From Bdellovibrionia bacterium (GTDB taxonomy: Bacteria; Bdellovibrionota; Bdellovibrionia; Bdellovibrionales; JAGQZY01), in the NCBI GenBank assembly GCA_030424715.1, contig JAUHWH010000001.1, positions 620,001 to 684,000 on the forward strand: a stretch of 64,000 bases of DNA, given 5' to 3'. The position numbers and the translations under genes were made by a program. The notes under the pieces were generated by a model. That model did no database searches. It saw only the letters and a list, made by a program, of their open reading frames with translations, and was not told the origin of the DNA. This document shows, piece by piece, positions 1 through 64,000 of the stretch; the stretch's first letter is position 1; the number at the start of each line of letters is the position of its first letter.

Positions 1-575
<575 letters not shown>

Positions 576-606
576 CTATATTAAGGGTCCTCTAAGGGAG
601 GCTCAC

Positions 607-888
607 TTGGCAAAAAATCAGCAGATTAAAGAGGTCGCTGACCTCGCGTGTTTGCAGATAGATGAAAGCGAAATTGAAACCTTTCAAAATCAGTTTGACG
701 AGGCGATTCAATTTTTCGATAGGCTTTCTTCTCTTGATACTGCTGACATCAAACCGATGGTGACCCCTCATGATATGAAGACGCCTTTACGAGAAGATCG
801 CGTTGTTCGTGATTTAACGGTCGATGAGCTTTTAGAAAATGCGCCAGATGTTAAAGACTCCCTGTTTCGTGTGCCTCCGGTGGTCTAA
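607..888 (+). CDS. gatC: Asp-tRNA(Asn)/Glu-tRNA(Gln) amidotransferase subunit C
   Basis: This encodes 93 residues, the normal GatC length. GatC wraps around GatA and GatB and stabilises the GatCAB complex, which converts Glu-tRNA(Gln) and Asp-tRNA(Asn) to the amidated forms in the cytoplasm. The chosen start is TTG at 607, because AAGGGAG sits about seven bases upstream and the family begins close to the sequence VADLACLQIDESE. A longer reading from upstream ATG codons has no family counterpart. The C-terminal PPVV ending is typical. Its TAA shares one base with the gatA ATG, so the genes are translationally coupled. Confidence 0.93.
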   Translation: MAKNQQIKEVADLACLQIDESEIETFQNQFDEAIQFFDRLSSLDTADIKPMVTPHDMKTPLREDRVVRDLTVDELLENAPDVKDSLFRVPPVV

Positions 889-2348
889 TGGATCTGTTAA
901 ACTTATCAGCTTGCGATATACCCAACCTAGTGAAACAGAAAAGAGTTTCGGCAACGGAATTGCTGCAGGCTTTTTGGAAACGTGGGACGGACCTCAATCC
1001 GAAGGTGAATGCCCTCCTTGCCTTTAACGATGATGCTGAACAACGCGCAAAAAATATTGATAAGGGCTTGGTCAAGCCAGGCCGGCTGCTAGGTGTGCCG
1101 GTGGTTTTGAAAGACAACTTTTGTTTAAGGGGCATGAAAACAACGGCAGCATCTCGTATTTTAGAGAACTTCGTGGCCCCCTACACAGCCCATTGTGTGC
1201 AGCGTCTTATTGATGAGGGTGCGATTATTATAGCAAAGTCCAATCTCGACGAATTTGCCATGGGATCCTCCAATGAGAATTCTTACTTTGGCGCTTCCAA
1301 AAATCCCTGGGACTTGGAGCGCGTTCCTGGCGGATCTAGCGGTGGTTCCGCAGTGGCTGTGTCCACCCGGTTCGCTCCGGTGGCTTTGGGGTCTGACACA
1401 GGGGGATCCATTCGCCAACCGGCTAGTTTTTGCGGGGTTGTGGGGATAAAACCAACCTATGGGAGTGTTTCTCGTTACGGAATGATCGCCTTTGCCTCCT
1501 CCCTTGATCAGGCAGGCACCTTTGGCAAAACGGTGCGCGAGGCCGCGCTACCACTGGGTGCCATGATTCATAGAGACCCGAGAGACGGGACCAATGTTGA
1601 TGTGCCTTATTCTGAACTTTTGGGTGGCAGCCAATCGCTAAAAAAATGTCGTGTCGGTATTGCGAAAGAATATATGGTAGCCGGCTTAAGTTCGGATCTT
1701 TCACGCTCTATCGAGAGCATCATAAAAAAATTAGAGGCCGAAGGTTGTGAAGTTGTTGAAATCTCCTTGCCTCACACGACCTTTGCGATTCCAGTTTACT
1801 ATCTCGTGGCTGCCAGCGAAGCATCGAGCAACCTGTCGCGATACGATGGCGTTCGTTATGGGTTGCGAGATATTGAGACCCCTGACGGCCGACCAGCGGC
1901 GGATTTGGCTGAATTCTACAAAATGACCCGCAGTCGCGGTTTCGGAGAAGAGGTGAAGCGAAGAATTTTGTTGGGTACCTTCTCGTTGTCGGCGGGACAT
2001 TACGATGCTTTTTATACAAAGGCTTGCCAGGTTCGACGTTTGATCAGCCAGGATTTCACTCAGGCCTTCACTCACTGTGATTTTGTCATTGGGCCGGTAT
2101 CAACGGATTCGGCTTTCAAGTTGGGCGAAAAAACTTCAGACCCAATCGCGATGTATAACAATGATATTCTCACAACGCCTGTGAATCTTGCCGGCTTACC
2201 GGCTCTCAGCTTACCTCTGGGGCTGGACAGTCAGGGATTGCCCATGGGGCTACAAGTGATTGCTCCCGCCTTTGCCGATGACCGAATGATTGCTTTTGCA
2301 GAAGCCCTGGAAGCACTGATCGATTTTACAGAGGTTCCCAATGTCTGA
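888..2348 (+). CDS. gatA: Asp-tRNA(Asn)/Glu-tRNA(Gln) amidotransferase subunit A (amidase)
   Basis: This 486-residue protein belongs to the amidase-signature family. It hydrolyses glutamine to supply ammonia to GatB. The Lys-cisSer-Ser triad is visible: Lys75 in VVLKDN, Ser150 in the GGSSGGS loop and Ser174 in DTGGSIRQPA. The length is standard. It starts on the last base of gatC and its end overlaps gatB by 8 bp, giving the order C-A-B in one operon. The downstream tRNA-Asn at 47.2 kb is a plausible substrate, but whether the organism also has AsnRS or GlnRS cannot be seen here. Confidence 0.97.
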   Translation: MDLLNLSACDIPNLVKQKRVSATELLQAFWKRGTDLNPKVNALLAFNDDAEQRAKNIDKGLVKPGRLLGVPVVLKDNFCLRGMKTTAASRILENFVAPYTAHCVQRLIDEGAIIIAKSNLDEFAMGSSNENSYFGASKNPWDLERVPGGSSGGSAVAVSTRFAPVALGSDTGGSIRQPASFCGVVGIKPTYGSVSRYGMIAFASSLDQAGTFGKTVREAALPLGAMIHRDPRDGTNVDVPYSELLGGSQSLKKCRVGIAKEYMVAGLSSDLSRSIESIIKKLEAEGCEVVEISLPHTTFAIPVYYLVAASEASSNLSRYDGVRYGLRDIETPDGRPAADLAEFYKMTRSRGFGEEVKRRILLGTFSLSAGHYDAFYTKACQVRRLISQDFTQAFTHCDFVIGPVSTDSAFKLGEKTSDPIAMYNNDILTTPVNLAGLPALSLPLGLDSQGLPMGLQVIAPAFADDRMIAFAEALEALIDFTEVPNV

Positions 2349-3768
2349 TGCCTTCGATGTTGTCATTGGCTTAGAAATTCATGCTCAGTTGAACACAGTA
2401 TCAAAATGCTTTTCTTCTGCGAGTACTGATTTTGGACGAGGACATAACGAAAACGTCACGGCCGTCTGTGCGGGCCTGCCAGGCACACTCCCCGTTTTAA
2501 ACAAACACGCTGTTGAGTTAGCGGCAAAAGCCGCCTTGATTCTGAATTGCGACATTCAAGAAACATCCTATTTCGTGCGCAAGCAATATTTCTATCCCGA
2601 CATGCCGAAAGGTTACCAAATTTCTCAAATGGAAACGCCCATTGCACTCAATGGGTTCGTTGAATTCTATTTGGACGGTGACAAACAGCGAGTGCATTTA
2701 GAAAGAGCTCATATGGAGGAGGACGCCGGCAAGTCCACACACTACGGCGAGTATAGCCTTATCAATTTAAATCGAGCGGGAATTCCCCTTCTCGAGATCG
2801 TCTCGAAGCCTGAGATGACTTCTGCTCGGCAAGCGGCCGCCTACGCAAGGTCGGTGCGGCAAGCCCTAAGGTTTGCTGGTGTCTGCGATGGGAACCTTGA
2901 ACAGGGGTCTTTACGCTGTGATTGCAATGTTAGCATTAAGCCTAGAGGTGCGAGCGAACTGGGTACAAAGGTTGAGCTGAAAAATATCAACTCGTTTCGA
3001 TTTATCGAGAAGGCTATTGACTATGAGGTCCAACGCCAAATTCAATGCCAGTCACTTGGGGAAGAGATTGTACAAGAGACTCGTCTTTATGATTCTGTGA
3101 AAAACAAAACGTTTTCTATGAGAAAAAAAGAAGAAGCTAATGACTATCGCTACTTTCCGGAACCTGACCTATTGCCACTGGTTCTCGACCCGAGCTGGCT
3201 TGGTGAAATGCGATCCCAATTGCCAGAGACTCCGATTGCGATGTTCGAGCGATTCACAGAACAGTGGGGGATCAAGGCCGATGACGCCGAGTTGCTGTTG
3301 TCGGAGCGAGAGTTGGTCGAGTTTTTTGAAAAAGTGGTAGCCCTTGGTGCGGACCCTGTTCTCGCCTGCAATTGGATGACCGGTGAGTTTTTAAGATTGT
3401 TTAATGAAGATGGAACCGCAACATGGGACTGTGTCCCACTCACAGCAGAACAGTTCTCGGGACTACTAGAGCTGGTGCATTCAAAAAAGATCTCCGGTAA
3501 GATGGCCAAGGAAGTCCTCGAAGAAATGTGGGGTTCGGCAAAGCAAGCGACGGAAATCATGAAAGACCGTGGTCTTGTGCAGATCACGGATGATACAGTG
3601 CTGATTAAGATAGTGGACCAGGTGCTGCAAGACCATCCCGACAAAGTGGATGAATACCGAAGTGGGAAAGAAAAACTTTTTGGCTTCTTTGTGGGGCAAA
3701 TTATGAAAGCTTCTCGCGGGCAAGCGAGCCCCGAAATCGTCAACCGAATTTTAAGGGACAAACTTTGA
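2341..3768 (+). CDS. gatB: Asp-tRNA(Asn)/Glu-tRNA(Gln) amidotransferase subunit B
   Basis: This 475-residue subunit binds the misacylated tRNA, activates its side-chain carboxylate with ATP and transfers ammonia from GatA. It opens with the family signature IGLEIHAQLNT, followed by CxGLPGTLPVLN, the YFYPDMPKGYQISQ block and the HMEEDAGKS motif, and ends in the YqeY-like helical tail (IVNRILRDKL). ATG at 2341 overlaps gatA by 8 bp. Its stop overlaps the next gene by 4 bp, so all four genes are probably cotranscribed. Confidence 0.97.
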   Translation: MSDAFDVVIGLEIHAQLNTVSKCFSSASTDFGRGHNENVTAVCAGLPGTLPVLNKHAVELAAKAALILNCDIQETSYFVRKQYFYPDMPKGYQISQMETPIALNGFVEFYLDGDKQRVHLERAHMEEDAGKSTHYGEYSLINLNRAGIPLLEIVSKPEMTSARQAAAYARSVRQALRFAGVCDGNLEQGSLRCDCNVSIKPRGASELGTKVELKNINSFRFIEKAIDYEVQRQIQCQSLGEEIVQETRLYDSVKNKTFSMRKKEEANDYRYFPEPDLLPLVLDPSWLGEMRSQLPETPIAMFERFTEQWGIKADDAELLLSERELVEFFEKVVALGADPVLACNWMTGEFLRLFNEDGTATWDCVPLTAEQFSGLLELVHSKKISGKMAKEVLEEMWGSAKQATEIMKDRGLVQITDDTVLIKIVDQVLQDHPDKVDEYRSGKEKLFGFFVGQIMKASRGQASPEIVNRILRDKL

Positions 3769-4223
3769 TGACATTGTGTTGGGTGCTTTTTTCAGTCATT
3801 GGTTTCGCCGATAGTCTACCAGAGGTGAAGCTTCAGTTCGAAAAAGGCGCAGCTCTCAATGTTGAAGTGGCTCGAACGTTCGAAACTCGGCAAAAAGGTT
3901 TGATGTATCGAACGACTTTAAAGAAAGATGCTGGCATGCTATTTGTTTTTGAGCGGCCTCAAAAGTTGTCTTTTTGGATGAAAGACACGTATTTGCCGTT
4001 ATCCATCGCATATCTGGATAAGAACAAGGTTATTAAAGAAATCCACAAGATGAAACCACAAAGCCTGATGGAAAGAGAGCAAGACCACAGGTCTTATCCC
4101 AGTCGGTGTATTTGTCAGTATGCTCTGGAGGTGAACCAAGGTTGGTTTGCAAAACAAGGAATTAAAGTTGGCGAGAAAGTCACCTTTCAGTTGCCCAGCC
4201 ACGGCCCCGACAAAAGTCATTAA
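3765..4223 (+). CDS. Exported DUF192 family protein
   Basis: This 152-residue protein has a short hydrophobic N-terminus (LCWVLFSVIGFADS) that is probably a signal peptide. It then carries the DUF192 (COG1430) fold: ARTFETRQKGLMYRTTL, GMLFVFERPQKLSFWMKDTYLPLSIAYLD and a C-terminal ALEVNQGWF segment. The family's biochemical role is not established. Its ATG lies inside the gatB stop region (ATGATG), which makes it the distal gene of the gat operon by position. The start could be either of two adjacent ATG codons. No functional link to tRNA amidation is claimed. Confidence 0.85.
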   Translation: MMTLCWVLFSVIGFADSLPEVKLQFEKGAALNVEVARTFETRQKGLMYRTTLKKDAGMLFVFERPQKLSFWMKDTYLPLSIAYLDKNKVIKEIHKMKPQSLMEREQDHRSYPSRCICQYALEVNQGWFAKQGIKVGEKVTFQLPSHGPDKSH

Positions 4224-4385
4224 AGGGCAAATATCCAAGACTTCCGTAGATAAAATCACCTGGACCCAAGTCTGAAAACATTCTTTAGGGTCGGGGTTTC
4301 AAGACTAGGAGTTATCCCCTAGCAAAGACTTATGATTTAATTATAAGGGTCAAGGAAGACCATGGATAGAACTAAGGATACACCT

Positions 4386-5930
4386 ATGAAAAATTCATTT
4401 TTACTGATTGTTCTTTCACTATTTATTACAGCTAACATTTCGGGCTGTTCACTTTTTTCTTCGAGTGATGAAGAGCAAGAAACAGCCACAGTTGCCCAAG
4501 AGGGTGCCGAAGCAAGTGACGCCAGCGGAGGTTTTGCGAGCGACGATTTTGCAAGTGACGACTTCGCAAGTGACGATTTCGAAAGTGGCGACGAGTTTGC
4601 TAAGGATGATTTCGAAAGTGGCACAGGATTTGATGCAGAAGCAATGGCCAGTGGCGGTACCGAGGCTGCGCCCGAGGAACTTGTCGCGGGCAACACTGAG
4701 GTCGAAGACGTGTTCGGCGACGAATATCCAGATGATGACTACGGAATGGGAGCTGAAGCTGCGGCACCGCCGGCTGCGGCCACCGATACCTTTGCCAATG
4801 ACACGAGCTTTGGCGCTGAAGACGATGCGCTTTTTATGGACGAGGGAGGAGCACTTCCTGCAGACCCCATGTCCTCCAACCAAGAGACAGACTTATTTGC
4901 CCAAGAAGACACCGGGCCTATTGTCGACACACCCGCCTTTGGAGATCCCATTGGGGCGCCAGAGGCCGTTTATGATGTGCCATCGGGTTTTGTCCCTGTT
5001 AAAAAGATGAAGCCAACGGCGTACAACCGGTCCGGCGCTAATATCAATCGTCTGTATGTGGTCCGCCCTGGCGATAACATGGATTCGATTGCCCAAAAGT
5101 TATATGGAAGCAGCAGTCGCGCAGAGGACTTATATTCTTACAACTCACACTTTCGAGGGAAAACTCTCGATGTCGGTGACAAAATTTATTATGAGTCTCC
5201 AAATAACAAAAATGACCAGTCAATGATGACCTACTATGAAGACAACAATCTTGCACCGTCTTATTACACAAGCCAAGAGGGTGATAATATCCGAAAGATT
5301 TCTAAAAAACTTTTGGGCCACAACCGAAGTTGGATGGAGGTCTGGGCGACCAATCCCAATATAGAGTCGAAAGGGCAGCTGCCTGGTGGTCTGCAGATTC
5401 GCTATTGGCCAGGAGATGCGGCGACGCAAACTATGGCGATGGACGATCCGGCACCAACTCCTCCGCCCGCTGCTTTTGTGGAAGATGAAATGCCTGAGCC
5501 AGAGCCCGTGGCGATGGATACCCCAGAAAATGTTCCGGACTTTGAGGATGCTGGTGAATCTTTGCCAGTTGAAGAACCCGTGGAAGTGGCTGATATCAAT
5601 GAGCCTTCAATGGACGACGCCAGTAAAATGGATGAGGACTTTGCGCCTCCTCCGGCTGCTGGGCAAGTGGATATCCCACCGCCTCCACCACCCAAAGCCG
5701 TTGCACCACCGCCTCCACCACCGGCACCGAAATCCAACTTTCAGAAACCGGCTCCGCCGAAAATGAATATGGCAAAATCGGGAGATGGTGACTCCATTGC
5801 AGGGGTCGGTGACGACAACATGATCATGGGCGCTTTAGGCGGACTACTGATTTTGGCGGCCATCATCATGCTGATCTTTATCCGCAGAAGCCGGGCGAAA
5901 CGAGTGAACTTTAGCCAAACACAGGTGTGA
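4386..5930 (+). CDS. LysM-domain lipoprotein with acidic repeats, proline-rich stretch and C-terminal membrane helix
   Basis: The N-terminus MKNSFLLIVLSLFITANISGCS carries a lipobox (ISGC), predicting lipidation at Cys22. It is followed by an acidic, low-complexity region with repeated SDDFA/DDFES units. Two LysM-like motifs follow (RLYVVRPGDNMDSIAQKLYG and YYTSQEGDNIRKISKKLLG). A proline-rich stretch comes next, then a C-terminal hydrophobic helix (GALGGLLILAAIIMLIFI) and a basic tail. LysM motifs usually bind peptidoglycan. Start 4386 has AAGGA seven bases upstream; ATG 4362 is an in-frame alternative with a closer AAGGAAG. The combination of lipid anchor and C-terminal helix is unusual. 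It could be an envelope-spanning or FimV-like protein; the function is unknown. Confidence 0.75.
   Translation: MKNSFLLIVLSLFITANISGCSLFSSSDEEQETATVAQEGAEASDASGGFASDDFASDDFASDDFESGDEFAKDDFESGTGFDAEAMASGGTEAAPEELVAGNTEVEDVFGDEYPDDDYGMGAEAAAPPAAATDTFANDTSFGAEDDALFMDEGGALPADPMSSNQETDLFAQEDTGPIVDTPAFGDPIGAPEAVYDVPSGFVPVKKMKPTAYNRSGANINRLYVVRPGDNMDSIAQKLYGSSSRAEDLYSYNSHFRGKTLDVGDKIYYESPNNKNDQSMMTYYEDNNLAPSYYTSQEGDNIRKISKKLLGHNRSWMEVWATNPNIESKGQLPGGLQIRYWPGDAATQTMAMDDPAPTPPPAAFVEDEMPEPEPVAMDTPENVPDFEDAGESLPVEEPVEVADINEPSMDDASKMDEDFAPPPAAGQVDIPPPPPPKAVAPPPPPPAPKSNFQKPAPPKMNMAKSGDGDSIAGVGDDNMIMGALGGLLILAAIIMLIFIRRSRAKRVNFSQTQV
4533..4622 (+). repeat. Short tandem repeats encoding (F)ASDDF-type units
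   Basis: Degenerate 15-bp units, in the form ttt-gca-agt-gac-gat, recur about five times within the lipoprotein gene. They encode FASDD / FESGD / FAKDD variants. The copies differ at third positions, so this is an old or selected expansion rather than a fresh slippage. Confidence 0.7.
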
Positions 5931-5960
5931 TTGGTTCCTTGTCAGATCTCGTTTTGAAAC

Positions 5961-5987
5961 AAAAAAAGGAGCCATTGGCTCCTTTTT
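5961..5987 (+). terminator. Bidirectional intrinsic terminator
   Basis: AAAGGAGCC, a 3-nt loop and GGCTCCTTTTT form a strong stem followed by a T run. The complementary A run makes it work in both directions. It lies between the convergent LysM lipoprotein and PilZ genes. Confidence 0.85.
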
Positions 5988-6012
5988 CATTTGTCTTCAT
6001 AGCAATAGAAAA

Positions 6013-6369
6013 CTACGAGACTTGGCTAAAGATATCCTCTAATACGGTTTTGTTTTTCACTCGACGCCCTTTTACGAAGTACATAAGATCATCCACAATT
6101 TGGACATCGCGGTTGTTGTCGGGGTGAAACTCAAGGCCGCAGCCGTTGTCAGAGAGCCACACGACTGAGGCATTGAGGGTTCTTTCACGACCACTGACTT
6201 TAAAGTGGATATTGATTTTGTCGTTCACTACGATTTCTTCGGTATTATGGATCAAAAAGGCGCCCGTGAGACTAATGTTCTTTAAGTCACCAAAATCAGG
6301 TTTGCGAGAGTAGTTTTTGCGAAATTCGATGGGTAGCTGTAAAGGTACGCGTGGTGCGGGTTTGTCCAT
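6013..6369 (-). CDS. PilZ domain protein
   Basis: This encodes 118 residues when started at ATG 6367-6369, which is preceded by GGAGG at ideal spacing. A longer reading to 6468 lacks a ribosome site and adds a non-family N-terminus. The PilZ features are APRVPLQLPIEFR, then NISLTGAFL (the D/NxSxxG motif) and ASVVWLSDNGCGLEF. PilZ proteins bind cyclic di-GMP and regulate motility, adhesion or exopolysaccharide. The RxxxR part of the ligand loop is not clearly canonical, so c-di-GMP binding is only likely. It stands alone between two convergently or divergently placed core genes. Confidence 0.8.
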   Translation of the reverse strand: MDKPAPRVPLQLPIEFRKNYSRKPDFGDLKNISLTGAFLIHNTEEIVVNDKINIHFKVSGRERTLNASVVWLSDNGCGLEFHPDNNRDVQIVDDLMYFVKGRRVKNKTVLEDIFSQVS

Positions 6370-6684
6370 AGTGATCCTCCGTCTGTCATGAACCCTTCTC
6401 GGAGAGTGTTCCAGTTTTAATGAGGGTTTTGGATACAATTTATACATTTGTGGGGGTGAGTGTTTCACTTAGAAACAACTATGGGAGTGTTGTTTAGAAG
6501 ATCGACAAAGAAAATGACTCATTGTATCAATATGAAATTTTAACTTTTATAGTTTTAAGATTTTGGCTAATCTGCCGAGGTTATAAGAGTCGCACACTCT
6601 AATCCCGAAAAATTTAAATCGAGGAATCCTAACTCAAAGCCCATTTTGTAAAAAGCCCTTACCTTATTATTATGGAGTCGAAAT
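6370..6684. other. 315-bp intergenic region upstream of PilZ gene and rho
   Basis: This gap separates the divergent PilZ and rho start codons and must hold both promoters. The rho side is AT-rich and could encode a long leader, as expected for the autoregulated rho gene. I see no convincing -35/-10 pair, ORF or known riboswitch. Confidence 0.4.
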
Positions 6685-8229
6685 ATGTCAGAGACAGATG
6701 TTGCTGCAGAAAAAGTCACTAAAGAAGCCCCCAAGAAAGAAGCATCCTCTGAGAAGAAACCTACGCGCAGTAAAAGCTCCGGAGACGACAGTGGATCACG
6801 TCCTCGTCGAAACCAGCGCAACAACAACAACCACCGGAGCAAAAGCGGCGGCAACCGCGGACGCAATAGAAACTACAAGCAGCAAGACCATAACATTTCA
6901 GACGACTCTTTGCCTCCTGTGGCGGTTGCGTCTGAGCCAGTGGATCTCTCCGATGTTGAGCTAACGGATGAAGAAAAGTCGGCTCTGAGTTCGAAGGGCT
7001 TAAAAACGAAAAAAATTGAAGAAGTTTTGCAACTGGCTTTGAAATTGAAAATCGAAAATGCGGCGGGTTTACGAAGACAAGAGCTTGTTTTTGAAACTCT
7101 AAAAAGAGCGGCTCAACTGGTGGATGTTTTTGGAGACGGCGTCTTAGAAATCTTACCTGATGGTTACGGTTTTTTACGAAAGCCGGACTACAACTATCTT
7201 CCGGGGCCAGATGACATTTATGTGAGCCCCTCTCAAATTCGTAGGTTTGGTCTGCGCACAGGAGACACTGTCAGCGGTACCGTTCGTCCTCCAAAAGAGG
7301 GCGAGCGCTATTTTGCCCTTCTCAAGGTAGAAGAACTGAATCACCAACCACCAGGGGCCAGTAAAGAAAAAATCTTATTTGATAACCTAACCCCGCTGTA
7401 CCCCGAAGAGCGTTTAAAGCTTGAACACGAGCCAGGTGAGTTTACGACTCGAGTTGTGGACCTTATGGCGCCCTTGGGTAAGGGGCAAAGAGCCCTAATT
7501 GTGGCGCCGCCAAGAACAGGTAAAACGGTTCTTATGCAAGACATTGCAAACGCCATCACGACCAATCACCCAGAGGTGAAGCTTATTGTACTGTTGATTG
7601 ATGAGCGACCAGAAGAAGTCACCGATATGTCACGAAACGTCAATGGTGAGGTGGTGAGCTCCACATTTGACGAGCCCCCCACGCGTCACGTGCAGGTGGC
7701 CGAGATGGTTTTAGAAAAAGCGAAGCGACTTGTTGAAAACAAAAATGATGTTGTCATTCTTCTGGATTCAATCACCCGTTTGGCTCGGGCCTACAACACT
7801 GTGGTTCCGCCTTCAGGAAAGATTCTCTCGGGTGGTGTTGATTCTAACGCTCTCCACAAACCGAAGCGCTTTTTTGGTGCGGCTCGAAATATCGAAGAGG
7901 GCGGCAGCTTGACGATCATTGCAACGGCTCTGATCGATACGGGCTCACGAATGGACGAAGTGATTTTCGAAGAGTTTAAAGGAACAGGTAACTCAGAGAT
8001 CCATCTGGACAGAAAACTTATGGAGAAGCGCATCTTCCCATGCATGGACATCAATAAGTCGGGAACTCGTAAAGAAGACTTGCTCATTGAAAAGGCTGAT
8101 CTTAACCGCCTGTGGATCCTCAGAAAGGTGCTCGCTCCCATGAATGTGGTGGATAGTATGGAATTTCTGATCGATAAGCTCAAATCAGCGAAAAACAATG
8201 CGACCTTCCTTTCGGGTATGGGGCAGTAA
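6685..8229 (+). CDS. rho: Transcription termination factor Rho
   Basis: This 514-residue hexameric RNA helicase terminates transcription. It is longer than E. coli Rho (419) because of an N-terminal extension. Residues 1-70 are lysine-rich and then Arg/Asn/Gly-rich, with a run of four Asn and GGNRGRNRN. The Rho N-domain and cold-shock-like RNA-binding domain ([20 protein letters not shown]) follow. The Walker A motif APPRTGKT lies at 274-281, and [12 protein letters not shown] and the Q/R-loop region GGVDSNAL are intact. It is a monocistronic-looking gene with an upstream leader. The extension resembles those of several high-GC and Bacteroidota Rho proteins, although this genome is not GC-rich. 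Confidence 0.97.
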
Positions 8230-8260
8230 GACGCCTCTCATTTAAGCTGAGGTCGCCAAC

Positions 8261-8285
8261 AACTCACTGTATTTAGTGGAGTTTT
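8261..8285 (+). terminator. Possible terminator after rho
   Basis: AACTCACT, a 6-nt loop and AGTGGAGTT form a stem with a one-base bulge, followed by a short T tract, 31 bp after the rho stop. The stability is modest. Confidence 0.45.
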
Positions 8286-8316
8286 AAGGTCTAAGGTCTA
8301 GATGTAGGTCACTTTC

Positions 8317-8357
8317 TGTGGAAAACCCTGTGGATCAGGGGGGTAACCTGTGCATAA
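8317..8357 (+). other. Cluster of three DnaA-box-like 9-mers
   Basis: TGTGGAAAA (8317-8325), TGTGGATCA (8329-8337) and TGTGCATAA (8349-8357) are all in the same orientation. Each is the reverse complement of a sequence close to the DnaA box TTATCCACA (TTTTCCACA, TGATCCACA, TTATGCACA). They lie between rho and rpmE. They could titrate DnaA, regulate rpmE or mark an origin-proximal site; no DUE-like AT block is obvious beside them. Confidence 0.45.
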
Positions 8358-8445
8358 CTCCCCAAAAATCGAGAATCGCTTAAAAAGTGCTCGACCTCTG
8401 TCAGGGGTTGTGTTAATTTTCCCAATCTTAATGGAGTAATGCGTT

Positions 8446-8667
8446 ATGAAACCTGAAATTCATCCAACTTATCATACCGACGCCCAAGTGACCTGCGTTT
8501 GTGGAAACTCTTTTCAAACGGGTTCGACTTTGAAAGAAATCAAAATCGATATCTGTTCGGAATGTCACCCGTTCTATACTGGTAAGCAAAAACTTGTTGA
8601 TACCGAAGGCCGTGTCGAGAAGTTTAAAAAGAAATACGCTAAGTTTTATAAAAAAGACGACAAATAA
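8446..8667 (+). CDS. rpmE: 50S ribosomal protein bL31
   Basis: This 73-residue ribosomal protein is of the zinc-binding (C+) type. The ligands are CVC near residues 17-19 and CSEC near residues 37-40. It bridges the 50S and 30S subunits. The family signature [22 protein letters not shown] is present. ATG 8446 is preceded by GGAG. It lies 24 bp before prfA, an arrangement found in many bacteria, and probably begins an rpmE-prfA-prmC-murA operon. Confidence 0.96.
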
Positions 8668-8691
8668 ACCTTTCTTGCATCGAAAGACGAT

Positions 8692-9771
8692 ATGTTTGAA
8701 AAACTGGGCGAAGTGGAAAAAAAGTACGAGTCACTTTGCCATCAGTTGCAAAACCCAGACATAGCCAGCGACCAGCACAAATTTCGGCAACTCATGAAAG
8801 AACAAGCGGATCTTGAAAAAGTGGTCAAGATCTATCGTCATTACAAATCCCTGAAGAAAACCATTGAAGATAGTAAACAGATGCTCGCCGAAGAGAAAGA
8901 CGAAGAGCTTCGGGAAATGGCGAAAGAGGAAATCTCTGAAGCTGAAGAGACCATTGGTGAAGTAGAAAAAGATCTTAAAATTTGTCTTCTCCCCAAAGAT
9001 CCTAACGATGATAAAAATATTATTTTAGAGATAAGAGCGGGGGCCGGTGGCGATGAAGCGTCTCTGTTTGCTGAAGAGCTTTTTACGTCTTATTCTCATT
9101 ACGCTGGCAGCTTAGGTTTTAAGACAGAGCTATTGTCTTTTTCCGCCGGCAATGTTGGTGGGGCAAAAGAGATTGTCGCTATGGTGACGGGAGATCAGGT
9201 GTTCTCCCGTTTGAAGTATGAGAGTGGTGTTCACCGGGTTCAGCGCGTACCGAAGACCGAGTCTCAGGGCCGTGTGCACACTTCAACCGTAACGGTCGCT
9301 GTGATACCTGAAGCCGAAGAAGTTGAGGTCGCCATCGAACAAAAGGACATTCGCATTGATGTCATGCGTGCCAGCGGTGCTGGAGGGCAACACGTGAACA
9401 CCACAGACTCTGCGGTACGTGTCACTCACCATCCCACGGGAATTATTGTTTATTGCCAAGAGGGTAAGTCCCAACACGCAAACAAAGATCGCGCCATGAA
9501 AATATTGATGTCCCGATTGAAAGATCTTGAAGAGCAAAAAGCCATTAAAGAGGCCTCGGACGCCAGACTTTCGCAAATTGGTACCGGGGATCGCTCAGAG
9601 CGAATTCGAACCTATAATTTTCCTCAAAGCCGAATCACTGATCATCGCATTGGCCTGACTCTCCATTCTTTAGACGACGTTATGAAGGGGAATATGGCGC
9701 AAGTTATTGATCCGGTGTCGGCCCACTATCAGGCAGAGGCTCTCAAACATACGGAAGACAGTGAATCTTGA
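8692..9771 (+). CDS. prfA: Peptide chain release factor 1
   Basis: This 359-residue factor recognises UAA and UAG and triggers peptidyl-tRNA hydrolysis. The discriminator is of the RF1 type (Pro-Lys-Thr at 187-189), and the catalytic GGQ lies at 231-233 within [11 protein letters not shown]. The N-terminal coiled-coil domain is intact. The glutamine of GGQ is the substrate of PrmC, whose gene overlaps this one by 11 bp. Length and motifs are normal. Confidence 0.97.
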
Positions 9772-10606
9772 GGAATGGCTAGGCGTCACGCTTAGTGACC
9801 ATGCACAACACTTCAATATTCAACGTCGTCTCTTAGAAGACCTGGTGGGATATCACTTGGGCCTTTCGTGGGGTGAGCTCCAACTGCAAAAGCAGCGAGC
9901 ACTCGACGATGAGCTTATCGAGTCACTTGCCATAGCGGTGCGCCGGTTAGCAGCAGGGGAGCCTCTGGCCTACATAATTGGCGAAAAGTTTTTCTTCAAA
10001 TCCATGTTTTCGGTGGATTCCAGAGTTTTGATTCCTCGTCCGGAGACAGAGATCCTTGTTGAGAAGGCCTTGCCGCTGCTCGATCATTCGTCGAAAACCG
10101 TACTGGACCTAGGCACAGGGTCAGGGTGTATCGGGCTTTCGTTGGCAAAAGAGCGGCCCCAATCCCGTTTTTATCTTATCGATAGCAGTCTTGATGCCCT
10201 CGCCGTTTGTCGAGTCAATCAAGACAGCCTGAGGTTAGACAACGTAACAATTGTCCATGGAACAGTGGGAAAAGCTTCGTTCGACGGTCCCTGGGACTCG
10301 GGGGCGGTGGATCTGATTGTTGCTAATCCTCCTTATATTGCGGAAGGCGATGATCGGGTGACGTCTTCTGTGCATGGCTTTGAGCCTCATAGTGCTCTGT
10401 ATACCGGCGAAGAGGGTTTGGAGTGCCATCGCCTATGGCTTGAATGGAGTTTCAGGCAGTTGAGACCGGGTGGCCACTTTCTTTTTGAGTTTGGGAAAGA
10501 TCAAGAAGATCCAATTGCAGCCTTTATCCACCAGACAGATTACAGTATCATTGAGGTGGTCGAAGACTACGCGCGAATAAAGCGCTTTTTTATATTACAG
10601 AAGTAG
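9761..10606 (+). CDS. prmC: Release-factor glutamine N5-methyltransferase
   Basis: This encodes 281 residues when started at GTG 9761, where GGAAG is well placed. An upstream in-frame ATG at 9707 would bury far more of prfA and adds non-family sequence. The protein methylates the GGQ glutamine of release factors using S-adenosylmethionine. The visible motifs are RPETE, the SAM-binding [16 protein letters not shown] and the catalytic NPPY in IVANPPYI. The 11-bp overlap with prfA couples the modifier to its substrate. Confidence 0.95.
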
Positions 10607-10613
10607 GAACTCC

Positions 10614-11873
10614 ATGGATAAAATGTTGGTAAATGGTGGCCTCACCTTAAATGGGGATGTGAATGTGAGCGGAGCTAAAAACTCGGCTCTGCCCCTGATC
10701 TTTTCTACGCTGTTGGCGGAAGGCCGGCATGATTTAAATAACGTGCCTGGGTTGAATGATATCGATTCGGCAGAAGGCCTTATGACCTCCCTTGGTTGTA
10801 CAATCAAAAGGGACAAAGCCCAAATGACCATTGATGTGCCTGCCGAGGTTGAGACGTTGGCTCACTACGATCAAGTCCGAAAAATGAGAGCGAGTATTTT
10901 AGTTTTGGGTCCTTTGTTGGCTCGATTTAACAAAGCCAAGGTCAGCCTCCCTGGTGGGTGTGCCATTGGTGCTCGCCCCATCGGAATGCATCTCGATGCT
11001 CTCGAGAAAATGGGTGCTAAAATTCATGTCGACGCTGGCTATGTTGTTGCAACGACCACTGGACTAAAAGGAGCCATTATCGACTTACCCTTTGCAACAG
11101 TCGGGGGTACCGAGAATATCATGATGGCGGCCAGTCTTGCTGAAGGCACAACAACCATCAACAATGCGGCAAGAGAGCCGGAGATTTCAGACCTAGCCGA
11201 CTATCTGACGACTATGGGCGTGCAAGTTTCTGGTGCGGGAACCTCTACTATCAAGATAACAGGTCAAAAAGAACTACGGGCCGGCTCTCATCAAGTGATT
11301 GCTGATCGGATCGAGGCGGGAACGCTTGTCGTTGCCGGAGCTCTCAGTGGTGGTGAGGTCAGGGTGAAAAACTGCCGGCCGGACCACCTAGAAAGCTTCT
11401 TGCAAGCTCTCGGTCAAATGAATGTGCAAATTGAAACCACAGAAACCGAAATCCACGTCAAGGGATGCAAAAACATAAAGCCGATATCAATTGTAACGGA
11501 GCCTTACCCGGGTTACCCCACGGACTTACAGGCTCAAATCATGACCTTAATGACCCAGGCCGACGGCGTGAGTCATATAACAGAAAAAGTTTTTGAGAAT
11601 CGTTTTATGCATGTCTCCGAGCTTTTGAGAATGGGCGCTGAGATCGACATCGAAAACAAGACAGCGACCATTGTCGGCAAACGCAACTTGCTGGCGGCGC
11701 CCGTCATGGCGACGGATTTACGAGCCAGTGCCAGCCTGATCCTAGCAGGGCTTGTGGCCGAGGGCGAAACAGAGGTGAATCGCATTTATCATCTCGATCG
11801 TGGTTATGAAAAGCTAGAAGATAAGCTTTCCGGCTTAGGCGCCAATATTAAGAGGGTCAAAAATAAATCGTGA
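10614..11873 (+). CDS. murA: UDP-N-acetylglucosamine 1-carboxyvinyltransferase MurA
   Basis: This 419-residue enzyme catalyses the first committed step of peptidoglycan synthesis, transfer of enolpyruvate from PEP to UDP-GlcNAc. The family start (GGLTLNGDVNVSGAKNSALP) and the substrate loop LPGGCAIGARPI are present. The loop keeps the cysteine (about residue 116) that fosfomycin alkylates. RIEAGT and EPYPGYPTDLQAQ are also intact. It lies 7 bp after prmC and overlaps the next gene by 4 bp (GTGA). Confidence 0.97.
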   Translation: MDKMLVNGGLTLNGDVNVSGAKNSALPLIFSTLLAEGRHDLNNVPGLNDIDSAEGLMTSLGCTIKRDKAQMTIDVPAEVETLAHYDQVRKMRASILVLGPLLARFNKAKVSLPGGCAIGARPIGMHLDALEKMGAKIHVDAGYVVATTTGLKGAIIDLPFATVGGTENIMMAASLAEGTTTINNAAREPEISDLADYLTTMGVQVSGAGTSTIKITGQKELRAGSHQVIADRIEAGTLVVAGALSGGEVRVKNCRPDHLESFLQALGQMNVQIETTETEIHVKGCKNIKPISIVTEPYPGYPTDLQAQIMTLMTQADGVSHITEKVFENRFMHVSELLRMGAEIDIENKTATIVGKRNLLAAPVMATDLRASASLILAGLVAEGETEVNRIYHLDRGYEKLEDKLSGLGANIKRVKNKS

Positions 11874-14737
11874 ATAGCATTGTCCAGTGGTTGATTCGAA
11901 ACAAGCATGGCGAGGTCGAGGGACCTCTGACCACTGTAGAAGTCGTACGCCGAATCCGTTCGGGGGTGTATTATGGAGAAGAGTTTGTTTCCAGGTACCC
12001 CGAAGGTCGCTGGCACCCGATCTCTTACGATGAGGATTTCTTTAATATCCTTTTAGAGGTTTTGGAACAAGAGCTCTCCGAGGAGCCAGAAGAGGAGCTT
12101 CCAGAAAAAAAAGAAGTCACTCAAAGAATCGAAACCATAAAAAAGGAGTTCGAGCAGGGGCAAGAGTTAAAAGACGATGGGGAGGAGCCACCCAAGGTCG
12201 GCCAAGCGGTTTTTGAAGACTTTGATGCCAAAACACCTGTGATTATTGAGGTTGAAAAAGAAGCTCCCAAAGTGGGGCGAGCAGTAAAACACAAACGCAA
12301 ATTTGAATCGAAAAAAGTTCCACAGCGGCCGGCTTCAAAAAGAAGGTCGCGACGGCAAAGGCGCACCCGTTTTCAGCTGGTCATTTTGATGGCTGTGGCC
12401 GTGACCCTTTTTATGACTTACCTCTTTCTGCAAAAAGAAAGTGGTGGCTCTCAAATGATCCATTTGAGACGGCCGGCAGAAGGCAAAAAGAATCAGATGA
12501 AACCTGCCGCTTTGCAATCCGGTATGAGAAGAGCGATTCAAGCCTTTCGCAAAGACAACTTCAAACAGTATTTAGCCGCCCAAGATGCCCTGGTTGAAAT
12601 GGTAGAGCGCTCGAGAAGTCTCGATGCCTATGGTTTTCTTTGCATGACCTACCGAGAACTTTGGCCCTTTAGTCACCAAGATGCCCAAGATTACAAAACT
12701 TTGCAGTTGGTGCTTTGGAAAGTTCAAAAAATCAATCCGAAAAGTCCGTCCGCGAATATCTGTCTCGTGGTTTCTCATTGGGTGAAGGGAGAATATGACG
12801 ATGCCCTACGCATTATGGACAGCCATTTAGCAGTGGCTCCGGGCTTGATATTCTTCAATCACATGGTCGGCGACATCTACGCGGCCAGAAGGGACTACCG
12901 TTCGGCCTCCTATTATTTCTCTAAAGTACGAGAGCTTTGGAGACCACCTCCGGTCTGGTCAAAGTCTCTTCTACAAGAGGCTCGCATGTACCGTAAGAGA
13001 AAGGTCCATGGAACCGCGGTTAAACTGTATCGAAAAATTCTCGCCAGTAATCCACAGCACGCAGTGGCTAAAATTGAACTGGGAATTTTAGAGTTTGATC
13101 CGTATCAAAACATTTCAAAAGCCAAAGACTATATTGGCGGCGGTCTTGCTTCCAAACAGTTTATCCCGAAAATGATTGAGTCAGAAGCTTTACTGACCCT
13201 GGCAAAGATCAGTATTTTGCAGGGAAACAATAAAGAAGCCCTCAAGTTTGCTCAGCAAGGCTTTTCTGTCGATTCGAGCAACGATGAGGCCCGGCAGCTT
13301 ATTGTTAGTCTGGGGGGTATCAAAGCCTTAAACTCGGTATCGATTGATAATATCAATATGGTCTATTTGGGCGAACAGTATATGAAAATGAAGAAGTTCA
13401 CTGCGGCCCAGGCTGAGTTCCGAGCGGCCTTTGAGGCCAATCCCCGCAACGGATTTGCTGCTCTACGAGCCGGCGAAGCCCTTTGGGAGCTTGGGCAAAG
13501 TAACGACGCCATCGCCTGGGTCAAGCGGTCGATCAGTGCCGATCCGAACTTTGTTCGCAGTTACTTAATCTTAGCGGATTTCCAAAGTGCGAGATTTGAC
13601 TACATCAATGCCATTGAAACTTTAAAAGGGGCCATGCGAGTGAACCCACGCCACCACGGTGTTTTCAGAGGGTTTGCTCTTATTGAGTACCGGCGACGGA
13701 ACTATGCCGGAGCTGTTCGCTTCGCCAAAAAGGCTTTGGAATTGTATGATACGGACATTCCGTCCTTAATTATTCTGGCGAAAGCTCTCAATGAGCAGGG
13801 AGAAGCCGAAGAGGCCTTTAAATATCTGCAACGAGCCTTAGAGCTGGATGCCAGTAATGTTGATGTTCAAATCACCTTCGCCTCTATATTGGCTACTCTG
13901 CAAGGGACCGATGCGGGTATCGACCATTTGGACTCACTAATTTCCAAGTATGGCAAGGTGGTCTACATGCGGGCCATTGGTGAACTGCTAAGCAAAGAAG
14001 AACGCAATCAAGAGGCGATTCAATATTACTACACGGCCCTTGAGAAAAACCCAAAAGACAAACAAATCCTGATGGCGTTAGCAAAGATCCTTCAGGCCGA
14101 GAAAAAATTTGATGAGGCGAGGGACCTGTTTCTCGAGGCGGCGGTGTTGGACCCAACAGATGCCGAGCCGCTCTTTTTCATCGGGCAGTTGTATTTGGAT
14201 TCGGGGAAGTTTCAGTATGCCCTTAAGCAATTTGAAAAAGTCATTTCGGTAAACCCCCATTACCCTTTGGCCTACTTCTATGCAGGCCAAGCCCACTTGA
14301 AATTGAACAATTATGATCAAGCACTCGAGATGGCAGAGAAAGAGAGGATAATGAATCCAGATATTCCGGAGTCTTTTATGTTGGCCGGGGAAGCCTATTT
14401 CAACAAAAGACAATACTCTCTTTGTACGGAGCAATACCAAAAAGTGCTAACGAAGGGGCTGAGAACGGCCGACATGTTCATCAAACTCGGCCGCTGCTAC
14501 CGTCTTAACGGCTCCCACGATTCGGCTATGACGATGCTGACGGAAGCTGTGCAAGTCGAGTCTGGAAATCCCGACATTTACAAAGAGCTTGGGGCTTTGT
14601 ATCATGCAAAAGGATCATATATAAAAGCCATTGAGGGCTACCGAAGGTATCTTCAGCTGAGCCCTAATGCAGAAGACAAAAAGACCATTGAGCGATTGAT
14701 TCAACAGGCAGATAAAATGGGGGACTCTGGTGGGTGA
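11870..14737 (+). CDS. Large membrane-anchored TPR protein with N-terminal GYF-like domain
   Basis: This 955-residue protein has three parts. Residues 1-60 (WLIRNKHGEVEGPLTTVEVVRRI, then GRWHPISYDEDF) resemble a GYF_2/DUF4339-type domain. An acidic and then strongly basic linker follows, with one transmembrane helix near 168-188 (LVILMAVAVTLFMTYLFL). The remainder is a long tandem TPR array with repeated A.....A...P motifs. TPR arrays scaffold protein complexes. The topology suggests a cytoplasmic GYF domain and a periplasmic TPR domain. It starts at GTG 11870, overlapping the murA stop. The partner is unknown. Confidence 0.8.
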   Translation: MNSIVQWLIRNKHGEVEGPLTTVEVVRRIRSGVYYGEEFVSRYPEGRWHPISYDEDFFNILLEVLEQELSEEPEEELPEKKEVTQRIETIKKEFEQGQELKDDGEEPPKVGQAVFEDFDAKTPVIIEVEKEAPKVGRAVKHKRKFESKKVPQRPASKRRSRRQRRTRFQLVILMAVAVTLFMTYLFLQKESGGSQMIHLRRPAEGKKNQMKPAALQSGMRRAIQAFRKDNFKQYLAAQDALVEMVERSRSLDAYGFLCMTYRELWPFSHQDAQDYKTLQLVLWKVQKINPKSPSANICLVVSHWVKGEYDDALRIMDSHLAVAPGLIFFNHMVGDIYAARRDYRSASYYFSKVRELWRPPPVWSKSLLQEARMYRKRKVHGTAVKLYRKILASNPQHAVAKIELGILEFDPYQNISKAKDYIGGGLASKQFIPKMIESEALLTLAKISILQGNNKEALKFAQQGFSVDSSNDEARQLIVSLGGIKALNSVSIDNINMVYLGEQYMKMKKFTAAQAEFRAAFEANPRNGFAALRAGEALWELGQSNDAIAWVKRSISADPNFVRSYLILADFQSARFDYINAIETLKGAMRVNPRHHGVFRGFALIEYRRRNYAGAVRFAKKALELYDTDIPSLIILAKALNEQGEAEEAFKYLQRALELDASNVDVQITFASILATLQGTDAGIDHLDSLISKYGKVVYMRAIGELLSKEERNQEAIQYYYTALEKNPKDKQILMALAKILQAEKKFDEARDLFLEAAVLDPTDAEPLFFIGQLYLDSGKFQYALKQFEKVISVNPHYPLAYFYAGQAHLKLNNYDQALEMAEKERIMNPDIPESFMLAGEAYFNKRQYSLCTEQYQKVLTKGLRTADMFIKLGRCYRLNGSHDSAMTMLTEAVQVESGNPDIYKELGALYHAKGSYIKAIEGYRRYLQLSPNAEDKKTIERLIQQADKMGDSGG

Positions 14738-15026
14738 GATGATTAGTAAGGTACAGTTTCAGATGAAGAAGTCCTCCGGTGACATGGGCACCTATATTTT
14801 TCGCGTTCTGACGGGAGGTTGGATCGGCATGGTGTTTGCGCACCTGTTTCAAATGATATTCGCTTTTGAAAACTTTTTATTCCTGTTTGTCATTGTTTTG
14901 ATGACCGGGGTAATAGTAAGGATGACCAAGGGCTGGGGGTTTTTCTCAGTCGTGATCCTTAACCTTTTTTGCATACTTATCGGGGCTTTGTTGCAGATGT
15001 ATGTGCAAGTCGCCCCCGGAGCCTAG
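14730..15026 (+). CDS. Small integral membrane protein of unknown function
   Basis: This protein of about 98 residues has a short polar N-terminus and roughly three hydrophobic segments (VLTGGWIGMVFAHLFQMIF, FLFLFVIVLMTGVIV and FFSVVILNLFCILIGALL). GTG 14730 has GGGGGA six bases upstream; ATG 14739 is an alternative. It overlaps the TPR gene and lies 9 bp before serS, so it is probably cotranscribed with both. I do not recognise a family. Confidence 0.6.
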   Translation: MGEMISKVQFQMKKSSGDMGTYIFRVLTGGWIGMVFAHLFQMIFAFENFLFLFVIVLMTGVIVRMTKGWGFFSVVILNLFCILIGALLQMYVQVAPGA

Positions 15027-15035
15027 GATTTTAGA

Positions 15036-16313
15036 ATGATTTATATCAAAAATTTAGAAGATGACGCTTACCTCGAACAGTATAAAACAAGCTTAGAAAA
15101 TCGAGGCGGCGACCTCTCGTTAGTCACCGAAGCTCTCAATCTCAATGAAACCAGAAAATCTCAAACCCACGAGATCGAGACGCTAAAGAGCGAGCAAAAA
15201 AAGATCAGCCAAAAAATCGGTGAAAAAAAGAAAACAGGCGAGTCAGCGGAAGATGAAATGTCTGCTGTGGTCGAATACAAAAGTAAGATTAAGGATCTTG
15301 AAGAAGGTTTCGAGAAAAACAAAGAGGCTCTCGATGAGTTGCTTCTACAATTGCCGAATCTGGTTCATAGCAGTGTCCCTGTCGGCAAAAATGAAAATGA
15401 CAATCGTGTGGAGCGTTCTCATGGCGAGGCACCTAGCTTCACCTTTACGGCGAAACCTCATCACGAAATTGCAGAGACCCTTGGAATTGTGGACTTTGAA
15501 CGAGCGGCTAAGGTTGCGGGAGCCCGGTTTTCCTTTTTGATGGGCTGGGGGGCAAAGCTAGAAAGAGCGGTTGCCAACTTCATGCTCGATTTGCATACCG
15601 AGCAAAATGGCTACAGAGAGGTGATACCTCCCTATATCGTTAACACAGAAAGCATGTACGGCACGGGGCAGTTCCCAAAGTTTAAAGAAGAGGTTTTTCA
15701 TCTTGAAAACTTCCCCTATTATTTGATCCCAACAGCCGAAGCTCCAATGACCAATTATTTTCGCGATGAAATGCTCAACGAAGATCAGCTGCCCGAAAAG
15801 TTTGCGGCCTATTCTTCTTGTTTTCGTTCCGAAGCCGGCAGCTACGGGCGAGATACCAAAGGACTCATCCGACAGCACCAGTTCGAAAAGGTCGAGTTAA
15901 TGACTTTTGTGCACCCGGATGAATCTCACGAGGAACACGAAAAACTAACCAGCCATGCCGAAGAGGTCCTAAAAAGACTAGAGCTGCACTACCGAGTCTC
16001 AACTCTTTGCACTGGCGACATCAGTTTCGGCGCAGCCAAGTGTTATGACATCGAGGTCTGGCTCCCCGGGGAGAATGATTACCGAGAGATCAGTTCTTGT
16101 TCGAATTTTGAAGACTTTCAGGCTCGGCGGGTGAACACGCGCTTCAAGCCCAAGGGAGGCGGCAAACCCCGTTTTGTCCACACATTGAATGGATCGGGCC
16201 TGGCGATTGGGCGAACGGTGATTGCTATTATTGAGAACTATCAGCAAGAAGATGGCTCTATCAAGGTTCCGACGGCTCTTGTTAAATACCTGAATACCGA
16301 CATCATTCGGTGA
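15036..16313 (+). CDS. serS: Seryl-tRNA synthetase
   Basis: This 425-residue class II synthetase charges tRNA-Ser and is used for selenocysteine tRNA where present. An N-terminal helical coiled-coil arm (residues about 30-100, [21 protein letters not shown]) is followed by the class II core. The TGQFPKF segment, motif 2 ([22 protein letters not shown]) and motif 3 ([19 protein letters not shown]) are intact. Its substrate gene tRNA-Ser(UGA) lies 89 bp downstream on the same strand and may be cotranscribed. Confidence 0.97.
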
Positions 16314-16402
16314 ATCGCTGCGGCCTGTTGCGCCGCATCTAGATGGGCTCCAAATTTACTGATCCATGATTCATAATATGCTAGTTATCTATTTTCTGCA
16401 GC

Positions 16403-16492
16403 GGAGAGGTGGCAGAGCGGTTGAATGCACCGGTCTTGAAAACCGGCGGGCCTTCGCGGGTCTCGTGAGTTCGAATCTCACCCTCTCCGCCA
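16403..16492 (+). tRNA. tRNA-Ser (anticodon UGA)
   Basis: This is a 90-nt class II tRNA. The acceptor stem GGAGAGG/CCTCTCC, discriminator G and encoded CCA (16490-16492) are visible. The anticodon loop CTTGAAA places TGA at 16437-16439. It has a long variable arm and a TTCGAAT T-loop. It lies downstream of serS and marks the left boundary of the accessory region. Confidence 0.96.
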
Positions 16493-16523
16493 TTTATTTC
16501 ACGTCAAAACCGACCGAATAGAC

Positions 16524-16546
16524 GGAGTCACCGAAACTTCGGCTCC
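16524..16546. other. Hairpin downstream of tRNA-Ser(UGA)
   Basis: GGAG and CTCC flank an inner CCGAA-ac-TTCGG stem, 31 bp after the tRNA. There is no T tract, so it may be a processing or Rho-assisted termination structure. Confidence 0.35.
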
Positions 16547-16579
16547 TCTCACCCTCTAGGCTAAAGTTTCAGGGGAGCC

Positions 16580-17563
16580 TTATGGGGTTTTGGCTTGTCG
16601 ACCAACACCCTCGCCGACGCCCTGCCCCGACCGATCAATAAAAAATCGTATACCTGGGAGTTCGGCAAGGCTTTGCTTTAAGGTAGTTCGAACATAGAAG
16701 GGGGAGGTCATCATAAGTAATCCGGCCAGTAAAAACTGTGTTTCAAAGCCAATATCCAGGGTTAGCTTCGTTCCGATGTGCATACACAAAATGAAAAAGG
16801 CATAGAGCTTCCATAGGAAGGGGCGAAAGAAAACCATGAAAATTGTGGACTCTAGGTAGATCGCAAATAGGTAAGGTGGCCACCCGAAGAGGGGGTGATC
16901 AGCGACCCAGAGAGCCCCCCAGCTTTTGTTTCCGGTTTTTACTAGATACTCAGAAATAACGTAGGTTAGAGCTTGAAAATTCCAGATACCCCAGTTGTCA
17001 AAAAACAATTGGTAGATGCCACCGAGGCCTATTTTCCAAAAGCCCGCCATAACATAACTCAAAATAAGCATTAAAAAAGCAAACCAATAGATGTTGATAA
17101 AGCGAGCTCTTTGGAGTCGAGATGAGGGGTTTCGGGGAAAAGGAAGAAAGAGGAGAGCGATCGCCATCCAAATCGAGGGGCGAATTCCATTGTCAGTGAT
17201 GCCAGAGCAAACCATGAGAGCTCCCCAGTGAATATAAGAAATGAGAGATACTCGACTGATCCAACCTACCTTCGGAAAGGCAGCTGCCAGCACCAACAAG
17301 ATGGGTGTTAGCCAATATCCCAATTTAAAGATCAACGGATTGTAAAACTGCATGAAGAAGAAAAGATTGGGTGGCGTTCGCATGTTTGCAGGCAAAACGA
17401 GTCCGTCAACGGAGCGAAAGCTAAAATAGGCGCAAACTACATAAAATATCGTTAAATGAACGTATATGTTTTTATAAACATCTGTGTGCCTGATAAATGG
17501 ACTTGAGATGGTTTTCTTTTGAGAAAAGGCCCTCCGTATGGTGGCTAAGAAGTTACCAGGCAC
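16580..17563 (-). CDS. HTTM-like polytopic membrane protein (module 1)
   Basis: This protein of about 327 residues has seven or more hydrophobic segments. It shows the pattern SYVMAGFWKIGLGGIYQLFF, then HPLFGWPPY, FRPFLW and MHIGTKLTLDIGFETQF. It resembles HTTM-type proteins, the membrane domain shared with vitamin-K-dependent gamma-carboxylase, though the catalytic lysine and C-terminal lumenal domain of the true carboxylase are not evident. The protein at 58634-59596 is a clear paralogue (SGLWKLGLGMGYQLFF, HPLLGY, FRPTHW). GTG 17563 overlaps the partner gene by 11 bp. Substrate and activity are unknown. Confidence 0.65.
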   Translation of the reverse strand: MPGNFLATIRRAFSQKKTISSPFIRHTDVYKNIYVHLTIFYVVCAYFSFRSVDGLVLPANMRTPPNLFFFMQFYNPLIFKLGYWLTPILLVLAAAFPKVGWISRVSLISYIHWGALMVCSGITDNGIRPSIWMAIALLFLPFPRNPSSRLQRARFINIYWFAFLMLILSYVMAGFWKIGLGGIYQLFFDNWGIWNFQALTYVISEYLVKTGNKSWGALWVADHPLFGWPPYLFAIYLESTIFMVFFRPFLWKLYAFFILCMHIGTKLTLDIGFETQFLLAGLLMMTSPFYVRTTLKQSLAELPGIRFFIDRSGQGVGEGVGRQAKTP

Positions 17564-18029
17564 TTTCGACCTTAAGAAGTACTCTCTGCTTAAAAATGCT
17601 TTTGTTTTTTAGGTAAGCAACAGGGTCCAAAGTGATTTCAGAGAGAGTGTAAGCAACACTTTTTTTAGCAAACTGCTTGAAATACTTTTCAATGAGAATG
17701 GCTTGGATTTTTTCTGGAGTGCTGGACTTAAAGGAATGCAGCAGCTCCCGTTGGATGAGATAGTCCTTTGTGGGTATCCACGTCAGTTCATTTTTAATGA
17801 AGAAATCGACGAGTCTCACGGGTTCCGCCAGAGCAATACCATCTACTTCGTGGATATGAATAATGGGCCTGATGATCGTAAAGGGTATCTCCCCAAAGCC
17901 AATCTCCCAGTGATAGTAAGGCCAAAATCTAAAGGAATTACGATTCAAGTATTTATCGATAGGCGCTAAAAGCAAAAGAGTTGTGACAATAAACACAAAA
18001 ATAAACTTATCTCTGTTATACTTCTGCAA
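17553..18029 (-). CDS. Membrane-anchored partner of HTTM-like protein (module 1)
   Basis: This 158-residue protein has one N-terminal membrane helix (FIFVFIVTTLLLLAPI) and a soluble exported domain. The segment RFWPYYHWEIGFGEIPF closely matches FPFYHWELGFGEVF in the protein at 59571-60044, placed at the same distance after the helix. The start is TTG 18027-18029 with AGGA upstream. Its 3' end overlaps the HTTM-like gene by 11 bp, so the two are translationally coupled. No named family is recognised. The consistent pairing suggests a complex with the membrane protein. Confidence 0.65.
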   Translation of the reverse strand: MQKYNRDKFIFVFIVTTLLLLAPIDKYLNRNSFRFWPYYHWEIGFGEIPFTIIRPIIHIHEVDGIALAEPVRLVDFFIKNELTWIPTKDYLIQRELLHSFKSSTPEKIQAILIEKYFKQFAKKSVAYTLSEITLDPVAYLKNKSIFKQRVLLKVESAW

Positions 18030-18320
18030 AAGGTTGGTTCCTCATTTTTTCTATCTATTCCGTTTAAGAATTTCATCTTAAATATCAAAAAGCAAGCCTG
18101 TGTTTTTCTACAGGGAACGAGCTCTGACGATCTTATAAACAGATTCATCAATTCGAGCTGAAGCGCTAATAGTTAACAAAAATGAAATCACTCTCCGAAA
18201 GAAATCTTTTGCTCTCTGGACCTGAGCAAGCCTATTTGGGTTCAGAACCGATTTTTTGGTTGAATGAATCATGGGTCAGTTGCAAATTATGATGTATAAG
18301 AGTTTGAGAAGGTGTGTGTG

Positions 18321-19325
18321 ATGTCCAAGGCATTCAAGAAAATTGAAATCGAACTTTCTAGTCGCTGCAACGCCGCCTGCCCGGGCTGTTTGCGAACCAT
18401 TCTCATAAACCAGAGCCAACCTTTTGAAGAAACCAATCTCTGCCCGACTGTGCTTTTTAATAGCCTCGAAGGGGTCGATCTTTCTGACACAGAAATAAAA
18501 CTATGCGGAGTGTTGGGAGATCCAATGGCTCATCCTGATCTGTTGACTATATGTGAACGTTTCGTTGCTTTGGGGGGCTCCGTTGAGATTTCGACAAACG
18601 GAAGCCTTGGGCGTGACTCGGATTGGCAGGCTCTCGGGAAGATGAGCCAGAAAAGCAAAAAACTGCGAGTGCACTTTTCTGTGGATGGTCTTGAAGAGAC
18701 CAATAGTGTTTATCGCAAGAACACTCGGTTCGATAAAATTGAAACTAATATATGGACTTACACCCAGTTCGGAGGAAAAGGTGTCTGGGTCTTCATTGAT
18801 TTTGATCACAACACTCATCAGAAAAATGAGGTGAGAGATCGGGCCAAAGCTGTCGGTCTAGAATTTGCTGTTCGCCGCGCCATTCGAAATAGCTTTCCGA
18901 AACTGAAACACGGCAAGAACGAGAGCGTTAAAGTCGACAGGTCCGCTCGGGCCCATGATGCCCTCGCAAAGTTCCGTAGGCAGGCTAAAGAAGATGCATC
19001 AAAATTAGATGGTCAAAGTATTCTTTGCAAATATAAGCACGGAAACGAACTCTTCATTAGTGCCGAGGGAGGGTTATGGCCTTGTTGTTTTCTGTGGGAT
19101 GAGTTTCGATCTAAGCGGTCGACATTTTTTGAGAGTGTCTCGAGCCGCTGTGGTCACTCTGGTTGGAACAGCTTAAAAAATCAAAGATTGTCAGAAGTTT
19201 TAGATCACCCTTTTTTCACCGAGATACAAGATCTGTGGGACAATCAAAGTAATCAATTCACGCGACGCTGTTTTAAATCCTGTGGATCTCGCGGAGACTT
19301 TCAGAACACTTTAGGGAGGGAATAG
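18321..19325 (+). CDS. Radical SAM protein with C-terminal twitch/SPASM-like cysteines (type 1)
   Basis: This encodes 334 residues from ATG 18321 (AAGG eight bases upstream); an in-frame GTG lies 9 bp earlier. The radical-SAM cluster motif CNAACPGC gives Cys16, Cys20 and Cys23, which would bind a [4Fe-4S] cluster and generate the 5'-deoxyadenosyl radical. The usual GGEP is replaced by LGDP. HFSVDGLEETNSVYR is shared with the other type 1 proteins. The C-terminus carries LCKYKHGNELFISAEGGLWP then CC, and CFKSCG, resembling an auxiliary-cluster module. It is the first gene of the island's plus-strand run. The substrate is unknown. Confidence 0.85.
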   Translation: MSKAFKKIEIELSSRCNAACPGCLRTILINQSQPFEETNLCPTVLFNSLEGVDLSDTEIKLCGVLGDPMAHPDLLTICERFVALGGSVEISTNGSLGRDSDWQALGKMSQKSKKLRVHFSVDGLEETNSVYRKNTRFDKIETNIWTYTQFGGKGVWVFIDFDHNTHQKNEVRDRAKAVGLEFAVRRAIRNSFPKLKHGKNESVKVDRSARAHDALAKFRRQAKEDASKLDGQSILCKYKHGNELFISAEGGLWPCCFLWDEFRSKRSTFFESVSSRCGHSGWNSLKNQRLSEVLDHPFFTEIQDLWDNQSNQFTRRCFKSCGSRGDFQNTLGRE

Positions 19326-19327
19326 GT

Positions 19328-20512
19328 TTGAACGAAGCCGTTAACATCATTGATCTGGATTATAGCGACTCTTTGGCAGTCACGTGGGATATCGGTCGTA
19401 GATGTAACCTCGATTGCACATACTGCCCCTCGTACCGACACGACAATGTAAGTCCTTCTGCATCTCTCGATTCGCTCAAAGAAACGGCCCACTTTGTATT
19501 TAGGTATTTAGAGACAATGATGCCTTTTCGCTCTAATAAAGCGGCCACGATAGATTTTACTGGTGGAGAGCCTACCGCAAACCCCGAGTTTGTTGAATTT
19601 AGCTCCTGGCTTAGAAAGGAGCATAAAGAAAAATATCAGGAGCAATTTAGCCTCGAAGTTTGCTTAACCTCTAATGGAATCATTAGTGACCGGATGCGTG
19701 AAAGCTTGGTTGAAAATTACGAGTTCGCCACCTTTTCCTATCATTGCGAAGCTACCGAATCACAAAAAATCCGTTTTTTTAACAATATTGAAATTCTCAA
19801 GTCGACTTCTTTTAATATGAAGATCAATGTCATGTTTCACGCCCGTGATGACTATTTTGAAGAATGTCTGAGCGTCTGTGAAAGACTCCGCGCCCTCGGA
19901 GTGGATTTTGTCCCGAGACTGATCGGAGACAAGGACAATAAAGATCGATATAATCACCAATACAGCTCTCGACAAATAAACTGGATGAAAGAGTATTGGA
20001 AGAACCCCGAGGCCGTATTGTTTCAGTTGCTGGAACCCCGCGTCAGCACTGCCGATAAACCGGACTGTGAGAAGAAGCAATGCTCGGCGAGTAGTTTAGG
20101 GCGTCCTTGTTGTGGTAGTCGAAACATGAAGGTCTGCGGAGGTAGCAGCCAATGGCGAAACACCAAGTTCCTTGAGTCGACCGATTTTAAGGACTGGTAT
20201 TGCTCGGTGAATTGGTTCTTTCTTCATATCGAGCAACAAACGGGTCAGGTGTTTCATCATCAAACCTGCCAAGCCACCTTTGACTATGGCAGAGGGCCGA
20301 TAGGCCTTCTTTCAGATACGGGTACTATTTTAACAAATCTAAAAGAGCGAATTGCTACGAAATCAATGCCGATCATTCGGTGTTCTCGTCGACAGTGTGG
20401 CTGTGGCTTATGTGCTCCAAAGGCGCAAGACCTTGGGAGCCTTCTTAAAATTTTTCCCAAACACGTTGATGCGGACATTTTCCAGAATCGACAGCCCATA
20501 GAAAAGACTTGA
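19328..20512 (+). CDS. Radical SAM protein with cysteine-rich C-terminus (type 3)
   Basis: This encodes 394 residues from TTG 19328; AGGGAGG sits eight bases upstream and the preceding stop is 2 bp away. CNLDCTYC (Cys26, Cys30, Cys33) and FTGGEPTANPEF are canonical radical-SAM motifs. The C-terminal half is very cysteine-rich, including a pair separated by 21 residues (WYC to QTC), then RQCGCGLC near the end. The same C-x21-C spacing occurs in the protein at 23508. This suggests at least one auxiliary cluster. It is probably cotranscribed with the upstream type 1 gene. The reaction is unknown. Confidence 0.85.
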   Translation: MNEAVNIIDLDYSDSLAVTWDIGRRCNLDCTYCPSYRHDNVSPSASLDSLKETAHFVFRYLETMMPFRSNKAATIDFTGGEPTANPEFVEFSSWLRKEHKEKYQEQFSLEVCLTSNGIISDRMRESLVENYEFATFSYHCEATESQKIRFFNNIEILKSTSFNMKINVMFHARDDYFEECLSVCERLRALGVDFVPRLIGDKDNKDRYNHQYSSRQINWMKEYWKNPEAVLFQLLEPRVSTADKPDCEKKQCSASSLGRPCCGSRNMKVCGGSSQWRNTKFLESTDFKDWYCSVNWFFLHIEQQTGQVFHHQTCQATFDYGRGPIGLLSDTGTILTNLKERIATKSMPIIRCSRRQCGCGLCAPKAQDLGSLLKIFPKHVDADIFQNRQPIEKT

Positions 20513-20524
20513 GGCTTAATCTTT

Positions 20525-21499
20525 ATGTTGGTTGTAAAAAGCAAGACTGGAAAAAAAGCAACGGTCGGAATCTATGACGTCAGATTTGGAGACAAGGAAA
20601 ATTACGCCTGGCCGACTCCGTTTGACGAGCTTATCTTAGATTTTTCGGTGGAGTCCGTCTTTCGCTTCCAAGAAGACAAAGAAAGCTGGAGTGATTTTTT
20701 TAAAAAGATCCCGCCGGCAAAAATTGTTTTGCAAGTAAGTGATATCAGTTTTGCAGATGTTTCTGAACGCCTGAATGGTCTGCCAGAAATCCGCAACCGT
20801 CTGAGTGCAATCGAATTGCGGCCTTATTACCATCTGAAGCGGGTCGGATCGGCTGAAGCGCCGAGCGCGGCTCTTTATCGAAGCTTCGATTATGTTCCAA
20901 GTCCGAGCCGCCACTTTATTTTTATGAATCGTTCGGTGAATTTTTCTCGCAACAAATTTGCGGAGCTGCTCAGCGCAGAAAGCGCTTTGGATAATCAATA
21001 TTATATGAGTTGGTTAAACCGCTTCAAGGGCCCGAGCGTGGTACCAGATATTCTTCTACTTGATGATAAGACAGCTGACCATGTCCAACATCAATATCCG
21101 CCACAGTATTGTGATGCTATTGTCGACGTCTTCTGCGAAACCAACTCGGTATTCAGTGATCTGAGTCCGCAAATTTTAACTGAAAAAACTTGGCGACCGC
21201 TTTTGACAGGTCATCTGTTTTTGGGTTTTGGGTTCGTCGGCATGTATCAGTTTCTACAGAAGCAGGGCTTTGAGATCTACGATGAGATCTTTGATTATAG
21301 CTTTGACACAGTCTCCGATTTTGACACCCGAATGCAAAAATACTTTGATCAACTGAAAATATTTTCAAAACACCACTCGGTTGAGGACTTTAAAGCTATT
21401 CTTGCTAGGACTAGTCAAAAGCGTAAGCATAATCAATTTCTAGCCCAGCAAATGGCACAGGATGAACTATCTTCCGGGAGTCGACTGTTTGTTTTGTAA
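20525..21499 (+). CDS. Putative glycosyltransferase-like protein with TEKTWRPL motif
   Basis: This 324-residue soluble protein contains ILTEKTWRPLLTGHLFLGFG, then a conserved stretch MYQFLQKQGFEIYDEIFDYSFD. From memory, this motif typifies a family common in large marine phages and some bacteria that resembles GT10/exostosin-type glycosyltransferases. The E-K-x-W-R-P-L segment would correspond to the nucleotide-sugar binding region. That assignment was not tested. It sits 12 bp after a radical SAM gene in the same run. Sugar donor and acceptor are unknown. Confidence 0.5.
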   Translation: MLVVKSKTGKKATVGIYDVRFGDKENYAWPTPFDELILDFSVESVFRFQEDKESWSDFFKKIPPAKIVLQVSDISFADVSERLNGLPEIRNRLSAIELRPYYHLKRVGSAEAPSAALYRSFDYVPSPSRHFIFMNRSVNFSRNKFAELLSAESALDNQYYMSWLNRFKGPSVVPDILLLDDKTADHVQHQYPPQYCDAIVDVFCETNSVFSDLSPQILTEKTWRPLLTGHLFLGFGFVGMYQFLQKQGFEIYDEIFDYSFDTVSDFDTRMQKYFDQLKIFSKHHSVEDFKAILARTSQKRKHNQFLAQQMAQDELSSGSRLFVL

Positions 21500-21506
21500 G
21501 GGACTA

Positions 21507-21569
21507 GTGAAAGAAAACAGGTTTTTCTGGCGTTGTTGGATGGCGCTGCCTCAGGGTGAGCAGTGCTAG
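21507..21569 (+). CDS. Candidate 20-residue ORF coupled to the hydrolase gene
   Basis: GTG 21507 follows AAGGG by four bases and reads 20 codons to TAG 21567-21569, overlapping the GTG start of the next gene. The peptide has an aromatic core RFFWRCW and ends in Cys. It may be a real short peptide, a leader that sets translation of the next gene, or chance. Confidence 0.25.
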   Translation: MKENRFFWRCWMALPQGEQC

Positions 21570-22042
21570 TTGGACAGAAGCACGAAGCTCTTTTTCGAAC
21601 GAGTGCCCTCATTGTTGTAGATCCTTACTGGAAATTAGAACAGGAAGATTTCGAACGATTCCCATCCCACGAGCGAGAGTGCCAGGAATTCGTTTCGAAA
21701 AAAATCGAACCTTCTCTGAGGTACTTTCGTCAGGGTATCGTAACGACCTGGGGAGACCGTGATATTCATCCGGGGCTTCAACATCTTCGCCGTGTCTATA
21801 CAGCGTCGGAGTTGCAAGAACTCGTTTCTGTTTCCGAGCCGCTCTTTTTCTCAGGATTTCATTATGGGCGCTGTGTATTAAAAATGCCAGCAGGCCTCCG
21901 AGCGATGCAGTCCCTTGGTTATTCGTGCACCCTTCTTGAGGATCTGACGATGCTCTTTCCAGCAGACCAGCTACAGATTATGAGAAGCAACACGAGAAAG
22001 AGTGGTGTGGAGATCTTGTCATGTGAAGATGTTCAGTGCTAG
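21563..22042 (+). CDS. Isochorismatase-like cysteine hydrolase (short, divergent)
   Basis: This 159-residue protein has VVDPYWKLE near the N-terminus and LFFSGFHYGRCVLKMPAGLR followed by MQSLGYSCTLLEDLT. The second segment aligns by eye with the isochorismatase-family core (G-x-x-x-x-x-C-V-x-x-T-A... G-Y... D-A), placing the catalytic cysteine in GRC. The Asp in VVDP would be the triad aspartate. The expected cis-peptide region is not obvious, so activity is uncertain. It starts at GTG 21563 and overlaps the next gene's in-frame upstream region by a few bases. Confidence 0.45.
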   Translation: MLVGQKHEALFRTSALIVVDPYWKLEQEDFERFPSHERECQEFVSKKIEPSLRYFRQGIVTTWGDRDIHPGLQHLRRVYTASELQELVSVSEPLFFSGFHYGRCVLKMPAGLRAMQSLGYSCTLLEDLTMLFPADQLQIMRSNTRKSGVEILSCEDVQC

Positions 22043-22050
22043 GTATAGGC

Positions 22051-23358
22051 ATGTCAGAAACGAAGAATACGACATTCTGTCCGATTCCTTGGATTTTTCA
22101 AGCGGCACGTAATAACGGAGATATTCGGATATGTTGCCAAGCGAATGTTTCCCCGAATCGCGGGATCGTCCGAGACGAAGCTGGCCGAGCTTACAATGCG
22201 AGGCATGGGCGTTTGAGTGAGGCTCGCAACGCTCAGCTAATGAAAGAAGTCCGAAGAAACATGATGAATGGTTGCTGGTCGCAAGAATGTGTGCGGTGTC
22301 AACAGGAGGAAGCCTCTGGGCTAAACAGTCGACGCTCTTATGAACAAGAGCAGTGGCCATTACATCTTGAAGATGTCGTGCCGTTGACCAAATTCGATGG
22401 CTCTATTGCAGACGAGGACTTTCCGATTCAGTATTATGATCTTCGTTTTGGAAATCGTTGCAACTTGGCCTGCAGAATGTGTGGTCCCAGCGACTCTGAT
22501 AGTTGGTATGCAGATCACGTAGCGCTAACTGGAGAGAACCACTATCGAGACAGTCACGGTTCGGTCGTCCTTGAGCAAAAGGGCGAGCGTTGGTTGGATA
22601 GAAATAAAAGCTACGCTTGGTATAAGAGTGAAAAATTTTGGACAAGCCTGAGTAAACACGAAAACGGGTTAAAACATATATATATGGCGGGTGGAGAGCC
22701 CCTTTTGATCAAAGAGCATTATAAGTTTTTAGAACGATGCATCGAATCAGGGATGAGCTCAAGAATTTTACTTGAGTACAACACCAACTTAACATTGCTG
22801 CCCGACAACTTATTGTCCTTGTGGAAACAATTTCGAGAAGTGCGGATCGGTGCAAGTATCGATGGTTACGGAGAGACGTTTGAGTTTCAGAGATATCCTG
22901 GCCGTTGGGCTTCCGTTTACGAGAATCTTAAAAAGTTAGATAGGCAAGAAAAGCCTATCCACTCTTGGTTGGCATACACGGTCACGGTCTACAATGTTAT
23001 GCACCTCCCTGAGTTCATCCGTTGGAAAGTGGAGGACAGCGGCTTCTCTAGAATCAATAGCAGCCGGCGTCGGCCGACAGTGACTCATCATGTGGCCCAC
23101 AAGCCTGAGCATTTAAATGTGAAAGTCTTGTCAGACCACCAAAAATCGATAGTTTCTGAAAATTTTAAAAAGTATCGTACATACTTTATAGAGAACTTCG
23201 AACCAGCGCACCGAGACAGTGGTCTATCGATTTTAGACAGTGTCGAGTCCTATATGAACAGCTCTAGCTACCATGAACAATTTGGACCGCAATTGAAGCA
23301 GTTTTCAATGAAGCTCGACGCACTTAGGGGCCAGGACAGTTCACAGTTTTTACCTTAG
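22051..23358 (+). CDS. Radical SAM protein with N-terminal twitch-like domain (type 2)
   Basis: This encodes 435 residues from ATG 22051. The N-terminal module has Cys10 in FCPIPW, a Cys28-Cys29 pair exactly 18 residues later, and Cys75/Cys80/Cys83. The radical-SAM core follows: LRFGNRCNLACRMC (Cys137, Cys141, Cys144), MAGGEPLLIKEHY and SIDGYG. This architecture matches what I recall as the N_twi_rSAM family. The auxiliary cluster would sit before rather than after the barrel. The closest relatives in the window are the genes at 25747 and 39968. The product is unknown. Confidence 0.88.
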   Translation: MSETKNTTFCPIPWIFQAARNNGDIRICCQANVSPNRGIVRDEAGRAYNARHGRLSEARNAQLMKEVRRNMMNGCWSQECVRCQQEEASGLNSRRSYEQEQWPLHLEDVVPLTKFDGSIADEDFPIQYYDLRFGNRCNLACRMCGPSDSDSWYADHVALTGENHYRDSHGSVVLEQKGERWLDRNKSYAWYKSEKFWTSLSKHENGLKHIYMAGGEPLLIKEHYKFLERCIESGMSSRILLEYNTNLTLLPDNLLSLWKQFREVRIGASIDGYGETFEFQRYPGRWASVYENLKKLDRQEKPIHSWLAYTVTVYNVMHLPEFIRWKVEDSGFSRINSSRRRPTVTHHVAHKPEHLNVKVLSDHQKSIVSENFKKYRTYFIENFEPAHRDSGLSILDSVESYMNSSSYHEQFGPQLKQFSMKLDALRGQDSSQFLP

Positions 23359-23427
23359 GAGCCCTCGGGTGTAACCGATAGACTAACAATGCCTTGTCGA
23401 CTGATCTGAAAGTTTATCAAGGGTACA

Positions 23428-23511
23428 ATGGCGATGCTCGCTCATGGCGCTGTGCGCCACAAAAAGGCCTATATTGTTGCCTTCGTTTGGCCTAGTTTCC
23501 CTTTCGTATGA
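23428..23511 (+). CDS. Candidate 27-residue ORF overlapping a radical SAM gene by ATGA
   Basis: ATG 23428 is preceded by AAGGG (23419-23423). The frame reads 27 codons, beginning MAMLAHGAVRHKK and ending VAFVWPSFPFV, and stops at TGA 23509-23511, overlapping the ATG of the radical SAM gene at 23508. The 149-bp gap otherwise has no content. Small peptides coupled to radical SAM/SPASM genes are typical of RiPP precursors, but there is no conserved core or Cys pattern to prove it. Confidence 0.35.
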   Translation: MAMLAHGAVRHKKAYIVAFVWPSFPFV

Positions 23512-24689
23512 GCATTTGGTCGGATTACGATTTTACAAAGATTCCACTCGATTCAATCGAGAGAGTTGGACAGCGGACATTATTGTATCGCGACTTGTTT
23601 TGTGTCAGTTGGCTTTTGGGACGCTTTTGTAATTATAAATGTTCTTACTGCTGGCCCTACGCGCGTTCCGATGTCAAAGATCACCGTTCAACGGAGCTAG
23701 TGTTAAAAACACTCGGTGAAATCAAGCGGCAAGCGCGAGAAAGAGGTTTTAATTCTTTTCACTTTTCCTTTAGCGGTGGCGAACCAACCCTCCATCCAGG
23801 ATACCTCGATATTTTGAAACATTATGCCAACGATGCTGAAAATTGCAATTTTCAGTCGGTTCACATGACTAGTAATGTGAGTTTAGGTCTGGGATGGCTC
23901 AAGCGGTATGTTGAAGCCACCAAAAATCTACACCGAGTTAGTATTACAGCAAGCTACCACAAGGAATTTGCGGTCAAAGAGCGTTTTGCCGATAAGCTGG
24001 TCTTCTTACAGGAAAACGACGTGCATGTAACAATCAACTCTGTAATGGTTCCTGAAAGGTTCGAGGCGATTTGGGACGACATGCTGTATTTTCACGAAAG
24101 AGGTATAAACGTCACCCTCAAGCCTCAGAGCAACCCAACCGCGACGAAAATTGTAGATGGCTACACCGAGGATATGTTGAAAAAATTAAAAAATGGAATG
24201 CCCCAACGAAACTACACCATGGCACGTATGAAAGGCGTGGGTAAACAGAGTTCACGCCCGAGCCCAGGGTTTGGAAAGCTTCCGCGAGATCCGGATGTCA
24301 ACGAGCCGATTCCGCCCCATTTTCAGGTCGAATTGAATGATGAGAATGGTAAAGCTTGGTATTTGGATCAAGCCGAGCGATTCAACGCTTTTGAGTTTAA
24401 TAATTTTAAGGGCTGGGAGTGTAGCTCGGGTTATCGGAGTATTATTATCCGAGAGCCTGATGGGTCGGTAAAGAGAAGCTATAGCTGTAGCGACGCCCCT
24501 TTGGGCACTATCGAAGCCGGCTTTGACCTGTTTAAAAGCCCCAGGGCCTGCCAAACTGAAAGCTGTGTGAGTAGCGCTGATAGTAAAATTCCTAAAAGAA
24601 AACCGGGGGCGCCCCTGCCGCTGTGGCCTGGCGACAAAACTTTCGAGAACCGATGTACAGATTCAATGAAGTCAAGACGATCCATTTAG
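23508..24689 (+). CDS. Radical SAM protein (type 3) with C-terminal SPASM-like cysteines
   Basis: This 393-residue protein has CNYKCSYC at Cys41, Cys45 and Cys48 and FSGGEPTLHPGY. An in-frame stop 12 bp upstream fixes the start near ATG 23508. The C-terminal half has WEC and SYSC separated by 21 residues, the same spacing as in the protein at 19328, then CQTESC. It is more distant from the type 1 and type 2 proteins. It sits between a type 2 and a type 1 gene and its 3' end overlaps the latter's start. The substrate is unknown. Confidence 0.85.
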   Translation: MSIWSDYDFTKIPLDSIERVGQRTLLYRDLFCVSWLLGRFCNYKCSYCWPYARSDVKDHRSTELVLKTLGEIKRQARERGFNSFHFSFSGGEPTLHPGYLDILKHYANDAENCNFQSVHMTSNVSLGLGWLKRYVEATKNLHRVSITASYHKEFAVKERFADKLVFLQENDVHVTINSVMVPERFEAIWDDMLYFHERGINVTLKPQSNPTATKIVDGYTEDMLKKLKNGMPQRNYTMARMKGVGKQSSRPSPGFGKLPRDPDVNEPIPPHFQVELNDENGKAWYLDQAERFNAFEFNNFKGWECSSGYRSIIIREPDGSVKRSYSCSDAPLGTIEAGFDLFKSPRACQTESCVSSADSKIPKRKPGAPLPLWPGDKTFENRCTDSMKSRRSI

Positions 24690-25750
24690 AAATTACATCG
24701 AAGTGTAATGCTCGTTGCCCGATGTGCTTGAGAACCGTTTGTGGGGGTCAGAACAATCCAAACCTGCCCCTCGTCGAATTGGGTATGGTCGAAATCAAGA
24801 AAATATTTCCAATACCTTTTATAAAGCAATTAGACCGTATGTACATGTGCGGTAATTACGGCGACCCTATAGTGGCGCAAGACACGTTAAAAGTGTTTCG
24901 TTACTTCAGAGATGTCAATCCTGAGATACGACTAGATATGTTTACCAACGGTTCTGCTAAGAATGAGGCTTGGTGGCAAGAGCTTGCTGGGGTTATTGAC
25001 CTGGTTCACTTTAGTGTTGATGGACTTGCCGATACAAACCATATCTATCGCAAAGGTACCCACTTCCCTACAATCATGAAAAATATTGAGGCTTACCGAG
25101 GAGCCGGTGGTGAAGCGGTGTGGGACTACATCGTTTTTAGACACAACGAGCATCAAATTCACGAGGCCGAGCAACTTGCGGTGGAGTTGGGCTTTAAGAG
25201 TTTTAATATCAAGAAGACGGGGCGTTTTTTTAGTAATTCAAGGATGGAATCGAAGGGCAAGCAAGAAGTTTACAACAGGGAAGGAGATCTCGACTACTAC
25301 ATCGAGATGCCTCTGAGTAAAAAGTACCATAATTCCGCAGTCGCGAAAGAACAGGCATTGATAGACAAATATGGAAGTCTAGAAAGTTATCTAGATAAAA
25401 CGCCGATTAATTGTAAGGTGGCTAAAGAGAAGAGCCTCTACATCACTGCAACCGGCGATGCCTTTCCATGTTGTTGGACCGCGAATCAGCTTTACCCTTG
25501 GTATTTCCCAAACCAGAAATCTTACATGTGGAAGCTCCTAGAAAAACTAGAGAATGGTCCTTCGGATATGAGTGCTCTTCAGCATGGTTTAGAGAAAGTA
25601 GTGAATGGTGAGTTTTTTCAAGACGTTCTTTTAAAGAGCTGGAAAGCGAAAAGTATTAAAAAAGGCCGGCCGAAGTGTTGCGCCAAAACCTGCGGATCTG
25701 AGTTTGACCCGTTCCGGGCACAGTTTAGCGAATCTTCGCCCCCCGCTTAA
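24653..25750 (+). CDS. Radical SAM protein with C-terminal twitch-like module (type 1)
   Basis: This encodes 365 residues from ATG 24653, giving a 37-bp overlap with the previous gene; an earlier in-frame start at 24623 is less likely because other type 1 proteins begin close to the barrel. CNARCPMC lies at Cys18/22/25. GDP replaces GGEP (CGNYGDP). HFSVDGLADTNHIYRKGTHF and VFRHNEHQIHEAE are shared with the proteins at 18321, 37352 and 41431. The C-terminal INCKVAKEKSLYI...FPCCW and CCAKTCG would hold the auxiliary cluster. Its stop overlaps the convergent neighbour by 4 bp. Confidence 0.88.
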   Translation: MYRFNEVKTIHLEITSKCNARCPMCLRTVCGGQNNPNLPLVELGMVEIKKIFPIPFIKQLDRMYMCGNYGDPIVAQDTLKVFRYFRDVNPEIRLDMFTNGSAKNEAWWQELAGVIDLVHFSVDGLADTNHIYRKGTHFPTIMKNIEAYRGAGGEAVWDYIVFRHNEHQIHEAEQLAVELGFKSFNIKKTGRFFSNSRMESKGKQEVYNREGDLDYYIEMPLSKKYHNSAVAKEQALIDKYGSLESYLDKTPINCKVAKEKSLYITATGDAFPCCWTANQLYPWYFPNQKSYMWKLLEKLENGPSDMSALQHGLEKVVNGEFFQDVLLKSWKAKSIKKGRPKCCAKTCGSEFDPFRAQFSESSPPA

Positions 25751-27156
25751 AGCGAGAGTTGAGGGTCGTTGTTCGGGCGTACGACAAGTGGGGCCATTTC
25801 AGGAAAGGTCTTAACAAAAGATGTGCCGCGAATATCATCCATTTTTTGAATGTACTCAATAAACTCGGGCATTCTTTGAGACCAGTCTTCAGACTCCATA
25901 AAGCTAACCATACCCATCAGTCGTTTAATACCATAGCCGCTGTTTATAAAGTCGGTATCGTTGCGATGATTGGCTTGTAGCCAAAGGGAGAAGTCTTCAA
26001 ATTTTTTGCGGATCCGCTGTTTCATCCACCGCGGAAATACTTTGATGTTCAGATGAGCCGGATGATAGACGAAGTGAAAGTTCATTAATCCTGCACCCAG
26101 GGGCCAGGGGTTAATTTTTTTATAATTTTGCTCAAGCTTCCATTTGATGAAGTCAGGGATATAGTACATATTCAACATCTGAACGGCGCAGGCGATGGTG
26201 ATTTCAACGTGGTCTGGAGTTTCGTCAAGTCGGCTTAACTGGGCTTCGATTTGAGGCCACTTCGATGGAAAGCGTATATAATCATTCATATCGGCAAAGC
26301 TATCGATGCTAAAGTGAAACCGAACACGCTTGAACTTTTCCCACAAAGTAAAAAGTCGGTCAGGCATTTCAATGCCGTTACTATTGTAACGGAGCTCGAT
26401 TTTCTTTGCATAGCCGCGTTCTATACACTCTTCTAACAGGTCGTAATGTTCTTTGATGATGGTACTCTCCCCACCGGCGAAGTAGAGCTGCCGCATGTGA
26501 GGAATTTGGTCGTAAAGTTGTTTCCAAAATTCAGGATTATCGCGGTGCCAATCGTAGGAAGCACCATCCACTTTGCCCTTGTTGTTCCACATCATGACTT
26601 CTTTTAAAGACGCATTTTTTAACTGGGGATAGAGCTTGTTCCAGTCTGAGACCCACATGGAGCTATCGTGGGGCGAGCACATAACACACTTTAAATTGCA
26701 CTTGGTCCCAAGGCGCAAATCCACGTAATACATTTTAGGGGGGACAGAACCATCGACTTGGGTGTCACTGACCAGCGCTTTTGTATCGACCCGTCGGTTC
26801 CAGTACTCGGTTTCCCAATTTCTTTTGGAGCGGTGGCCAGCGGCCTCCTCTTTAAAGCATTTCGAGCAAGAAGGAGGGACCTTTCCGTTCAGCATAGCCT
26901 GCCTCACAGAGCGCATATACAAGTTGTTCCAGCCGCTTAGGAGGTCGGTGTGATTGAGATTGGCCGGCTTCCCATCATCATTTTTGACGATACCAACTTC
27001 TCCGCCCCACTTTTTATCGTTGGTGGCCCCTGCTGAAGACGCATTGGCGGTGCAGCAGACACGCATATGACCATTGGGGCGCGTTGACATGTGGATCCAG
27101 GGTAAGATGCAAAAGGTGGGGCTAATTGTGGTGGTGTCGAAGGTTTTCTTGTCCAT
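25747..27156 (-). CDS. Radical SAM protein with N-terminal twitch-like domain (type 2)
   Basis: This 469-residue protein has Cys16 in FCILPW, Cys34-Cys35 exactly 18 residues on, then Cys97-x2-Cys100. The radical-SAM motif CNLKCVMC is at Cys153/157/160. The GGEP motif reads GGES here (FAGGESTIIKEHY). FSIDSFADMNDYIRFPSKWP and the C-terminal DDIRGTSF are family features. It is on the minus strand, convergent with the gene at 24653 and sharing a TTAA with it. It is closely related to the proteins at 22051 and 39968. Confidence 0.88.
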   Translation of the reverse strand: MDKKTFDTTTISPTFCILPWIHMSTRPNGHMRVCCTANASSAGATNDKKWGGEVGIVKNDDGKPANLNHTDLLSGWNNLYMRSVRQAMLNGKVPPSCSKCFKEEAAGHRSKRNWETEYWNRRVDTKALVSDTQVDGSVPPKMYYVDLRLGTKCNLKCVMCSPHDSSMWVSDWNKLYPQLKNASLKEVMMWNNKGKVDGASYDWHRDNPEFWKQLYDQIPHMRQLYFAGGESTIIKEHYDLLEECIERGYAKKIELRYNSNGIEMPDRLFTLWEKFKRVRFHFSIDSFADMNDYIRFPSKWPQIEAQLSRLDETPDHVEITIACAVQMLNMYYIPDFIKWKLEQNYKKINPWPLGAGLMNFHFVYHPAHLNIKVFPRWMKQRIRKKFEDFSLWLQANHRNDTDFINSGYGIKRLMGMVSFMESEDWSQRMPEFIEYIQKMDDIRGTSFVKTFPEMAPLVVRPNNDPQLSL

Positions 27157-27209
27157 TGGGAGACACTAGCATCTTGCATAAATTATGATCTAGGATATAA
27201 AACCAAATA

Positions 27210-27920
27210 ATGCACAGCGATTCAGGCCAGGGGGAGGGACCCCTCGATATTATCTTTATTTCTTATTCAGAGTCCAATGCTGACAAGAATTGGCTAGAGC
27301 TGAAGCGCCGCTTTCCAAGAGCTAAGCGTGTGCATGGAGTTAAAGGAATTCGAGAAGCCCATATGAGAGCTGCTGAAAAGGCGGAAACAACATTCTTTTT
27401 TGTCGTCGATGGAGACAATCGTATTAACAAAGACTTTCGTTTTGAGAGACCGGCAGTTGGTTTAAGAGAAGAAGCTCTGTATGTCTATCGATGCTACAAT
27501 CCGGTGAACGACCTGGTCTATGGCTATGGAGCCATAAAAATTTATAATAAAAGCTTGCTGCAGCCGGGACAGGATAAGCAATATACTGATTTCGCCACTC
27601 GCATAACGCAAGATTATGTGATTATTGATGAAGTGGCTTCATCCACCCATTTCTTTCACACTTCAGAAGAAGCGTGGAGAGGGGCCTTTCGCGAAGCCTA
27701 TAAACTGAGTTCTCAGTGTATCGACCGTCAAAATACTCAGCAAACACTCGACCGGTTGGTCCAGTGGTGCGAATCATCCAATGAGGTGACGAATGCCGCG
27801 TGGGTTTTGTTGGGGGCACGACAAGGACGCGACCTGGCGTCGCAAACCTCATCCCGAGATCTTGATATAAATAACTTTGATCAGCTACAGGTTTTTTTCA
27901 ATGAGCATGCACAAGCTTAG
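27210..27920 (+). CDS. Putative GT-A glycosyltransferase-like protein
   Basis: This 236-residue protein has DIIFISYSESNADKNWLELK, then RVHGVKGIREAHMRAAE, FFVVDGDNRI (a DxD-like metal and nucleotide-sugar motif) and RCYNPVNDLVYGYGAIKIYN. I recall this exact pattern from a family of glycosyltransferase-like proteins abundant in T4-like marine phages. The protein is soluble. It overlaps the next gene by 20 bp. The substrate is unknown and the annotation rests on motif recognition only. Confidence 0.55.
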   Translation: MHSDSGQGEGPLDIIFISYSESNADKNWLELKRRFPRAKRVHGVKGIREAHMRAAEKAETTFFFVVDGDNRINKDFRFERPAVGLREEALYVYRCYNPVNDLVYGYGAIKIYNKSLLQPGQDKQYTDFATRITQDYVIIDEVASSTHFFHTSEEAWRGAFREAYKLSSQCIDRQNTQQTLDRLVQWCESSNEVTNAAWVLLGARQGRDLASQTSSRDLDINNFDQLQVFFNEHAQA

Positions 27921-29118
27921 CCCGTATCAACGTGCCAGTTGTATTCTACTAGGCCTTGAAACAGTTCACCCCGAACATGATGTTATATCGAAAGTTCGTT
28001 TTACGATGGAAAGCTTGTCGGCGGAAACGATTCAACGGGATAAATGTGTTGAAGACTTTTTTAATCTCCTCAAGGTTACGAAAGACTACCCCATCACCCC
28101 CTTTTTAGAGAAGATGGTTTTTACAAAAACTGGCCCAGACCTTCTTCAGGCAACATTAAAGGTAATGGACTACCTGACTTACGATCCAAGTTTTAAAAAT
28201 TTACAGTTACTTTTGGGTCAGTTAGATTCAACGGTGATTGACGACGAAAAGTTTGAAAAATTACTGATTAATTTTTTAATGAAAAAGTCAGAAGACGAAG
28301 GCTTTGGCTTTTGTACCGAGCTGGTGAGTGTTCTTCTCGAGAAAAACCCTTTTATACAGATTAAGAAAATATTAGAATTTTGCCACGATCTCTATCAAGA
28401 CGACCAACTACGGCTTTTAAAGAAGTCCTACGAACATTTTGTGACCATTGGCAGTGAAGCGCCGTTTTTTGCTTTTTTGTATCAGCATCTTACGCTCCGG
28501 ATTTTTAACGATATCAAGGTTGTTCTATTGGGCGAGCAGAAGAATCTCCTCGTGGATGCTTTTTCGAAAGGGCAAGTGAAGAGCAAGTTGTGGTTAGTCT
28601 CGGAACTTTCAAAGTTAAATAACTCTGGTCTAAAAAATGCTTTAGTTTTGTGTGGTTGGGTGGGGCTGTTGCCACATCTTTTGTTTAAGGCTGGTTTTCA
28701 GGAGATCATAAGTGTTGATTTTGATGAATCCTGTCAATCAATTGCCTTGAGGCTAAACAAACTAGAGACCGATATGGGGCGCTTTAACGCGGTGACTGAA
28801 GATATATTCAATTTAAACTACAAGCAGCTGCGGCTTCTCCAGTCCCAACACGACTCAGCACAAATAATGGATTGTGTAGACCTGTTAATCAATACCTCTT
28901 GCGAGCATATCGAAGCTTTTGATGAATGGTATGCAAAAATCCCCGAGGGGCAGTTGGTAGTGTTACAAAGCAACGACTTCTTTGATTGTGATCAGCATGT
29001 CAACTGTGTGAATTCTCTTGCAGATTTCAGAGAGCAAACGCCCATGGGAGAGCGTTTGTTCTCGGGCGCCCTACCTCTTGAGAACTACACCCGCTTCATG
29101 GTAATTGGTTATAAGTAG
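27901..29118 (+). CDS. Protein with C-terminal SAM-methyltransferase-like domain
   Basis: This encodes 405 residues from ATG 27901; an in-frame upstream start at 27877 is less likely. Residues 1-210 are helical with no recognised family. The C-terminal part has a Rossmann-like pattern, VLCGWVGLLPHLLFKAGFQEIISVDFD, and LLINTSCEHIEAFDEWYAKI followed by LVVLQSNDFF. The latter matches a class I methyltransferase-like group that I recall from marine phages. The canonical GxGxG is relaxed to GWVGLLP, so catalytic activity is uncertain. It is coupled to the glycosyltransferase-like gene. Confidence 0.5.
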   Translation: MSMHKLSPYQRASCILLGLETVHPEHDVISKVRFTMESLSAETIQRDKCVEDFFNLLKVTKDYPITPFLEKMVFTKTGPDLLQATLKVMDYLTYDPSFKNLQLLLGQLDSTVIDDEKFEKLLINFLMKKSEDEGFGFCTELVSVLLEKNPFIQIKKILEFCHDLYQDDQLRLLKKSYEHFVTIGSEAPFFAFLYQHLTLRIFNDIKVVLLGEQKNLLVDAFSKGQVKSKLWLVSELSKLNNSGLKNALVLCGWVGLLPHLLFKAGFQEIISVDFDESCQSIALRLNKLETDMGRFNAVTEDIFNLNYKQLRLLQSQHDSAQIMDCVDLLINTSCEHIEAFDEWYAKIPEGQLVVLQSNDFFDCDQHVNCVNSLADFREQTPMGERLFSGALPLENYTRFMVIGYK

Positions 29119-29119
29119 T

Positions 29120-30325
29120 TCACGGGCTTTGGTATTGTTTGATTTCACAGCCAAAACCATTCACTCGGGCACCGGGTGGTGTCTGTAAGCAGCGGTCCAT
29201 ACTGTCAGACACACCATCGCCATCGCGATCTTGGCTGTCCAGAGCGGACGGAGTCTTTCTTGTCGAACAGCCTTTCTCGTCGACATAGTTCTGGGCCCAT
29301 GTGTCTGGGCATTGATCGATCGGATCGGGGACGCCGTCGCCGTCAGCATCCGAGGCCTCTACCAAGCCGGGGTGTTCTACAATTTCAGGCGTTTGTCTGA
29401 CTCTCGCAGACGAGTTTTGTAAAAAACCGTGGCGAAAGTTGACTCCCAAAAAAGCGCGAACGTCAGGCGACCCCAGCCCATGATAGGCTTCGGTTCCTAG
29501 ACCGCCAGTGAGGTCGAAGTTTTTATGGGCTCTCCAGCGATAACCTAGGAGTAATTCTAAATTACTGATCTGTCGATCCGTTGGTAAAGTAAAGATGTCC
29601 ATGGGGTAGCTACCATAGAGTTCAGCGATCACTGCAGAGCCTTGATCGTCCAGATGGTAGGCCACAGCCGATGAGTAAATGACTTGATCAGGCATAGGTG
29701 TTACCCCCGTGTTTGGGATGGCTTGTCCAGCCATTCGCAAGCGATAGCCCAAATTGACGGCCCATAAAATCTTTTCTGACAACCAGAGGTCGACAACGGC
29801 TTCAAAATTAAAACTTGGGCCGGCGTCATCACCTGCAAAAGGATTGTTCTTTATTTGGTCAAAGTCAGCACCAGCAATGATTGCTACCCCCCACGCTTGT
29901 GTATTGATGATGCGAACTTTGGTGTTCAACATGACATCGTTGACCCCTGTGTCGCCGTAGCTAAAAAGAAAGTTGGATTGGTCAATATCTTGTGCATTGA
30001 TAAAGCCAGCGGCAAGGCCCACTTCCCAGCCTTTAATTAGACCAAGGCCAAATTGAAAATTAGAGTAGAGAAGCCTATCGGTGGGTTCGGAGAACTTCTG
30101 GTTGTTAGGAGCGCCTGAAACCGTTGAATAGGACAAAGAGTTCGTCGTGTAAGTTAGAAAACCACCGACGTTGAGCATCAAAGGCTCTAACGTTTCTGAG
30201 GGTCGAACCGTTACGAATCCCAAACCACTGGTGTTCGGATTGAAGTTCTGAAGGTCTGAGCCTCCGACATTGGGGACTGCTGGTTGAGAAAACAAAAAGA
30301 AAAATAATATTAAATATTTACGCAT
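29120..30325 (-). CDS. Outer-membrane beta-barrel protein with thrombospondin type 3 repeats
   Basis: This 401-residue protein has a signal peptide (MRKYLILFFFLFSQPAVP) and many alternating hydrophobic/polar strands typical of a beta-barrel. Two calcium-binding TSP3-type repeats lie near the C-terminus (DADGDGVPDPIDQCPDT and DRDGDGVSDSMDRC). No OmpA peptidoglycan-binding domain follows, so it ends short compared with typical OmpA/TSP3 proteins. It probably sits in the outer membrane. It is convergent with the gene at 27901, with one base between the stops, and divergent from the SGNH gene. Confidence 0.72.
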   Translation of the reverse strand: MRKYLILFFFLFSQPAVPNVGGSDLQNFNPNTSGLGFVTVRPSETLEPLMLNVGGFLTYTTNSLSYSTVSGAPNNQKFSEPTDRLLYSNFQFGLGLIKGWEVGLAAGFINAQDIDQSNFLFSYGDTGVNDVMLNTKVRIINTQAWGVAIIAGADFDQIKNNPFAGDDAGPSFNFEAVVDLWLSEKILWAVNLGYRLRMAGQAIPNTGVTPMPDQVIYSSAVAYHLDDQGSAVIAELYGSYPMDIFTLPTDRQISNLELLLGYRWRAHKNFDLTGGLGTEAYHGLGSPDVRAFLGVNFRHGFLQNSSARVRQTPEIVEHPGLVEASDADGDGVPDPIDQCPDTWAQNYVDEKGCSTRKTPSALDSQDRDGDGVSDSMDRCLQTPPGARVNGFGCEIKQYQSP

Positions 30326-30445
30326 GCTTTATTGTGGAAAGAAAATGTCTAACAGGCAACTTAATTTTTATAATTGGGGGTTGGTAATATAGGCTAAGGG
30401 CTCATTTGGGTTGTCTAATTTTTTCACTGACGGTAAGAAAGATGT

Positions 30446-31141
30446 ATGAAAAGACTCGTCGTTTTTGGTGATAGCTACTCTTGTGAACCGAGTCCGGGCT
30501 TCCCGGCTTTGGAAACGACTTGGCACTACCGGTTGGCTCAACAGAACGGAATGGAGTACAAAAATTATGCCCTTTCAGGAACCAACCTGAGTTGGAGCAT
30601 CGATCAGTATTTTCAATATTTGGTGACGGACCGTCAGCCTCATGACGGGGTGATTTTTGTGTTGACCTTGCCCGAGCGACTTTGGTTCCAAGACATGGAA
30701 CACCCCCGGGACGGCAATATTGGTTCTGACAAGCCCAACACTTGGCGTGATGGAAACAAAAGCTTGATTGAGTACCTCTTGCTGCATACACCAGAATCGG
30801 TGAATGGCCGGGCTCGGCTAGAGAAGGCTTTGGTCTTAAAGGGCTGCAGTCACTTGCACTCTCTCGTGGTATTGTTAGACGGTGCAGACGATAGAAGGCA
30901 CTATCCTCACAAAGATCTTGTTTTTCGAGAATCGAAAAAATTGTTTTATCCGGATTGGTCATTGGGTCAAATTTCAAAAAGTGAATTCTCAAGTAAAAAA
31001 GAATGGCGCAAGAACGTTGAGGCTGAAACGGTGCGGGCGAATCACCTTAATAAAGCCAGTCATGACCTGGTTCTCTCAAAGCTGCAAGCCTTGGTTGACA
31101 AAGTCTTGCCCCAAAAGGGCTTAATGAGGAGTCTTGAGTGA
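30446..31141 (+). CDS. SGNH/GDSL-like hydrolase
   Basis: This 231-residue protein starts MKRLVVFGDSYSCE, where FGDSYS is block I with the nucleophilic serine. NYALSGTN is block II, supplying the oxyanion Gly/Asn. The usual C-terminal DxxH is not clear. SGNH enzymes act as esterases or acyl hydrolases, often on acylated sugars, which would suit a glycan-modification locus. It is cytoplasmic by appearance. It overlaps a 56-codon ORF that leads into the next radical SAM gene. Confidence 0.6.
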   Translation: MKRLVVFGDSYSCEPSPGFPALETTWHYRLAQQNGMEYKNYALSGTNLSWSIDQYFQYLVTDRQPHDGVIFVLTLPERLWFQDMEHPRDGNIGSDKPNTWRDGNKSLIEYLLLHTPESVNGRARLEKALVLKGCSHLHSLVVLLDGADDRRHYPHKDLVFRESKKLFYPDWSLGQISKSEFSSKKEWRKNVEAETVRANHLNKASHDLVLSKLQALVDKVLPQKGLMRSLE

Positions 31142-31308
31142 ACCCAAACAAAGGGCAAGTGTCGGTGGCCAGCGGACAACAAAATAAGAGTTTTTTGAAA
31201 TCTATCTTCGAGCAACCTAGATATTGGTTAGCACGCGTAAGAGCCCGGTATGCTGTGAAAAAAAAGATGCGAGAACTTCGAAATAGAGACCCTCATATCT
31301 ATGACTGA
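31138..31308 (+). CDS. Candidate 56-residue basic protein ending RDPHIYD
   Basis: GTG 31138 overlaps the SGNH stop (GTGA) and the frame runs to TGA 31306-31308, overlapping the next gene's ATG at 31301 by 8 bp. The peptide starts MNPNKGQVSV, is basic in its second half (ARVRARYAVKKKMRELRNR) and ends DPHIYD. Tight coupling at both ends favours real translation. I have a weak memory of similar basic-helix plus RDPFIY-type tails in phage proteins; this is unverified. Confidence 0.45.
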   Translation: MNPNKGQVSVASGQQNKSFLKSIFEQPRYWLARVRARYAVKKKMRELRNRDPHIYD

Positions 31309-32437
31309 TCGAGACAGGTCGGTCTTGACCGAAACAGATTGTCGATACTTCTGGGAGCATCTGTGTGTTCGTCCCGATTTTAACATGAAGCCATGCTGCC
31401 GGTTCGATATGAGCTCTTACAAAGAGATTCCTCTGGCCCCAGAAATCGATAAGGTTCTGAATCACCCGACTCTCCAAGAATGTCGAGCAAATGCTATTGC
31501 AGGTAAAAAAAATATCGGCTGTAAAAAATGTTACAGCCAAGAAGCGCAAGGCACAAATAGTTTGCGACAGCACGTGAATGATGGCTGGTCTCCGAAGCTT
31601 CGCGAATCTTTCTCAGTACTCCCAGAAGATGTGAAATCAGTAGAACTTTTTGTCGGTGATACCTGCAATTTGAAATGCGTCTCCTGTCGCCCTCAGTTGA
31701 GTTCACGGTGGAGAGAAGATTATCATAAACTGAATTGGTCTCTCGAGGCGCGTCGACCTGCCGAAGGAGTGATTCATTTCGTCAGTCAGTTTAGAAACTT
31801 AAATCACATAAAGCTCGTCGGTGGCGAGCCCTTTTTGATGAAAGACCATAAATTACTTTTAAAGACGTTAAGCGCCCAATCGCCGAATGATTTGACCTTA
31901 GAATACTTCACAAATTGTACGGTCATTCCAAGTAGCGACGAGTTTAAGCTCTGGAAGACCTTTAAAGCGATCCGACTTTATCTTAGTATAGATGCTGTGG
32001 GGGAGACCAATGACTATATGAGGTACCCTTCAAAGTGGAGGCAGGTAAACCAAACCTGCAATGAACTTCTGGAAATATGCCAAACCCTAGACAACGTAAC
32101 TGTTGACGTCGCGGTCACCGTATCTGTACTCAACGTGCGGGAACTGAATTCATTGGAAGATTGGTTCCTTGAGAAGAAGCAAGAGTATCCATTGAGTCCA
32201 CTGAGAGACTTAATCTTCAATCCTCTGATGGATCCGGATTTTTTATCGTTAGCTAATTTGAGTTGCAAAGAGCGAGAGAGCGTCCTCGCTCAGCTGAACA
32301 CCTCTTCAGCTAAGCAGGGTAAAATAATCCAATGGGTTAAGAATCAGCCTTTTCTCGAAAAAAGAAACGAGTTAAAAAACTATCTTGGCGCGCTGGAGTC
32401 TGTTCGAGGTAACAAGTTGCCGCAATTAGCAACCTGA
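31301..32437 (+). CDS. Radical SAM protein with N-terminal twitch-like domain (type 2)
   Basis: This 378-residue protein has Cys14, a Cys32-Cys33 pair at the constant 18-residue spacing, and Cys74-x2-Cys77. The barrel follows with CNLKCVSC (Cys122/126/129), LVGGEPFLMKDHK and LSIDAVGETNDYMRYPSKW. It ends LESVRGNKLPQL, a variant of the D-x-x-R-G tail seen in the family. It is shorter than the 22051 and 25747 relatives and closest to the protein at 34651. It is preceded by the small basic ORF. Confidence 0.86.
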   Translation: MTDRDRSVLTETDCRYFWEHLCVRPDFNMKPCCRFDMSSYKEIPLAPEIDKVLNHPTLQECRANAIAGKKNIGCKKCYSQEAQGTNSLRQHVNDGWSPKLRESFSVLPEDVKSVELFVGDTCNLKCVSCRPQLSSRWREDYHKLNWSLEARRPAEGVIHFVSQFRNLNHIKLVGGEPFLMKDHKLLLKTLSAQSPNDLTLEYFTNCTVIPSSDEFKLWKTFKAIRLYLSIDAVGETNDYMRYPSKWRQVNQTCNELLEICQTLDNVTVDVAVTVSVLNVRELNSLEDWFLEKKQEYPLSPLRDLIFNPLMDPDFLSLANLSCKERESVLAQLNTSSAKQGKIIQWVKNQPFLEKRNELKNYLGALESVRGNKLPQLAT

Positions 32438-32467
32438 CCGCTATTAAAGATCGTAGTGTTTCAAGTT

Positions 32468-33709
32468 CTAGATTAGGTATTTTGCCAACTTGGGTTCAAG
32501 GTGAGCCAATTTGGTTCCTCGGTACGAGTCTATTATCTTGGTATAACGTAAAAATTGCTCGGAATTACTTTTATAGCCCATGTGTTCTGGACGCCACCGG
32601 ACTTCTTTGGCGATATAGGCCTTCATTTGTTCCAAATAAAGTATGCTCTTGTTTTTCGGTTCGACGTCATTTAAAAAATCGATGGATTTCTCGAGATTGC
32701 TGAGTACCTCGGGAAAGACCTCTTCTGGGAGGCTAACGACGCTCTGATACACAGGTTCAATGACCCAGTTTTTGAAGACCAGCTCATTACATATACTATG
32801 AGAAAATTTGATGAGGTCATAAAAGCGAAGAGCATTGTAGGCTTGCAAGGTTGGAGAGATCACGACTCGCACGTTCTCTCCGATTTCTCTAAATTTTTGT
32901 ATATTTTCGACCACTGTTGAAAACTCGGCCTTGTCTCCACCGCGGATGTATTGAAAAAGATCGCCTTCGGCATCTAGACTAACCACGACTTCAACGACCT
33001 TGAAGCGCTCAAACAGCGATAGAATTTTTTTATTTAATATTGTACCGTTAGTGATTAGCATCAGTCGAATCTGCCCGGCGAGTCCCCTTTGCACCAACTC
33101 ATCTAAAAACCATAAACATTCACGGCTTAACAAGGGTTCTCCCCCCTTCAAGAACAAATACCTTAGATTATTCAAATACGGGAAGATACCTGAGATGTTT
33201 TTCCGGTAGTCTTCAAACGGGACATTTACGTTCTTATAACTTTTACGATGAAAACCCTGGCTTTTTAGTTTGGTTTCTAATTCAAACCATGGCGTGCTGT
33301 ATTTACTTGAGCACATGGTGCAGGCGAGGTTGCAGACATTGGAGAAAGCAATATCGAGGCTGTTGATATTCTGCGGATCTTCTAACTCCTCCTTCGGGCG
33401 CACCCATTGATCAAAGAGGTGGCCGGTTCGAGTTTCGAATTCGTCCCGTCGGTTCGTGCGTCCTTCATTTTCTGACCGGTGGCACCAGTGGCATGGGGAA
33501 AACTGACTTTCATTGTGTAGATGGGCGTGCCTAAAATTTTTTGCTTTTTGCCCGGTCCAGATCTCTTCGAACGGCTGTTTCCTAATATTCCCGAGAATCC
33601 CGTGGTCATCAGGATGGGTCGCAACGCAAGGCATAACAATTCCATCGGGATGGATCGCGAGGGCACCCCACGGTGCGCGACAGTAGGGGGTGGAGTTGGC
33701 GGATGTCAT
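32468..33709 (-). CDS. Radical SAM protein with N-terminal twitch-like domain (type 2, divergent)
   Basis: This 413-residue protein has Cys10 in YCRAPW, a single Cys28 at the 18-residue spacing (the neighbouring residue is Val rather than Cys), and Cys73-x2-Cys76. CNLACTMC lies at Cys126/130/133 and KGGEPLLSRE follows. VVSLDAEGDLFQYIRGGD corresponds to the SID motif. The N-terminal half (GILGNIRKQPFEEIWTGQ) resembles a standard SPASM domain more than the other members do. It ends DSYRGTKL. It is convergent with the gene at 31301. Confidence 0.85.
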   Translation of the reverse strand: MTSANSTPYCRAPWGALAIHPDGIVMPCVATHPDDHGILGNIRKQPFEEIWTGQKAKNFRHAHLHNESQFSPCHWCHRSENEGRTNRRDEFETRTGHLFDQWVRPKEELEDPQNINSLDIAFSNVCNLACTMCSSKYSTPWFELETKLKSQGFHRKSYKNVNVPFEDYRKNISGIFPYLNNLRYLFLKGGEPLLSRECLWFLDELVQRGLAGQIRLMLITNGTILNKKILSLFERFKVVEVVVSLDAEGDLFQYIRGGDKAEFSTVVENIQKFREIGENVRVVISPTLQAYNALRFYDLIKFSHSICNELVFKNWVIEPVYQSVVSLPEEVFPEVLSNLEKSIDFLNDVEPKNKSILYLEQMKAYIAKEVRWRPEHMGYKSNSEQFLRYTKIIDSYRGTKLAHLEPKLAKYLI

Positions 33710-33802
33710 ATTAAAACACTATCGATACACAGAAGATTCGACAACATCTATTTGACTGGTCATTCCTCTTTGTTAGTTTAGCTAAGATGTGGGAGGGGCG
33801 TT

Positions 33803-34669
33803 ATTACTCCAGATGACTTGAATGAGGCATTGATCTACAAAAGACAGCCTCCGATCTTTGATAGTGAGGTCTTTCGGTATCATCAAGATGTCAGCGGCCA
33901 GTCGGGAGCCGACCCTCACGAATTTCAAGAAATTTACTTGGATCAGTTTTACCAATGGATTCTTCAGTCTAAACTCAACAGAATCGACGGTCTCGAAACA
34001 TTCCCTTTTAAGGATTTTTGTGTGGGAGTGACCAGTTACATTGATGACCTCTACATGAGGTACCCAGGTCGGATTCGGTATTTCGACAAAGAGTACAGCT
34101 ACCATTGGCGCCTCGGTCTAGGAAAGAAAATTGACGACCTTAAGGAATTGAAAGCACAAGATCAACTCGTGATTTCGGCCCCCTTTTGCTACTATGGAGC
34201 CATACATCCGCGGATGGGCGAAATTTTAGACTATTGTAATTCATTGGGAATAGATGTTCACATTGATAGTGCATGGTTTGGTTGCGTGCGCAACTTCCAC
34301 TTTGATTACGGACAAGCTTGTATAAAGAGCGCGGGCTTTAGCTTGTCAAAAGGCCTAAGTTCGGGACATCACAGGATGGGCATTCGATTTGCTCGCGAGC
34401 GGGCGCCCGGACCAATTACAATTGCTAATGATTTCAAAATGAATTCCGTTTATTCTCTGCAGATTGGTCGTAAGTTGATGAGCAAATATTCTCCTGACTT
34501 TCTTCAGAACAAATACTTTTCTACTTATCAAATGATTTGTGAGCAATTAAATCTAAGGCAGACAAATGCCATACACATCGCTTTTGGCCCGCACCCCTCT
34601 GATGGTGAAATCGTGCCCGTAGGGGTTGGGCCGATTCTAAAAAAAATCATTCAGCGACAGTCGTTATAA
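33803..34669 (+). CDS. PLP-dependent aminotransferase-like protein (truncated fold)
   Basis: This encodes about 283-288 residues. LVISAPFCYYGAIHPRMGEI, DVHIDSAWFGCVRNFHFDYG and FSLSKGLSSGHHRMGIRF resemble the core of fold-type I aminotransferases: Asp of DSAWFG at the cofactor nitrogen and Lys of SLSKG as the Schiff-base lysine. It is much shorter than the usual 390 or so residues, so one domain is missing or reduced. The start is unclear: TTG 33818 is plain, but GGGAGGGG sits five bases before an ATT at 33803, which I use here. It is convergent with, and overlaps, the next gene. Confidence 0.5.
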   Translation: MTPDDLNEALIYKRQPPIFDSEVFRYHQDVSGQSGADPHEFQEIYLDQFYQWILQSKLNRIDGLETFPFKDFCVGVTSYIDDLYMRYPGRIRYFDKEYSYHWRLGLGKKIDDLKELKAQDQLVISAPFCYYGAIHPRMGEILDYCNSLGIDVHIDSAWFGCVRNFHFDYGQACIKSAGFSLSKGLSSGHHRMGIRFARERAPGPITIANDFKMNSVYSLQIGRKLMSKYSPDFLQNKYFSTYQMICEQLNLRQTNAIHIAFGPHPSDGEIVPVGVGPILKKIIQRQSL

Positions 34670-35814
34670 AGAGTGGGAAACACTTCTGCCACCGAGTTTC
34701 CGCGGATCGTTTCGAGCTTGGCCAAATACTTCAATAGGTCATCTGATTCGTCGCCGACCCGATTCTCAAAATTGTTCTCAAGTTGCTTAAGTATTTTGAA
34801 ATGTTCCTTTGAAAAGCCTTGATTTGACTGGTTCAGTGCCTTTTGAATGTATGGAGACGGGCCTGCATGGGGGGCTAGAAAGCTAGGGGCCGTTAAGTAG
34901 CAAAAATAGGGTGGATTAATCTTGGCACCTGGGTAATGTTCTTTTAGGCGGAGGCTGTATTGATCAATTTTTTGGAGCGATAATAGGTTGAGCGATGAAA
35001 CGGTTGTGCTGATCTGCAATGTCAGATTTTTGGACCGTTGCGAGAGACGAGCATAATCCTGCACGATGTTGTTTACCTGCGTCCAGTCTGAGTTCATTCG
35101 GATGTAGTCATTTTCAACCCCAACGGAGTCGATACTTAAATTTAAGTAGACGGATCGGGCTTGCTTCCAAAGCTTTTGAGTTGATTCAGACGGCCACACC
35201 GTCGCGTTGGTGTAGTATATCAAGTCACACTCTCGGAGGTCCTTCTTTAGAAGAATATCAACAGCCTGGGTGTGCCGTTTGCCGATCAAGGGTTCTCCGC
35301 CGACAAATTTGATTTGCTTTACGGAATCGGCCTCTTCCAGGAATTGTAAGTTGGAAGGGGGGGTGACTTTGTTCGTGGGAAGATCCCAGCCGAGTGTCTC
35401 ATAGTCTTTAAAAATTTGGGTGCTCAGTGTCGGCGAGCAAGTCACGCAGCGAAGGTTACATGTGGATCCGATAAAAAGTTCAACATACTCCACATGTTTA
35501 ATACTCGCTTCGGGCGACCGGGGAATGGGTGATGCCATCTTTTGATTTGAGGAGAGTCGTAGGCTAGAGTTTCCAGATTGTTCTTCGCTGTAGCAGCTCT
35601 CGCAACCACTGACGGGCTCACCAGCGAGCATTTTTTTTCGGATCTCGATAAGGCCAGGCGCATTGAAGTCCAACTCGCCATCAGGACCCGCTTTTGCTGG
35701 CGGCGAGATCTCTTGGCGAAAACGACAACAGGGCGCTATTTTCTGTCCCGGTCTAACGCAGATGTGTTTCCAAAGGAGGGAGCAATAGGTATCTGAAGGG
35801 CTAACATTAGACAA
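34651..35814 (-). CDS. Radical SAM protein with N-terminal twitch-like domain (type 2)
   Basis: This encodes 387 residues from TTG 35814, which has GGAG seven bases upstream; GTG 35823 overlaps that ribosome site. The first Cys, in YCSLLW, is followed 18 residues later by a CC pair (PCCRF) and then CxxC in GCESCYSEE. The barrel carries CNLRCVTC and FVGGEPLIGK, with LSIDSVGVENDYIRMNSDW. It is most like the protein at 31301. It overlaps the 3' end of the PLP-like gene by 19 bp. Confidence 0.86.
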   Translation of the reverse strand: MSNVSPSDTYCSLLWKHICVRPGQKIAPCCRFRQEISPPAKAGPDGELDFNAPGLIEIRKKMLAGEPVSGCESCYSEEQSGNSSLRLSSNQKMASPIPRSPEASIKHVEYVELFIGSTCNLRCVTCSPTLSTQIFKDYETLGWDLPTNKVTPPSNLQFLEEADSVKQIKFVGGEPLIGKRHTQAVDILLKKDLRECDLIYYTNATVWPSESTQKLWKQARSVYLNLSIDSVGVENDYIRMNSDWTQVNNIVQDYARLSQRSKNLTLQISTTVSSLNLLSLQKIDQYSLRLKEHYPGAKINPPYFCYLTAPSFLAPHAGPSPYIQKALNQSNQGFSKEHFKILKQLENNFENRVGDESDDLLKYLAKLETIRGNSVAEVFPTLYNDCR

Positions 35815-35922
35815 AGTGATCACTCCTGTGGAACAATAGAAATATAACCGAGAGTTCGTAGATTTGCGAGAAATAATGGTAGGTGCAAAATTGAGATACT
35901 CAGAACACAGCGATAGGTTCGT

Positions 35923-36420
35923 GTGGCACGCCCAAACCTGAACGACCCATTGCCGTCTCTTAATAAGCGCGTGTTATTAGTCTTTTTTACGTTGTTTTTA
36001 GGCGCCCAACTATTTGAGATTCTAACACAGCGTGAGGACTATCCCCTGACCCGGTGGGGAATGTATCGTCGACACCCGGATTTTAAAAATTTCATTAACC
36101 TTGTAGTCAAAATCGACAACGTCAGACCGGCCCACGGCCTCTTTAAGAACCCGTGGAAGTTTCGTCGGGAATTATGGGACATTGTTTGCTTGGGGAACAC
36201 TCGTAAAGATCGGCCCGACAAGCTTGATCTGTATCTCAAGATTGCTGAAGAGTGCGCTGCTTCCCGCCGCTCGGAGATCGAGATCCTCCTGAAGCGATCT
36301 CTAAAAGATCCCCAAATTCCCCAAAAGTTTTCAATCTATTTTCTCGCATGGGAAACTCTTTCGAAAACTAATATTAATCAACCTGAAATCCTAGCGACAC
36401 TCTATGAAAAAGATTTTTGA
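35923..36420 (+). CDS. Membrane-anchored partner of HTTM protein (module 2)
   Basis: This 165-residue protein starts at GTG 35923. One N-terminal hydrophobic segment (VLLVFFTLFLGAQLFEIL) is followed by YPLTRWGMYRRHPDF, placed where the module 1 and 3 partners have PYYHWEIGFGE. The rest is a soluble domain with many charged residues. It overlaps the downstream HTTM gene by 17 bp. The sequence is diverged from the other two partners, but size, topology, order and coupling are the same. Confidence 0.55.
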   Translation: MARPNLNDPLPSLNKRVLLVFFTLFLGAQLFEILTQREDYPLTRWGMYRRHPDFKNFINLVVKIDNVRPAHGLFKNPWKFRRELWDIVCLGNTRKDRPDKLDLYLKIAEECAASRRSEIEILLKRSLKDPQIPQKFSIYFLAWETLSKTNINQPEILATLYEKDF

Positions 36421-37285
36421 TCAGGTTGACCAGTTTTTTTTCAAAAAAGCGTCGGCTTACCACCTTTCCTGTATTCGCATTATAACGGCCCTTTTTTTGT
36501 TAGTTTTTTGCGAAAGGTACTTTGACGGTCTCGAGATCGCCTACTCTGCTGGTAATTACGATGCTGTTGGACTGTTTAAAATTCTTCCAACACTTATCGA
36601 TCTTGAATTTCTGAGAAGCATTCAGGTCGTCTGGCTAGTCTCTTTACTTTTTCTTTTGTTTGGCTTTCTTACGCGTTTTTCAACGATATTGGTTTTTTTG
36701 ACATCGCTATTCGTACTAGGGTATCGAAACAATTTTGGAAAGATTGATCACGACTCCCATCTACTGCTCTATATGCTCTTTGTTTTTTGTTTCAGCCGAT
36801 GGGGAGATGTCTTTTCAATCGACTCTCTTTTCAGGCCCAAAAAGCCAGTCTCCGAGAGTTGGAGGTATCGGTGGCCTGTGGCTCTGATCAATATCACTAC
36901 TGTATTGACTATGTTTACCCTTGGTGTTCAAAAGTTGTATTTCGAGGGCCTTGAATGGGTTTTTTCGGACAAATTTTATCTTCTCATTTATAAAAATCCA
37001 GGCATGACGGTTTTTGGAAAATTTATCCTGAATCAAGACCTCTGGGTTTCCGTTGCGCTTGCTTTCTATAGCGTTTTTGTTGTCGAATGTCTTTCACCAC
37101 TCGCTCTGAGTAAGAAATTTTCAAAAGTCTTTCCCGTTTTATGGTCAAGCTTGCATGTGGGGGTATGGCTAATTCTTGGGGGGCACCTAAACTTTTTCTC
37201 ACAAGTGGTTGTCTATCTCAATTTCTATGACCTGTCGTTTTTCCCTAAAGTCATCGCAAAGCGCCTTGGGGCCCATAAAACCTGA
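36404..37285 (+). CDS. HTTM domain membrane protein (module 2)
   Basis: This 293-residue polytopic protein has about seven hydrophobic segments. SAYHLSCIRIITALFLL and the VLGYRNNFGKIDHDSHLLLYMLFVF region fit the HTTM family, the membrane domain related to vitamin-K-dependent gamma-carboxylases. KLYFEGLEWVFSDKF is a further family-like segment. The large extracytoplasmic domain of the eukaryotic enzyme is absent. ATG 36404 lies inside the partner gene, indicating translational coupling. The reaction, if any, is unknown. Confidence 0.65.
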   Translation: MKKIFDQVDQFFFKKASAYHLSCIRIITALFLLVFCERYFDGLEIAYSAGNYDAVGLFKILPTLIDLEFLRSIQVVWLVSLLFLLFGFLTRFSTILVFLTSLFVLGYRNNFGKIDHDSHLLLYMLFVFCFSRWGDVFSIDSLFRPKKPVSESWRYRWPVALINITTVLTMFTLGVQKLYFEGLEWVFSDKFYLLIYKNPGMTVFGKFILNQDLWVSVALAFYSVFVVECLSPLALSKKFSKVFPVLWSSLHVGVWLILGGHLNFFSQVVVYLNFYDLSFFPKVIAKRLGAHKT

Positions 37286-37351
37286 TTTGAAGACAATGGC
37301 ACTTGCGCACGGGCTTGATACAGCGGCTGGGTAGCCGTACAAACATCAGGT

Positions 37352-38506
37352 CTAGACGGACTTTTTTCCATTGCTTGGAGACTTATTAGTTTCACCTTGC
37401 AGAGCAGGCCGATCTTGAGTTTGAGATATAATTGGGTTCGAAACAGTACTGCAAGTTCTTAGACAACGGTAGAGTTTTTCATCTGAGTTGTGCCAACTTT
37501 GCTCAAGGTCCGATGCAAAAAACGGGTGCTGGAGAAGATCTTCCCAGTTTTGAGTTCTTAAAGAATTAAAGTCTTTTTTGTACCGGTTTTCTATCCATTG
37601 TATCGTATTTTTTGCGATAGGACTGAGTGGTAGATACATGTCGCTGCTTAAAAAACAACAAGGGTGCACCTCCGCTCGGGCGTTCACGTATATTCTTTGA
37701 AACTGAGTTCTATTGAGACATCTAATTTCAGTAGCTTTGATATCACTGGTTGCATTGCCCTGGTAAAGTGGTTTTTCAACTTTATTTTTTATTTGATTTT
37801 GAAACTGCTTCGATTCGGGAGGTTCCAAATAGTACTCTAAGTTGCCTTCTCTATCCCAGACCGGGTATTTGTTGGGGCCGGCCGGGCTGCGACTAAAACG
37901 CGAGGTTTTTCGTATTCTAAAATGTTTGAAGCCCACTTTTTTGGCTAACTTTTCGGCGTCTTCTATCTGATGTTCGTTGTGTTTGAAAACTAGAAAATCC
38001 CATCGAGCGTGTCCCCCAGTAGAGATAAAGGCCTCAGCATTTTCCAAAATCTTTTCGAAATTAGTTCGTCTTCTATAAATCGAGTTGGTGTCCGAGAGGC
38101 CGTCGATACTAAAAACGCCCAAGTCGGTTTTCCTGTAGTATTGGTGTTGAGACTTATCACCAAGGAGTTTCCCCAACTCAGCCCACCAAGATTTGGATCG
38201 AGCGCTTCCGTTAGAGTAGAACTCAATCGTGGCGTTTGTCTGTTTTTTGGCGATCTCCACGAAGGGTAATGCATTGGGATGGGCGGCTGGGTCCCCGTGT
38301 GTTCCACAAAAAAGAATATTTTTAAGATTCAGAAACTGTGGATCAAAAACTTTCTCGGCGTCTTCGCTCGTCCAATCACTCATTGCTAAACCTTCGGCGT
38401 CTTTCCCACCAAACTGGTTTCGGGAACACATCGGGCAGGCGGCATTGCAACGGTTGGTTACTTCTACATGTAGTTCTTCTAAGGTTGTAAAGTTTTGATA
38501 AGCCAC
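37352..38506 (-). CDS. Radical SAM protein with C-terminal twitch-like module (type 1)
   Basis: This 384-residue protein has CNAACPMC (Cys20/24/27), CGTHGDPAAHPN with GDP in the GGEP position, FSIDGLSDTNSIYRRRTNF and FKHNEHQIEDAE. The C-terminus holds IRCLNRTQFQRIYVNARAEVHP then CC, and CLRTC. The first Cys to CC distance is 20 residues, one more than in its type 1 relatives. Its ATG overlaps the stop of the SDR gene by one base, so the two minus-strand genes are coupled. Confidence 0.87.
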   Translation of the reverse strand: MAYQNFTTLEELHVEVTNRCNAACPMCSRNQFGGKDAEGLAMSDWTSEDAEKVFDPQFLNLKNILFCGTHGDPAAHPNALPFVEIAKKQTNATIEFYSNGSARSKSWWAELGKLLGDKSQHQYYRKTDLGVFSIDGLSDTNSIYRRRTNFEKILENAEAFISTGGHARWDFLVFKHNEHQIEDAEKLAKKVGFKHFRIRKTSRFSRSPAGPNKYPVWDREGNLEYYLEPPESKQFQNQIKNKVEKPLYQGNATSDIKATEIRCLNRTQFQRIYVNARAEVHPCCFLSSDMYLPLSPIAKNTIQWIENRYKKDFNSLRTQNWEDLLQHPFFASDLEQSWHNSDEKLYRCLRTCSTVSNPIISQTQDRPALQGETNKSPSNGKKSV

Positions 38507-39093
38507 TACAGGGTCTCCTGGATGGGATCGAGGCTAATAGAGTTGATATTGACATTATCGGGTTGTTGCAGAACCCACTCAATTATAGCGGCCAAATAGT
38601 CGGCGCTTATTTTTCGTACGTTAGGGTGTTTGGTTTCGGTTCGGGGTGTATCAAGGTAGCCGGGGCTTACGTAAGTGATTCGAATGCCCGAGGGCGAACT
38701 ACCATGACCGCCGAGGGCCGCCATACTCAGATTTCTACAGTAGGCTTTTAGAGCCTTTTTTTCGATGGGATATAGCCAAGGGGTTCCTTTTACGGGTGTG
38801 TCCGCGGTACTCCCAATGCAAACTATTTGTCCGTGGATATTTTTAGAAATCCAAGAAGAATAGATTCTTTCGAGCAGAAGAGTTTGTCGGAACTGTGACA
38901 GACAGCTACAGAGAACTATGATATCAAAGTTGATTGAGTCTTGTGCTAGTTGTTCTCGGGTGTCGTAATTCGCCAAGTCCGATCCAGAGTCGGTGCGACT
39001 TACAAACGTTGCAGTGGGAAACTTTTTCGACAACGCATGGGCGAGGCCATAATTACGATTACCAACAATGAGAATAGACTTCGAGTTTTCCAA
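38506..39093 (-). CDS. Short-chain dehydrogenase/reductase-like protein
   Basis: This 195-residue protein is short for the SDR family (usually about 250). ILIVGNRNYGLAHALSKKFP is the dinucleotide-binding region, with a relaxed glycine motif. IVCIGSTAD and YPIEKKALKAYCRNLS supply the catalytic Ser and YxxxK. YVSPGYLDTPR is the PG motif. It would reduce or oxidise a carbonyl or hydroxyl with NAD(P). It is the promoter-proximal gene of a two-gene unit with the type 1 radical SAM gene at 37352. Confidence 0.72.
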   Translation of the reverse strand: MENSKSILIVGNRNYGLAHALSKKFPTATFVSRTDSGSDLANYDTREQLAQDSINFDIIVLCSCLSQFRQTLLLERIYSSWISKNIHGQIVCIGSTADTPVKGTPWLYPIEKKALKAYCRNLSMAALGGHGSSPSGIRITYVSPGYLDTPRTETKHPNVRKISADYLAAIIEWVLQQPDNVNINSISLDPIQETL

Positions 39094-39202
39094 TCGTTCT
39101 CCCCGGGACTATTAAAAGTTCCAAAACACTTCACTCTTGCATATTGTTGGTGATTGTTAAATAATTTGTTTTGGAAAAACCCGACTAGCGCGAGGAGAGC
39201 TA

Positions 39203-39964
39203 ATGTTACAGCGTGAAGTGAAAGATGGCTCATTGGCTTCTGTATTTGTCGACAAAGAGTTCGTCATTGAAGCCAAGGGTGAAATGAAGACGATTATTCC
39301 TTACTCATCGTCATGGAAAACCTTGCTCATTCAAGTTTCAGGTGGTCTAGACAGTGCTCTCCTGCTTTTTTTAACCGCGAACTTGCTCAAGGAAAATGGT
39401 TCGTCGGTAAAGATATTGCCCTTTAGTTTAGAAGTACCAACGAAGGCCAAGGCATTAGACAGTGCTCGTCGCATCATTTCAACCGTGAAAGAACTCACTG
39501 GTTATCAGTTCTTTGCAGAGAGTTTTGAGTATGAGATTCCTTTCGAAAAGTCGACCTATAAAAGGAAGGATGACGCATTTTTGACACAGCTGAGAAGGCT
39601 CTACCATGAAAATGCTTTCTGTTTTGAATTCAACGGGAATACCCGAAATCCTCCGGCTTCGGCCCGATGTGATTTTCTACGGGATTTTACTCGCGAATCT
39701 TTCCGAGACCATCGAACTTCTATATACAATGGTGCGGAATCAGCCAGCCCACATGCCATGATTGATAAGAGTGGTATTGTATACTTGTATAAAAAATTTG
39801 GAATCCTGGATTCATTAGCAAGTCAGACGGTATCTTGTGACGCTAACATTGAGGATGTTGCGGCGCACAACCTTGATATCCCCTGTGGAGAATGTTGGTG
39901 GTGTGAGGAACGGGCTTGGGGGTTTCGAGAAAATAATATCATCGATCCCGCAATCAACCATTAA
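39203..39964 (+). CDS. QueC/ExsB-like PP-loop ATPase
   Basis: This 253-residue protein has the PP-loop SGGLDSALL, which binds ATP and adenylates a carboxylate or similar group. Near the C-terminus, DIPCGECWWCEERAWGF together with an upstream Cys (VSCDAN) forms a four-cysteine zinc site like that of QueC (7-cyano-7-deazaguanine synthase). The distance between the first and second Cys is longer than in QueC. No queD, queE or queF neighbours are present, so preQ0 synthesis is not supported. An amide- or nitrile-forming role on another substrate is possible. Confidence 0.6.
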   Translation: MLQREVKDGSLASVFVDKEFVIEAKGEMKTIIPYSSSWKTLLIQVSGGLDSALLLFLTANLLKENGSSVKILPFSLEVPTKAKALDSARRIISTVKELTGYQFFAESFEYEIPFEKSTYKRKDDAFLTQLRRLYHENAFCFEFNGNTRNPPASARCDFLRDFTRESFRDHRTSIYNGAESASPHAMIDKSGIVYLYKKFGILDSLASQTVSCDANIEDVAAHNLDIPCGECWWCEERAWGFRENNIIDPAINH

Positions 39965-39967
39965 AAT

Positions 39968-41416
39968 TTAAATTTCCCTCATAAGTTCAGCGGTTTCGGG
40001 GCATAGCTCTTCAAAGCTTGTTCCATGAATTTGGTCAAGTCGCCGAGTGTACTTCCAAAACTTTTCGTTTAAGTGGGAGCTGTCTTTGGCAAACATCACA
40101 TTGGTGTAATTGTCTAAGATCGTATCGAAACGCTTTATTACCTGCTCCGTCAGAGTTTCGTTTTGCTCGGAGAATAGGTTCCATTCGAAGGCGTGCTCTC
40201 GAAATTCTTTTTTTTGTTTTTCAAATCGAGCTCTAATTAAATCTTTGCTGCGTCTAGGGAAAGTTTGAATGGAAAGCTGTTTGGGGTTGGACAGTGGGTG
40301 TGGAGACATGATCTCTCGACCAAGTTTTGATTGGTTCACCCGTTCAAATTTTTGCTGAACGATCCACTTCATCATTTCTGGTAAGTGAAGAAGATTATAA
40401 ATCTGAATCGTGGCTGCCCACCAAATGCGATAATTCCCCGGGGCTGAGTCTAAGTTTTTAATGTTTTCCGCGATCTGCGGCCAACGACTTCCCGAGCGAA
40501 TGTAATCGTTGAAAGCACCGATCCCGTCGATACTCATACCAATATCAATTCTTCTGAAATGACTCCAGATTTCTAAAATTTTTGGTGTTATTACTGTGAT
40601 GTTGGTATTGTATTCCAGGATTAAGTTTTTCGAATACCCCTTTTCAATACAGTGCCGAAGCAGATCAAACTGTTTTTCTATAAGCAGGGGCTCTCCTCCA
40701 GCGAGATAGATTCTTTGCAGTTTGGGCAAATACTTTTCCAATTCTTTCCAAAAACGGGGAGACTCATGCCAAGTGTAAGGGTCGCCTTCTACATAGAACT
40801 GACCATTATTGTCTTTATGGACCTCAAGTTTTCGATCGCCCTCTTTAAAGGTGGAGTGACCATAAACTTTTTTTTGTAAGCTGTACCAACGGTCACTTTC
40901 GGTGGAGCCGCACATCCGACATTTTAGGTTACAACGGTTGCCAAATCTCAGGTCAAGGTAGCGGACGGGGAACATCTCTTCGTCAATGGTGCCGTCACTA
41001 GATGTGTGTTTGTTAAAGAGGTCAAAATTTTGCTCGGGCCAAAGAAACTGTTCAGCATGCCGACGACTGTAGATTCCCGCATCCTCTTCTCTGTAGCAGC
41101 GCTGGCAGCCCGGGTGTCTTTTCCCCTTGAGCATGGCTTGCCTTACGTCTTTTAACAATTGGGAGTTTTTACCTGCGGCGATCGAGTCGTTCTCCAAGCT
41201 CAGCGGCTCTCCCTTGTCGTTGGTTAAAATACCCCGCCCTGGAGACTGGTGGGCATGGCAGCAGTAACGAAGATCGCCGACACTTCTTACGCTCATTCCA
41301 ACCCATGGCTGAGGACACCACGTGTCATTGATCCTGGAAGCCTGTGGTGCGCCGTCGGAAGTTTCAGCGGGAGAATCCTTAGTTTCTTTAATGTGTTTAA
41401 AAGCACTTTTAAGCAT
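39968..41416 (-). CDS. Radical SAM protein with N-terminal twitch-like domain (type 2)
   Basis: This encodes 482 residues from ATG 41414-41416. A longer reading to 41689 would run through the divergent gene and adds no family sequence. Cys34 in WCPQPW, Cys52-Cys53 18 residues on, and Cys104-x2-Cys107 make up the N-terminal module. The barrel has RFGNRCNLKCRMC (Cys162/166/169), LAGGEPLLIEKQF and SIDGIGAFNDYIRSGSRW. It is closest to the protein at 22051. The start codon is only 14 bp from that of the divergent type 1 gene. Confidence 0.87.
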   Translation of the reverse strand: MLKSAFKHIKETKDSPAETSDGAPQASRINDTWCPQPWVGMSVRSVGDLRYCCHAHQSPGRGILTNDKGEPLSLENDSIAAGKNSQLLKDVRQAMLKGKRHPGCQRCYREEDAGIYSRRHAEQFLWPEQNFDLFNKHTSSDGTIDEEMFPVRYLDLRFGNRCNLKCRMCGSTESDRWYSLQKKVYGHSTFKEGDRKLEVHKDNNGQFYVEGDPYTWHESPRFWKELEKYLPKLQRIYLAGGEPLLIEKQFDLLRHCIEKGYSKNLILEYNTNITVITPKILEIWSHFRRIDIGMSIDGIGAFNDYIRSGSRWPQIAENIKNLDSAPGNYRIWWAATIQIYNLLHLPEMMKWIVQQKFERVNQSKLGREIMSPHPLSNPKQLSIQTFPRRSKDLIRARFEKQKKEFREHAFEWNLFSEQNETLTEQVIKRFDTILDNYTNVMFAKDSSHLNEKFWKYTRRLDQIHGTSFEELCPETAELMREI

Positions 41417-41430
41417 GATAGATTTTCCGA

Positions 41431-42495
41431 GTGTATATACCCTTGGAAGAAATACAAGAGATTCAACTCGACCATACAAGTCGATGCAACCTAGAGTGCC
41501 CCCAGTGCGCGCGAACGACGAAGGGGTGGGCCAGTCTTCCCCAGAATAAAAATCTAGATTTGAGCTTAGATGATTATAAAATTCTACTAGAGCCTTTCCC
41601 AAGGAATAAATTAAAGGTTTTTCACTGTGGAAACTTTGGAGATGCATTAGCAAGCCCAACTTTCGATGAAACCCTTTCCTACACTGCATCTCAGGAGCCG
41701 AGAGCTATTGTGATTGCAACGAACGGTTCTATACGATCGTGCAGCTGGTGGGCCGACTTAGCGTCAAATCACAAAGACAGGCTTAAGGTGATCTTTTCGA
41801 TTGATGGTCTTGATAAAACAAACTCAGAGTATCGTGTTGGGTCGTCTTTTAAAAAGATAATGGCAAATGCAAAAGCTTTTTTAGATAACGGCGGCAAAGC
41901 TCGTTGGGATTTCATCGAGTTTAAACATAATTTTCATCAGATCGAGGAGGCGAAGAAGCGAGCTTCTGACATGGGGTTTCAAGAGTTCAATGTTAAGTAC
42001 ACAGCCCGTTTTGCTGTCGAGAATAAGACGAGACAGAGCTCGAAAAACAATGGGGTCTTAGAGGATCGAAAGACAAATCATAATCAAAAAGACTTCGCTG
42101 CAGTTCAGAGCCAGTACGGATCATTTGATCAGTATGTCAATGAAACCACGATCGACTGTAAATACAAGCGTGGACGTAAAGTCTTTGTCGATATGAACAT
42201 GCGCCTGTGGCCCTGCTGTTGGTTTGGAGCCCCCCTTTACCTTGGAGAGCACACAAAACAGAATCAAAGCTTTCAGCATCTAGTGAAGATGTACGGTACG
42301 GAGTTCAATTCCTTGCGAACTCACGGCTGGGGGGCTTTAGAGCATGAGTTTTTCCAGTCCTACTTAGAAAATTCGTGGGAAAAGCCAGATGATAAATTTC
42401 AGAGAATATACACCTGTGGGAGAACCTGTGGTGGGAAGTTCGAATTTAGCAGCGGGTATGGTCGAAATCAAAATGTGACAACTGCGAGACTATGA
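41431..42495 (+). CDS. Radical SAM protein with C-terminal twitch-like module (type 1)
   Basis: This encodes 354 residues from GTG 41431 with a weak ribosome site. The motif CNLECPQC lies at Cys19/23/26. The GDP variant reads GDA here (HCGNFGDALASP). FSIDGLDKTNSEYRVGSSF and EFKHNFHQIEEAKK match the type 1 set. The C-terminal DCKYKRGRKVFVDMNMRLWP leads into CC after 19 residues, and CGRTCGG follows. It begins a plus-strand run with the B12-type and type 2 radical SAM genes. Confidence 0.87.
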   Translation: MYIPLEEIQEIQLDHTSRCNLECPQCARTTKGWASLPQNKNLDLSLDDYKILLEPFPRNKLKVFHCGNFGDALASPTFDETLSYTASQEPRAIVIATNGSIRSCSWWADLASNHKDRLKVIFSIDGLDKTNSEYRVGSSFKKIMANAKAFLDNGGKARWDFIEFKHNFHQIEEAKKRASDMGFQEFNVKYTARFAVENKTRQSSKNNGVLEDRKTNHNQKDFAAVQSQYGSFDQYVNETTIDCKYKRGRKVFVDMNMRLWPCCWFGAPLYLGEHTKQNQSFQHLVKMYGTEFNSLRTHGWGALEHEFFQSYLENSWEKPDDKFQRIYTCGRTCGGKFEFSSGYGRNQNVTTARL

Positions 42496-42503
42496 GGTGA
42501 TTT

Positions 42504-44021
42504 ATGACAAGCGCTGACATTGTTTTTGTGACCCTACCAAGGTTAGAGCTGCGAAGCCCAATTACGGCGCCGGCCCTTCTAAAAGCCCAGGTGGAAAGTA
42601 AGGGTTTTTCGGCGCGCTGTCTCGATTTTAACTTGGAGCTCTGGCACGCCCTTGATTCTGAGAAGTTTGGCGATCTTTGGTTTGATACAGACCTCACTTT
42701 CCGCCACAAAGAAAGATTTGAAGTGTTTTGGAATGAAGAGCTTCGAAGAGAAGCTGATAAATGGGTAGGTAAGATATTGGCGATTAATCCTCGGTGGGTT
42801 GGGATTACAATATTCAGTCAGCGCAGCAAGTGGATTACAATCAAATTTTGCCAACTACTTAAAGCCCAGATTCCCGCGATTAAAATTGTCACGGGTGGTG
42901 CCTATTCTGAACGGGTGAGTCCTAGTCTTTACGACAAAGGGTATGTTGACGCTTACGTAGTGGGCGAGGGGGAGAATCCAATTGTTGAGGTCCTGCGAGG
43001 CAACTTTGACGCACCCGGGATTAACGGCAGGGCCGCCGAACAAATAGAAGATTTAGACACCTTGCCCATCCCCGACTATAGCGATTTCGAGCTAAATCGG
43101 TACCCACAGACATGGAGTTCGCCGAAGATTAAAGATGAGTCAAGAATGGGAACAAACTTTATATATATTACGGGCTCTCGTGGCTGTGTTCGCAAGTGTG
43201 ATTTTTGTGATGTGCAGAGCCTCTGGCCAAAATTCCGCTACAGATCGGGTGAGCACATCGCGCAAGAGATGATGGAGCAAAACAGTCGGTTCGGTAGCAA
43301 GCGCTTTCTCTTTACCGACTCTTTGATCAACGGGTCGGTTCGGCAACTGAAAGATCTATCCTCGACACTTATTAAGTATAGAGAGTCGGGAAAGATGGGG
43401 CCGGTCAAGTGGCAGGGTCAGTTTATAGCTCGTCCCGAGAGACACATGAAAGATGACGTTTATAAACTTATGAAAGAAGCTGGCTGTTTTTTTGTAAGTA
43501 TCGGTGTGGAAAGTGGTTCAGAGTCTGTCCGCAACGACATGAGAAAAATGTTTGACGACGAGGCCTTAGAATTCACATTCAAAACTTGTGCAAAGTATAA
43601 CATTCAGATGGCATGGCTGTTGCTTGTTGGTTACCCGACGGAGACAGAAAAAGATTTTAGAGAAACGCTAAAACTTCTGGAGACCTACAATTGGATCAAT
43701 CAGAAAGGCTTGGTTCGGAGTGTGGCCTTGGGGCCGACCCTCGATATTGTCCCAGGATCACCGCTCTATCATAGACAAAAAGAAATGGGCATTCAGTGGG
43801 ATGATGCTGGTAATTGGGTGTGCGGCAATAACACCCGTCCAGTGAGAATTCGGCGATGGCTAAGGTTGAAAGAGAAATGTCTTGAGCTAGGTTACCCCAT
43901 TGTGGAGAAAGCCACAGATCACCTACATATGGAGCTTGCGGAGTACGAGAAAAATTCTCGCCTCACGACGCCCGCCTGGGACCAATTTAACGAGAACCCC
44001 GGTGATATGGGGCGAGTGTAG
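42504..44021 (+). CDS. B12-binding-type radical SAM protein
   Basis: This 505-residue protein has an N-terminal Rossmann-like region (IVFVTLPRLELRSPITAPALL, VTGGAYSERV, DAYVVGEGENPIVEVL) typical of cobalamin-binding radical SAM proteins. I do not see the DxHxxG motif that ligates cobalamin, which is often lost in this class. The radical-SAM motif GSRGCVRKCDFC gives Cys228/232/235, and FVSIGVESGSESVRNDMRK follows. Known relatives include methyltransferases and cyclases. ATG 42504 has AGGTG upstream. Its stop shares a base with the next gene's GTG. Confidence 0.85.
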   Translation: MTSADIVFVTLPRLELRSPITAPALLKAQVESKGFSARCLDFNLELWHALDSEKFGDLWFDTDLTFRHKERFEVFWNEELRREADKWVGKILAINPRWVGITIFSQRSKWITIKFCQLLKAQIPAIKIVTGGAYSERVSPSLYDKGYVDAYVVGEGENPIVEVLRGNFDAPGINGRAAEQIEDLDTLPIPDYSDFELNRYPQTWSSPKIKDESRMGTNFIYITGSRGCVRKCDFCDVQSLWPKFRYRSGEHIAQEMMEQNSRFGSKRFLFTDSLINGSVRQLKDLSSTLIKYRESGKMGPVKWQGQFIARPERHMKDDVYKLMKEAGCFFVSIGVESGSESVRNDMRKMFDDEALEFTFKTCAKYNIQMAWLLLVGYPTETEKDFRETLKLLETYNWINQKGLVRSVALGPTLDIVPGSPLYHRQKEMGIQWDDAGNWVCGNNTRPVRIRRWLRLKEKCLELGYPIVEKATDHLHMELAEYEKNSRLTTPAWDQFNENPGDMGRV

Positions 44022-45211
44022 TGAAAAATTCTAGATTAGAAAAGTTGACGCAAAACAACTCATTTTGTTCAATGGCGTGGAACCATCAGTTTTTAGACCC
44101 AACGGGGCGGGTAAAGCCCTGCTGCCGCTTCGAAGAGCGACACAGGCCACCCGGGCATAGTCTTGAGTCTGCGGAGTTGTCCGATCTTTTTTGGGGTCCG
44201 TGGATGAATCAAATTCGCGAACAAATGTTGGCTGGCCAGAGAGTCGATGGCTGTCGTCGCTGCTACGAGGAGGAAGACTCTGGTAAGAAGAGTTTGCGGC
44301 AGAGGTATAACACAAGTGAAATGTTGCCGATCGACGAGCTTGTTGATGTCGAGCGTCCACATATCCGTTGGATAGAGCTGGCCATATCCAACAGCTGTAA
44401 TCTTGCTTGTCGAATGTGCGATAGCCGCTATTCTTTAAAGTGGTTCAATGAAGAAAAATCATTGTGGGGTAAAACTTTTAATAAAAGGCGGGTGTCCCAG
44501 ATGGACATCAATACAATAAATCCTTTCTTAGACGAATTAGTTCACTTGAAATTCACCGGCGGTGAACCTTTAATAACCCCAGATCATTGGCGGTTGGTAA
44601 AAAAACTTGTGGCTGAACACGATAGCGCCAAAATACTATTAAATTATAGCACCAACTGCACGATTTTTCCCAAACCAGAGTGGATTGAGCTATGGGGTCA
44701 GTTTAAGTTTGTGGAATTTGCATTGAGCTTTGATAGTGCAGACCCCCTAGAAAGTGAATATATCCGATGGCCCAGTCAGTTTACAGATACTGAAAAAACA
44801 ACCCGAGCCTTCATTGAACTCGGTAAAAAAAGTGGTTTCAAGTCGTTTCTACGAACCACCACAAGTATTTTGAATATATGGCACCTCCCGGAAACCATTC
44901 TTTGGTGGATAGAAAACTGTGGTCAGGAAAATCCAACCATCAATCCCACTCATCTGACCCATCCGAACTATTTGTCCATAACAGTGCTGCCCGAACCTTT
45001 AAAGCGAAGAGTGGAGCACAAGTTTGTGGGATTTATTGACCGAGGCGTTCCCGACAAAATGAAGAATTGCCTGCAACATATGATCAATCATATGAACTCG
45101 GTAGACAATTCTCACCTCCTCGAAGCCTTCAGAAGTTACATAGAAAAAACGGACAGTTACAGAAATCAAAGCTTCCGAGACCATTATCCGCATTTCGCGT
45201 CTCTTCTCTGA
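44021..45211 (+). CDS. Radical SAM protein with N-terminal twitch-like domain (type 2)
   Basis: This encodes 396 residues from GTG 44021 (TAGTG overlap with the previous stop). Cys16 in FCSMAW, Cys34-Cys35 18 residues on and Cys78-x2-Cys81 form the N-terminal module. The barrel has CNLACRMC (Cys126/130/133) and FTGGEPLITPDHW. The SID motif is altered to LSFDSADPLESEYIRWPSQF. It ends with DSYRNQSFRDHYP, corresponding to the D-x-x-R-G tail, so the gene is complete. It is the last radical SAM gene of the island. Confidence 0.87.
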   Translation: MKNSRLEKLTQNNSFCSMAWNHQFLDPTGRVKPCCRFEERHRPPGHSLESAELSDLFWGPWMNQIREQMLAGQRVDGCRRCYEEEDSGKKSLRQRYNTSEMLPIDELVDVERPHIRWIELAISNSCNLACRMCDSRYSLKWFNEEKSLWGKTFNKRRVSQMDINTINPFLDELVHLKFTGGEPLITPDHWRLVKKLVAEHDSAKILLNYSTNCTIFPKPEWIELWGQFKFVEFALSFDSADPLESEYIRWPSQFTDTEKTTRAFIELGKKSGFKSFLRTTTSILNIWHLPETILWWIENCGQENPTINPTHLTHPNYLSITVLPEPLKRRVEHKFVGFIDRGVPDKMKNCLQHMINHMNSVDNSHLLEAFRSYIEKTDSYRNQSFRDHYPHFASLL

Positions 45212-45327
45212 AGTCTGCCGCGGGATTAGCCGACGTTTCTGAGTACTATCAAAGGATTGATAAGACAGTTGGTTTTTTCGGAGCTCAAGCCTTCTAGGGA
45301 GCTGCGGGAGACGCCGTGTTTGTGCGG

Positions 45328-45975
45328 CTAGGATTCAAGAAGGTGTTGTTGCACTAAATTCACGGACTCTGAAGACAGGTCTAGGTTGAGGACCAATACA
45401 AAATTTTTATTTTTGAAACTAAAAAGACTGTGCGCTTTTCGAGTGTTTACGTAATAAAGCCGTTCTGTTTCGAAAAACTTTTTTTGATTGTCTATGATAA
45501 AACCAAGGTCATCGGGAGTTCCATTGAAAAAGGCGATCAATCGGAAGCTATCTCCGAGATCACGGTGCGGTGGGAAAAACCCTCCTTCGTCGAGTCTCAG
45601 AACATGGCTACGGCCGAGATAAGGGGCATAAGGTTCTATGGGCTTCGTGATCGAAGGCAGTTCTGGCCAATACTTTGTTGGTATTTTGAAGGACATCTCA
45701 GTGTATTGGGTTCCGTTTCTTTGATTATACTCAAGTAGCGAATCAAGGTCGATGTGGCCATCAACCCCACCACTTAGCGACGTAAGGCTCAGGCCCGTAC
45801 GCCTGTGGGTGGGTTTTGAAGAATTATACATAACCCATTGATCTTGCATGGGGGTCAATTCAGCGAGGACGCTCTCTCGGTCGAACTGGATATTCAAAGG
45901 AACAAGATCGCCGAGAGACTGAAGTTGTAGGTCATTGATGATAGAGTTCATGATGGCTTTAAAAATACTTCCCAT
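45328..45975 (-). CDS. Aspartyl/asparaginyl beta-hydroxylase-like 2-oxoglutarate oxygenase
   Basis: This encodes about 215 residues from ATG 45973-45975. RRTGLSLTSLSGG, LRLDEGGFFPPHRDLGDSFRLIAFFNG and YYVNTRKAHSLFSF give an HxD...H iron triad and a 2-oxoglutarate-binding arginine, as in the Asp/Asn hydroxylase family. Similar proteins occur, from memory, in marine phages. It would hydroxylate a peptide side chain or a small molecule. It is at the right edge of the island on the minus strand, after about 115 bp of non-coding sequence. Confidence 0.65.
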   Translation of the reverse strand: MGSIFKAIMNSIINDLQLQSLGDLVPLNIQFDRESVLAELTPMQDQWVMYNSSKPTHRRTGLSLTSLSGGVDGHIDLDSLLEYNQRNGTQYTEMSFKIPTKYWPELPSITKPIEPYAPYLGRSHVLRLDEGGFFPPHRDLGDSFRLIAFFNGTPDDLGFIIDNQKKFFETERLYYVNTRKAHSLFSFKNKNFVLVLNLDLSSESVNLVQQHLLES

Positions 45976-46144
45976 TGGCCTGATTTGCAAAGGTTCATTG
46001 GGGCCGATTCCTGTGCCCTAGCGATGCCCTTTTTAGAACGAAGGAAAAAGGGCACTGGAAAGCAGCTCAACAGAGGGGTCGATTGCCTCTCGACCTTTCT
46101 CAAGTATAGTAGAACGAGGAGTCCATTTTGATCGGAGTCAGATT

Positions 46145-46564
46145 GTGAAAAAACATATAAGAGGTCGCTGCCACTGCAGCCATATACTATTTGAAATTAT
46201 TCCCCCGACCGACTTTTGTTCGCACTGCCATTGCGAGAGTTGTCGCCGCACCCATGGCGCGCCTTTTGTCACGTGGACATCAGTGCCTGAGTCGCAGCTG
46301 AAAATCACCGCGGGAGAGGACTTTCTTAAACAGTACTCTTCGAGCCCCGGCATCGTTTGGATGAGTTGCGCTCACTGTGCCAGCCCATTGTTTCAGATCA
46401 CAAAGCATTCTCCGGCAAAAATTTATATTGCTGTAGCCAGTCTGATTGACCCATTGGACCGAGATCCAGAAAACCATGTGAGTTTTGGGGAGTGCGTCAG
46501 TTGGATTAAGGTCAACGACGGCTTGCCCCAGCATTCGCAAAGAGCATCGGACCGTAATGCTTAG
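46145..46564 (+). CDS. GFA / CENP-V family zinc protein
   Basis: This 139-residue protein starts at GTG 46145. GRCHCSHILFEI, CSHCHCESCRRTHGAPFVTW and CAHCASPLF supply the cysteine-rich zinc sites of the glutathione-dependent formaldehyde-activating (GFA) fold. Most family members are of unknown function and few act on formaldehyde. It stands alone between the oxygenase-like gene and mscL. Identification at family level is good. Confidence 0.82.
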   Translation: MKKHIRGRCHCSHILFEIIPPTDFCSHCHCESCRRTHGAPFVTWTSVPESQLKITAGEDFLKQYSSSPGIVWMSCAHCASPLFQITKHSPAKIYIAVASLIDPLDRDPENHVSFGECVSWIKVNDGLPQHSQRASDRNA

Positions 46565-46596
46565 TTGATACAAATTGCCGCTCTTTGACCTTCTTG

Positions 46597-47040
46597 TTAT
46601 TTATCCACTCGATTCAACGAGGCGTTAATAGTTTTGAGAGTATCGTCAATGTTGGCTAACAGTTCTAAATCTTTTGGTGTTGGCACCGACAGATCTTTGG
46701 GATCCTCGGCTTTTATTCGTATTGCATTTACGGCGCGGTAGAGGACGTAAATCACCAAAGCTAAGATCAAGAAGTCCAGGCTAGCCTGTATGAATTTGCC
46801 GTAGGAGAGCGTCACTTTATCTGGTGGTATACCGTCGGAAACTAAGGGCAATTCTAATTCAATCTTCCAGTTGCTCACCTTGGCCTTACCCAAAAAGACC
46901 CCAACAAAAGGGGACAAGATATCATCAACAAAAGACTTAACTAGGGAATTGAAGGCTCCTCCAACCATAACCCCAATAGCGAGGTCCATAAGGTTTCCCC
47001 TGGCGATAAACTTCTTAAAACCGTCAATAAAACTCTTCAT
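46597..47040 (-). CDS. mscL: Large-conductance mechanosensitive channel MscL
   Basis: This encodes 147 residues from ATG 47038-47040, which follows an AGGTGAGG ribosome site; longer in-frame readings lack one. KKFIARGNLMDLAIGVMVGGAFNSLVKSFVDDILSP is the family TM1 region and FIQASLDFLILALVIYVLYRAVN is TM2. A C-terminal helical bundle follows. It forms a pentameric inner-membrane pore that opens under membrane tension in hypo-osmotic shock. Confidence 0.94.
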   Translation of the reverse strand: MKSFIDGFKKFIARGNLMDLAIGVMVGGAFNSLVKSFVDDILSPFVGVFLGKAKVSNWKIELELPLVSDGIPPDKVTLSYGKFIQASLDFLILALVIYVLYRAVNAIRIKAEDPKDLSVPTPKDLELLANIDDTLKTINASLNRVDK

Positions 47041-47193
47041 CAGCAACCTCACCTTTCGATAGTTATGGCGATATTCAATATGTGGTCTTAGCCTATGCCA
47101 AGAGCAGTTTACAATGAATGGTTTAGGAGTTTGGAGCGAGTTGGTTTTCCGGCGGAATCGCAGAGCCAACAGCAAAATATGTCGAGGATTAAA

Positions 47194-47268
47194 TGGCTCA
47201 GGAGGAGGGATTCGAACCCCCGACCAAGCGGTTAACAGCCGCTTGCTCTACCACTGAGCTACTCCTGA
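47194..47268 (-). tRNA. tRNA-Asn (anticodon GUU)
   Basis: This 75-nt tRNA on the minus strand has acceptor TCAGGAG/CTCCTGA, discriminator G and an encoded CCA (complement of TGG at 47194-47196). The anticodon loop CTGTTAA gives GTT. The D and T loops are normal. It is a likely GatCAB client if Asp-tRNA(Asn) is made. Confidence 0.95.
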
Positions 47269-47289
47269 ACAACAGAACTTAAACGTTTA

Positions 47290-47775
47290 CTAATTTTTTT
47301 CGCCAAAAGCTAGTAGTTCTTTCAGCCCCTTACGCAAGGTTTCTGAATTGAAAACCTGATCGCGAACTTTAAAAGAGCCTGAAGGAAATTCATAAAGGGA
47401 CAAGCGCCCGCCATCGATAAAGGCGGCCTCAAACACAGCCTGGGCTCCGGACTCTGTGGGGGCGGTGATGGGATCCACGGGGATTTGGCAGTAGCGAGCA
47501 AACCACTTCTCGACACGAAGGTAGTCGAGCTCTTTCTCGGTGTTACCGACCCACATCCATTTTCCATCTTTTTCTAATAGTTTAGAGCCGGTCTCATAAA
47601 AATGAAGAGTGTCGACCCGTTCTTCGCACCAATTGATCCTAGAATCTGATCTTGAGATACCGAGGCTTGTCCAAAAAGCATCCATGTGACCTTGCTTAAG
47701 CCAATAGATAGCAACGATTGTCGCTGTTAAAGCCGAGAAAAGTGCAAATAATTGTGTGAAAACTTTAAGAGTCAT
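47290..47775 (-). CDS. Hypothetical membrane-anchored protein
   Basis: This 161-residue protein has one N-terminal hydrophobic helix (LFALFSALTATIVAIYWL) and a soluble domain with WCEERVDTLHFYETGSKLL and GKWMWVGNTEKELDY. I recognise no family. It lies between tRNA-Asn and tRNA-Arg on the same strand. The charged and aromatic composition of the soluble domain, presumably periplasmic, looks like genuine coding sequence. Confidence 0.6.
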   Translation of the reverse strand: MTLKVFTQLFALFSALTATIVAIYWLKQGHMDAFWTSLGISRSDSRINWCEERVDTLHFYETGSKLLEKDGKWMWVGNTEKELDYLRVEKWFARYCQIPVDPITAPTESGAQAVFEAAFIDGGRLSLYEFPSGSFKVRDQVFNSETLRKGLKELLAFGEKN

Positions 47776-47822
47776 AGATTGGGACCACTTTTAAGGGCAC
47801 CCACCGTGAATGCCCTTAAAAG

Positions 47823-47899
47823 TGGCGCGCTGGGGAAGATTCGAACTCCCGACCACTTGATTCGTAGTCAAGTACTCTATCCAGCTGAGCTACCAGCGC
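47823..47899 (-). tRNA. tRNA-Arg (anticodon ACG)
   Basis: This 77-nt tRNA on the minus strand has acceptor GCGCTGG/CCAGCGC, discriminator G and an encoded CCA. The anticodon loop CTACGAA gives ACG, which would be edited to ICG by TadA. The T loop TTCGAAT is normal. Confidence 0.95.
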
Positions 47900-47993
47900 A
47901 CGAAACGAGGTTGTAAGGCATTTTCTCTTCTAAAACAAGCTCTTGTCTTTGAATCCGGTGGGGTTTAAGTAGAATCTACACAGGAGAGCGGAC

Positions 47994-48581
47994 ATGAGCA
48001 CAACAACTGTTTGGAAAAACTGTCTATCCGAAGCCCAAGAGGTTTTAGCGGCCTTTATTTCAGAGCCTGGTAATGTGGAAAAGTGTGAGGACTTCAGCCA
48101 AATCCTTATTGATTGCTATAAAGCGGGCGGAAACGTGTTCAGTTGTGGTAACGGCGGCTCACACTGTGATGCGATGCATTTTGCTGAAGAAATGACCGGC
48201 CGCTATCGGGACGACCGCGCCCCGCTGGGAGCCCTCGCCCTGGGGGATGCCGCCCACACCACCTGTGTTAGTAACGACTACGGCTTTGAGTATATCTTCT
48301 CTCGTCAGATCGAGGGCTTGGCCCGGTCGGGTGATGTGTTAATCGGTCTTTCCACCAGTGGAAATTCCCAAAATGTGATCAATGCTTTTGCGACTGCTAA
48401 GGCAAAGGGTGTGAAAACGGTGGCTCTATTAGGAAAGACCGGGGGCGCTTTAAAGGATGTAGCAGATTTGGCCATTGTGGTGCCGGCTCAGACCAGCGAT
48501 CGCATTCAAGAGGTGCACATAAAGCTGATTCACACTGTCATCGAAACGGTAGAGCGAGCCCTTTTTCCCGAAAATTATTGA
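47994..48581 (+). CDS. gmhA: Sedoheptulose-7-phosphate isomerase GmhA
   Basis: This 195-residue SIS-domain isomerase converts sedoheptulose 7-phosphate to D-glycero-D-manno-heptose 7-phosphate, the first step of the LPS-core heptose pathway. FSCGNGGSHCDAMHFAEEMTGRYRDDR and LIGLSTSGNSQNVINAF are diagnostic GmhA segments. The TSDRIQEVHIKLIH motif near the end is intact. ATG 47994 has AGGAGAG upstream. It supports a Gram-negative host with heptose-containing lipopolysaccharide. Confidence 0.95.
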   Translation: MSTTTVWKNCLSEAQEVLAAFISEPGNVEKCEDFSQILIDCYKAGGNVFSCGNGGSHCDAMHFAEEMTGRYRDDRAPLGALALGDAAHTTCVSNDYGFEYIFSRQIEGLARSGDVLIGLSTSGNSQNVINAFATAKAKGVKTVALLGKTGGALKDVADLAIVVPAQTSDRIQEVHIKLIHTVIETVERALFPENY

Positions 48582-48633
48582 TTATAGGCCCATGAAGTGG
48601 CAGTTTCTCGGGTTCAGCTAAAGTTCACTTTGC

Positions 48634-48726
48634 GGAGGAGTGGGTGAGTGGCTGAAACCAGCTGTTTGCTAAACAGCCGTGCGGGGTCAACCCGTACCGG
48701 GGGTTCGAATCCCCCCTCCTCCGCCA
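48634..48726 (+). tRNA. tRNA-Ser (anticodon GCU), integration site
   Basis: This is a 93-nt class II tRNA with acceptor GGAGGAG/CTCCTCC, discriminator G and encoded CCA (48724-48726). The anticodon is GCT in the loop TTTGCTAAA, and the variable arm is long. The gene stays complete because the integrated element restores its 3' end. Confidence 0.95.
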
Positions 48727-48728
48727 TT
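48707..48728 (+). repeat. attL: 22-nt direct repeat at the tRNA 3' end
   Basis: This is the last part of tRNA-Ser(GCU) plus two bases, starting GAATCCCCCCTCCTCC. The same 22 bases recur at 57543-57564, so this is the left attachment site. Confidence 0.9.
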
Positions 48729-48753
48729 TTTTCTAAGTCATTAAAATCACAAA

Positions 48754-49863
48754 TCACTTTAGCAACCTCAAGTTAGTCTGGACACTATCTGGAAACTTTC
48801 GAATTTCTGAAGCACTAAACTGAACTATATTTGCAGCATTAATTAAATGGGCCGGACTGAGGTGTGCATACTTTTCGGTCATTTCAAGTTTTGTATGACC
48901 AAGTATTTTTTGAAGTTCATAGATGTTTCCGTTGCTCATCATAAACTGCGAAGCATAGGTGTGCCTTAGACCATGAAATTTAAAGTGTCGAAGATTAGCA
49001 CTCTCTCTTGCCTTCTTAAAAATACGGTTAGAAATATGGCTTGGGTCAATATGGGAACCATTTTTGTTTTTAACCACAAACTTACTCTCCCCACGGGTTT
49101 CATAAAGCTCTCTTAAAAACGATTTAAGTGGGGTGTTCATAGGAACGAAACGGTTCTTGCTTGTTTTCGTTCTCTCAATCAATCCCTCTTTCACCACAGA
49201 ACGTCTTACATGAATGTAACCAGTATCAAAATCTATTGAATCCCAGCATAGACCACAAATTTCCCCTGCCCGCATACCAGTATTAAGCGCGATGGCCAAT
49301 AAGGAATACGTTTTTATTGATTTACGGTTGGCATCGAGAAGCTGTTGAATTTCATTCCGATTTAAAAAATCAAAACCTTTTGCCCCCACTTTGAGAGTTT
49401 TAATCTTTTCAAAAGGAGATTTTGTGATCCACCCTTCTGACACACAAAAGTTGAGAATCATCTTTAAAATCAACAAACGTTTATTTATTGTCGTGGGGTC
49501 TAAAGGGACCTCTTGAAGCAACTTAATAAACATATCGCCATGACTTTCATGTAGCCGACCAATAGGCTCACATCCCAGAAATGGAATGATGTAGTTTTTA
49601 ACAGTACCCGAATATTCCAAGGCTGTTTTAGAGGCCTTATTCCCAAAAACTTTTCTATGGAGCCATTCTTGGCTGGCATCAGAAAGTAACTTTTTGGGAT
49701 CTTCACTCAAGAATAACTCCCCACGGTCATTCAATTTGCTAATAATGAGGTGTTCCCATTTCTTTGCATCCACTTTTCTTGAAAAGCACTTACTCCTAAC
49801 AGTTCCGTTAGGTAATTTGACTCGCGCCTGATATTTGCCAGACGCAACTTTATTTACGCTCAT
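48754..49863 (-). CDS. Site-specific tyrosine integrase
   Basis: This 369-residue phage-type integrase has an N-terminal arm-binding AP2-like region (GKYQARVKLPNGTVRSKCFSRK), a core-binding SAM-like domain and the catalytic domain. The active-site residues are visible in LNTGMRAGEICGLCW (Arg), FHGLRHTYASQF (His-x-x-Arg) and LGHTKLEMTEKYAHL (His and Tyr). It begins 27 bp inside attL and reads toward it, the usual arrangement for tRNA integration. Its start overlaps the excisionase-like gene by 14 bp. Confidence 0.95.
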   Translation of the reverse strand: MSVNKVASGKYQARVKLPNGTVRSKCFSRKVDAKKWEHLIISKLNDRGELFLSEDPKKLLSDASQEWLHRKVFGNKASKTALEYSGTVKNYIIPFLGCEPIGRLHESHGDMFIKLLQEVPLDPTTINKRLLILKMILNFCVSEGWITKSPFEKIKTLKVGAKGFDFLNRNEIQQLLDANRKSIKTYSLLAIALNTGMRAGEICGLCWDSIDFDTGYIHVRRSVVKEGLIERTKTSKNRFVPMNTPLKSFLRELYETRGESKFVVKNKNGSHIDPSHISNRIFKKARESANLRHFKFHGLRHTYASQFMMSNGNIYELQKILGHTKLEMTEKYAHLSPAHLINAANIVQFSASEIRKFPDSVQTNLRLLK

Positions 49864-50131
49864 TAGAGCCTCCTTTGTTATGGAGGTCCCGGCGCATCTT
49901 CATTTCCTTTTCAATTATCAAAGAATCTTTTAAGGGTTCTATAGATGGCATATTCGTAGGGGAAATGGGAGCACATCGAAAGTGCTCTAGAATTTCTACA
50001 GGGTTAAAGCGCAGAGACTGCCCTATTTTGTAGTGGGGGATGATTTTTTTATGTGTCCAGTCATAGATTGTGCTTTTAGGGACGCCCAATAGGTCTGAAG
50101 CTTCAGAAATATCAATTAACCTGTTTTCCAT
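49850..50131 (-). CDS. Excisionase/AlpA-like MerR-family DNA-binding protein
   Basis: This 93-residue protein has LIDISEASDLLGVPKSTIYDWTHKKIIPHYKIGQSLRF at the N-terminus, a helix-turn-helix of the HTH_17/excisionase type. A charged C-terminal tail follows. It probably sets the directionality of the integrase or activates its gene, with which it overlaps by 14 bp. Confidence 0.85.
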   Translation of the reverse strand: MENRLIDISEASDLLGVPKSTIYDWTHKKIIPHYKIGQSLRFNPVEILEHFRCAPISPTNMPSIEPLKDSLIIEKEMKMRRDLHNKGGSNERK

Positions 50132-50132
50132 C

Positions 50133-50801
50133 TTAGTCTCTGAAAATTTCTATAAAATCATCGTACGGTAGTTGAGAACACAAAGTAAAAAGGTAAATAC
50201 GCTTCCACATCCTTTTTCGTTCCCTTGAGTCGAGGGTGCTAATACTTTTCATTCCCCCAAATAAGTACTTAGCTGTCTTTTCATTAAGGTCCCAATTATT
50301 TATGTGAGTCAATCCTATGCCAAGGAACGCTAGTTGCTGACCTTTGCACTCATCTTTTTTCATTTTTAATTCATATTTGTGCGAATCACCATCCACCTCA
50401 ATAGCGAGTCCTCTCATTTTTTTGTTATTTTTTGCAGTCCCACCGATATTAGGAATAAAAAGATCAATATTTCTACTGCCGATCCAAATAGACGGAAGAA
50501 TCTGCCGTTTTGTTCTGGCTAGTTCGCGTATACATTGAAGAACTTTGATTTCGGCATTTGTTCGTTTGATTTCACGAACAAATGCTCTGTTAGGTATTTT
50601 TTCGTAATATGCTATTTTCAATTCGTTGGAAGATAATTTTCGAATTGGCCCTGTTGGGACTTTATACTTGGAGGGTATGTCAAACAGTCGAGGGTACAGG
50701 TTGGTGATCAGACCAATTTTATCCTCAAGTTTTTCGAGAAGCTTCATTGTTTTTTTATTCTCATCCGAAAGTCTCTCGGTAAAAGTAATGTACCTATCCA
50801 T
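50133..50801 (-). CDS. PD-(D/E)XK-like nuclease-fold protein
   Basis: This encodes 222 residues from ATG 50799-50801, with GGAG six bases upstream. The C-terminal half reads IWIGSRNIDLFIPN, GLAIEVDGDSHKYELKMKKDECKG and LAFLGIGLTHINN. This is the D...ExD...K pattern of DUF559/Vsr-like nucleases. The N-terminal half is helical. It lies directly upstream of the excisionase gene. It could act in element processing or defence; the target is unknown. Confidence 0.55.
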   Translation of the reverse strand: MDRYITFTERLSDENKKTMKLLEKLEDKIGLITNLYPRLFDIPSKYKVPTGPIRKLSSNELKIAYYEKIPNRAFVREIKRTNAEIKVLQCIRELARTKRQILPSIWIGSRNIDLFIPNIGGTAKNNKKMRGLAIEVDGDSHKYELKMKKDECKGQQLAFLGIGLTHINNWDLNEKTAKYLFGGMKSISTLDSRERKRMWKRIYLFTLCSQLPYDDFIEIFRD

Positions 50802-50943
50802 TTGAACTCCATATCCTGGCACCCCATTCTCTTGTTGGAGCAGCAGTTAACTCCTCAAAAATAGGGTAGTTTTAATTTCTGAAATCATTTCAATAGCACC
50901 CAATCGAATAGCCTAAGAAATGAACATCAGTTATTAGGTGCTT

Positions 50944-51522
50944 ATGGCAAAAAGTTCGTCTCCAGGGGAGTCGCTAAAATATTTTAATGCTTACAGTAAT
51001 AAAGCGACCCTCAATCAAACGGTTAAAGATTGGAAAATTGGTCTATTCAGAGTTGCCATTTCTGTTCTCGACGTTTTTGATTTCGTTGGTGAAGTGGGGT
51101 GTGTGAAGCCTGGCAAAGGTAGACCATCAACAGATTTTTTAATGGCTTTAACCCTATTTTCTTTGCTAGAGGTACACAAAGGAAATAGGGGTCTAATAGA
51201 TGAAATCGGTAGATTTGTTTCCCATGGTGGAGAACTGCACGACATACTTGATAAAGAAATTGGGCCGTTCTCCTTCGATAAATTGAATTTACCTAAGGTT
51301 GTTTTTGAAGAGTGTGAGCGGTGGGAACGCTCTTTTAAGAATAAACTCCGCCAGCGATTGAAAAGAGATTTTGTATATTTTTATGGTCTTGAGGGTAAAT
51401 GCACGGACAGAGAGCTTCTTGAAAAAATAGATATATGTTTTGCAGATTGGGATCATCCTGATTGGCCATTATTCGTAAGACCTCGAATAGATGGAATTGA
51501 GTGTCTAATGGAACTTGCCTAG
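50944..51522 (+). CDS. Hypothetical protein of the element
   Basis: This protein of about 192 residues starts at ATG 50944 with AGG upstream. It is rich in charged and aromatic residues (LLEVHKGNRGLIDEIGRFVSHG, FEECERWERSFKNKLRQRLKR), with no signal peptide or membrane segment. No family is recognised. It is divergent from the nuclease-like gene and overlaps the convergent RHH gene by 4 bp. Confidence 0.6.
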   Translation: MAKSSSPGESLKYFNAYSNKATLNQTVKDWKIGLFRVAISVLDVFDFVGEVGCVKPGKGRPSTDFLMALTLFSLLEVHKGNRGLIDEIGRFVSHGGELHDILDKEIGPFSFDKLNLPKVVFEECERWERSFKNKLRQRLKRDFVYFYGLEGKCTDRELLEKIDICFADWDHPDWPLFVRPRIDGIECLMELA

Positions 51523-51701
51523 TCTTCGATTGTTAAAACAAAATTTTTATCGTTCACGACAGTTTTTAAAATTGTTTCAATCAATTTTTGGCGAGATATG
51601 GATTCTTTGTCTGCGATCGAATCAATTTTCTTCATCACATTCTCATCGATTCTCAAAGTGACGCTTCTGGTGGTTGTGCTTTTACTTCTTTTAATCTTCA
51701 T
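51519..51701 (-). CDS. Ribbon-helix-helix (CopG/Arc-type) regulator
   Basis: This encodes 60 residues from ATG 51699-51701; an in-frame ATG at 51731 would overlap the operator. TTTRSVTLRIDENVMKKIDSIADKESISRQKLIETIL is a typical RHH: a beta strand followed by two helices. It may repress its own promoter and the divergent gene at 51818. It could also be an antitoxin, but no toxin gene is beside it. Confidence 0.75.
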   Translation of the reverse strand: MKIKRSKSTTTRSVTLRIDENVMKKIDSIADKESISRQKLIETILKTVVNDKNFVLTIED

Positions 51702-51737
51702 AGAAAAAATTGTCCCACAACTATGCATCAAAATAAA

Positions 51738-51780
51738 GCATTATATTTATAATGCATAATTTGCTTGATATATATAATGC
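51738..51780. promoter_or_regulatory. Operator-like repeats GCATTATA / TATAATGC
   Basis: GCATTATA (51738-51745) and TATAATGC (51748-51755) form a perfect palindrome with a 2-nt centre. TATAATGC recurs at 51773-51780. The sites include TATAAT, so they overlap likely -10 boxes of the divergent RHH and plus-strand promoters. This suits binding by the adjacent RHH protein. Confidence 0.6.
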
Positions 51781-51817
51781 GCTGCGATATACTTAAGGTA
51801 TAGATAGAGAGGTGAAA

Positions 51818-52141
51818 ATGAAAGCCATTCAAACTACCGAAAAGATGTCTCAGAACGGAATTGAACAACTCCTGGCAATGAAGGAGTCTAAAGCCAATCT
51901 GAAGAAGAGGCTAGAGCTGATCTCAAGTTCAATAGCTGACCTAGAAAGCGACCTAATCGCCAAGGTTGAGCGTGGGGAAGTTATAGATGGTAAGTTCACG
52001 CTAAAGGTAAAGCGCACGGAAAAGCGATTTCCGGCTTGGAAAGAGCACTTTATTAGCCTGGCAGGAAAAGAAGAAGCTGACGCGATCTTGGACTCCACAA
52101 TTCCAAAGGTTTACAAAGCACTCAATATCAAGGCGGCCTAA
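51818..52141 (+). CDS. Hypothetical phage-like protein
   Basis: This encodes 107 residues from ATG 51818 behind an AGAGAGG site. The first half is helical and probably a coiled coil (LLAMKESKANLKKRLELISSSIADLESDLIAKVERGE). The second half has FTLKVKRTEKRFPAWKEHFISLAG. It could be a DNA-associated or nuclease-accessory protein, but I recognise no family. Its stop overlaps the recombinase start (TAATG). Confidence 0.55.
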   Translation: MKAIQTTEKMSQNGIEQLLAMKESKANLKKRLELISSSIADLESDLIAKVERGEVIDGKFTLKVKRTEKRFPAWKEHFISLAGKEEADAILDSTIPKVYKALNIKAA

Positions 52142-52773
52142 TGAATTGGTCGGTATCAAAAAACCAGTTTCTCTCGCAGGAAGAGGTGGGGTTGCTATAC
52201 TCCACACTCTCCGATGCTAAGGACTTGGCCACTCTGAGGGGAAAGCCGCTTTCGCACATCAGGGACTACTACATAATAAAGACTCTGCTGGAGACAGGCT
52301 TACGAGTTTTTGAACTTACAGCACTTAAGGTGTCTGATTTTCACAATAAGGCGCTAATGGTGCGAAAAGGAAAGGGTGGCAAGAAGAGAACAGTTCTTCT
52401 TTCTAAAGGTACTCAGAAGGTCCTTAAAGAATTTATAAAGACAAAAAGAGAAATATTGAAAGAGCCAACTCATCCTGAAGATTTCTTATTTTTATCTGAG
52501 AGGAAGAAGCCATTTACGACCAGAGGTGTTCGGAAGAGAGTTAAGCACTGGTTCCAAAAATGCAATTTCGGTGGGGATTTATCCTGTCACTCTTGCAGAC
52601 ATAGTTACATTTCCCACTTGATGGCAGCCGGAGTTGATTTGCCCACGATTAGAGAAAATGCAGGCCATAGTAGTTTGGCTGTGACCAGTATTTATGCCCA
52701 TGTTGTTAAAGAGGATTTAGGGGACTTAGACATTTATAGTTCCGAGTTCATAAGGAAGGGGAACAATTCGTGA
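52141..52773 (+). CDS. Short tyrosine recombinase (XerD-like catalytic domain)
   Basis: This 210-residue protein is much shorter than Xer recombinases (about 300). LLETGLRVFELTALKVSDF (Arg), SCHSCRHSYISHLMAAG (His-x-x-Arg) and AGHSSLAVTSIYAH (His, Tyr) are all present, so the catalytic set is complete. The core-binding N-terminal domain is missing or reduced to about 45 residues. It may resolve multimers, invert DNA or assist transposition. It is coupled to the upstream gene. Confidence 0.8.
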   Translation: MNWSVSKNQFLSQEEVGLLYSTLSDAKDLATLRGKPLSHIRDYYIIKTLLETGLRVFELTALKVSDFHNKALMVRKGKGGKKRTVLLSKGTQKVLKEFIKTKREILKEPTHPEDFLFLSERKKPFTTRGVRKRVKHWFQKCNFGGDLSCHSCRHSYISHLMAAGVDLPTIRENAGHSSLAVTSIYAHVVKEDLGDLDIYSSEFIRKGNNS

Positions 52774-52958
52774 AGTTGATTCTTAAAAGCTCAATGATTT
52801 CAATGGTGGGGATTTTAGAAAGAGGAACAATTTTTGGTTATTTGAAAATTGAAAATAGCTCAACGAGAAATCGTTCCGATATCTTTTCAATCGTTTTTGC
52901 ATCTCGTTTATCGGTTCTAGACCAAATATATGCCTGGAAATACCGAAGACGAGATTGA
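52770..52958 (+). CDS. Possible small protein between recombinase and XRE gene
   Basis: This 62-codon frame starts at GTG 52770, overlapping the recombinase stop (GTGA), and ends 1 bp before the likely ATG of the XRE gene at 52960. Coupling on both sides is the main evidence. The sequence (MKLILKSSMISMVGILERGT) has no recognised family. Confidence 0.35.
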   Translation: MKLILKSSMISMVGILERGTIFGYLKIENSSTRNRSDIFSIVFASRLSVLDQIYAWKYRRRD

Positions 52959-52959
52959 T

Positions 52960-53268
52960 ATGAAAATAAGAATTGGAAAGACACTATCGAAATTGCTCCA
53001 AGGTGGGGGATTAACGCTGAAAGTACTCTCTCAGAGAAGTGGGGTGCCTGCCTCTACCCTAAGTGAATGGAAGGCCAATAGGAAGCCCAAGGACCCAATA
53101 CAGGTTCAAAAGGTCGCATCATGCTTGGGTGTTACTATGCACTTCCTACTCTTTGGAGAGGAGGATGAACAAGAGACACTACAGAAAGTGATTAAGGAAA
53201 AGTTCTTCCAGGGTACTTTCGAAGTTACGCTCAAAAAAATCAAAATTACTGAAGGAGAGGAAGAATGA
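52960..53268 (+). CDS. XRE-family (Cro/CI-type) helix-turn-helix regulator
   Basis: This encodes 102 residues from ATG 52960; a 10-residue longer start at 52930 lacks a ribosome site. IGKTLSKLLQGGGLTLKVLSQRSGVPASTLSEWKANRKP is the HTH, and VQKVASCLGVTMHFLLFGEE completes the five-helix domain. The C-terminal part is charged. It is a likely repressor of element genes. Its stop overlaps the next gene by ATGA. Confidence 0.85.
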   Translation: MKIRIGKTLSKLLQGGGLTLKVLSQRSGVPASTLSEWKANRKPKDPIQVQKVASCLGVTMHFLLFGEEDEQETLQKVIKEKFFQGTFEVTLKKIKITEGEEE

Positions 53269-53558
53269 AGAAGTTTATTATTGGATTATTGATTTTGTCT
53301 TCAAGTGTGTCCCATGCAAATGAGGAATTGGCAAAAGAAATGCTCGATGACTGTTGGGTCGAGGCACTGGTGCTATTTGAATTTGCGGCTGCAAGAGCTA
53401 ATCGTGGGGATTTTATGCCTCAAAAGCTCTTTAAGAATAAACAAGTTCGATGTCTTGGAAAGCAGGAACGGTACGAAAAAAAATATAAAAAGAAATACGT
53501 AAAGCCGACACCCAATGGCCAAGGGATCTATTATCGAGAATTCTATAGCGGGAAGTAG
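53265..53558 (+). CDS. Small exported protein of the element
   Basis: This 97-residue protein has a signal peptide MKKFIIGLLILSSSVSHA with a cleavable A-x-A-like end. Two cysteines (DDCWVE and VRCLGK) in the mature part could form a disulfide. The C-terminus is very basic (YEKKYKKKYVKPTPNGQG). No family is recognised. It is coupled to the XRE gene. It could act in the periplasm or be a secreted factor. Confidence 0.6.
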   Translation: MKKFIIGLLILSSSVSHANEELAKEMLDDCWVEALVLFEFAAARANRGDFMPQKLFKNKQVRCLGKQERYEKKYKKKYVKPTPNGQGIYYREFYSGK

Positions 53559-53560
53559 TT

Positions 53561-53926
53561 TTAGGAATTGATAGTTTTTTGCTTACCTTTGAAAATCTGG
53601 AACATTTCAAACAATCGTTCAATTTCTGCATCTTTTTCTGCAGGTGACAGCTTTGAAACTGCCTCCTTTTCTATACACCCCACGCATTGGGTAGATTGGG
53701 CAAAAATTGAGGCTTCAATCGCCTTTCTTCGAGGGTAGAGGTAAGGCAAGATCTTAATGCTTGTTTTAACCTGATCGAGTGGGGACAGCTCGGGAAGCAA
53801 ATCAACAATATGAGATATTGGATCATATCCGGACTCTTCAAACAGCTGCCTAAGTTCAAGTGTTCTTTTGTTTGGGGTCCCAGCATTTCGGCCCCCTGTT
53901 TTTTTAATTCCAATAGGTCGAGACAT
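53561..53926 (-). CDS. Phage terminase-small-subunit-like protein
   Basis: This 121-residue protein starts MSRPIGIKKTGGRNAGTPNK, then has LRQLFEESGYDP and DQVKTSIKILPYLYPRRKA. The KTGGRxxGTPNK opening is common in small phage proteins near terminase genes. Helical content and size also fit a small-terminase-like DNA-binding protein. No large terminase is present, as expected for a satellite that hijacks helper packaging. The assignment is tentative. Confidence 0.45.
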   Translation of the reverse strand: MSRPIGIKKTGGRNAGTPNKRTLELRQLFEESGYDPISHIVDLLPELSPLDQVKTSIKILPYLYPRRKAIEASIFAQSTQCVGCIEKEAVSKLSPAEKDAEIERLFEMFQIFKGKQKTINS

Positions 53927-53974
53927 GCCTTATTTTATACCTACTTTAGAAACAAAAAATGACAAACAGCGTTG

Positions 53975-53997
53975 TAAGCTTGGGGTCTCGAAGCTTA
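53975..53997. promoter_or_regulatory. Inverted repeat TAAGCTT-N9-AAGCTTA
   Basis: A perfect 7-bp dyad with a 9-nt centre lies in the 208-bp gap between divergent genes at 53926 and 54135. It may be an operator. I see no T tract, so it is not a clear terminator. Confidence 0.35.
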
Positions 53998-54134
53998 AGG
54001 ATCTAGCTTGAGAATAGGCCTGCAGGCTGAATTATGACATTTCACTCATTTTTCTGAGATCTTTAGCGTCGATTCTATCATGACTTTGTGTCAATTGAGT
54101 TATCCTCAAGAATGGTTTGTGATATCAAAATGTT

Positions 54135-54728
54135 ATGGCATCAAAAACCGCAGATAAAAAATTGAATGATCGCCTAATCAGGGACGCTTTAATTGAATTT
54201 TTTATTCAAAAGTATACTGCCCGTACTCAAATAATAGAAGAGCTACATGTGGCAAATGGTCGAGCAAAGGCTGATGTTGTAACGATATTTGATGAGCCAC
54301 ATTGCTACGAGATTAAAAGTGATCTGGATCGAATAGAGAGAATTTCCGAACAACAACCATTTTATGAAAAAGTTTTTAGATACAATAGCGTTGTAACTAC
54401 AAGGAAACATTTTGAGAAAGCAAAGCAGATTCTTCCAGAGGAGTGGGGTATATTTCTCGCTTCGATTTCAGAAGAGAACAAAGTGGTGGTTAGAAAAATT
54501 CGTAGAGCTAAATTAAATCATAATTTTGACAAGGCGACGGCTCTTCTAACCTTATGGAAGTCTGAAATGATGGAGTTAGAACCTCAAGATTGGCAGCACT
54601 TAAAAAAAATGAGCAGAGAAAAAATTGCCAGTGAGTACGCTACGAAATTAAGAAAAAAAACAATTAGCAAATTGATAGCAGAATTGCTTTTGAAAAGGGA
54701 TGTTACTAAACTCCAATATTATTCATAA
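54135..54728 (+). CDS. sce7726 family protein (nuclease-like)
   Basis: This 197-residue protein has HVANGRAKADVVTIFDEPHCYEIKSDLDRIERISEQQPFYEKVF. The D...ExK core resembles the PD-(D/E)XK fold of the sce7726 family. In the relatives I recall, it lies next to a sce7725 or beta-family protein, as here. ATG 54135 has a weak ribosome site. Its end overlaps the convergent beta-family gene by 23 bp. Role unknown; a defence function is inferred from mobile context. Confidence 0.65.
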   Translation: MASKTADKKLNDRLIRDALIEFFIQKYTARTQIIEELHVANGRAKADVVTIFDEPHCYEIKSDLDRIERISEQQPFYEKVFRYNSVVTTRKHFEKAKQILPEEWGIFLASISEENKVVVRKIRRAKLNHNFDKATALLTLWKSEMMELEPQDWQHLKKMSREKIASEYATKLRKKTISKLIAELLLKRDVTKLQYYS

Positions 54729-55806
54729 ACTCGATATGAGCGTTTACTGCATGTTTGATCATTGAACCGGGGCTAAAGCCAGTTGTTAGCGAACTCTTGA
54801 TTTGAAATTCGTTATCAGCCCATGAAAAGCTATTCCCTCTATAAATACTTGAGCTTACTAAACTTGAAGCATGTTCGTTATACTGTTTGTTCCCTTCCAT
54901 TTTCAATGTTGTTCCGCGCCATACCCGGTGACTTCTCTCGAAAGAATAAACAAGTTTTGATGCTGTTCGAGACCTCATAAGTTTACCATCAATATCCAGA
55001 TCAGAATAGTCAGGTGAAACCACAGTGTAGTCGCCTAAAAAAAAGTCGCCTTCGAAATTCAGAGCGTTTTCAATCGATAGAATAATAGGAATTTCAGATC
55101 GTAGGACATCTGTAACTGTTTGTGGGGGACATATGTCGGTTATTACCGAAGGGATTGAGGAGCCAGTTACTATTACTTTTTTAGTATCGTAATTAGCTAC
55201 AAAATCCGTTATAAATCTCTGGGTTATTGGAACTGTGGTTTCTGCTTTGTGAGAATTACATACCCTTAGATCACATATAATATCTATATTTTCAAATTTA
55301 CTAATCAGGTCGCTCAGTAATTCGTCGATCTCATCCTCAATAGCAGCATAACTTGCCATTTCTTCAAGTTGAAACCGAATTGCTAAAGTAGAATTTGAGA
55401 TCCTTCCGTCCGATAACAAGTTGACGACAGAATCTATATGCTCGTCACTTCTATCTATTCCGACTACTGGAGTAACAGTACAGTCTTCAAACGCTTGCAG
55501 AATATACTCATAGGAATTCAATCCGTCGATCTTTATATCGTCGATATCAAAAGTGTCTAAATAGAATGGGAAATCTTCACCAAGATACCTCGAAAGCTGT
55601 TTCGAGATTCGCTCAGTGTACTTTACTATTTCTTCGTCAGATTCATCCTTTCCCTTTGGAAAATCAAACAAGGGTTTCAAGCTTTCTTTCGTTTCATCTT
55701 TTAATTCATATACAGCCATCACCTCATTTTGCTTTAATTTTAAAAATGGTGTGTAGGGAAGAGCACTAGTCGTTTCCAAATACCAGCTCCCTTGTATTGG
55801 TTTCAT
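54706..55806 (-). CDS. Beta family protein (sce7725-like)
   Basis: This 366-residue protein starts with LPYTPFLKLKQNEVMAVYEL followed by ETKESLKPLFDFPKGK. It has TPVVGIDRSDEH, IICDLRVC and a FFLGDYTVVSPDYSDLDID segment, as in the phage Beta-protein family (PF14350). The domain looks like a TIM-barrel-type fold. It overlaps the ImmA gene by 41 bp on the same strand and faces the sce7726-like gene. Biochemical function is not established for the family. Confidence 0.6.
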   Translation of the reverse strand: MKPIQGSWYLETTSALPYTPFLKLKQNEVMAVYELKDETKESLKPLFDFPKGKDESDEEIVKYTERISKQLSRYLGEDFPFYLDTFDIDDIKIDGLNSYEYILQAFEDCTVTPVVGIDRSDEHIDSVVNLLSDGRISNSTLAIRFQLEEMASYAAIEDEIDELLSDLISKFENIDIICDLRVCNSHKAETTVPITQRFITDFVANYDTKKVIVTGSSIPSVITDICPPQTVTDVLRSEIPIILSIENALNFEGDFFLGDYTVVSPDYSDLDIDGKLMRSRTASKLVYSFERSHRVWRGTTLKMEGNKQYNEHASSLVSSSIYRGNSFSWADNEFQIKSSLTTGFSPGSMIKHAVNAHIEFMNNIGV

Positions 55807-56632
55807 TTATTATTTCACCATACCGGGCGTAATTACCCTGCTCTCTTCTCAAAAAGCCAGCAACAATTGCTGGGTGTATATTCATTCTAGATGCAAATTC
55901 AATAACATCGTTCTTATTCTTACTGTATTTAGCATTACAATTTCTCCAAGCTACTCGGTCCGCAAATGAATGTTTTGCAAGTCTATTAGCCTGAACTTCT
56001 ATAGTATTTGACTGGTGGTCTTCGTCCTCAAAATTTTCCAAAATGGGATCTTTTAACAAGTCTTTGTGGAGGCAAATATGCGAAAGTTCGTGTAGCAACG
56101 TAAACCAAAAATGGTCTACTCTAGCGTAACGGAAACTAATTCCAATTACAGGTAAACCAGACTGGTGTATAAATACAGAGCCGTCTATTTTCAATCCAGG
56201 TAATGCTCGCAAATAAATAAGTGCAATGCCCTTTTTGGCTAGGATTGATGGCATGTCAACTATTGAGCTGTTATCGACGCTTAATTGAGCAATTTGTTTT
56301 AGATCATTTTTGTTTATATCCGAAAATTGTTTGTAAGTAGAATTTATAATTCTTTCTGTGGCAAGAGTCGAAACTTTAGATTGCCATACCAGCTCAAGCA
56401 TCTCATTTGCATCTGACCGTTTTCTAAATAGATTGAATTGCTTAGTGGAGCGGTTTTGGAACATCTTTGCATAGGACTCATGATCGTCTTCTGCCTTTAT
56501 AAAGCCATGGTGAATTAGCAATCCTGAATGCACCTTATTCATTGACTTTATGAACTCAACAAAACTTTTAAATTCTTCATGATTAGGTGATTTTGTTGAC
56601 GGAAAGTCAAAATCATCAATATCAGTGCTCAT
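55766..56632 (-). CDS. ImmA/IrrE family metallopeptidase
   Basis: This encodes 288 residues from ATG 56630-56632, where AGG lies upstream. The zinc motif HELSH in WFTLLHELSHICLHKD and the downstream EVQANRLAKHSF glutamate match the family. N-terminal residues 60-140 are helical. ImmA/IrrE peptidases cleave XRE-type repressors to induce mobile elements or stress genes; the XRE protein at 52960 is a possible target. It overlaps its neighbours at both ends. Confidence 0.82.
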   Translation of the reverse strand: MSTDIDDFDFPSTKSPNHEEFKSFVEFIKSMNKVHSGLLIHHGFIKAEDDHESYAKMFQNRSTKQFNLFRKRSDANEMLELVWQSKVSTLATERIINSTYKQFSDINKNDLKQIAQLSVDNSSIVDMPSILAKKGIALIYLRALPGLKIDGSVFIHQSGLPVIGISFRYARVDHFWFTLLHELSHICLHKDLLKDPILENFEDEDHQSNTIEVQANRLAKHSFADRVAWRNCNAKYSKNKNDVIEFASRMNIHPAIVAGFLRREQGNYARYGEIINETNTRELVFGND

Positions 56633-57372
56633 TTTACCTGCCATGTTGAAAATGTTTCTTTGTCCATTTCAAAATATAATAAATCATCCTTTTCTAAACC
56701 TTCAACTTTTTGCATTCCCTGTTCAACATAATAAGACTCAGCTTGAGGTAATGAATGAAGACTAAACCCAGGCTTCAGAGCCAAGCCAATCATATGTTTA
56801 CTGGCCTCTCGAAGTAAAGTAGTGCCAATTCCCTTAAACATTCTAGTGTTTACAAGTGAATTTCGATTCCAAGGAGCTACCGCTACGTATTCTACATAGA
56901 ATATAGCACCTGACTCCAAAACCGCCTCTTTGGGATGATATAAAAGGCAAACCGCTTGAATTTTCTCGTCAGCTAAATAGTAAAACCAGGTATACTCTTC
57001 GGAATCGTAAACAAAGTATTTGGAGCACCAGGCCCAATGGTCATCTTCCGTTGCGACTGATTCAAGCAGAGGAATATATTCCTCTTCAGGAAGGCCCATG
57101 GAAATAATTTTTGAATAAAGTCCCAGTCTGTATGTTGACCAATCAGAGTCTGCTTTTGTTGCGATAATAGGATCCATACCTAACAATACCGAGAAATCGT
57201 GCAACTGTCCTTTTTGGTCCTTATTTTGGCCAGATGATAGAATTTTACTTGTTACAGCTAGGGTAGCCGTACCCGTTGAGGATTCATTCTCTTCCATTAC
57301 CGAAAATATATTGAACTTGTTTACTACTGTCCAGCTGCATTGGTACAATTCGACAAGCGAATTTGGAATCAA
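56629..57372 (-). CDS. GNAT-like acetyltransferase
   Basis: This encodes up to 247 residues from TTG 57370-57372; ATG 57295-57297 is an alternative, and neither has a good ribosome site. FYVEYVAVAPWNR, then GIGTTLLREASKHMIG and SLPQAESYYVEQGMQKV, match the GNAT acetyl-CoA fold. N-terminal residues 1-120 are not typical. It is the first gene of the minus-strand cargo run at the right end. It could act as a toxin or modify a host protein. Confidence 0.55.
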   Translation of the reverse strand: MIPNSLVELYQCSWTVVNKFNIFSVMEENESSTGTATLAVTSKILSSGQNKDQKGQLHDFSVLLGMDPIIATKADSDWSTYRLGLYSKIISMGLPEEEYIPLLESVATEDDHWAWCSKYFVYDSEEYTWFYYLADEKIQAVCLLYHPKEAVLESGAIFYVEYVAVAPWNRNSLVNTRMFKGIGTTLLREASKHMIGLALKPGFSLHSLPQAESYYVEQGMQKVEGLEKDDLLYFEMDKETFSTWQVK

Positions 57373-57845
57373 TTGAACTTTAAATCTGGAAATAATCTGG
57401 AAACAATTATTCAGAAATTGCCCAAAATGCTAGGAAAAGTTCGGAAATGAAAAAGCACTTGGTCTCCGGTTAAATAGTTAATAACATTAAATAAATTAAT
57501 AAAAATAATAACTTAGTGGGGTGGGGAAAAATGGGTTATTTTGAATCCCCCCTCCTCCGCCATTCATTTATCAATGTCGGCTGTTCCAGAAGGATTGTGA
57601 AATCATGCTCACATTAATTCTTTTTGGTTTCTCATTCCCGAGGGGGCACTATGTCTTCCGATCGAAGTCCAAAGAATTAAGCCGCCCAACTCCGAAGCTG
57701 TAGAAATGCAAATTAAAGTATTTAGTGCACACTCTACTGAAACAGTCGAGTTTATTTATAGAACACAGTGGTGGGCGACTGTCCGCGAACCGCGAAAGCA
57801 GGCGACTCACAAGTCGCCCGATTAAAAAAGCGGGAAGAAACAATA
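57373..57845. other. Intergenic region carrying attR and alternative hairpins
   Basis: This 473-bp gap holds the element's AT-rich right end, attR at 57543-57564 and a structured GC block at 57773-57819. I see no convincing ORF. Sequence after attR may include decayed coding DNA. Confidence 0.5.
57543..57564 (+). repeat. attR: 22-nt direct repeat
   Basis: This is a perfect copy of 48707-48728, the 3' end of tRNA-Ser(GCU), including CCTCCTCCGCCATT. The flanking bases differ. It is the right attachment site. Confidence 0.9.
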
Positions 57846-58385
57846 TTAGTTTGCCGTGCGGACTCCATCACCAGATACTCGCGAATCTGTTTGTGTTGCT
57901 TGAATGTATTTCTTGAGTTCGACTTTCAATTTATCAGAAAAGCGTTTGGAATATTCGTCAGTCAAAAAGCCACTCCAGTTGAAAGCACTGTCACAGCCCA
58001 CTTCTTTGCCGAGCTTAGTCACTGTTTCCAAAGTTTTTACAGGCTCTTTGCTTTCGAGCATAAAACTAAGGTGACCAATTGTAAGATTAAAGCAAGGGTC
58101 GACGTGGTAGTCAGTGATGAATTGTCCAATTTCATCAGTATTCATTTTTGTAAAATCATAGAATGACTTCGTGCCGTCCCAATTCGTGGCATATACTGCT
58201 GCGTAACCCTTTTGGTACTCTTGTCCAGCCATTCCATAAGAATAGCCATCGGCAAGTGCCGGTCCTTTGCCTGTTTGCCCTGCGGCTGGCATCTTCAGGC
58301 CAGAGGGTAAATTGTTTATGTCTAAGGGTTCGGTCGCAAATGCGCCCACTGCGAAAAAGGTAATAAAAATAAATAGAGATTTCAT
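57846..58385 (-). CDS. Exported protein of unknown function
   Basis: This 179-residue protein has a signal peptide (MKSLFIFITFFAVGAFA). A proline/glycine-rich segment is followed by a domain with GYAAVYATNWDGTKSFYDFTKM and DPCFNLTIGHLSFMLE. Two cysteines (DPCFN, VGCDS) may form a disulfide. I recognise no family. It stands alone after the mobile element. Confidence 0.65.
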   Translation of the reverse strand: MKSLFIFITFFAVGAFATEPLDINNLPSGLKMPAAGQTGKGPALADGYSYGMAGQEYQKGYAAVYATNWDGTKSFYDFTKMNTDEIGQFITDYHVDPCFNLTIGHLSFMLESKEPVKTLETVTKLGKEVGCDSAFNWSGFLTDEYSKRFSDKLKVELKKYIQATQTDSRVSGDGVRTAN

Positions 58386-58476
58386 AAAAAAGTCCTTTCT
58401 GTCTGTGTTACAGGTAGTTGAAAAGCAAAATCTAAGCCAAGTAGATGCGCAGAGAATACTAGTAGTTTAGGATGCT

Positions 58477-58507
58477 TGGGCCGGGAGGCAATAGTCGGCC
58501 CATTTTT
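58477..58507 (+). terminator. Orphan plus-strand terminator-like hairpin
   Basis: TGGGCCG (58477-58483) and CGGCCCA (58496-58502) form a 7-bp GC-rich stem directly followed by TTTTT. No plus-strand gene ends nearby, so it may close a small RNA transcribed from the 58.39-58.48 kb region. Confidence 0.45.
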
Positions 58508-58633
58508 AAAGATGTCATTAGCGTAAATGGGCAAGGGCATTTTAGACACCCAGGAAGTTAGCCGTCTTGAACCGTATAACTCTGGCGATCCTTTTCTGCG
58601 ATATCGAATGCAGCCCTCGACTCCCAGGGCGAT

Positions 58634-59596
58634 CTATCGGAAAAGCAAGCCGAGGATTGGCAGGTCCTGAAGCCACTCCTTAAAACTAGTATTTTCTTTT
58701 TGCAGCGGGATCCAGTAGAGAAAAAACAGGCTGGCTATGATCTGGTACGTGAACTGGATGTTCAGGATATACACGCTGAGGACGTGAAAAATCAGCACCA
58801 AAACGGCGGTGGAGCGCCAATGGGTCGGGCGAAACAGGGGCAATACTGCAATGATCTCCCAATAAGTGCCTCCGATCAGTAGTGCGTAGCCGAGCAGTGG
58901 GTGTTGGATTAAAAAATCAGAGAGCGGCGCTGTGGCTTTTGTCAGAGTCATATACTGACTGATTATTGTGCTCATCGACTCAAAACTCCAAAAACTGATA
59001 TCGGCAAAAAACAGCTGATAGCCCATACCCAGTCCAAGCTTCCAGAGCCCTGAAATCGTATAGGGTAGTAAAAACAGTAGAAGACCAAGCCAATAGAAAT
59101 GAAGGTGTACATGCTTGCGTTTCCTGGAGGGCATTGTAGCCTTCCATGTTGGGATCAGGGCAAAGGCAAAGCTGGCGTACAAAACGATTAGCTCTCCATG
59201 GTAGTTCTTGTTGAAAGAACAGCGGTACGCGATGGCAAGTAGTAACAAGAAAAACGTCAAAACTCGCAATGCCTGAAAGCGGGGGAGTAAAAAAGTGACT
59301 GTAAAAACAGGCAGGCAACCAAGAGAGAGCGCGGTTAGGAGTCCCGGCGACCAGGTGTTGAGAAAACCAAAGACCGAAGGTGGGTTGAGCATCTCGGGGG
59401 CATCGACCTTGTCCCAAAGTTCGATAAATCTGAGGCCAACAAATGCAACCAGGGCGTAAAAAACCTGTAAAGAGCCTAGAGAGTTGCGGTAGTGCTCCGT
59501 CAATAGACGATGGGGGGCTGGGCTTTTGTGACCGATCCCCATTCTTTTTCGAAGTCTCTTCGGGAACAGACTACTCATGATATTCAAAGCTCCCAT
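58634..59596 (-). CDS. HTTM-like polytopic membrane protein (module 3)
   Basis: This protein of about 320 residues has about eight hydrophobic segments. It is a clear paralogue of the protein at 16580: SGLWKLGLGMGYQLFF, ISQYM, HPLLGY, FRPTHW and LNIQFTYQ all match at the same spacing. ATG 59594-59596 has AAGGA close by; ATG 59576-59578 is an alternative. It overlaps the partner gene. Relation to gamma-carboxylase-type HTTM proteins is inferred, and no catalytic residue is assigned. Confidence 0.65.
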   Translation of the reverse strand: MGALNIMSSLFPKRLRKRMGIGHKSPAPHRLLTEHYRNSLGSLQVFYALVAFVGLRFIELWDKVDAPEMLNPPSVFGFLNTWSPGLLTALSLGCLPVFTVTFLLPRFQALRVLTFFLLLLAIAYRCSFNKNYHGELIVLYASFAFALIPTWKATMPSRKRKHVHLHFYWLGLLLFLLPYTISGLWKLGLGMGYQLFFADISFWSFESMSTIISQYMTLTKATAPLSDFLIQHPLLGYALLIGGTYWEIIAVLPLFRPTHWRSTAVLVLIFHVLSVYILNIQFTYQIIASLFFLYWIPLQKENTSFKEWLQDLPILGLLFR

Positions 59597-60044
59597 AATC
59601 CTTAAAATTTACGATTTCGCCGGTGTTATAAAACTGCAAGGAGTCATAGTTGATGTGCCGAATAAAATAAGTGGCCTGCTTGTAGCCGTTGTTTTTGAAA
59701 ACTTCGAGTTCAAAGGTTGCTCTAGTTTGATCGATATTTGAATCGAATCGACGAAGCTTTCTTGCGAAGGCTTTGGCAATTTTGTAGTCCACCGTGTGTT
59801 CCCACTTCTCAGAGAGTATATCGCTTATCTTCTGGGGTGGCGAGATAGGCTTGTTGTCCAATTTCGTTATGTATACTTCGTAGGTGTTCGAGTTAGAAAA
59901 AACTTCTCCGAAGCCCAGCTCCCAGTGGTAGAAGGGGAAAAGGTCTTTTGTGCCAAACCAGCCAAAGTATTCTGCCGGAGCAGCTAGCAAAAAAATAGCC
60001 ACGATGGAGGCCATAAAAATTCGAATAACTCGAAAGATTTTCAA
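59571..60044 (-). CDS. Membrane-anchored partner of HTTM-like protein (module 3)
   Basis: This 157-residue protein has an N-terminal helix (IFMASIVAIFLLAAPAEYF) followed by LFPFYHWELGFGEVF, matching the module 1 partner. The remaining domain has VYITKLDNKPISPPQKISDIL and a mixed charged C-terminus. Its stop lies inside the HTTM-like gene, the same order and coupling as in the other two modules. It is separated by 52 bp from the LysR gene. Confidence 0.65.
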   Translation of the reverse strand: MKIFRVIRIFMASIVAIFLLAAPAEYFGWFGTKDLFPFYHWELGFGEVFSNSNTYEVYITKLDNKPISPPQKISDILSEKWEHTVDYKIAKAFARKLRRFDSNIDQTRATFELEVFKNNGYKQATYFIRHINYDSLQFYNTGEIVNFKDYGSFEYHE

Positions 60045-60096
60045 ATCCGCCCCCAGCGCTGATCACTTGTTATTGTTTTTCAGAGCATGGGCGAGG

Positions 60097-60978
60097 TCAA
60101 ACCTTAACGGGTTGCAGGTTGGATTTGATAGCCTGAGCGATTATGTCGCGACTCTTCGTTTTTGGAGTGTCGGCGCGATAGACCAGGCAGATTCGATCTT
60201 TGAACACTGGGGCGGTATCGCTGAGCTTTTGCAAACCCAACGACTTGTGGCGCAGAGCCACCCGACTGGGAAGAAGGCCTATACCTGACCCCCGCACCGT
60301 AAGGTCGGTGATGACCTCAAGGCTTGAGGAGTGAATGATCCGTCCAAATTGGCCGCCTTTTTTTTGAAAATCGGAGAGTAGCTTCTGAGTCTGGGTCAGC
60401 TCCGGATCGCAGAGCAGAACTGCGCTTTTCGAGTTCAATCGCTGCAGTTGGCTGGCTTTTTTAGCCCGCCAAAAAGTAACTTCGTCTGTGCACAGTTCTC
60501 GAATGACCAGGTCTGGGTGTTTCACGGGGTTCACCACAATTCCAAAATCAATGGCGTGGCTAATAACCCCTTCGGTAATTTTACGAGACAGATTGTGCGC
60601 AAGTTTGATGTCTAACTCTGGGTAGTCCGACATCAACTGCGGTAAGAAATGGGGGAGGGTGTAAGAGGCCACGGAAGGATGGCAACCAATAACGTACTCC
60701 CCGGCGACGGCATTTTCTCTTTTGTTCACCTCTGACTTGAGTTGCTCCCAGTTTAAGAGAAGAAGGCGTCCTTTTGAAACCAACTCTTCTCCGGCCTTGG
60801 TCAACTGCACGCCAGAGCGCGATCGGATAAAGAGCTGGCTACCCAGACAGTCTTCAAGACGCTTCATCGCCGAACTTAGGCTGGGCTGGGAGATCCCAAG
60901 TCGTTCAGCGGCTCGAGAGATGTTTTTGGTCTCGGCCACCTCAATAAAGTAGGAAAGATCACTAAAAGAAGGAAGCAT
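60097..60978 (-). CDS. LysR-family transcriptional regulator
   Basis: This encodes 293 residues from ATG 60976-60978. The N-terminal HTH is FIEVAETKNISRAAERLGISQPSLSSAMKRLEDCLGSQLFIR, followed by VQLTKAGEEL. The C-terminal effector-binding domain (residues 90-293) has the usual two-lobe pattern. It is divergent from the dioxygenase-like gene and probably controls it through the dyad at 60988. The inducer is unknown, perhaps an aromatic compound. Confidence 0.92.
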   Translation of the reverse strand: MLPSFSDLSYFIEVAETKNISRAAERLGISQPSLSSAMKRLEDCLGSQLFIRSRSGVQLTKAGEELVSKGRLLLLNWEQLKSEVNKRENAVAGEYVIGCHPSVASYTLPHFLPQLMSDYPELDIKLAHNLSRKITEGVISHAIDFGIVVNPVKHPDLVIRELCTDEVTFWRAKKASQLQRLNSKSAVLLCDPELTQTQKLLSDFQKKGGQFGRIIHSSSLEVITDLTVRGSGIGLLPSRVALRHKSLGLQKLSDTAPVFKDRICLVYRADTPKTKSRDIIAQAIKSNLQPVKV

Positions 60979-60987
60979 AGTCACTGC

Positions 60988-61014
60988 CTATGGTAACTAT
61001 AGCTTTTATAAGCT
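60988..61014. promoter_or_regulatory. LysR-type binding site candidates
   Basis: CTAT-N7-ATAG (60988-61002) is a T-N11-A-type dyad in the gap between lysR-like and dioxygenase genes. A second dyad, GCTT-TTATA-AGC, follows. The first lies at the start of the regulator gene, suiting autoregulation. Confidence 0.45.
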
Positions 61015-61065
61015 TTCGTCAATGGATGATTCTCGCTATGAAGGGATTGTTTCAAAGGGGGAATC

Positions 61066-61851
61066 ATGAAAAACAAAACACGAAACATGTCACGACGTAA
61101 ACTCTTCCAGTGGGGCTTAGGCACTGCGAGCACACTGGTGGTCAGCCATTCGGTGGCAAAAGTGTGTGGAGCCGAAACTGGTGCTCAGGGGCTGGGGCCG
61201 TTTTTTCCACGGCCTGATACACCGGTGGATCCGATAAAAGAAAATCCAGATGGTTCCGTGCCAATATTTTTATCCAACGATAATGATCTCACTTTCGTAA
61301 GGGGGCGAAAAGGGACCGCATCAGGACAACAGGTCATCGTGCGAGGGGTTTTGCGCAACGAAAACTGCGAACCGATCTCTGGTGCCACCATCATAATATG
61401 GCAAGCTTCTGAAAGTGGTCGATACAACCACAAGGGTGACAGCGCCAACTCAGATTTTAAAGATCCACGGAGTGGCAAGTTGATTAAAAGAACACTGGAC
61501 CCCTTTTTTCAATCCTGGGGACAAACCACGACGAACGAGCATGGAGAATATGAATTTAAGACTATTGTTCCAGGGTTCTACCCAGCGGATTTGAACGCCG
61601 GTTGGTATCGCCCGCCCCATATCCACTTTATGGTGTCGGCCACTGGTTATCCGCAGTTTGTGACTCAAATGTATTTCGAGGGCGAGGCCATTGCGGATAA
61701 TGCCTTTATCCAAGAGCTCAACGAAAAAGACTTTTTGTTGCAAACGAACAGCATAACACCGGCGCAGCGCAAAGAGTTGGTTGTCTCATTTGATTCGGGT
61801 CTGCGTGGCAAGGAGCTGATAGGGCAGTTTGATATCACGATTAAAAGATAG
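61066..61851 (+). CDS. Tat-exported intradiol ring-cleavage dioxygenase-like protein
   Basis: This 261-residue protein has a twin-arginine signal, MSRRKLFQWGLGTASTLVV, suggesting folded export. The intradiol fold is visible in VRGVLRNENCEPISGATIIIWQA. The candidate non-haem Fe(III) ligands are Tyr in SGRYNH, Tyr in PGFYPA and two His in PPHIHF, matching protocatechuate 3,4-dioxygenase. An exported intradiol enzyme is atypical of aromatic catabolism; related proteins occur in cell-surface contexts. It is divergent from LysR and ends at a terminator. Confidence 0.8.
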   Translation: MKNKTRNMSRRKLFQWGLGTASTLVVSHSVAKVCGAETGAQGLGPFFPRPDTPVDPIKENPDGSVPIFLSNDNDLTFVRGRKGTASGQQVIVRGVLRNENCEPISGATIIIWQASESGRYNHKGDSANSDFKDPRSGKLIKRTLDPFFQSWGQTTTNEHGEYEFKTIVPGFYPADLNAGWYRPPHIHFMVSATGYPQFVTQMYFEGEAIADNAFIQELNEKDFLLQTNSITPAQRKELVVSFDSGLRGKELIGQFDITIKR

Positions 61852-61920
61852 CGAGCTTCAGAAACCAGCACAGTCTTAAAGTGACCATTGTAAAACTACG
61901 GAAGACGAAAGACATCAAAG

Positions 61921-61951
61921 TCCCTCTATAGCAGAGGGATTTTGGTTTTTT
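61921..61951 (+). terminator. Intrinsic terminator after the dioxygenase-like gene
   Basis: TCCCTCT, a 5-nt loop and AGAGGGA form a perfect 7-bp stem followed by TTTTGGTTTTTT. It lies 70 bp after the stop. Confidence 0.85.
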
Positions 61952-61962
61952 GAGAAAATCTT

Positions 61963-62637
61963 TTAAGAAGCGAGCTGCTGCTTGTATAGCTTCAAGCGCT
62001 CAGGGTTTGAGTCCAAAGTGATACAGTGGCCGAAAGCCTCTTGTGCCTTCTGCTTCATGCCAAACTTGTTGTAGGCAAACCCTAGACAGGTCCAAGCTTT
62101 AAGAAAGCTCGGGTGACTTTTCGTGAGATCCTCAAGAAGCATGAGGGCTCTTTCACAATCCAAGTTCTTCCAGAAAAGGTGATGGGCCAGCTCTTGTTGA
62201 GCCATGGGGCCAACGGTGTCGTCCTCAATCAGCTTTTCAAGGATCATCTGGCCGTTGACGTAGTCCCCTTCTTTTAAAAGAGTTTGGCCATGGATCAGTT
62301 CGTCCCAGCGCAGGACGTTGCTACAAAGCTTAGGACACAGCTTGGCTTGTTGCACCCAGGCCATGATCTCCCCTGTGGTCTCGCCCTCAAGGTAGGCCAC
62401 CTCAGCCCGTAGAAGAAACAGTGAGCTGCGGTCAGCGAGCTCGTGGCCTTCTCGAATGATCAATTGAATCATATCGCGGCAAGAGCTGAGCTCACCCTGA
62501 GCTAGCAAGCCCCTGATTTGGCTCAATAAAGAGTCCGGATTCGAATGTCGCTTTAAAAAAGACCGAGCCGTATCGTAATAAAACCCCGACGATTCCGGCT
62601 CGATAAAAGACATGACGTCTGTTTGCTTGATCCCCAA
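61963..62637 (-). CDS. TPR-like protein
   Basis: This encodes 224 residues from TTG 62635-62637, which has GGGGGAT at good spacing; ATG 62611-62613 is an alternative. Helical repeats, including LVHHLFWKNLDCERALMLLEDL-like and FLKAWTCLGFAYNKFGMKQKAQEAF segments, fit TPR/Sel1-type arrays. No membrane segment is seen. It probably acts as a cytoplasmic interaction protein. It is convergent with the dioxygenase-like gene and divergent from rmuC. Confidence 0.65.
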   Translation of the reverse strand: MGIKQTDVMSFIEPESSGFYYDTARSFLKRHSNPDSLLSQIRGLLAQGELSSCRDMIQLIIREGHELADRSSLFLLRAEVAYLEGETTGEIMAWVQQAKLCPKLCSNVLRWDELIHGQTLLKEGDYVNGQMILEKLIEDDTVGPMAQQELAHHLFWKNLDCERALMLLEDLTKSHPSFLKAWTCLGFAYNKFGMKQKAQEAFGHCITLDSNPERLKLYKQQLAS

Positions 62638-62966
62638 TTATCCCCCCCAGAACTATGGTTCACCCCAATTTTTAGTGCCAATTTGGAACCAGCACTGACA
62701 CTCTTTTCAATTTTTATTCAAAAAATGTAAAGTCATTAATTCTTATAGTGATTATAGCATTTCTTTGTGTAAATACTTTTGTAGACAAAGACCCTGGTCG
62801 GGGTTTTCACACACTAAAATTCTCATTAGAATCAAAGACTTATAGGTTTGTGTAAAGATTACAAAAAAACCGGACTCTAGCGCGGGGCTCAAAACATAAA
62901 AATGATGAAAATTTTTTATAAAAAATGCGACAGTGATGCAGAAATTTATCCAGAAAGGAGCACGAG
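62638..62966. other. 329-bp AT-rich intergenic region
   Basis: This gap separates the divergent TPR and rmuC genes and must hold both promoters. It is AT-rich, with TTTGTGTAAATAC and TTTGTGTAAAGAT direct-repeat-like elements near 62766 and 62850. I see no ORF or known RNA. Confidence 0.45.
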
Positions 62967-64000
62967 TTGCTTACTATTTTATCAGCTTTAGGACTCATTG
63001 TTTTGCTCGGTTTGGCCTATTCCATCTATAAATGGTTGGCTCATTACGGGGAGCTGGTGCAGCTTCGTGAGCGCCTGGTGCAAAAAAACCTAGAATTACA
63101 GGAGCAAGAAGAGAAAATCGCAGTTTTTCGGTCTGAAATGAAGACCACCTTCGAAGCGGCGGCTCAAGAGGCCCTTAAAGGATCGAATCAAGAGTTTTTG
63201 AAACTGGCTGAACTGACTTTGAGTAAGCAGCAGCAGCAGGCTGAAAATTCTTTGGATAAAAAGAAAAGTGAGATCACCAACATCGTCGACCCTTTAAAAG
63301 AATCACTCAGTCACTTCTATAAAGAGGTGACTAATATGGAGAAAGAGCGACAGCGCTCCTACGCCTTGGTTGAAAGTGAAATTAAAAAAGTGGTTGAAAC
63401 CAGCGTGACGTTATCAAAAGAAACCCGAGCGTTAAAAGATGCGCTAAAAAAACCCCATATTCGTGGTCGCTGGGGCGAGGTGCAGTTAAAAAACTGTGTT
63501 GAGTTGGCCGGCATGTCAGAGTATGCCGATGTGACATTTCAAGATATCAACGACAACGACGGCAAACGGTTGATCCCAGATATGACTGTCAAAATGCCCG
63601 GTGGGCGCATGGTCATTGTGGATGCCAAAACGCCCATCGATGCCTTTTTAACCTCACTGGAAGCCAGCACCGATCGAGAGAAGAATGCCGAGATGGTTCG
63701 TCATGGCAAGCAGGTGAAAGAGCACATCATCAAATTGGGTCGCAAGTCATACAACGATCATGTCAAAGAGAGCGCTGACTTCACGGTTATGTTTTTACCT
63801 AATGAGTCTTTTTTGTATGCCGCTCTTGAAACCCAACCTGACATCGTTGAGTTCGCCCTTGAAAAGCAAATTCTCATCGCAACACCGCCAACCTTTGTGG
63901 GGCTGCTAAAGGTCATTCGTTTTGGATGGAACGAAGAACGTTTGAATAAAAATGCTGAAGAGATCTCTGATATTGGTAAAGAACTCCACAAAAGAATTGG
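62967..64000 (+). CDS. rmuC: RmuC-family protein (3' end cut by window edge)
   Basis: This encodes 344 residues from TTG 62967 (AAAGGAG six bases upstream) to the window edge. An N-terminal membrane helix (LSALGLIVLLGLAYSIY) is followed by a long coiled coil, then the RmuC nuclease-like core: HIRGRWGEVQLKNCVELAGM, PDMTVKMPGGRMVIVDAKTP and VMFLPNESFLYAAL. RmuC limits inversions between repeats and contributes to phage or DNA-repair phenotypes. The C-terminal part is missing from this window. Confidence 0.92.
   Translation, partial: MLTILSALGLIVLLGLAYSIYKWLAHYGELVQLRERLVQKNLELQEQEEKIAVFRSEMKTTFEAAAQEALKGSNQEFLKLAELTLSKQQQQAENSLDKKKSEITNIVDPLKESLSHFYKEVTNMEKERQRSYALVESEIKKVVETSVTLSKETRALKDALKKPHIRGRWGEVQLKNCVELAGMSEYADVTFQDINDNDGKRLIPDMTVKMPGGRMVIVDAKTPIDAFLTSLEASTDREKNAEMVRHGKQVKEHIIKLGRKSYNDHVKESADFTVMFLPNESFLYAALETQPDIVEFALEKQILIATPPTFVGLLKVIRFGWNEERLNKNAEEISDIGKELHKRI

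Follow-up and report, generated by a model that had tools for sequence, protein, structure and literature searches.

A dense radical-SAM gene island in a Bdellovibrionota bacterium and its counterparts in large T4-type aquatic phages

Gene content of the island

The window, that is, the whole 64,000-nucleotide stretch of DNA analysed, derives from a bacterium akin to the predator Bdellovibrio and carries 14 intact radical-SAM (rSAM) genes within 27.7 kb. The 3.13-Mb genome as a whole has 36 rSAM matches, and 0.32 would be expected here from the genome background (P about 5e-20). The earlier note's description of fourteen complete rSAM genes at exceptional density therefore stands when measured against the organism's own genome. 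The genes are listed below and are named by their lower coordinate; handles in G denote genomes, those in L phage loci, and percentages are identities.

16580..17563, minus: HTTM-like membrane protein, paired with 17553, from sequence reading, no Pfam match; homologues in the G133 island (39%) and G243 (38%), the alignment showing conserved K and H
17553..18029, minus: small partner of the HTTM-like protein; same pair in G133_C34 and G243_C275
18312..19325, plus: rSAM, C-terminal SPASM-like (TIGR04317-like); CNAACPGC; TIGR04317 E 2e-13, far below cut-off; 39% to a G133 gene, 35% to phage L283
19328..20512, plus: short rSAM; PF04055 40 bits; 48% to G026, 48% to phage L283
20525..21499, plus: possibly glycosyltransferase-like protein; TEKTWRPLL motif; weak phage homologues; joined to the 21563 domain as a fused protein in G133
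21563..22042, plus: small protein; 47% to the N-terminal part of the G133 fused protein
22036..23358, plus: rSAM N_Twi (NF033640), starts near 22051; 351 bits, cut-off 170; 52% in G090, 50-51% in many phage loci, 56% over the part present in phage L142
23508..24689, plus: core trio, short rSAM; PF04055 54 bits; 73% in G002, up to 68% in phages
24623..25750, plus: core trio, rSAM, C-terminal SPASM-like, start near 24653; PF04055 34.5 bits; 60% in G002, 48% in phage L278
25747..27156, minus: core trio, rSAM N_Twi (NF033640); 432 bits; 62% in phages
27210..27920, plus: GT-A-fold glycosyltransferase-like protein; structural model and PDB fold matches
27877..29118, plus: methyltransferase-like protein, start near 27901; motifs only
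29120..30325, minus: outer-membrane beta-barrel-like protein with TSP3 repeats (PF02412), probably incidental
30446..31141, plus: SGNH-type hydrolase; GDSYS motif read from sequence; weak phage similarity
31301..32437, plus: rSAM N_Twi; NF033640 259 bits; 39% in G243
32468..33709, minus: rSAM N_Twi, SPASM PF13186 N-terminal; PF13186 59, PF04055 48.5, NF033640 254 bits
33818..34669, plus: short PLP-fold-like protein; FSLSKG, invariant Lys; 42% in phage L312
34651..35823, minus: rSAM N_Twi
35923..36420, plus: small partner of the second membrane protein; pairing read from sequence; similar pair in G026
36404..37285, plus: second HTTM-like membrane protein, from sequence reading; loose alignment with the HTTM-like set
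37352..38506, minus: rSAM, C-terminal SPASM-like; PF04055 31 bits; 55% in G053, 53% in phages L314 and L329
38506..39093, minus: short-chain dehydrogenase (SDR)-like; PF13561 24.8 bits, cut-off 27; 62% in G053, 47% in phage L313
39203..39964, plus: PP-loop, QueC-like ATP-using enzyme, Cys4 motif; PF06508 27.6 bits; 42% in phages
39968..41689, minus: rSAM N_Twi, probable start near 41416; from residue 121 on, 366 bits with NF033640; 52% in G243, 44% in phage L311
41431..42495, plus: rSAM, C-terminal SPASM-like; PF04055 sub-threshold; 61% in G243, 56% in phages
42504..44021, plus: rSAM with B12-binding-like domain; PF04055 63.5 bits; PF02310 29.7 bits, below the cut-off of 32.1; 72% in G243, 65% in phage L308
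44021..45211, plus: rSAM N_Twi; NF033640 312 bits; 63% in G243, 58% in phage L300
45328..45990, minus: 2-oxoglutarate (2OG) oxygenase-like (HxD...H); invariant H142, D144, H187; 40% in phages
58634..60044, minus: outlying HTTM-like pair (58634-59596, 59571-60044); 46% to G133_C34 19693-20682, the counterpart sitting within the G133 island

Each of the 14 rSAM genes has an open, full-length reading frame with a CxxxCxxC motif, and 11 exceed the curated PF04055 cut-off (29.5 bits) in a Pfam profile search. Gene 34651 falls slightly short of this cut-off and scores 249 bits with NF033640 (cut-off 170), and 18312 and 41431, at 23.5 and 23.6 bits for PF04055, are counted as rSAM genes since they are full-length homologues (30-34% identity) of 24623 and 37352, both of which pass. 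By Pfam and NCBIfam the proteins are thus rSAM enzymes, which disposes of the possibility, raised earlier, that most of them would fail rSAM profiles.

The division into four architectures is likewise borne out. Seven proteins (22036, 25747, 31301, 32468, 34651, 39968 and 44021) belong to NF033640 'N_Twi_rSAM', with an N-terminal twitch/SPASM, at 249-432 bits, all past the cut-off; PF13186 (SPASM) is detected in 32468 and 44021. Four (18312, 24623, 37352 and 41431) have a C-terminal SPASM-like part, two (19328 and 23508) are short, and one (42504) joins a B12-binding-like domain to the rSAM domain. The four C-terminal SPASM-like proteins resemble TIGR04317, the tungsten cofactor oxidoreductase rSAM maturase; this label was dropped, as they reach 49-57 bits against a cut-off of 380. 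The open reading frame 39968-41689 overlaps 41431 through its first ~92 codons only, its start probably lying near 41416. The rSAM paralogues of the island are mutually 24-36% identical and up to 76% identical to counterparts elsewhere, indicating old, distinct enzymes and no recent duplicates.

The partner enzymes announced in the earlier note are assigned with differing strength. For 27210, which has more than 580 relatives in IMG/VR, a confident model (pLDDT 91) has glycosyltransferases as its top PDB fold matches and so places the protein in the GT-A fold. The PP-loop, SDR and 2OG assignments combine weak profile matches with conserved motifs: SGGxDS and CxxC are invariant in 39203, and 45328 matches the beta-hydroxylase 7v4o at E 0.0015. 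The PLP and SGNH assignments derive mostly from motifs, the profile match of 33818 to the aminotransferase 3if2 being weak (E 0.018). The methyltransferase-like 27877 is assigned from motifs; its family keeps an invariant SxDxDxxC...NTSCEH...LQSN and is present in 46 of 80 phage loci. PDB profile searches with the 27877 and glycosyltransferase families returned no match. In the related islands compared, 29120, 30446 and 35923 lack counterparts.

A conserved core in Bdellovibrionota and phages

Genes 23508, 24623 and 25747 are grouped in 13 further loci of Bdellovibrionota, spread over four families, with identities of 59-73%, 42-60% and 58-76%, respectively. The trio is usually accompanied by a GT-A-fold glycosyltransferase and often by a methyltransferase too; G246 and G249 have a minimal locus of trio and glycosyltransferase. 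Homologues of 25747 are present in 18 other Bdellovibrionota genomes at 59-75% identity, and the cysteine ligands of this core enzyme are intact: the auxiliary-cluster residues Cys 16, 34, 97 and 100 and the rSAM residues Cys 153, 157 and 160 are invariant in 44 sequences. A single-protein scan of genome contigs gave no match, and a two-sequence profile led to six named Bdellovibrionales/Oligoflexia loci. Nearly the whole island is present in one related locus (G133), further related islands lie in G243, G053 and G026, and other Bdellovibrionota islands carry as many rSAM genes as that of the window. The set thus recurs in other genomes, and the refuting case named in the earlier note, unrelated single genes gathered by chance with no recurrence elsewhere, falls.

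Among the neighbours of the trio, 12 of 57 are GT2 glycosyltransferases, and acyltransferase-3/SGNH genes are also nearby. In related loci some GT2 enzymes bear an extra CxxxCxxC domain, which by this motif may be an rSAM domain. The G133 locus encodes a UDP-glucose/GDP-mannose dehydrogenase that is 51% identical to one within the cassette of phage L126. No conserved short open reading frame (22-140 aa) near the trio is common between genera, and no precursor peptide was found there. The island occupies a variable chromosomal site, as the same-genus genome G001 holds different genes between serS and the LysR gene. An integrated prophage was considered and rejected, no capsid, portal or terminase being found among the Pfam matches of the island genes.

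Nearly the same cassette is found in aquatic T4-type phages, on contigs reaching 330-383 kb, with genes for the Gp23 capsid protein and terminase. Among the first 21 phage contigs, most of them fragments, two were positive for Gp23 or Portal_T4; in the tested set of 23, Gp23 is encoded by 13 and terminase by six, including contigs of 330, 383, 232 and 233 kb. Phage L308 has counterparts of ten island genes in 15 kb (40-68% identity), and phage L314 packs 12 rSAM genes into 17 kb, denser than the bacterial island. The phage cassette adjoins large tail-region genes and tail-fibre-like genes, PHROG putting names on few genes of the flanks. Thymidylate synthase and GTP cyclohydrolase genes also occur on some phage contigs. 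Neither the core trio nor the glycosyltransferase was found in isolate phages, among which homologues of 25747 amount to 22-26% matches in three Vibrio phages and one marine single-virus record.

Phage and bacterial copies intermingle in the trees, so genes have been exchanged. For 42504 and part of 25747 the phage copies are nested among bacteria, and the trees of 44021, 41431 and 23508 mix the two with no clear direction of transfer. This suggests that the island is the bacterial form of a cassette exchanged between Bdellovibrionota and large T4-type aquatic phages. Beyond the earlier description, the island is not unique, has denser phage versions and has as its core the conserved trio with a glycosyltransferase.

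Possible products of the cassette

The gene set had been proposed to form a multi-step biosynthetic or surface-modification system; all of the findings are consistent with this, the chemistry and product being putative. Most likely, at about an even chance in our judgement, the cassette builds or decorates a surface glycan, such as LPS, a capsule or a glycosylated surface structure. Surface-glycan tailoring is favoured by the nearby glycosyltransferases, the nucleotide-sugar dehydrogenase and the GT2 fusions, and by the lack of a conserved precursor peptide. We infer a glycan substrate, a surface location and the following reactions. The GT-A enzyme 27210 and the neighbouring GT2 enzymes would add sugars, and the trio would carry out the central radical step on the sugar or glycan, such as a dehydrogenation, epimerisation, deoxygenation or C-C/C-S bond formation. 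The B12-rSAM, a candidate for C-methylation, would be an optional decoration, as would the other rSAMs and the methyltransferase, 2OG oxygenase, SDR, PLP-like and PP-loop enzymes; with the decorating enzymes optional, each genome or phage would have its own variant. Against the glycan reading, Pfam recognises no O-antigen flippase, polymerase or sugar-nucleotide pathway, and no Wzx/Wzy or ABC export, among the genes of the window's island.

Among solved structures, those nearest to 25747 (sactisynthases, SkfB, SuiB and anSME) are peptide or protein maturases, which also speaks against a glycan and for the strongest alternative, namely that the target of the SPASM/twitch rSAMs is a ribosomal peptide, or a protein of the surface or the virion such as a tail fibre, perhaps with peptide glycosylation. 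Such enzymes act mostly on peptides, the 27210 model has the peptide S-glycosyltransferases SunS and ThuS among its top PDB matches, and the phage cassettes adjoin tail-region genes. However, the fold matches are distant (10-16% identity), no short open reading frame is kept across the trio loci, no protease, leader-binding domain or exporter was recognised, and the neighbours are sugar enzymes; we regard this alternative as unlikely, though deserving of weight. Biosynthesis of a secondary metabolite with sugar tailoring, exported or acting between predator and prey, would account for the mixture of rSAM, B12-rSAM, SDR, PLP-like, PP-loop and 2OG enzymes, but no carrier protein, synthetase, synthase or exporter was recognised, and the location of the cassette beside tail genes of phages accords better with a surface role than with a small molecule, making this improbable. 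Hypermodification of DNA or nucleosides, through an anti-restriction pathway that the bacterium would have taken over from phages, is more doubtful still: the sharing with phages, the QueC-like PP-loop enzyme and the thymidylate synthase and GTP cyclohydrolase of some contigs would suit it, but the cassette lies among tail-region genes, and the GT-A and GT2 enzymes and the nucleotide-sugar dehydrogenase indicate glycans. A chance assembly or recent tandem duplication of unrelated rSAM genes, for which the three genes lacking counterparts could speak, is scarcely credible given the density and the divergence of the paralogues, and is refuted by the recurrence of the neighbourhood in G133, G243, G053, G026 and phages.

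The surface-glycan reading can be widened, more tentatively and at less than even confidence, to a hitherto unrecognised modular radical-chemistry system that has the trio as its core, numbers as many as about twenty rSAM genes in a locus and is passed between a predator-containing phylum and jumbo T4-type phages; it would make a chemically new class of surface glycan or glycoconjugate for recognition by both. Phages might use it in adsorption or superinfection exclusion, and the bacteria in predator-prey or anti-phage recognition. The findings show that rSAM loci of great density are carried by aquatic T4-like and jumbo phages as well as by Bdellovibrionota, with exchange between them. They also tie NF033640 to a core of three enzymes, a glycosyltransferase and a setting of phages and predators, which makes its role testable. 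Should glycans prove to be the products, nature would use radical chemistry on surface sugars far more often than is now known, with a bearing on how phages recognise or alter their hosts.

Comparison with known systems

In the literature on rSAM genes of phages or genomic islands, one direct precedent was found, the pelagimyophages, whose rSAM cassettes are reported to lie, together with glycosyltransferases and O-chain genes, in the hypervariable region that serves host recognition (PMC7029224). The two are likened by description, both involving T4-like aquatic phages with rSAM genes in a variable region near tail fibres and with glycosyltransferases, whereas the passages considered do no more than mention the cassettes and describe no conserved core, bacterial counterpart or link to Bdellovibrionota (PMC7029224). 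In the literature searched, neither the conserved core nor the sharing of such cassettes with Bdellovibrionota appears to have been described. On a 36-kb plasmid of Brachyspira hyodysenteriae, also likened by description, several rSAM genes adjoin genes for glycosyltransferases and sugar epimerases, a set thought to serve LOS biosynthesis or glycosylation; the plasmid has dTDP-rhamnose genes, unlike the island (PMC4267127).

With RiPP clusters (sactipeptides, ranthipeptides) the island has the SPASM/twitch rSAM fold in common, but no precursor peptide was found near its trio, though a more distant one may exist, the SPASM-like part of N_Twi is N-terminal, and there are many more rSAMs per locus. 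NF033640 is a family without assigned function, of which seven divergent members here accompany other rSAM types and a glycosyltransferase. In contrast to O-antigen and surface-polysaccharide clusters, the island is dominated by rSAM genes and has no recognised flippase or polymerase; it resembles them in the glycosyltransferases, nucleotide-sugar dehydrogenase and acyltransferase in or near related loci, and in its variable chromosomal site.

The radical-SAM enzymes of the island

The fourteen radical-SAM (rSAM) genes counted in the earlier note are real, each being a complete reading frame with a CxxxCxxC motif. Eleven of the 14 proteins pass the Pfam cut-off of PF04055, and a twelfth (34651; genes are named by their window start) is supported by a score above the NF033640 cut-off; 18312 and 41431 fall below the PF04055 cut-off, yet are full-length homologues of passing members. 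By NCBIfam, seven proteins belong to NF033640 (N_Twi), with a SPASM/twitch part N-terminal to the rSAM domain, four have a C-terminal SPASM-like part (top match TIGR04317, far below cut-off), and the remaining three comprise a B12-like/rSAM protein and two further short rSAMs. With 36 rSAM matches per 3.13 Mb in the whole genome, 0.32 would be expected in the island stretch vs 14 found (P = 5e-20). Mutual identity among the island proteins is at best 24-36%, and identity to counterparts elsewhere reaches 76% (25747), 73% (23508), 72% (42504), 63% (44021), 61% (41431) and 60% (24623); 31301, 32468 and 34651 have distant counterparts only (30-39%). Judged by sequence, the island rSAMs are distinct enzymes rather than duplicates.

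The predicted model of 25747 (pLDDT 89) finds its closest, though distant, folds in SPASM maturases and viperin. Its three rSAM and four auxiliary-cluster cysteines are invariant across 44 sequences, so the enzyme would be expected to be active. The glycosyltransferase-like 27210 is predicted to adopt a GT-A fold (pLDDT 91), with glycosyltransferases as top matches and a conserved DGD[N/A] segment.

Chromosomal site and recurrence in Bdellovibrionota

The same-genus genome G001 keeps the upstream genes to serS and the downstream LysR and dioxygenase genes. The island occupies a variable site, because this interval is filled in G001 by ~15 kb of unrelated genes, and in G003 an integrase adjoins the tRNA-Ser(tga) that comes after serS. 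Island G+C (42-47%) is near that of the flanks. A separate integrated element of ~8.8 kb and low G+C (37-41%) lies at 48704-57564:

48704-48728 and 57540-57564: element ends, where 25 bp of the tRNA-Ser(gct) 3' end are repeated (24/25 identical)
48754-49863: tyrosine integrase; the element also has a Beta_protein gene and a gene for an IrrE-type peptidase

The relatives that have names are MAGs of Bdellovibrionales and Oligoflexia, which places the window in the Bdellovibrionota, and 20 of 60 relatives carry NF033640 genes above cut-off. Whole-genome search recovered 25747 orthologues at 59-75% identity from 18 genomes besides this one, and blastp gave 76% in one genome. The core trio 23508, 24623 and 25747 occurs together in 13 loci beyond the window, from four families and more than one order (G002, G004, G026, G044, G053, G089, G090, G091, G243, G246, G249, G250, G304); four further loci have two of the three genes together. 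The 27210 family is present in 12 of the sequence sets compared, the window counted in, and that of the methyltransferase-like 27877 in nine. Most island genes have counterparts in G133, among them HTTM-like pairs, PP-loop and 2OG genes, and the second block (37352, 38506, 39968, 41431, 42504, 44021) recurs partially in G053 and G243. Genomes G246 (L110) and G249 (L111), of 1.6-2.0 Mb, carry the trio and glycosyltransferase with few other cassette genes, and are the best minimal versions for experiment.

At three places in the window an HTTM-like membrane protein is paired with a small partner (16580-18029, 35923-37285, 58634-60044); the G133 island contains two related pairs. The window's genome has a second, smaller rSAM locus (L039, C15:120001-140000, ~10384-15631), with an N_Twi pair alongside GT2 proteins bearing an extra N-terminal domain; it is conserved in G001 at 51-64% identity and found in G015 too. 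A third (L040:7141-11595) contains two N_Twi genes, which match a tandem pair of G011 at 48-49% identity. In G001, a B12-rSAM relative of 42504 (L064, C106:14715-16091) contains an in-frame TAA and is perhaps a decaying copy.

The cassette in phages and its probable exchange with bacteria

A profile of the 27210 family detects >580 relatives in IMG/VR, and 26 of 80 retained viral loci also hold 23508-, 24623-, N_Twi- and methyltransferase-like genes. Adding profile scans with 42504, 22036 and 44021 brought the total to 202 viral loci, 126 of which pack at least five rSAM genes into 17.5 kb or less. In L308, ten of the island genes have counterparts, which span 15 kb and show 40-68% identity. 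Gp23 capsid was present in 13 of 23 contigs tested, and occurs with terminase on contigs of 330 kb (G391), 383 kb (G399), and 232 and 233 kb (G397, G398); the viral status of the remaining contigs was taken from IMG/VR. By our own count, G391 carries ~17 rSAM genes in ~43 kb, directly adjoining a block of large ORFs that looks like a tail region, and G395 (180 kb), where Gp23 was sought and not found, ~20 in 40 kb. The cassette was absent from the isolate phages searched.

Three phage sequences branch inside the clade of Bdellovibrionota in the 25747 tree, grouping with G115 at 99/96 support, and another phage group branches outside it; in the 42504 tree, four phage sequences nest together with G243 and the window (support 96/92). 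Phage and bacterial copies also intermix in the trees for 44021, 41431 and 23508, which favour neither direction. Furthermore, the bacterial contig of G115, with pheT upstream, contains phage genes that border the phage cassette. Since the trees mix both sources and G115 holds phage genes, the cassette probably moved more than once between phages and Bdellovibrionota. On the same contig (C21), L112:14388-17891 has genes of 308, 119, 293 and 288 aa, whose relatives adjoin the glycosyltransferase in 21-35 phage loci; either this stretch came from a phage or the contig is chimeric. The window island is almost certainly an enzyme cassette common to phages and bacteria.

Glycan or peptide as substrate

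We infer the individual reactions from enzyme class, and put at about an even chance that the cassette acts on a surface glycan. The core includes a glycosyltransferase, GT2 proteins make up 12 of 57 trio neighbours, and an acyltransferase-3/SGNH protein is also found there. A UDP-glucose/GDP-mannose dehydrogenase is common to G133 and phage L126 (51% identity), and phage flanks carry nucleotide-sugar genes. GT2 proteins with an extra domain, identified wholly by its CxxxCxxC motif (L054:4136-5641, L103:4981-7929), also count towards a glycan. The latter is a single 982-aa protein with two GT2 domains flanking the CxxxCxxC segment; among its relatives the motif is kept in L054:4136-5641 and lost from L102, L106 and L039, which suggests that an rSAM-like domain decayed following fusion to GT2.

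The main rival is modification of a peptide or surface protein, because peptides are the usual substrates of SPASM enzymes; a classical RiPP is disfavoured, as a conserved small ORF was not found near the trio. The surface-glycan reading also draws on published gene sets: rSAM, glycosyltransferase and rhamnose genes occur together on a Brachyspira plasmid (PMC4267127), and a published account places phage rSAM cassettes within a region of tail fibres and O-chain genes (PMC7029224). The multi-step biosynthetic or surface-modification system first proposed from the sequence was right in direction and missed the phage connection. Mobile surface-modification cassettes are a known kind, of which the island would be a variant, and there is a real chance that its chemistry is new.
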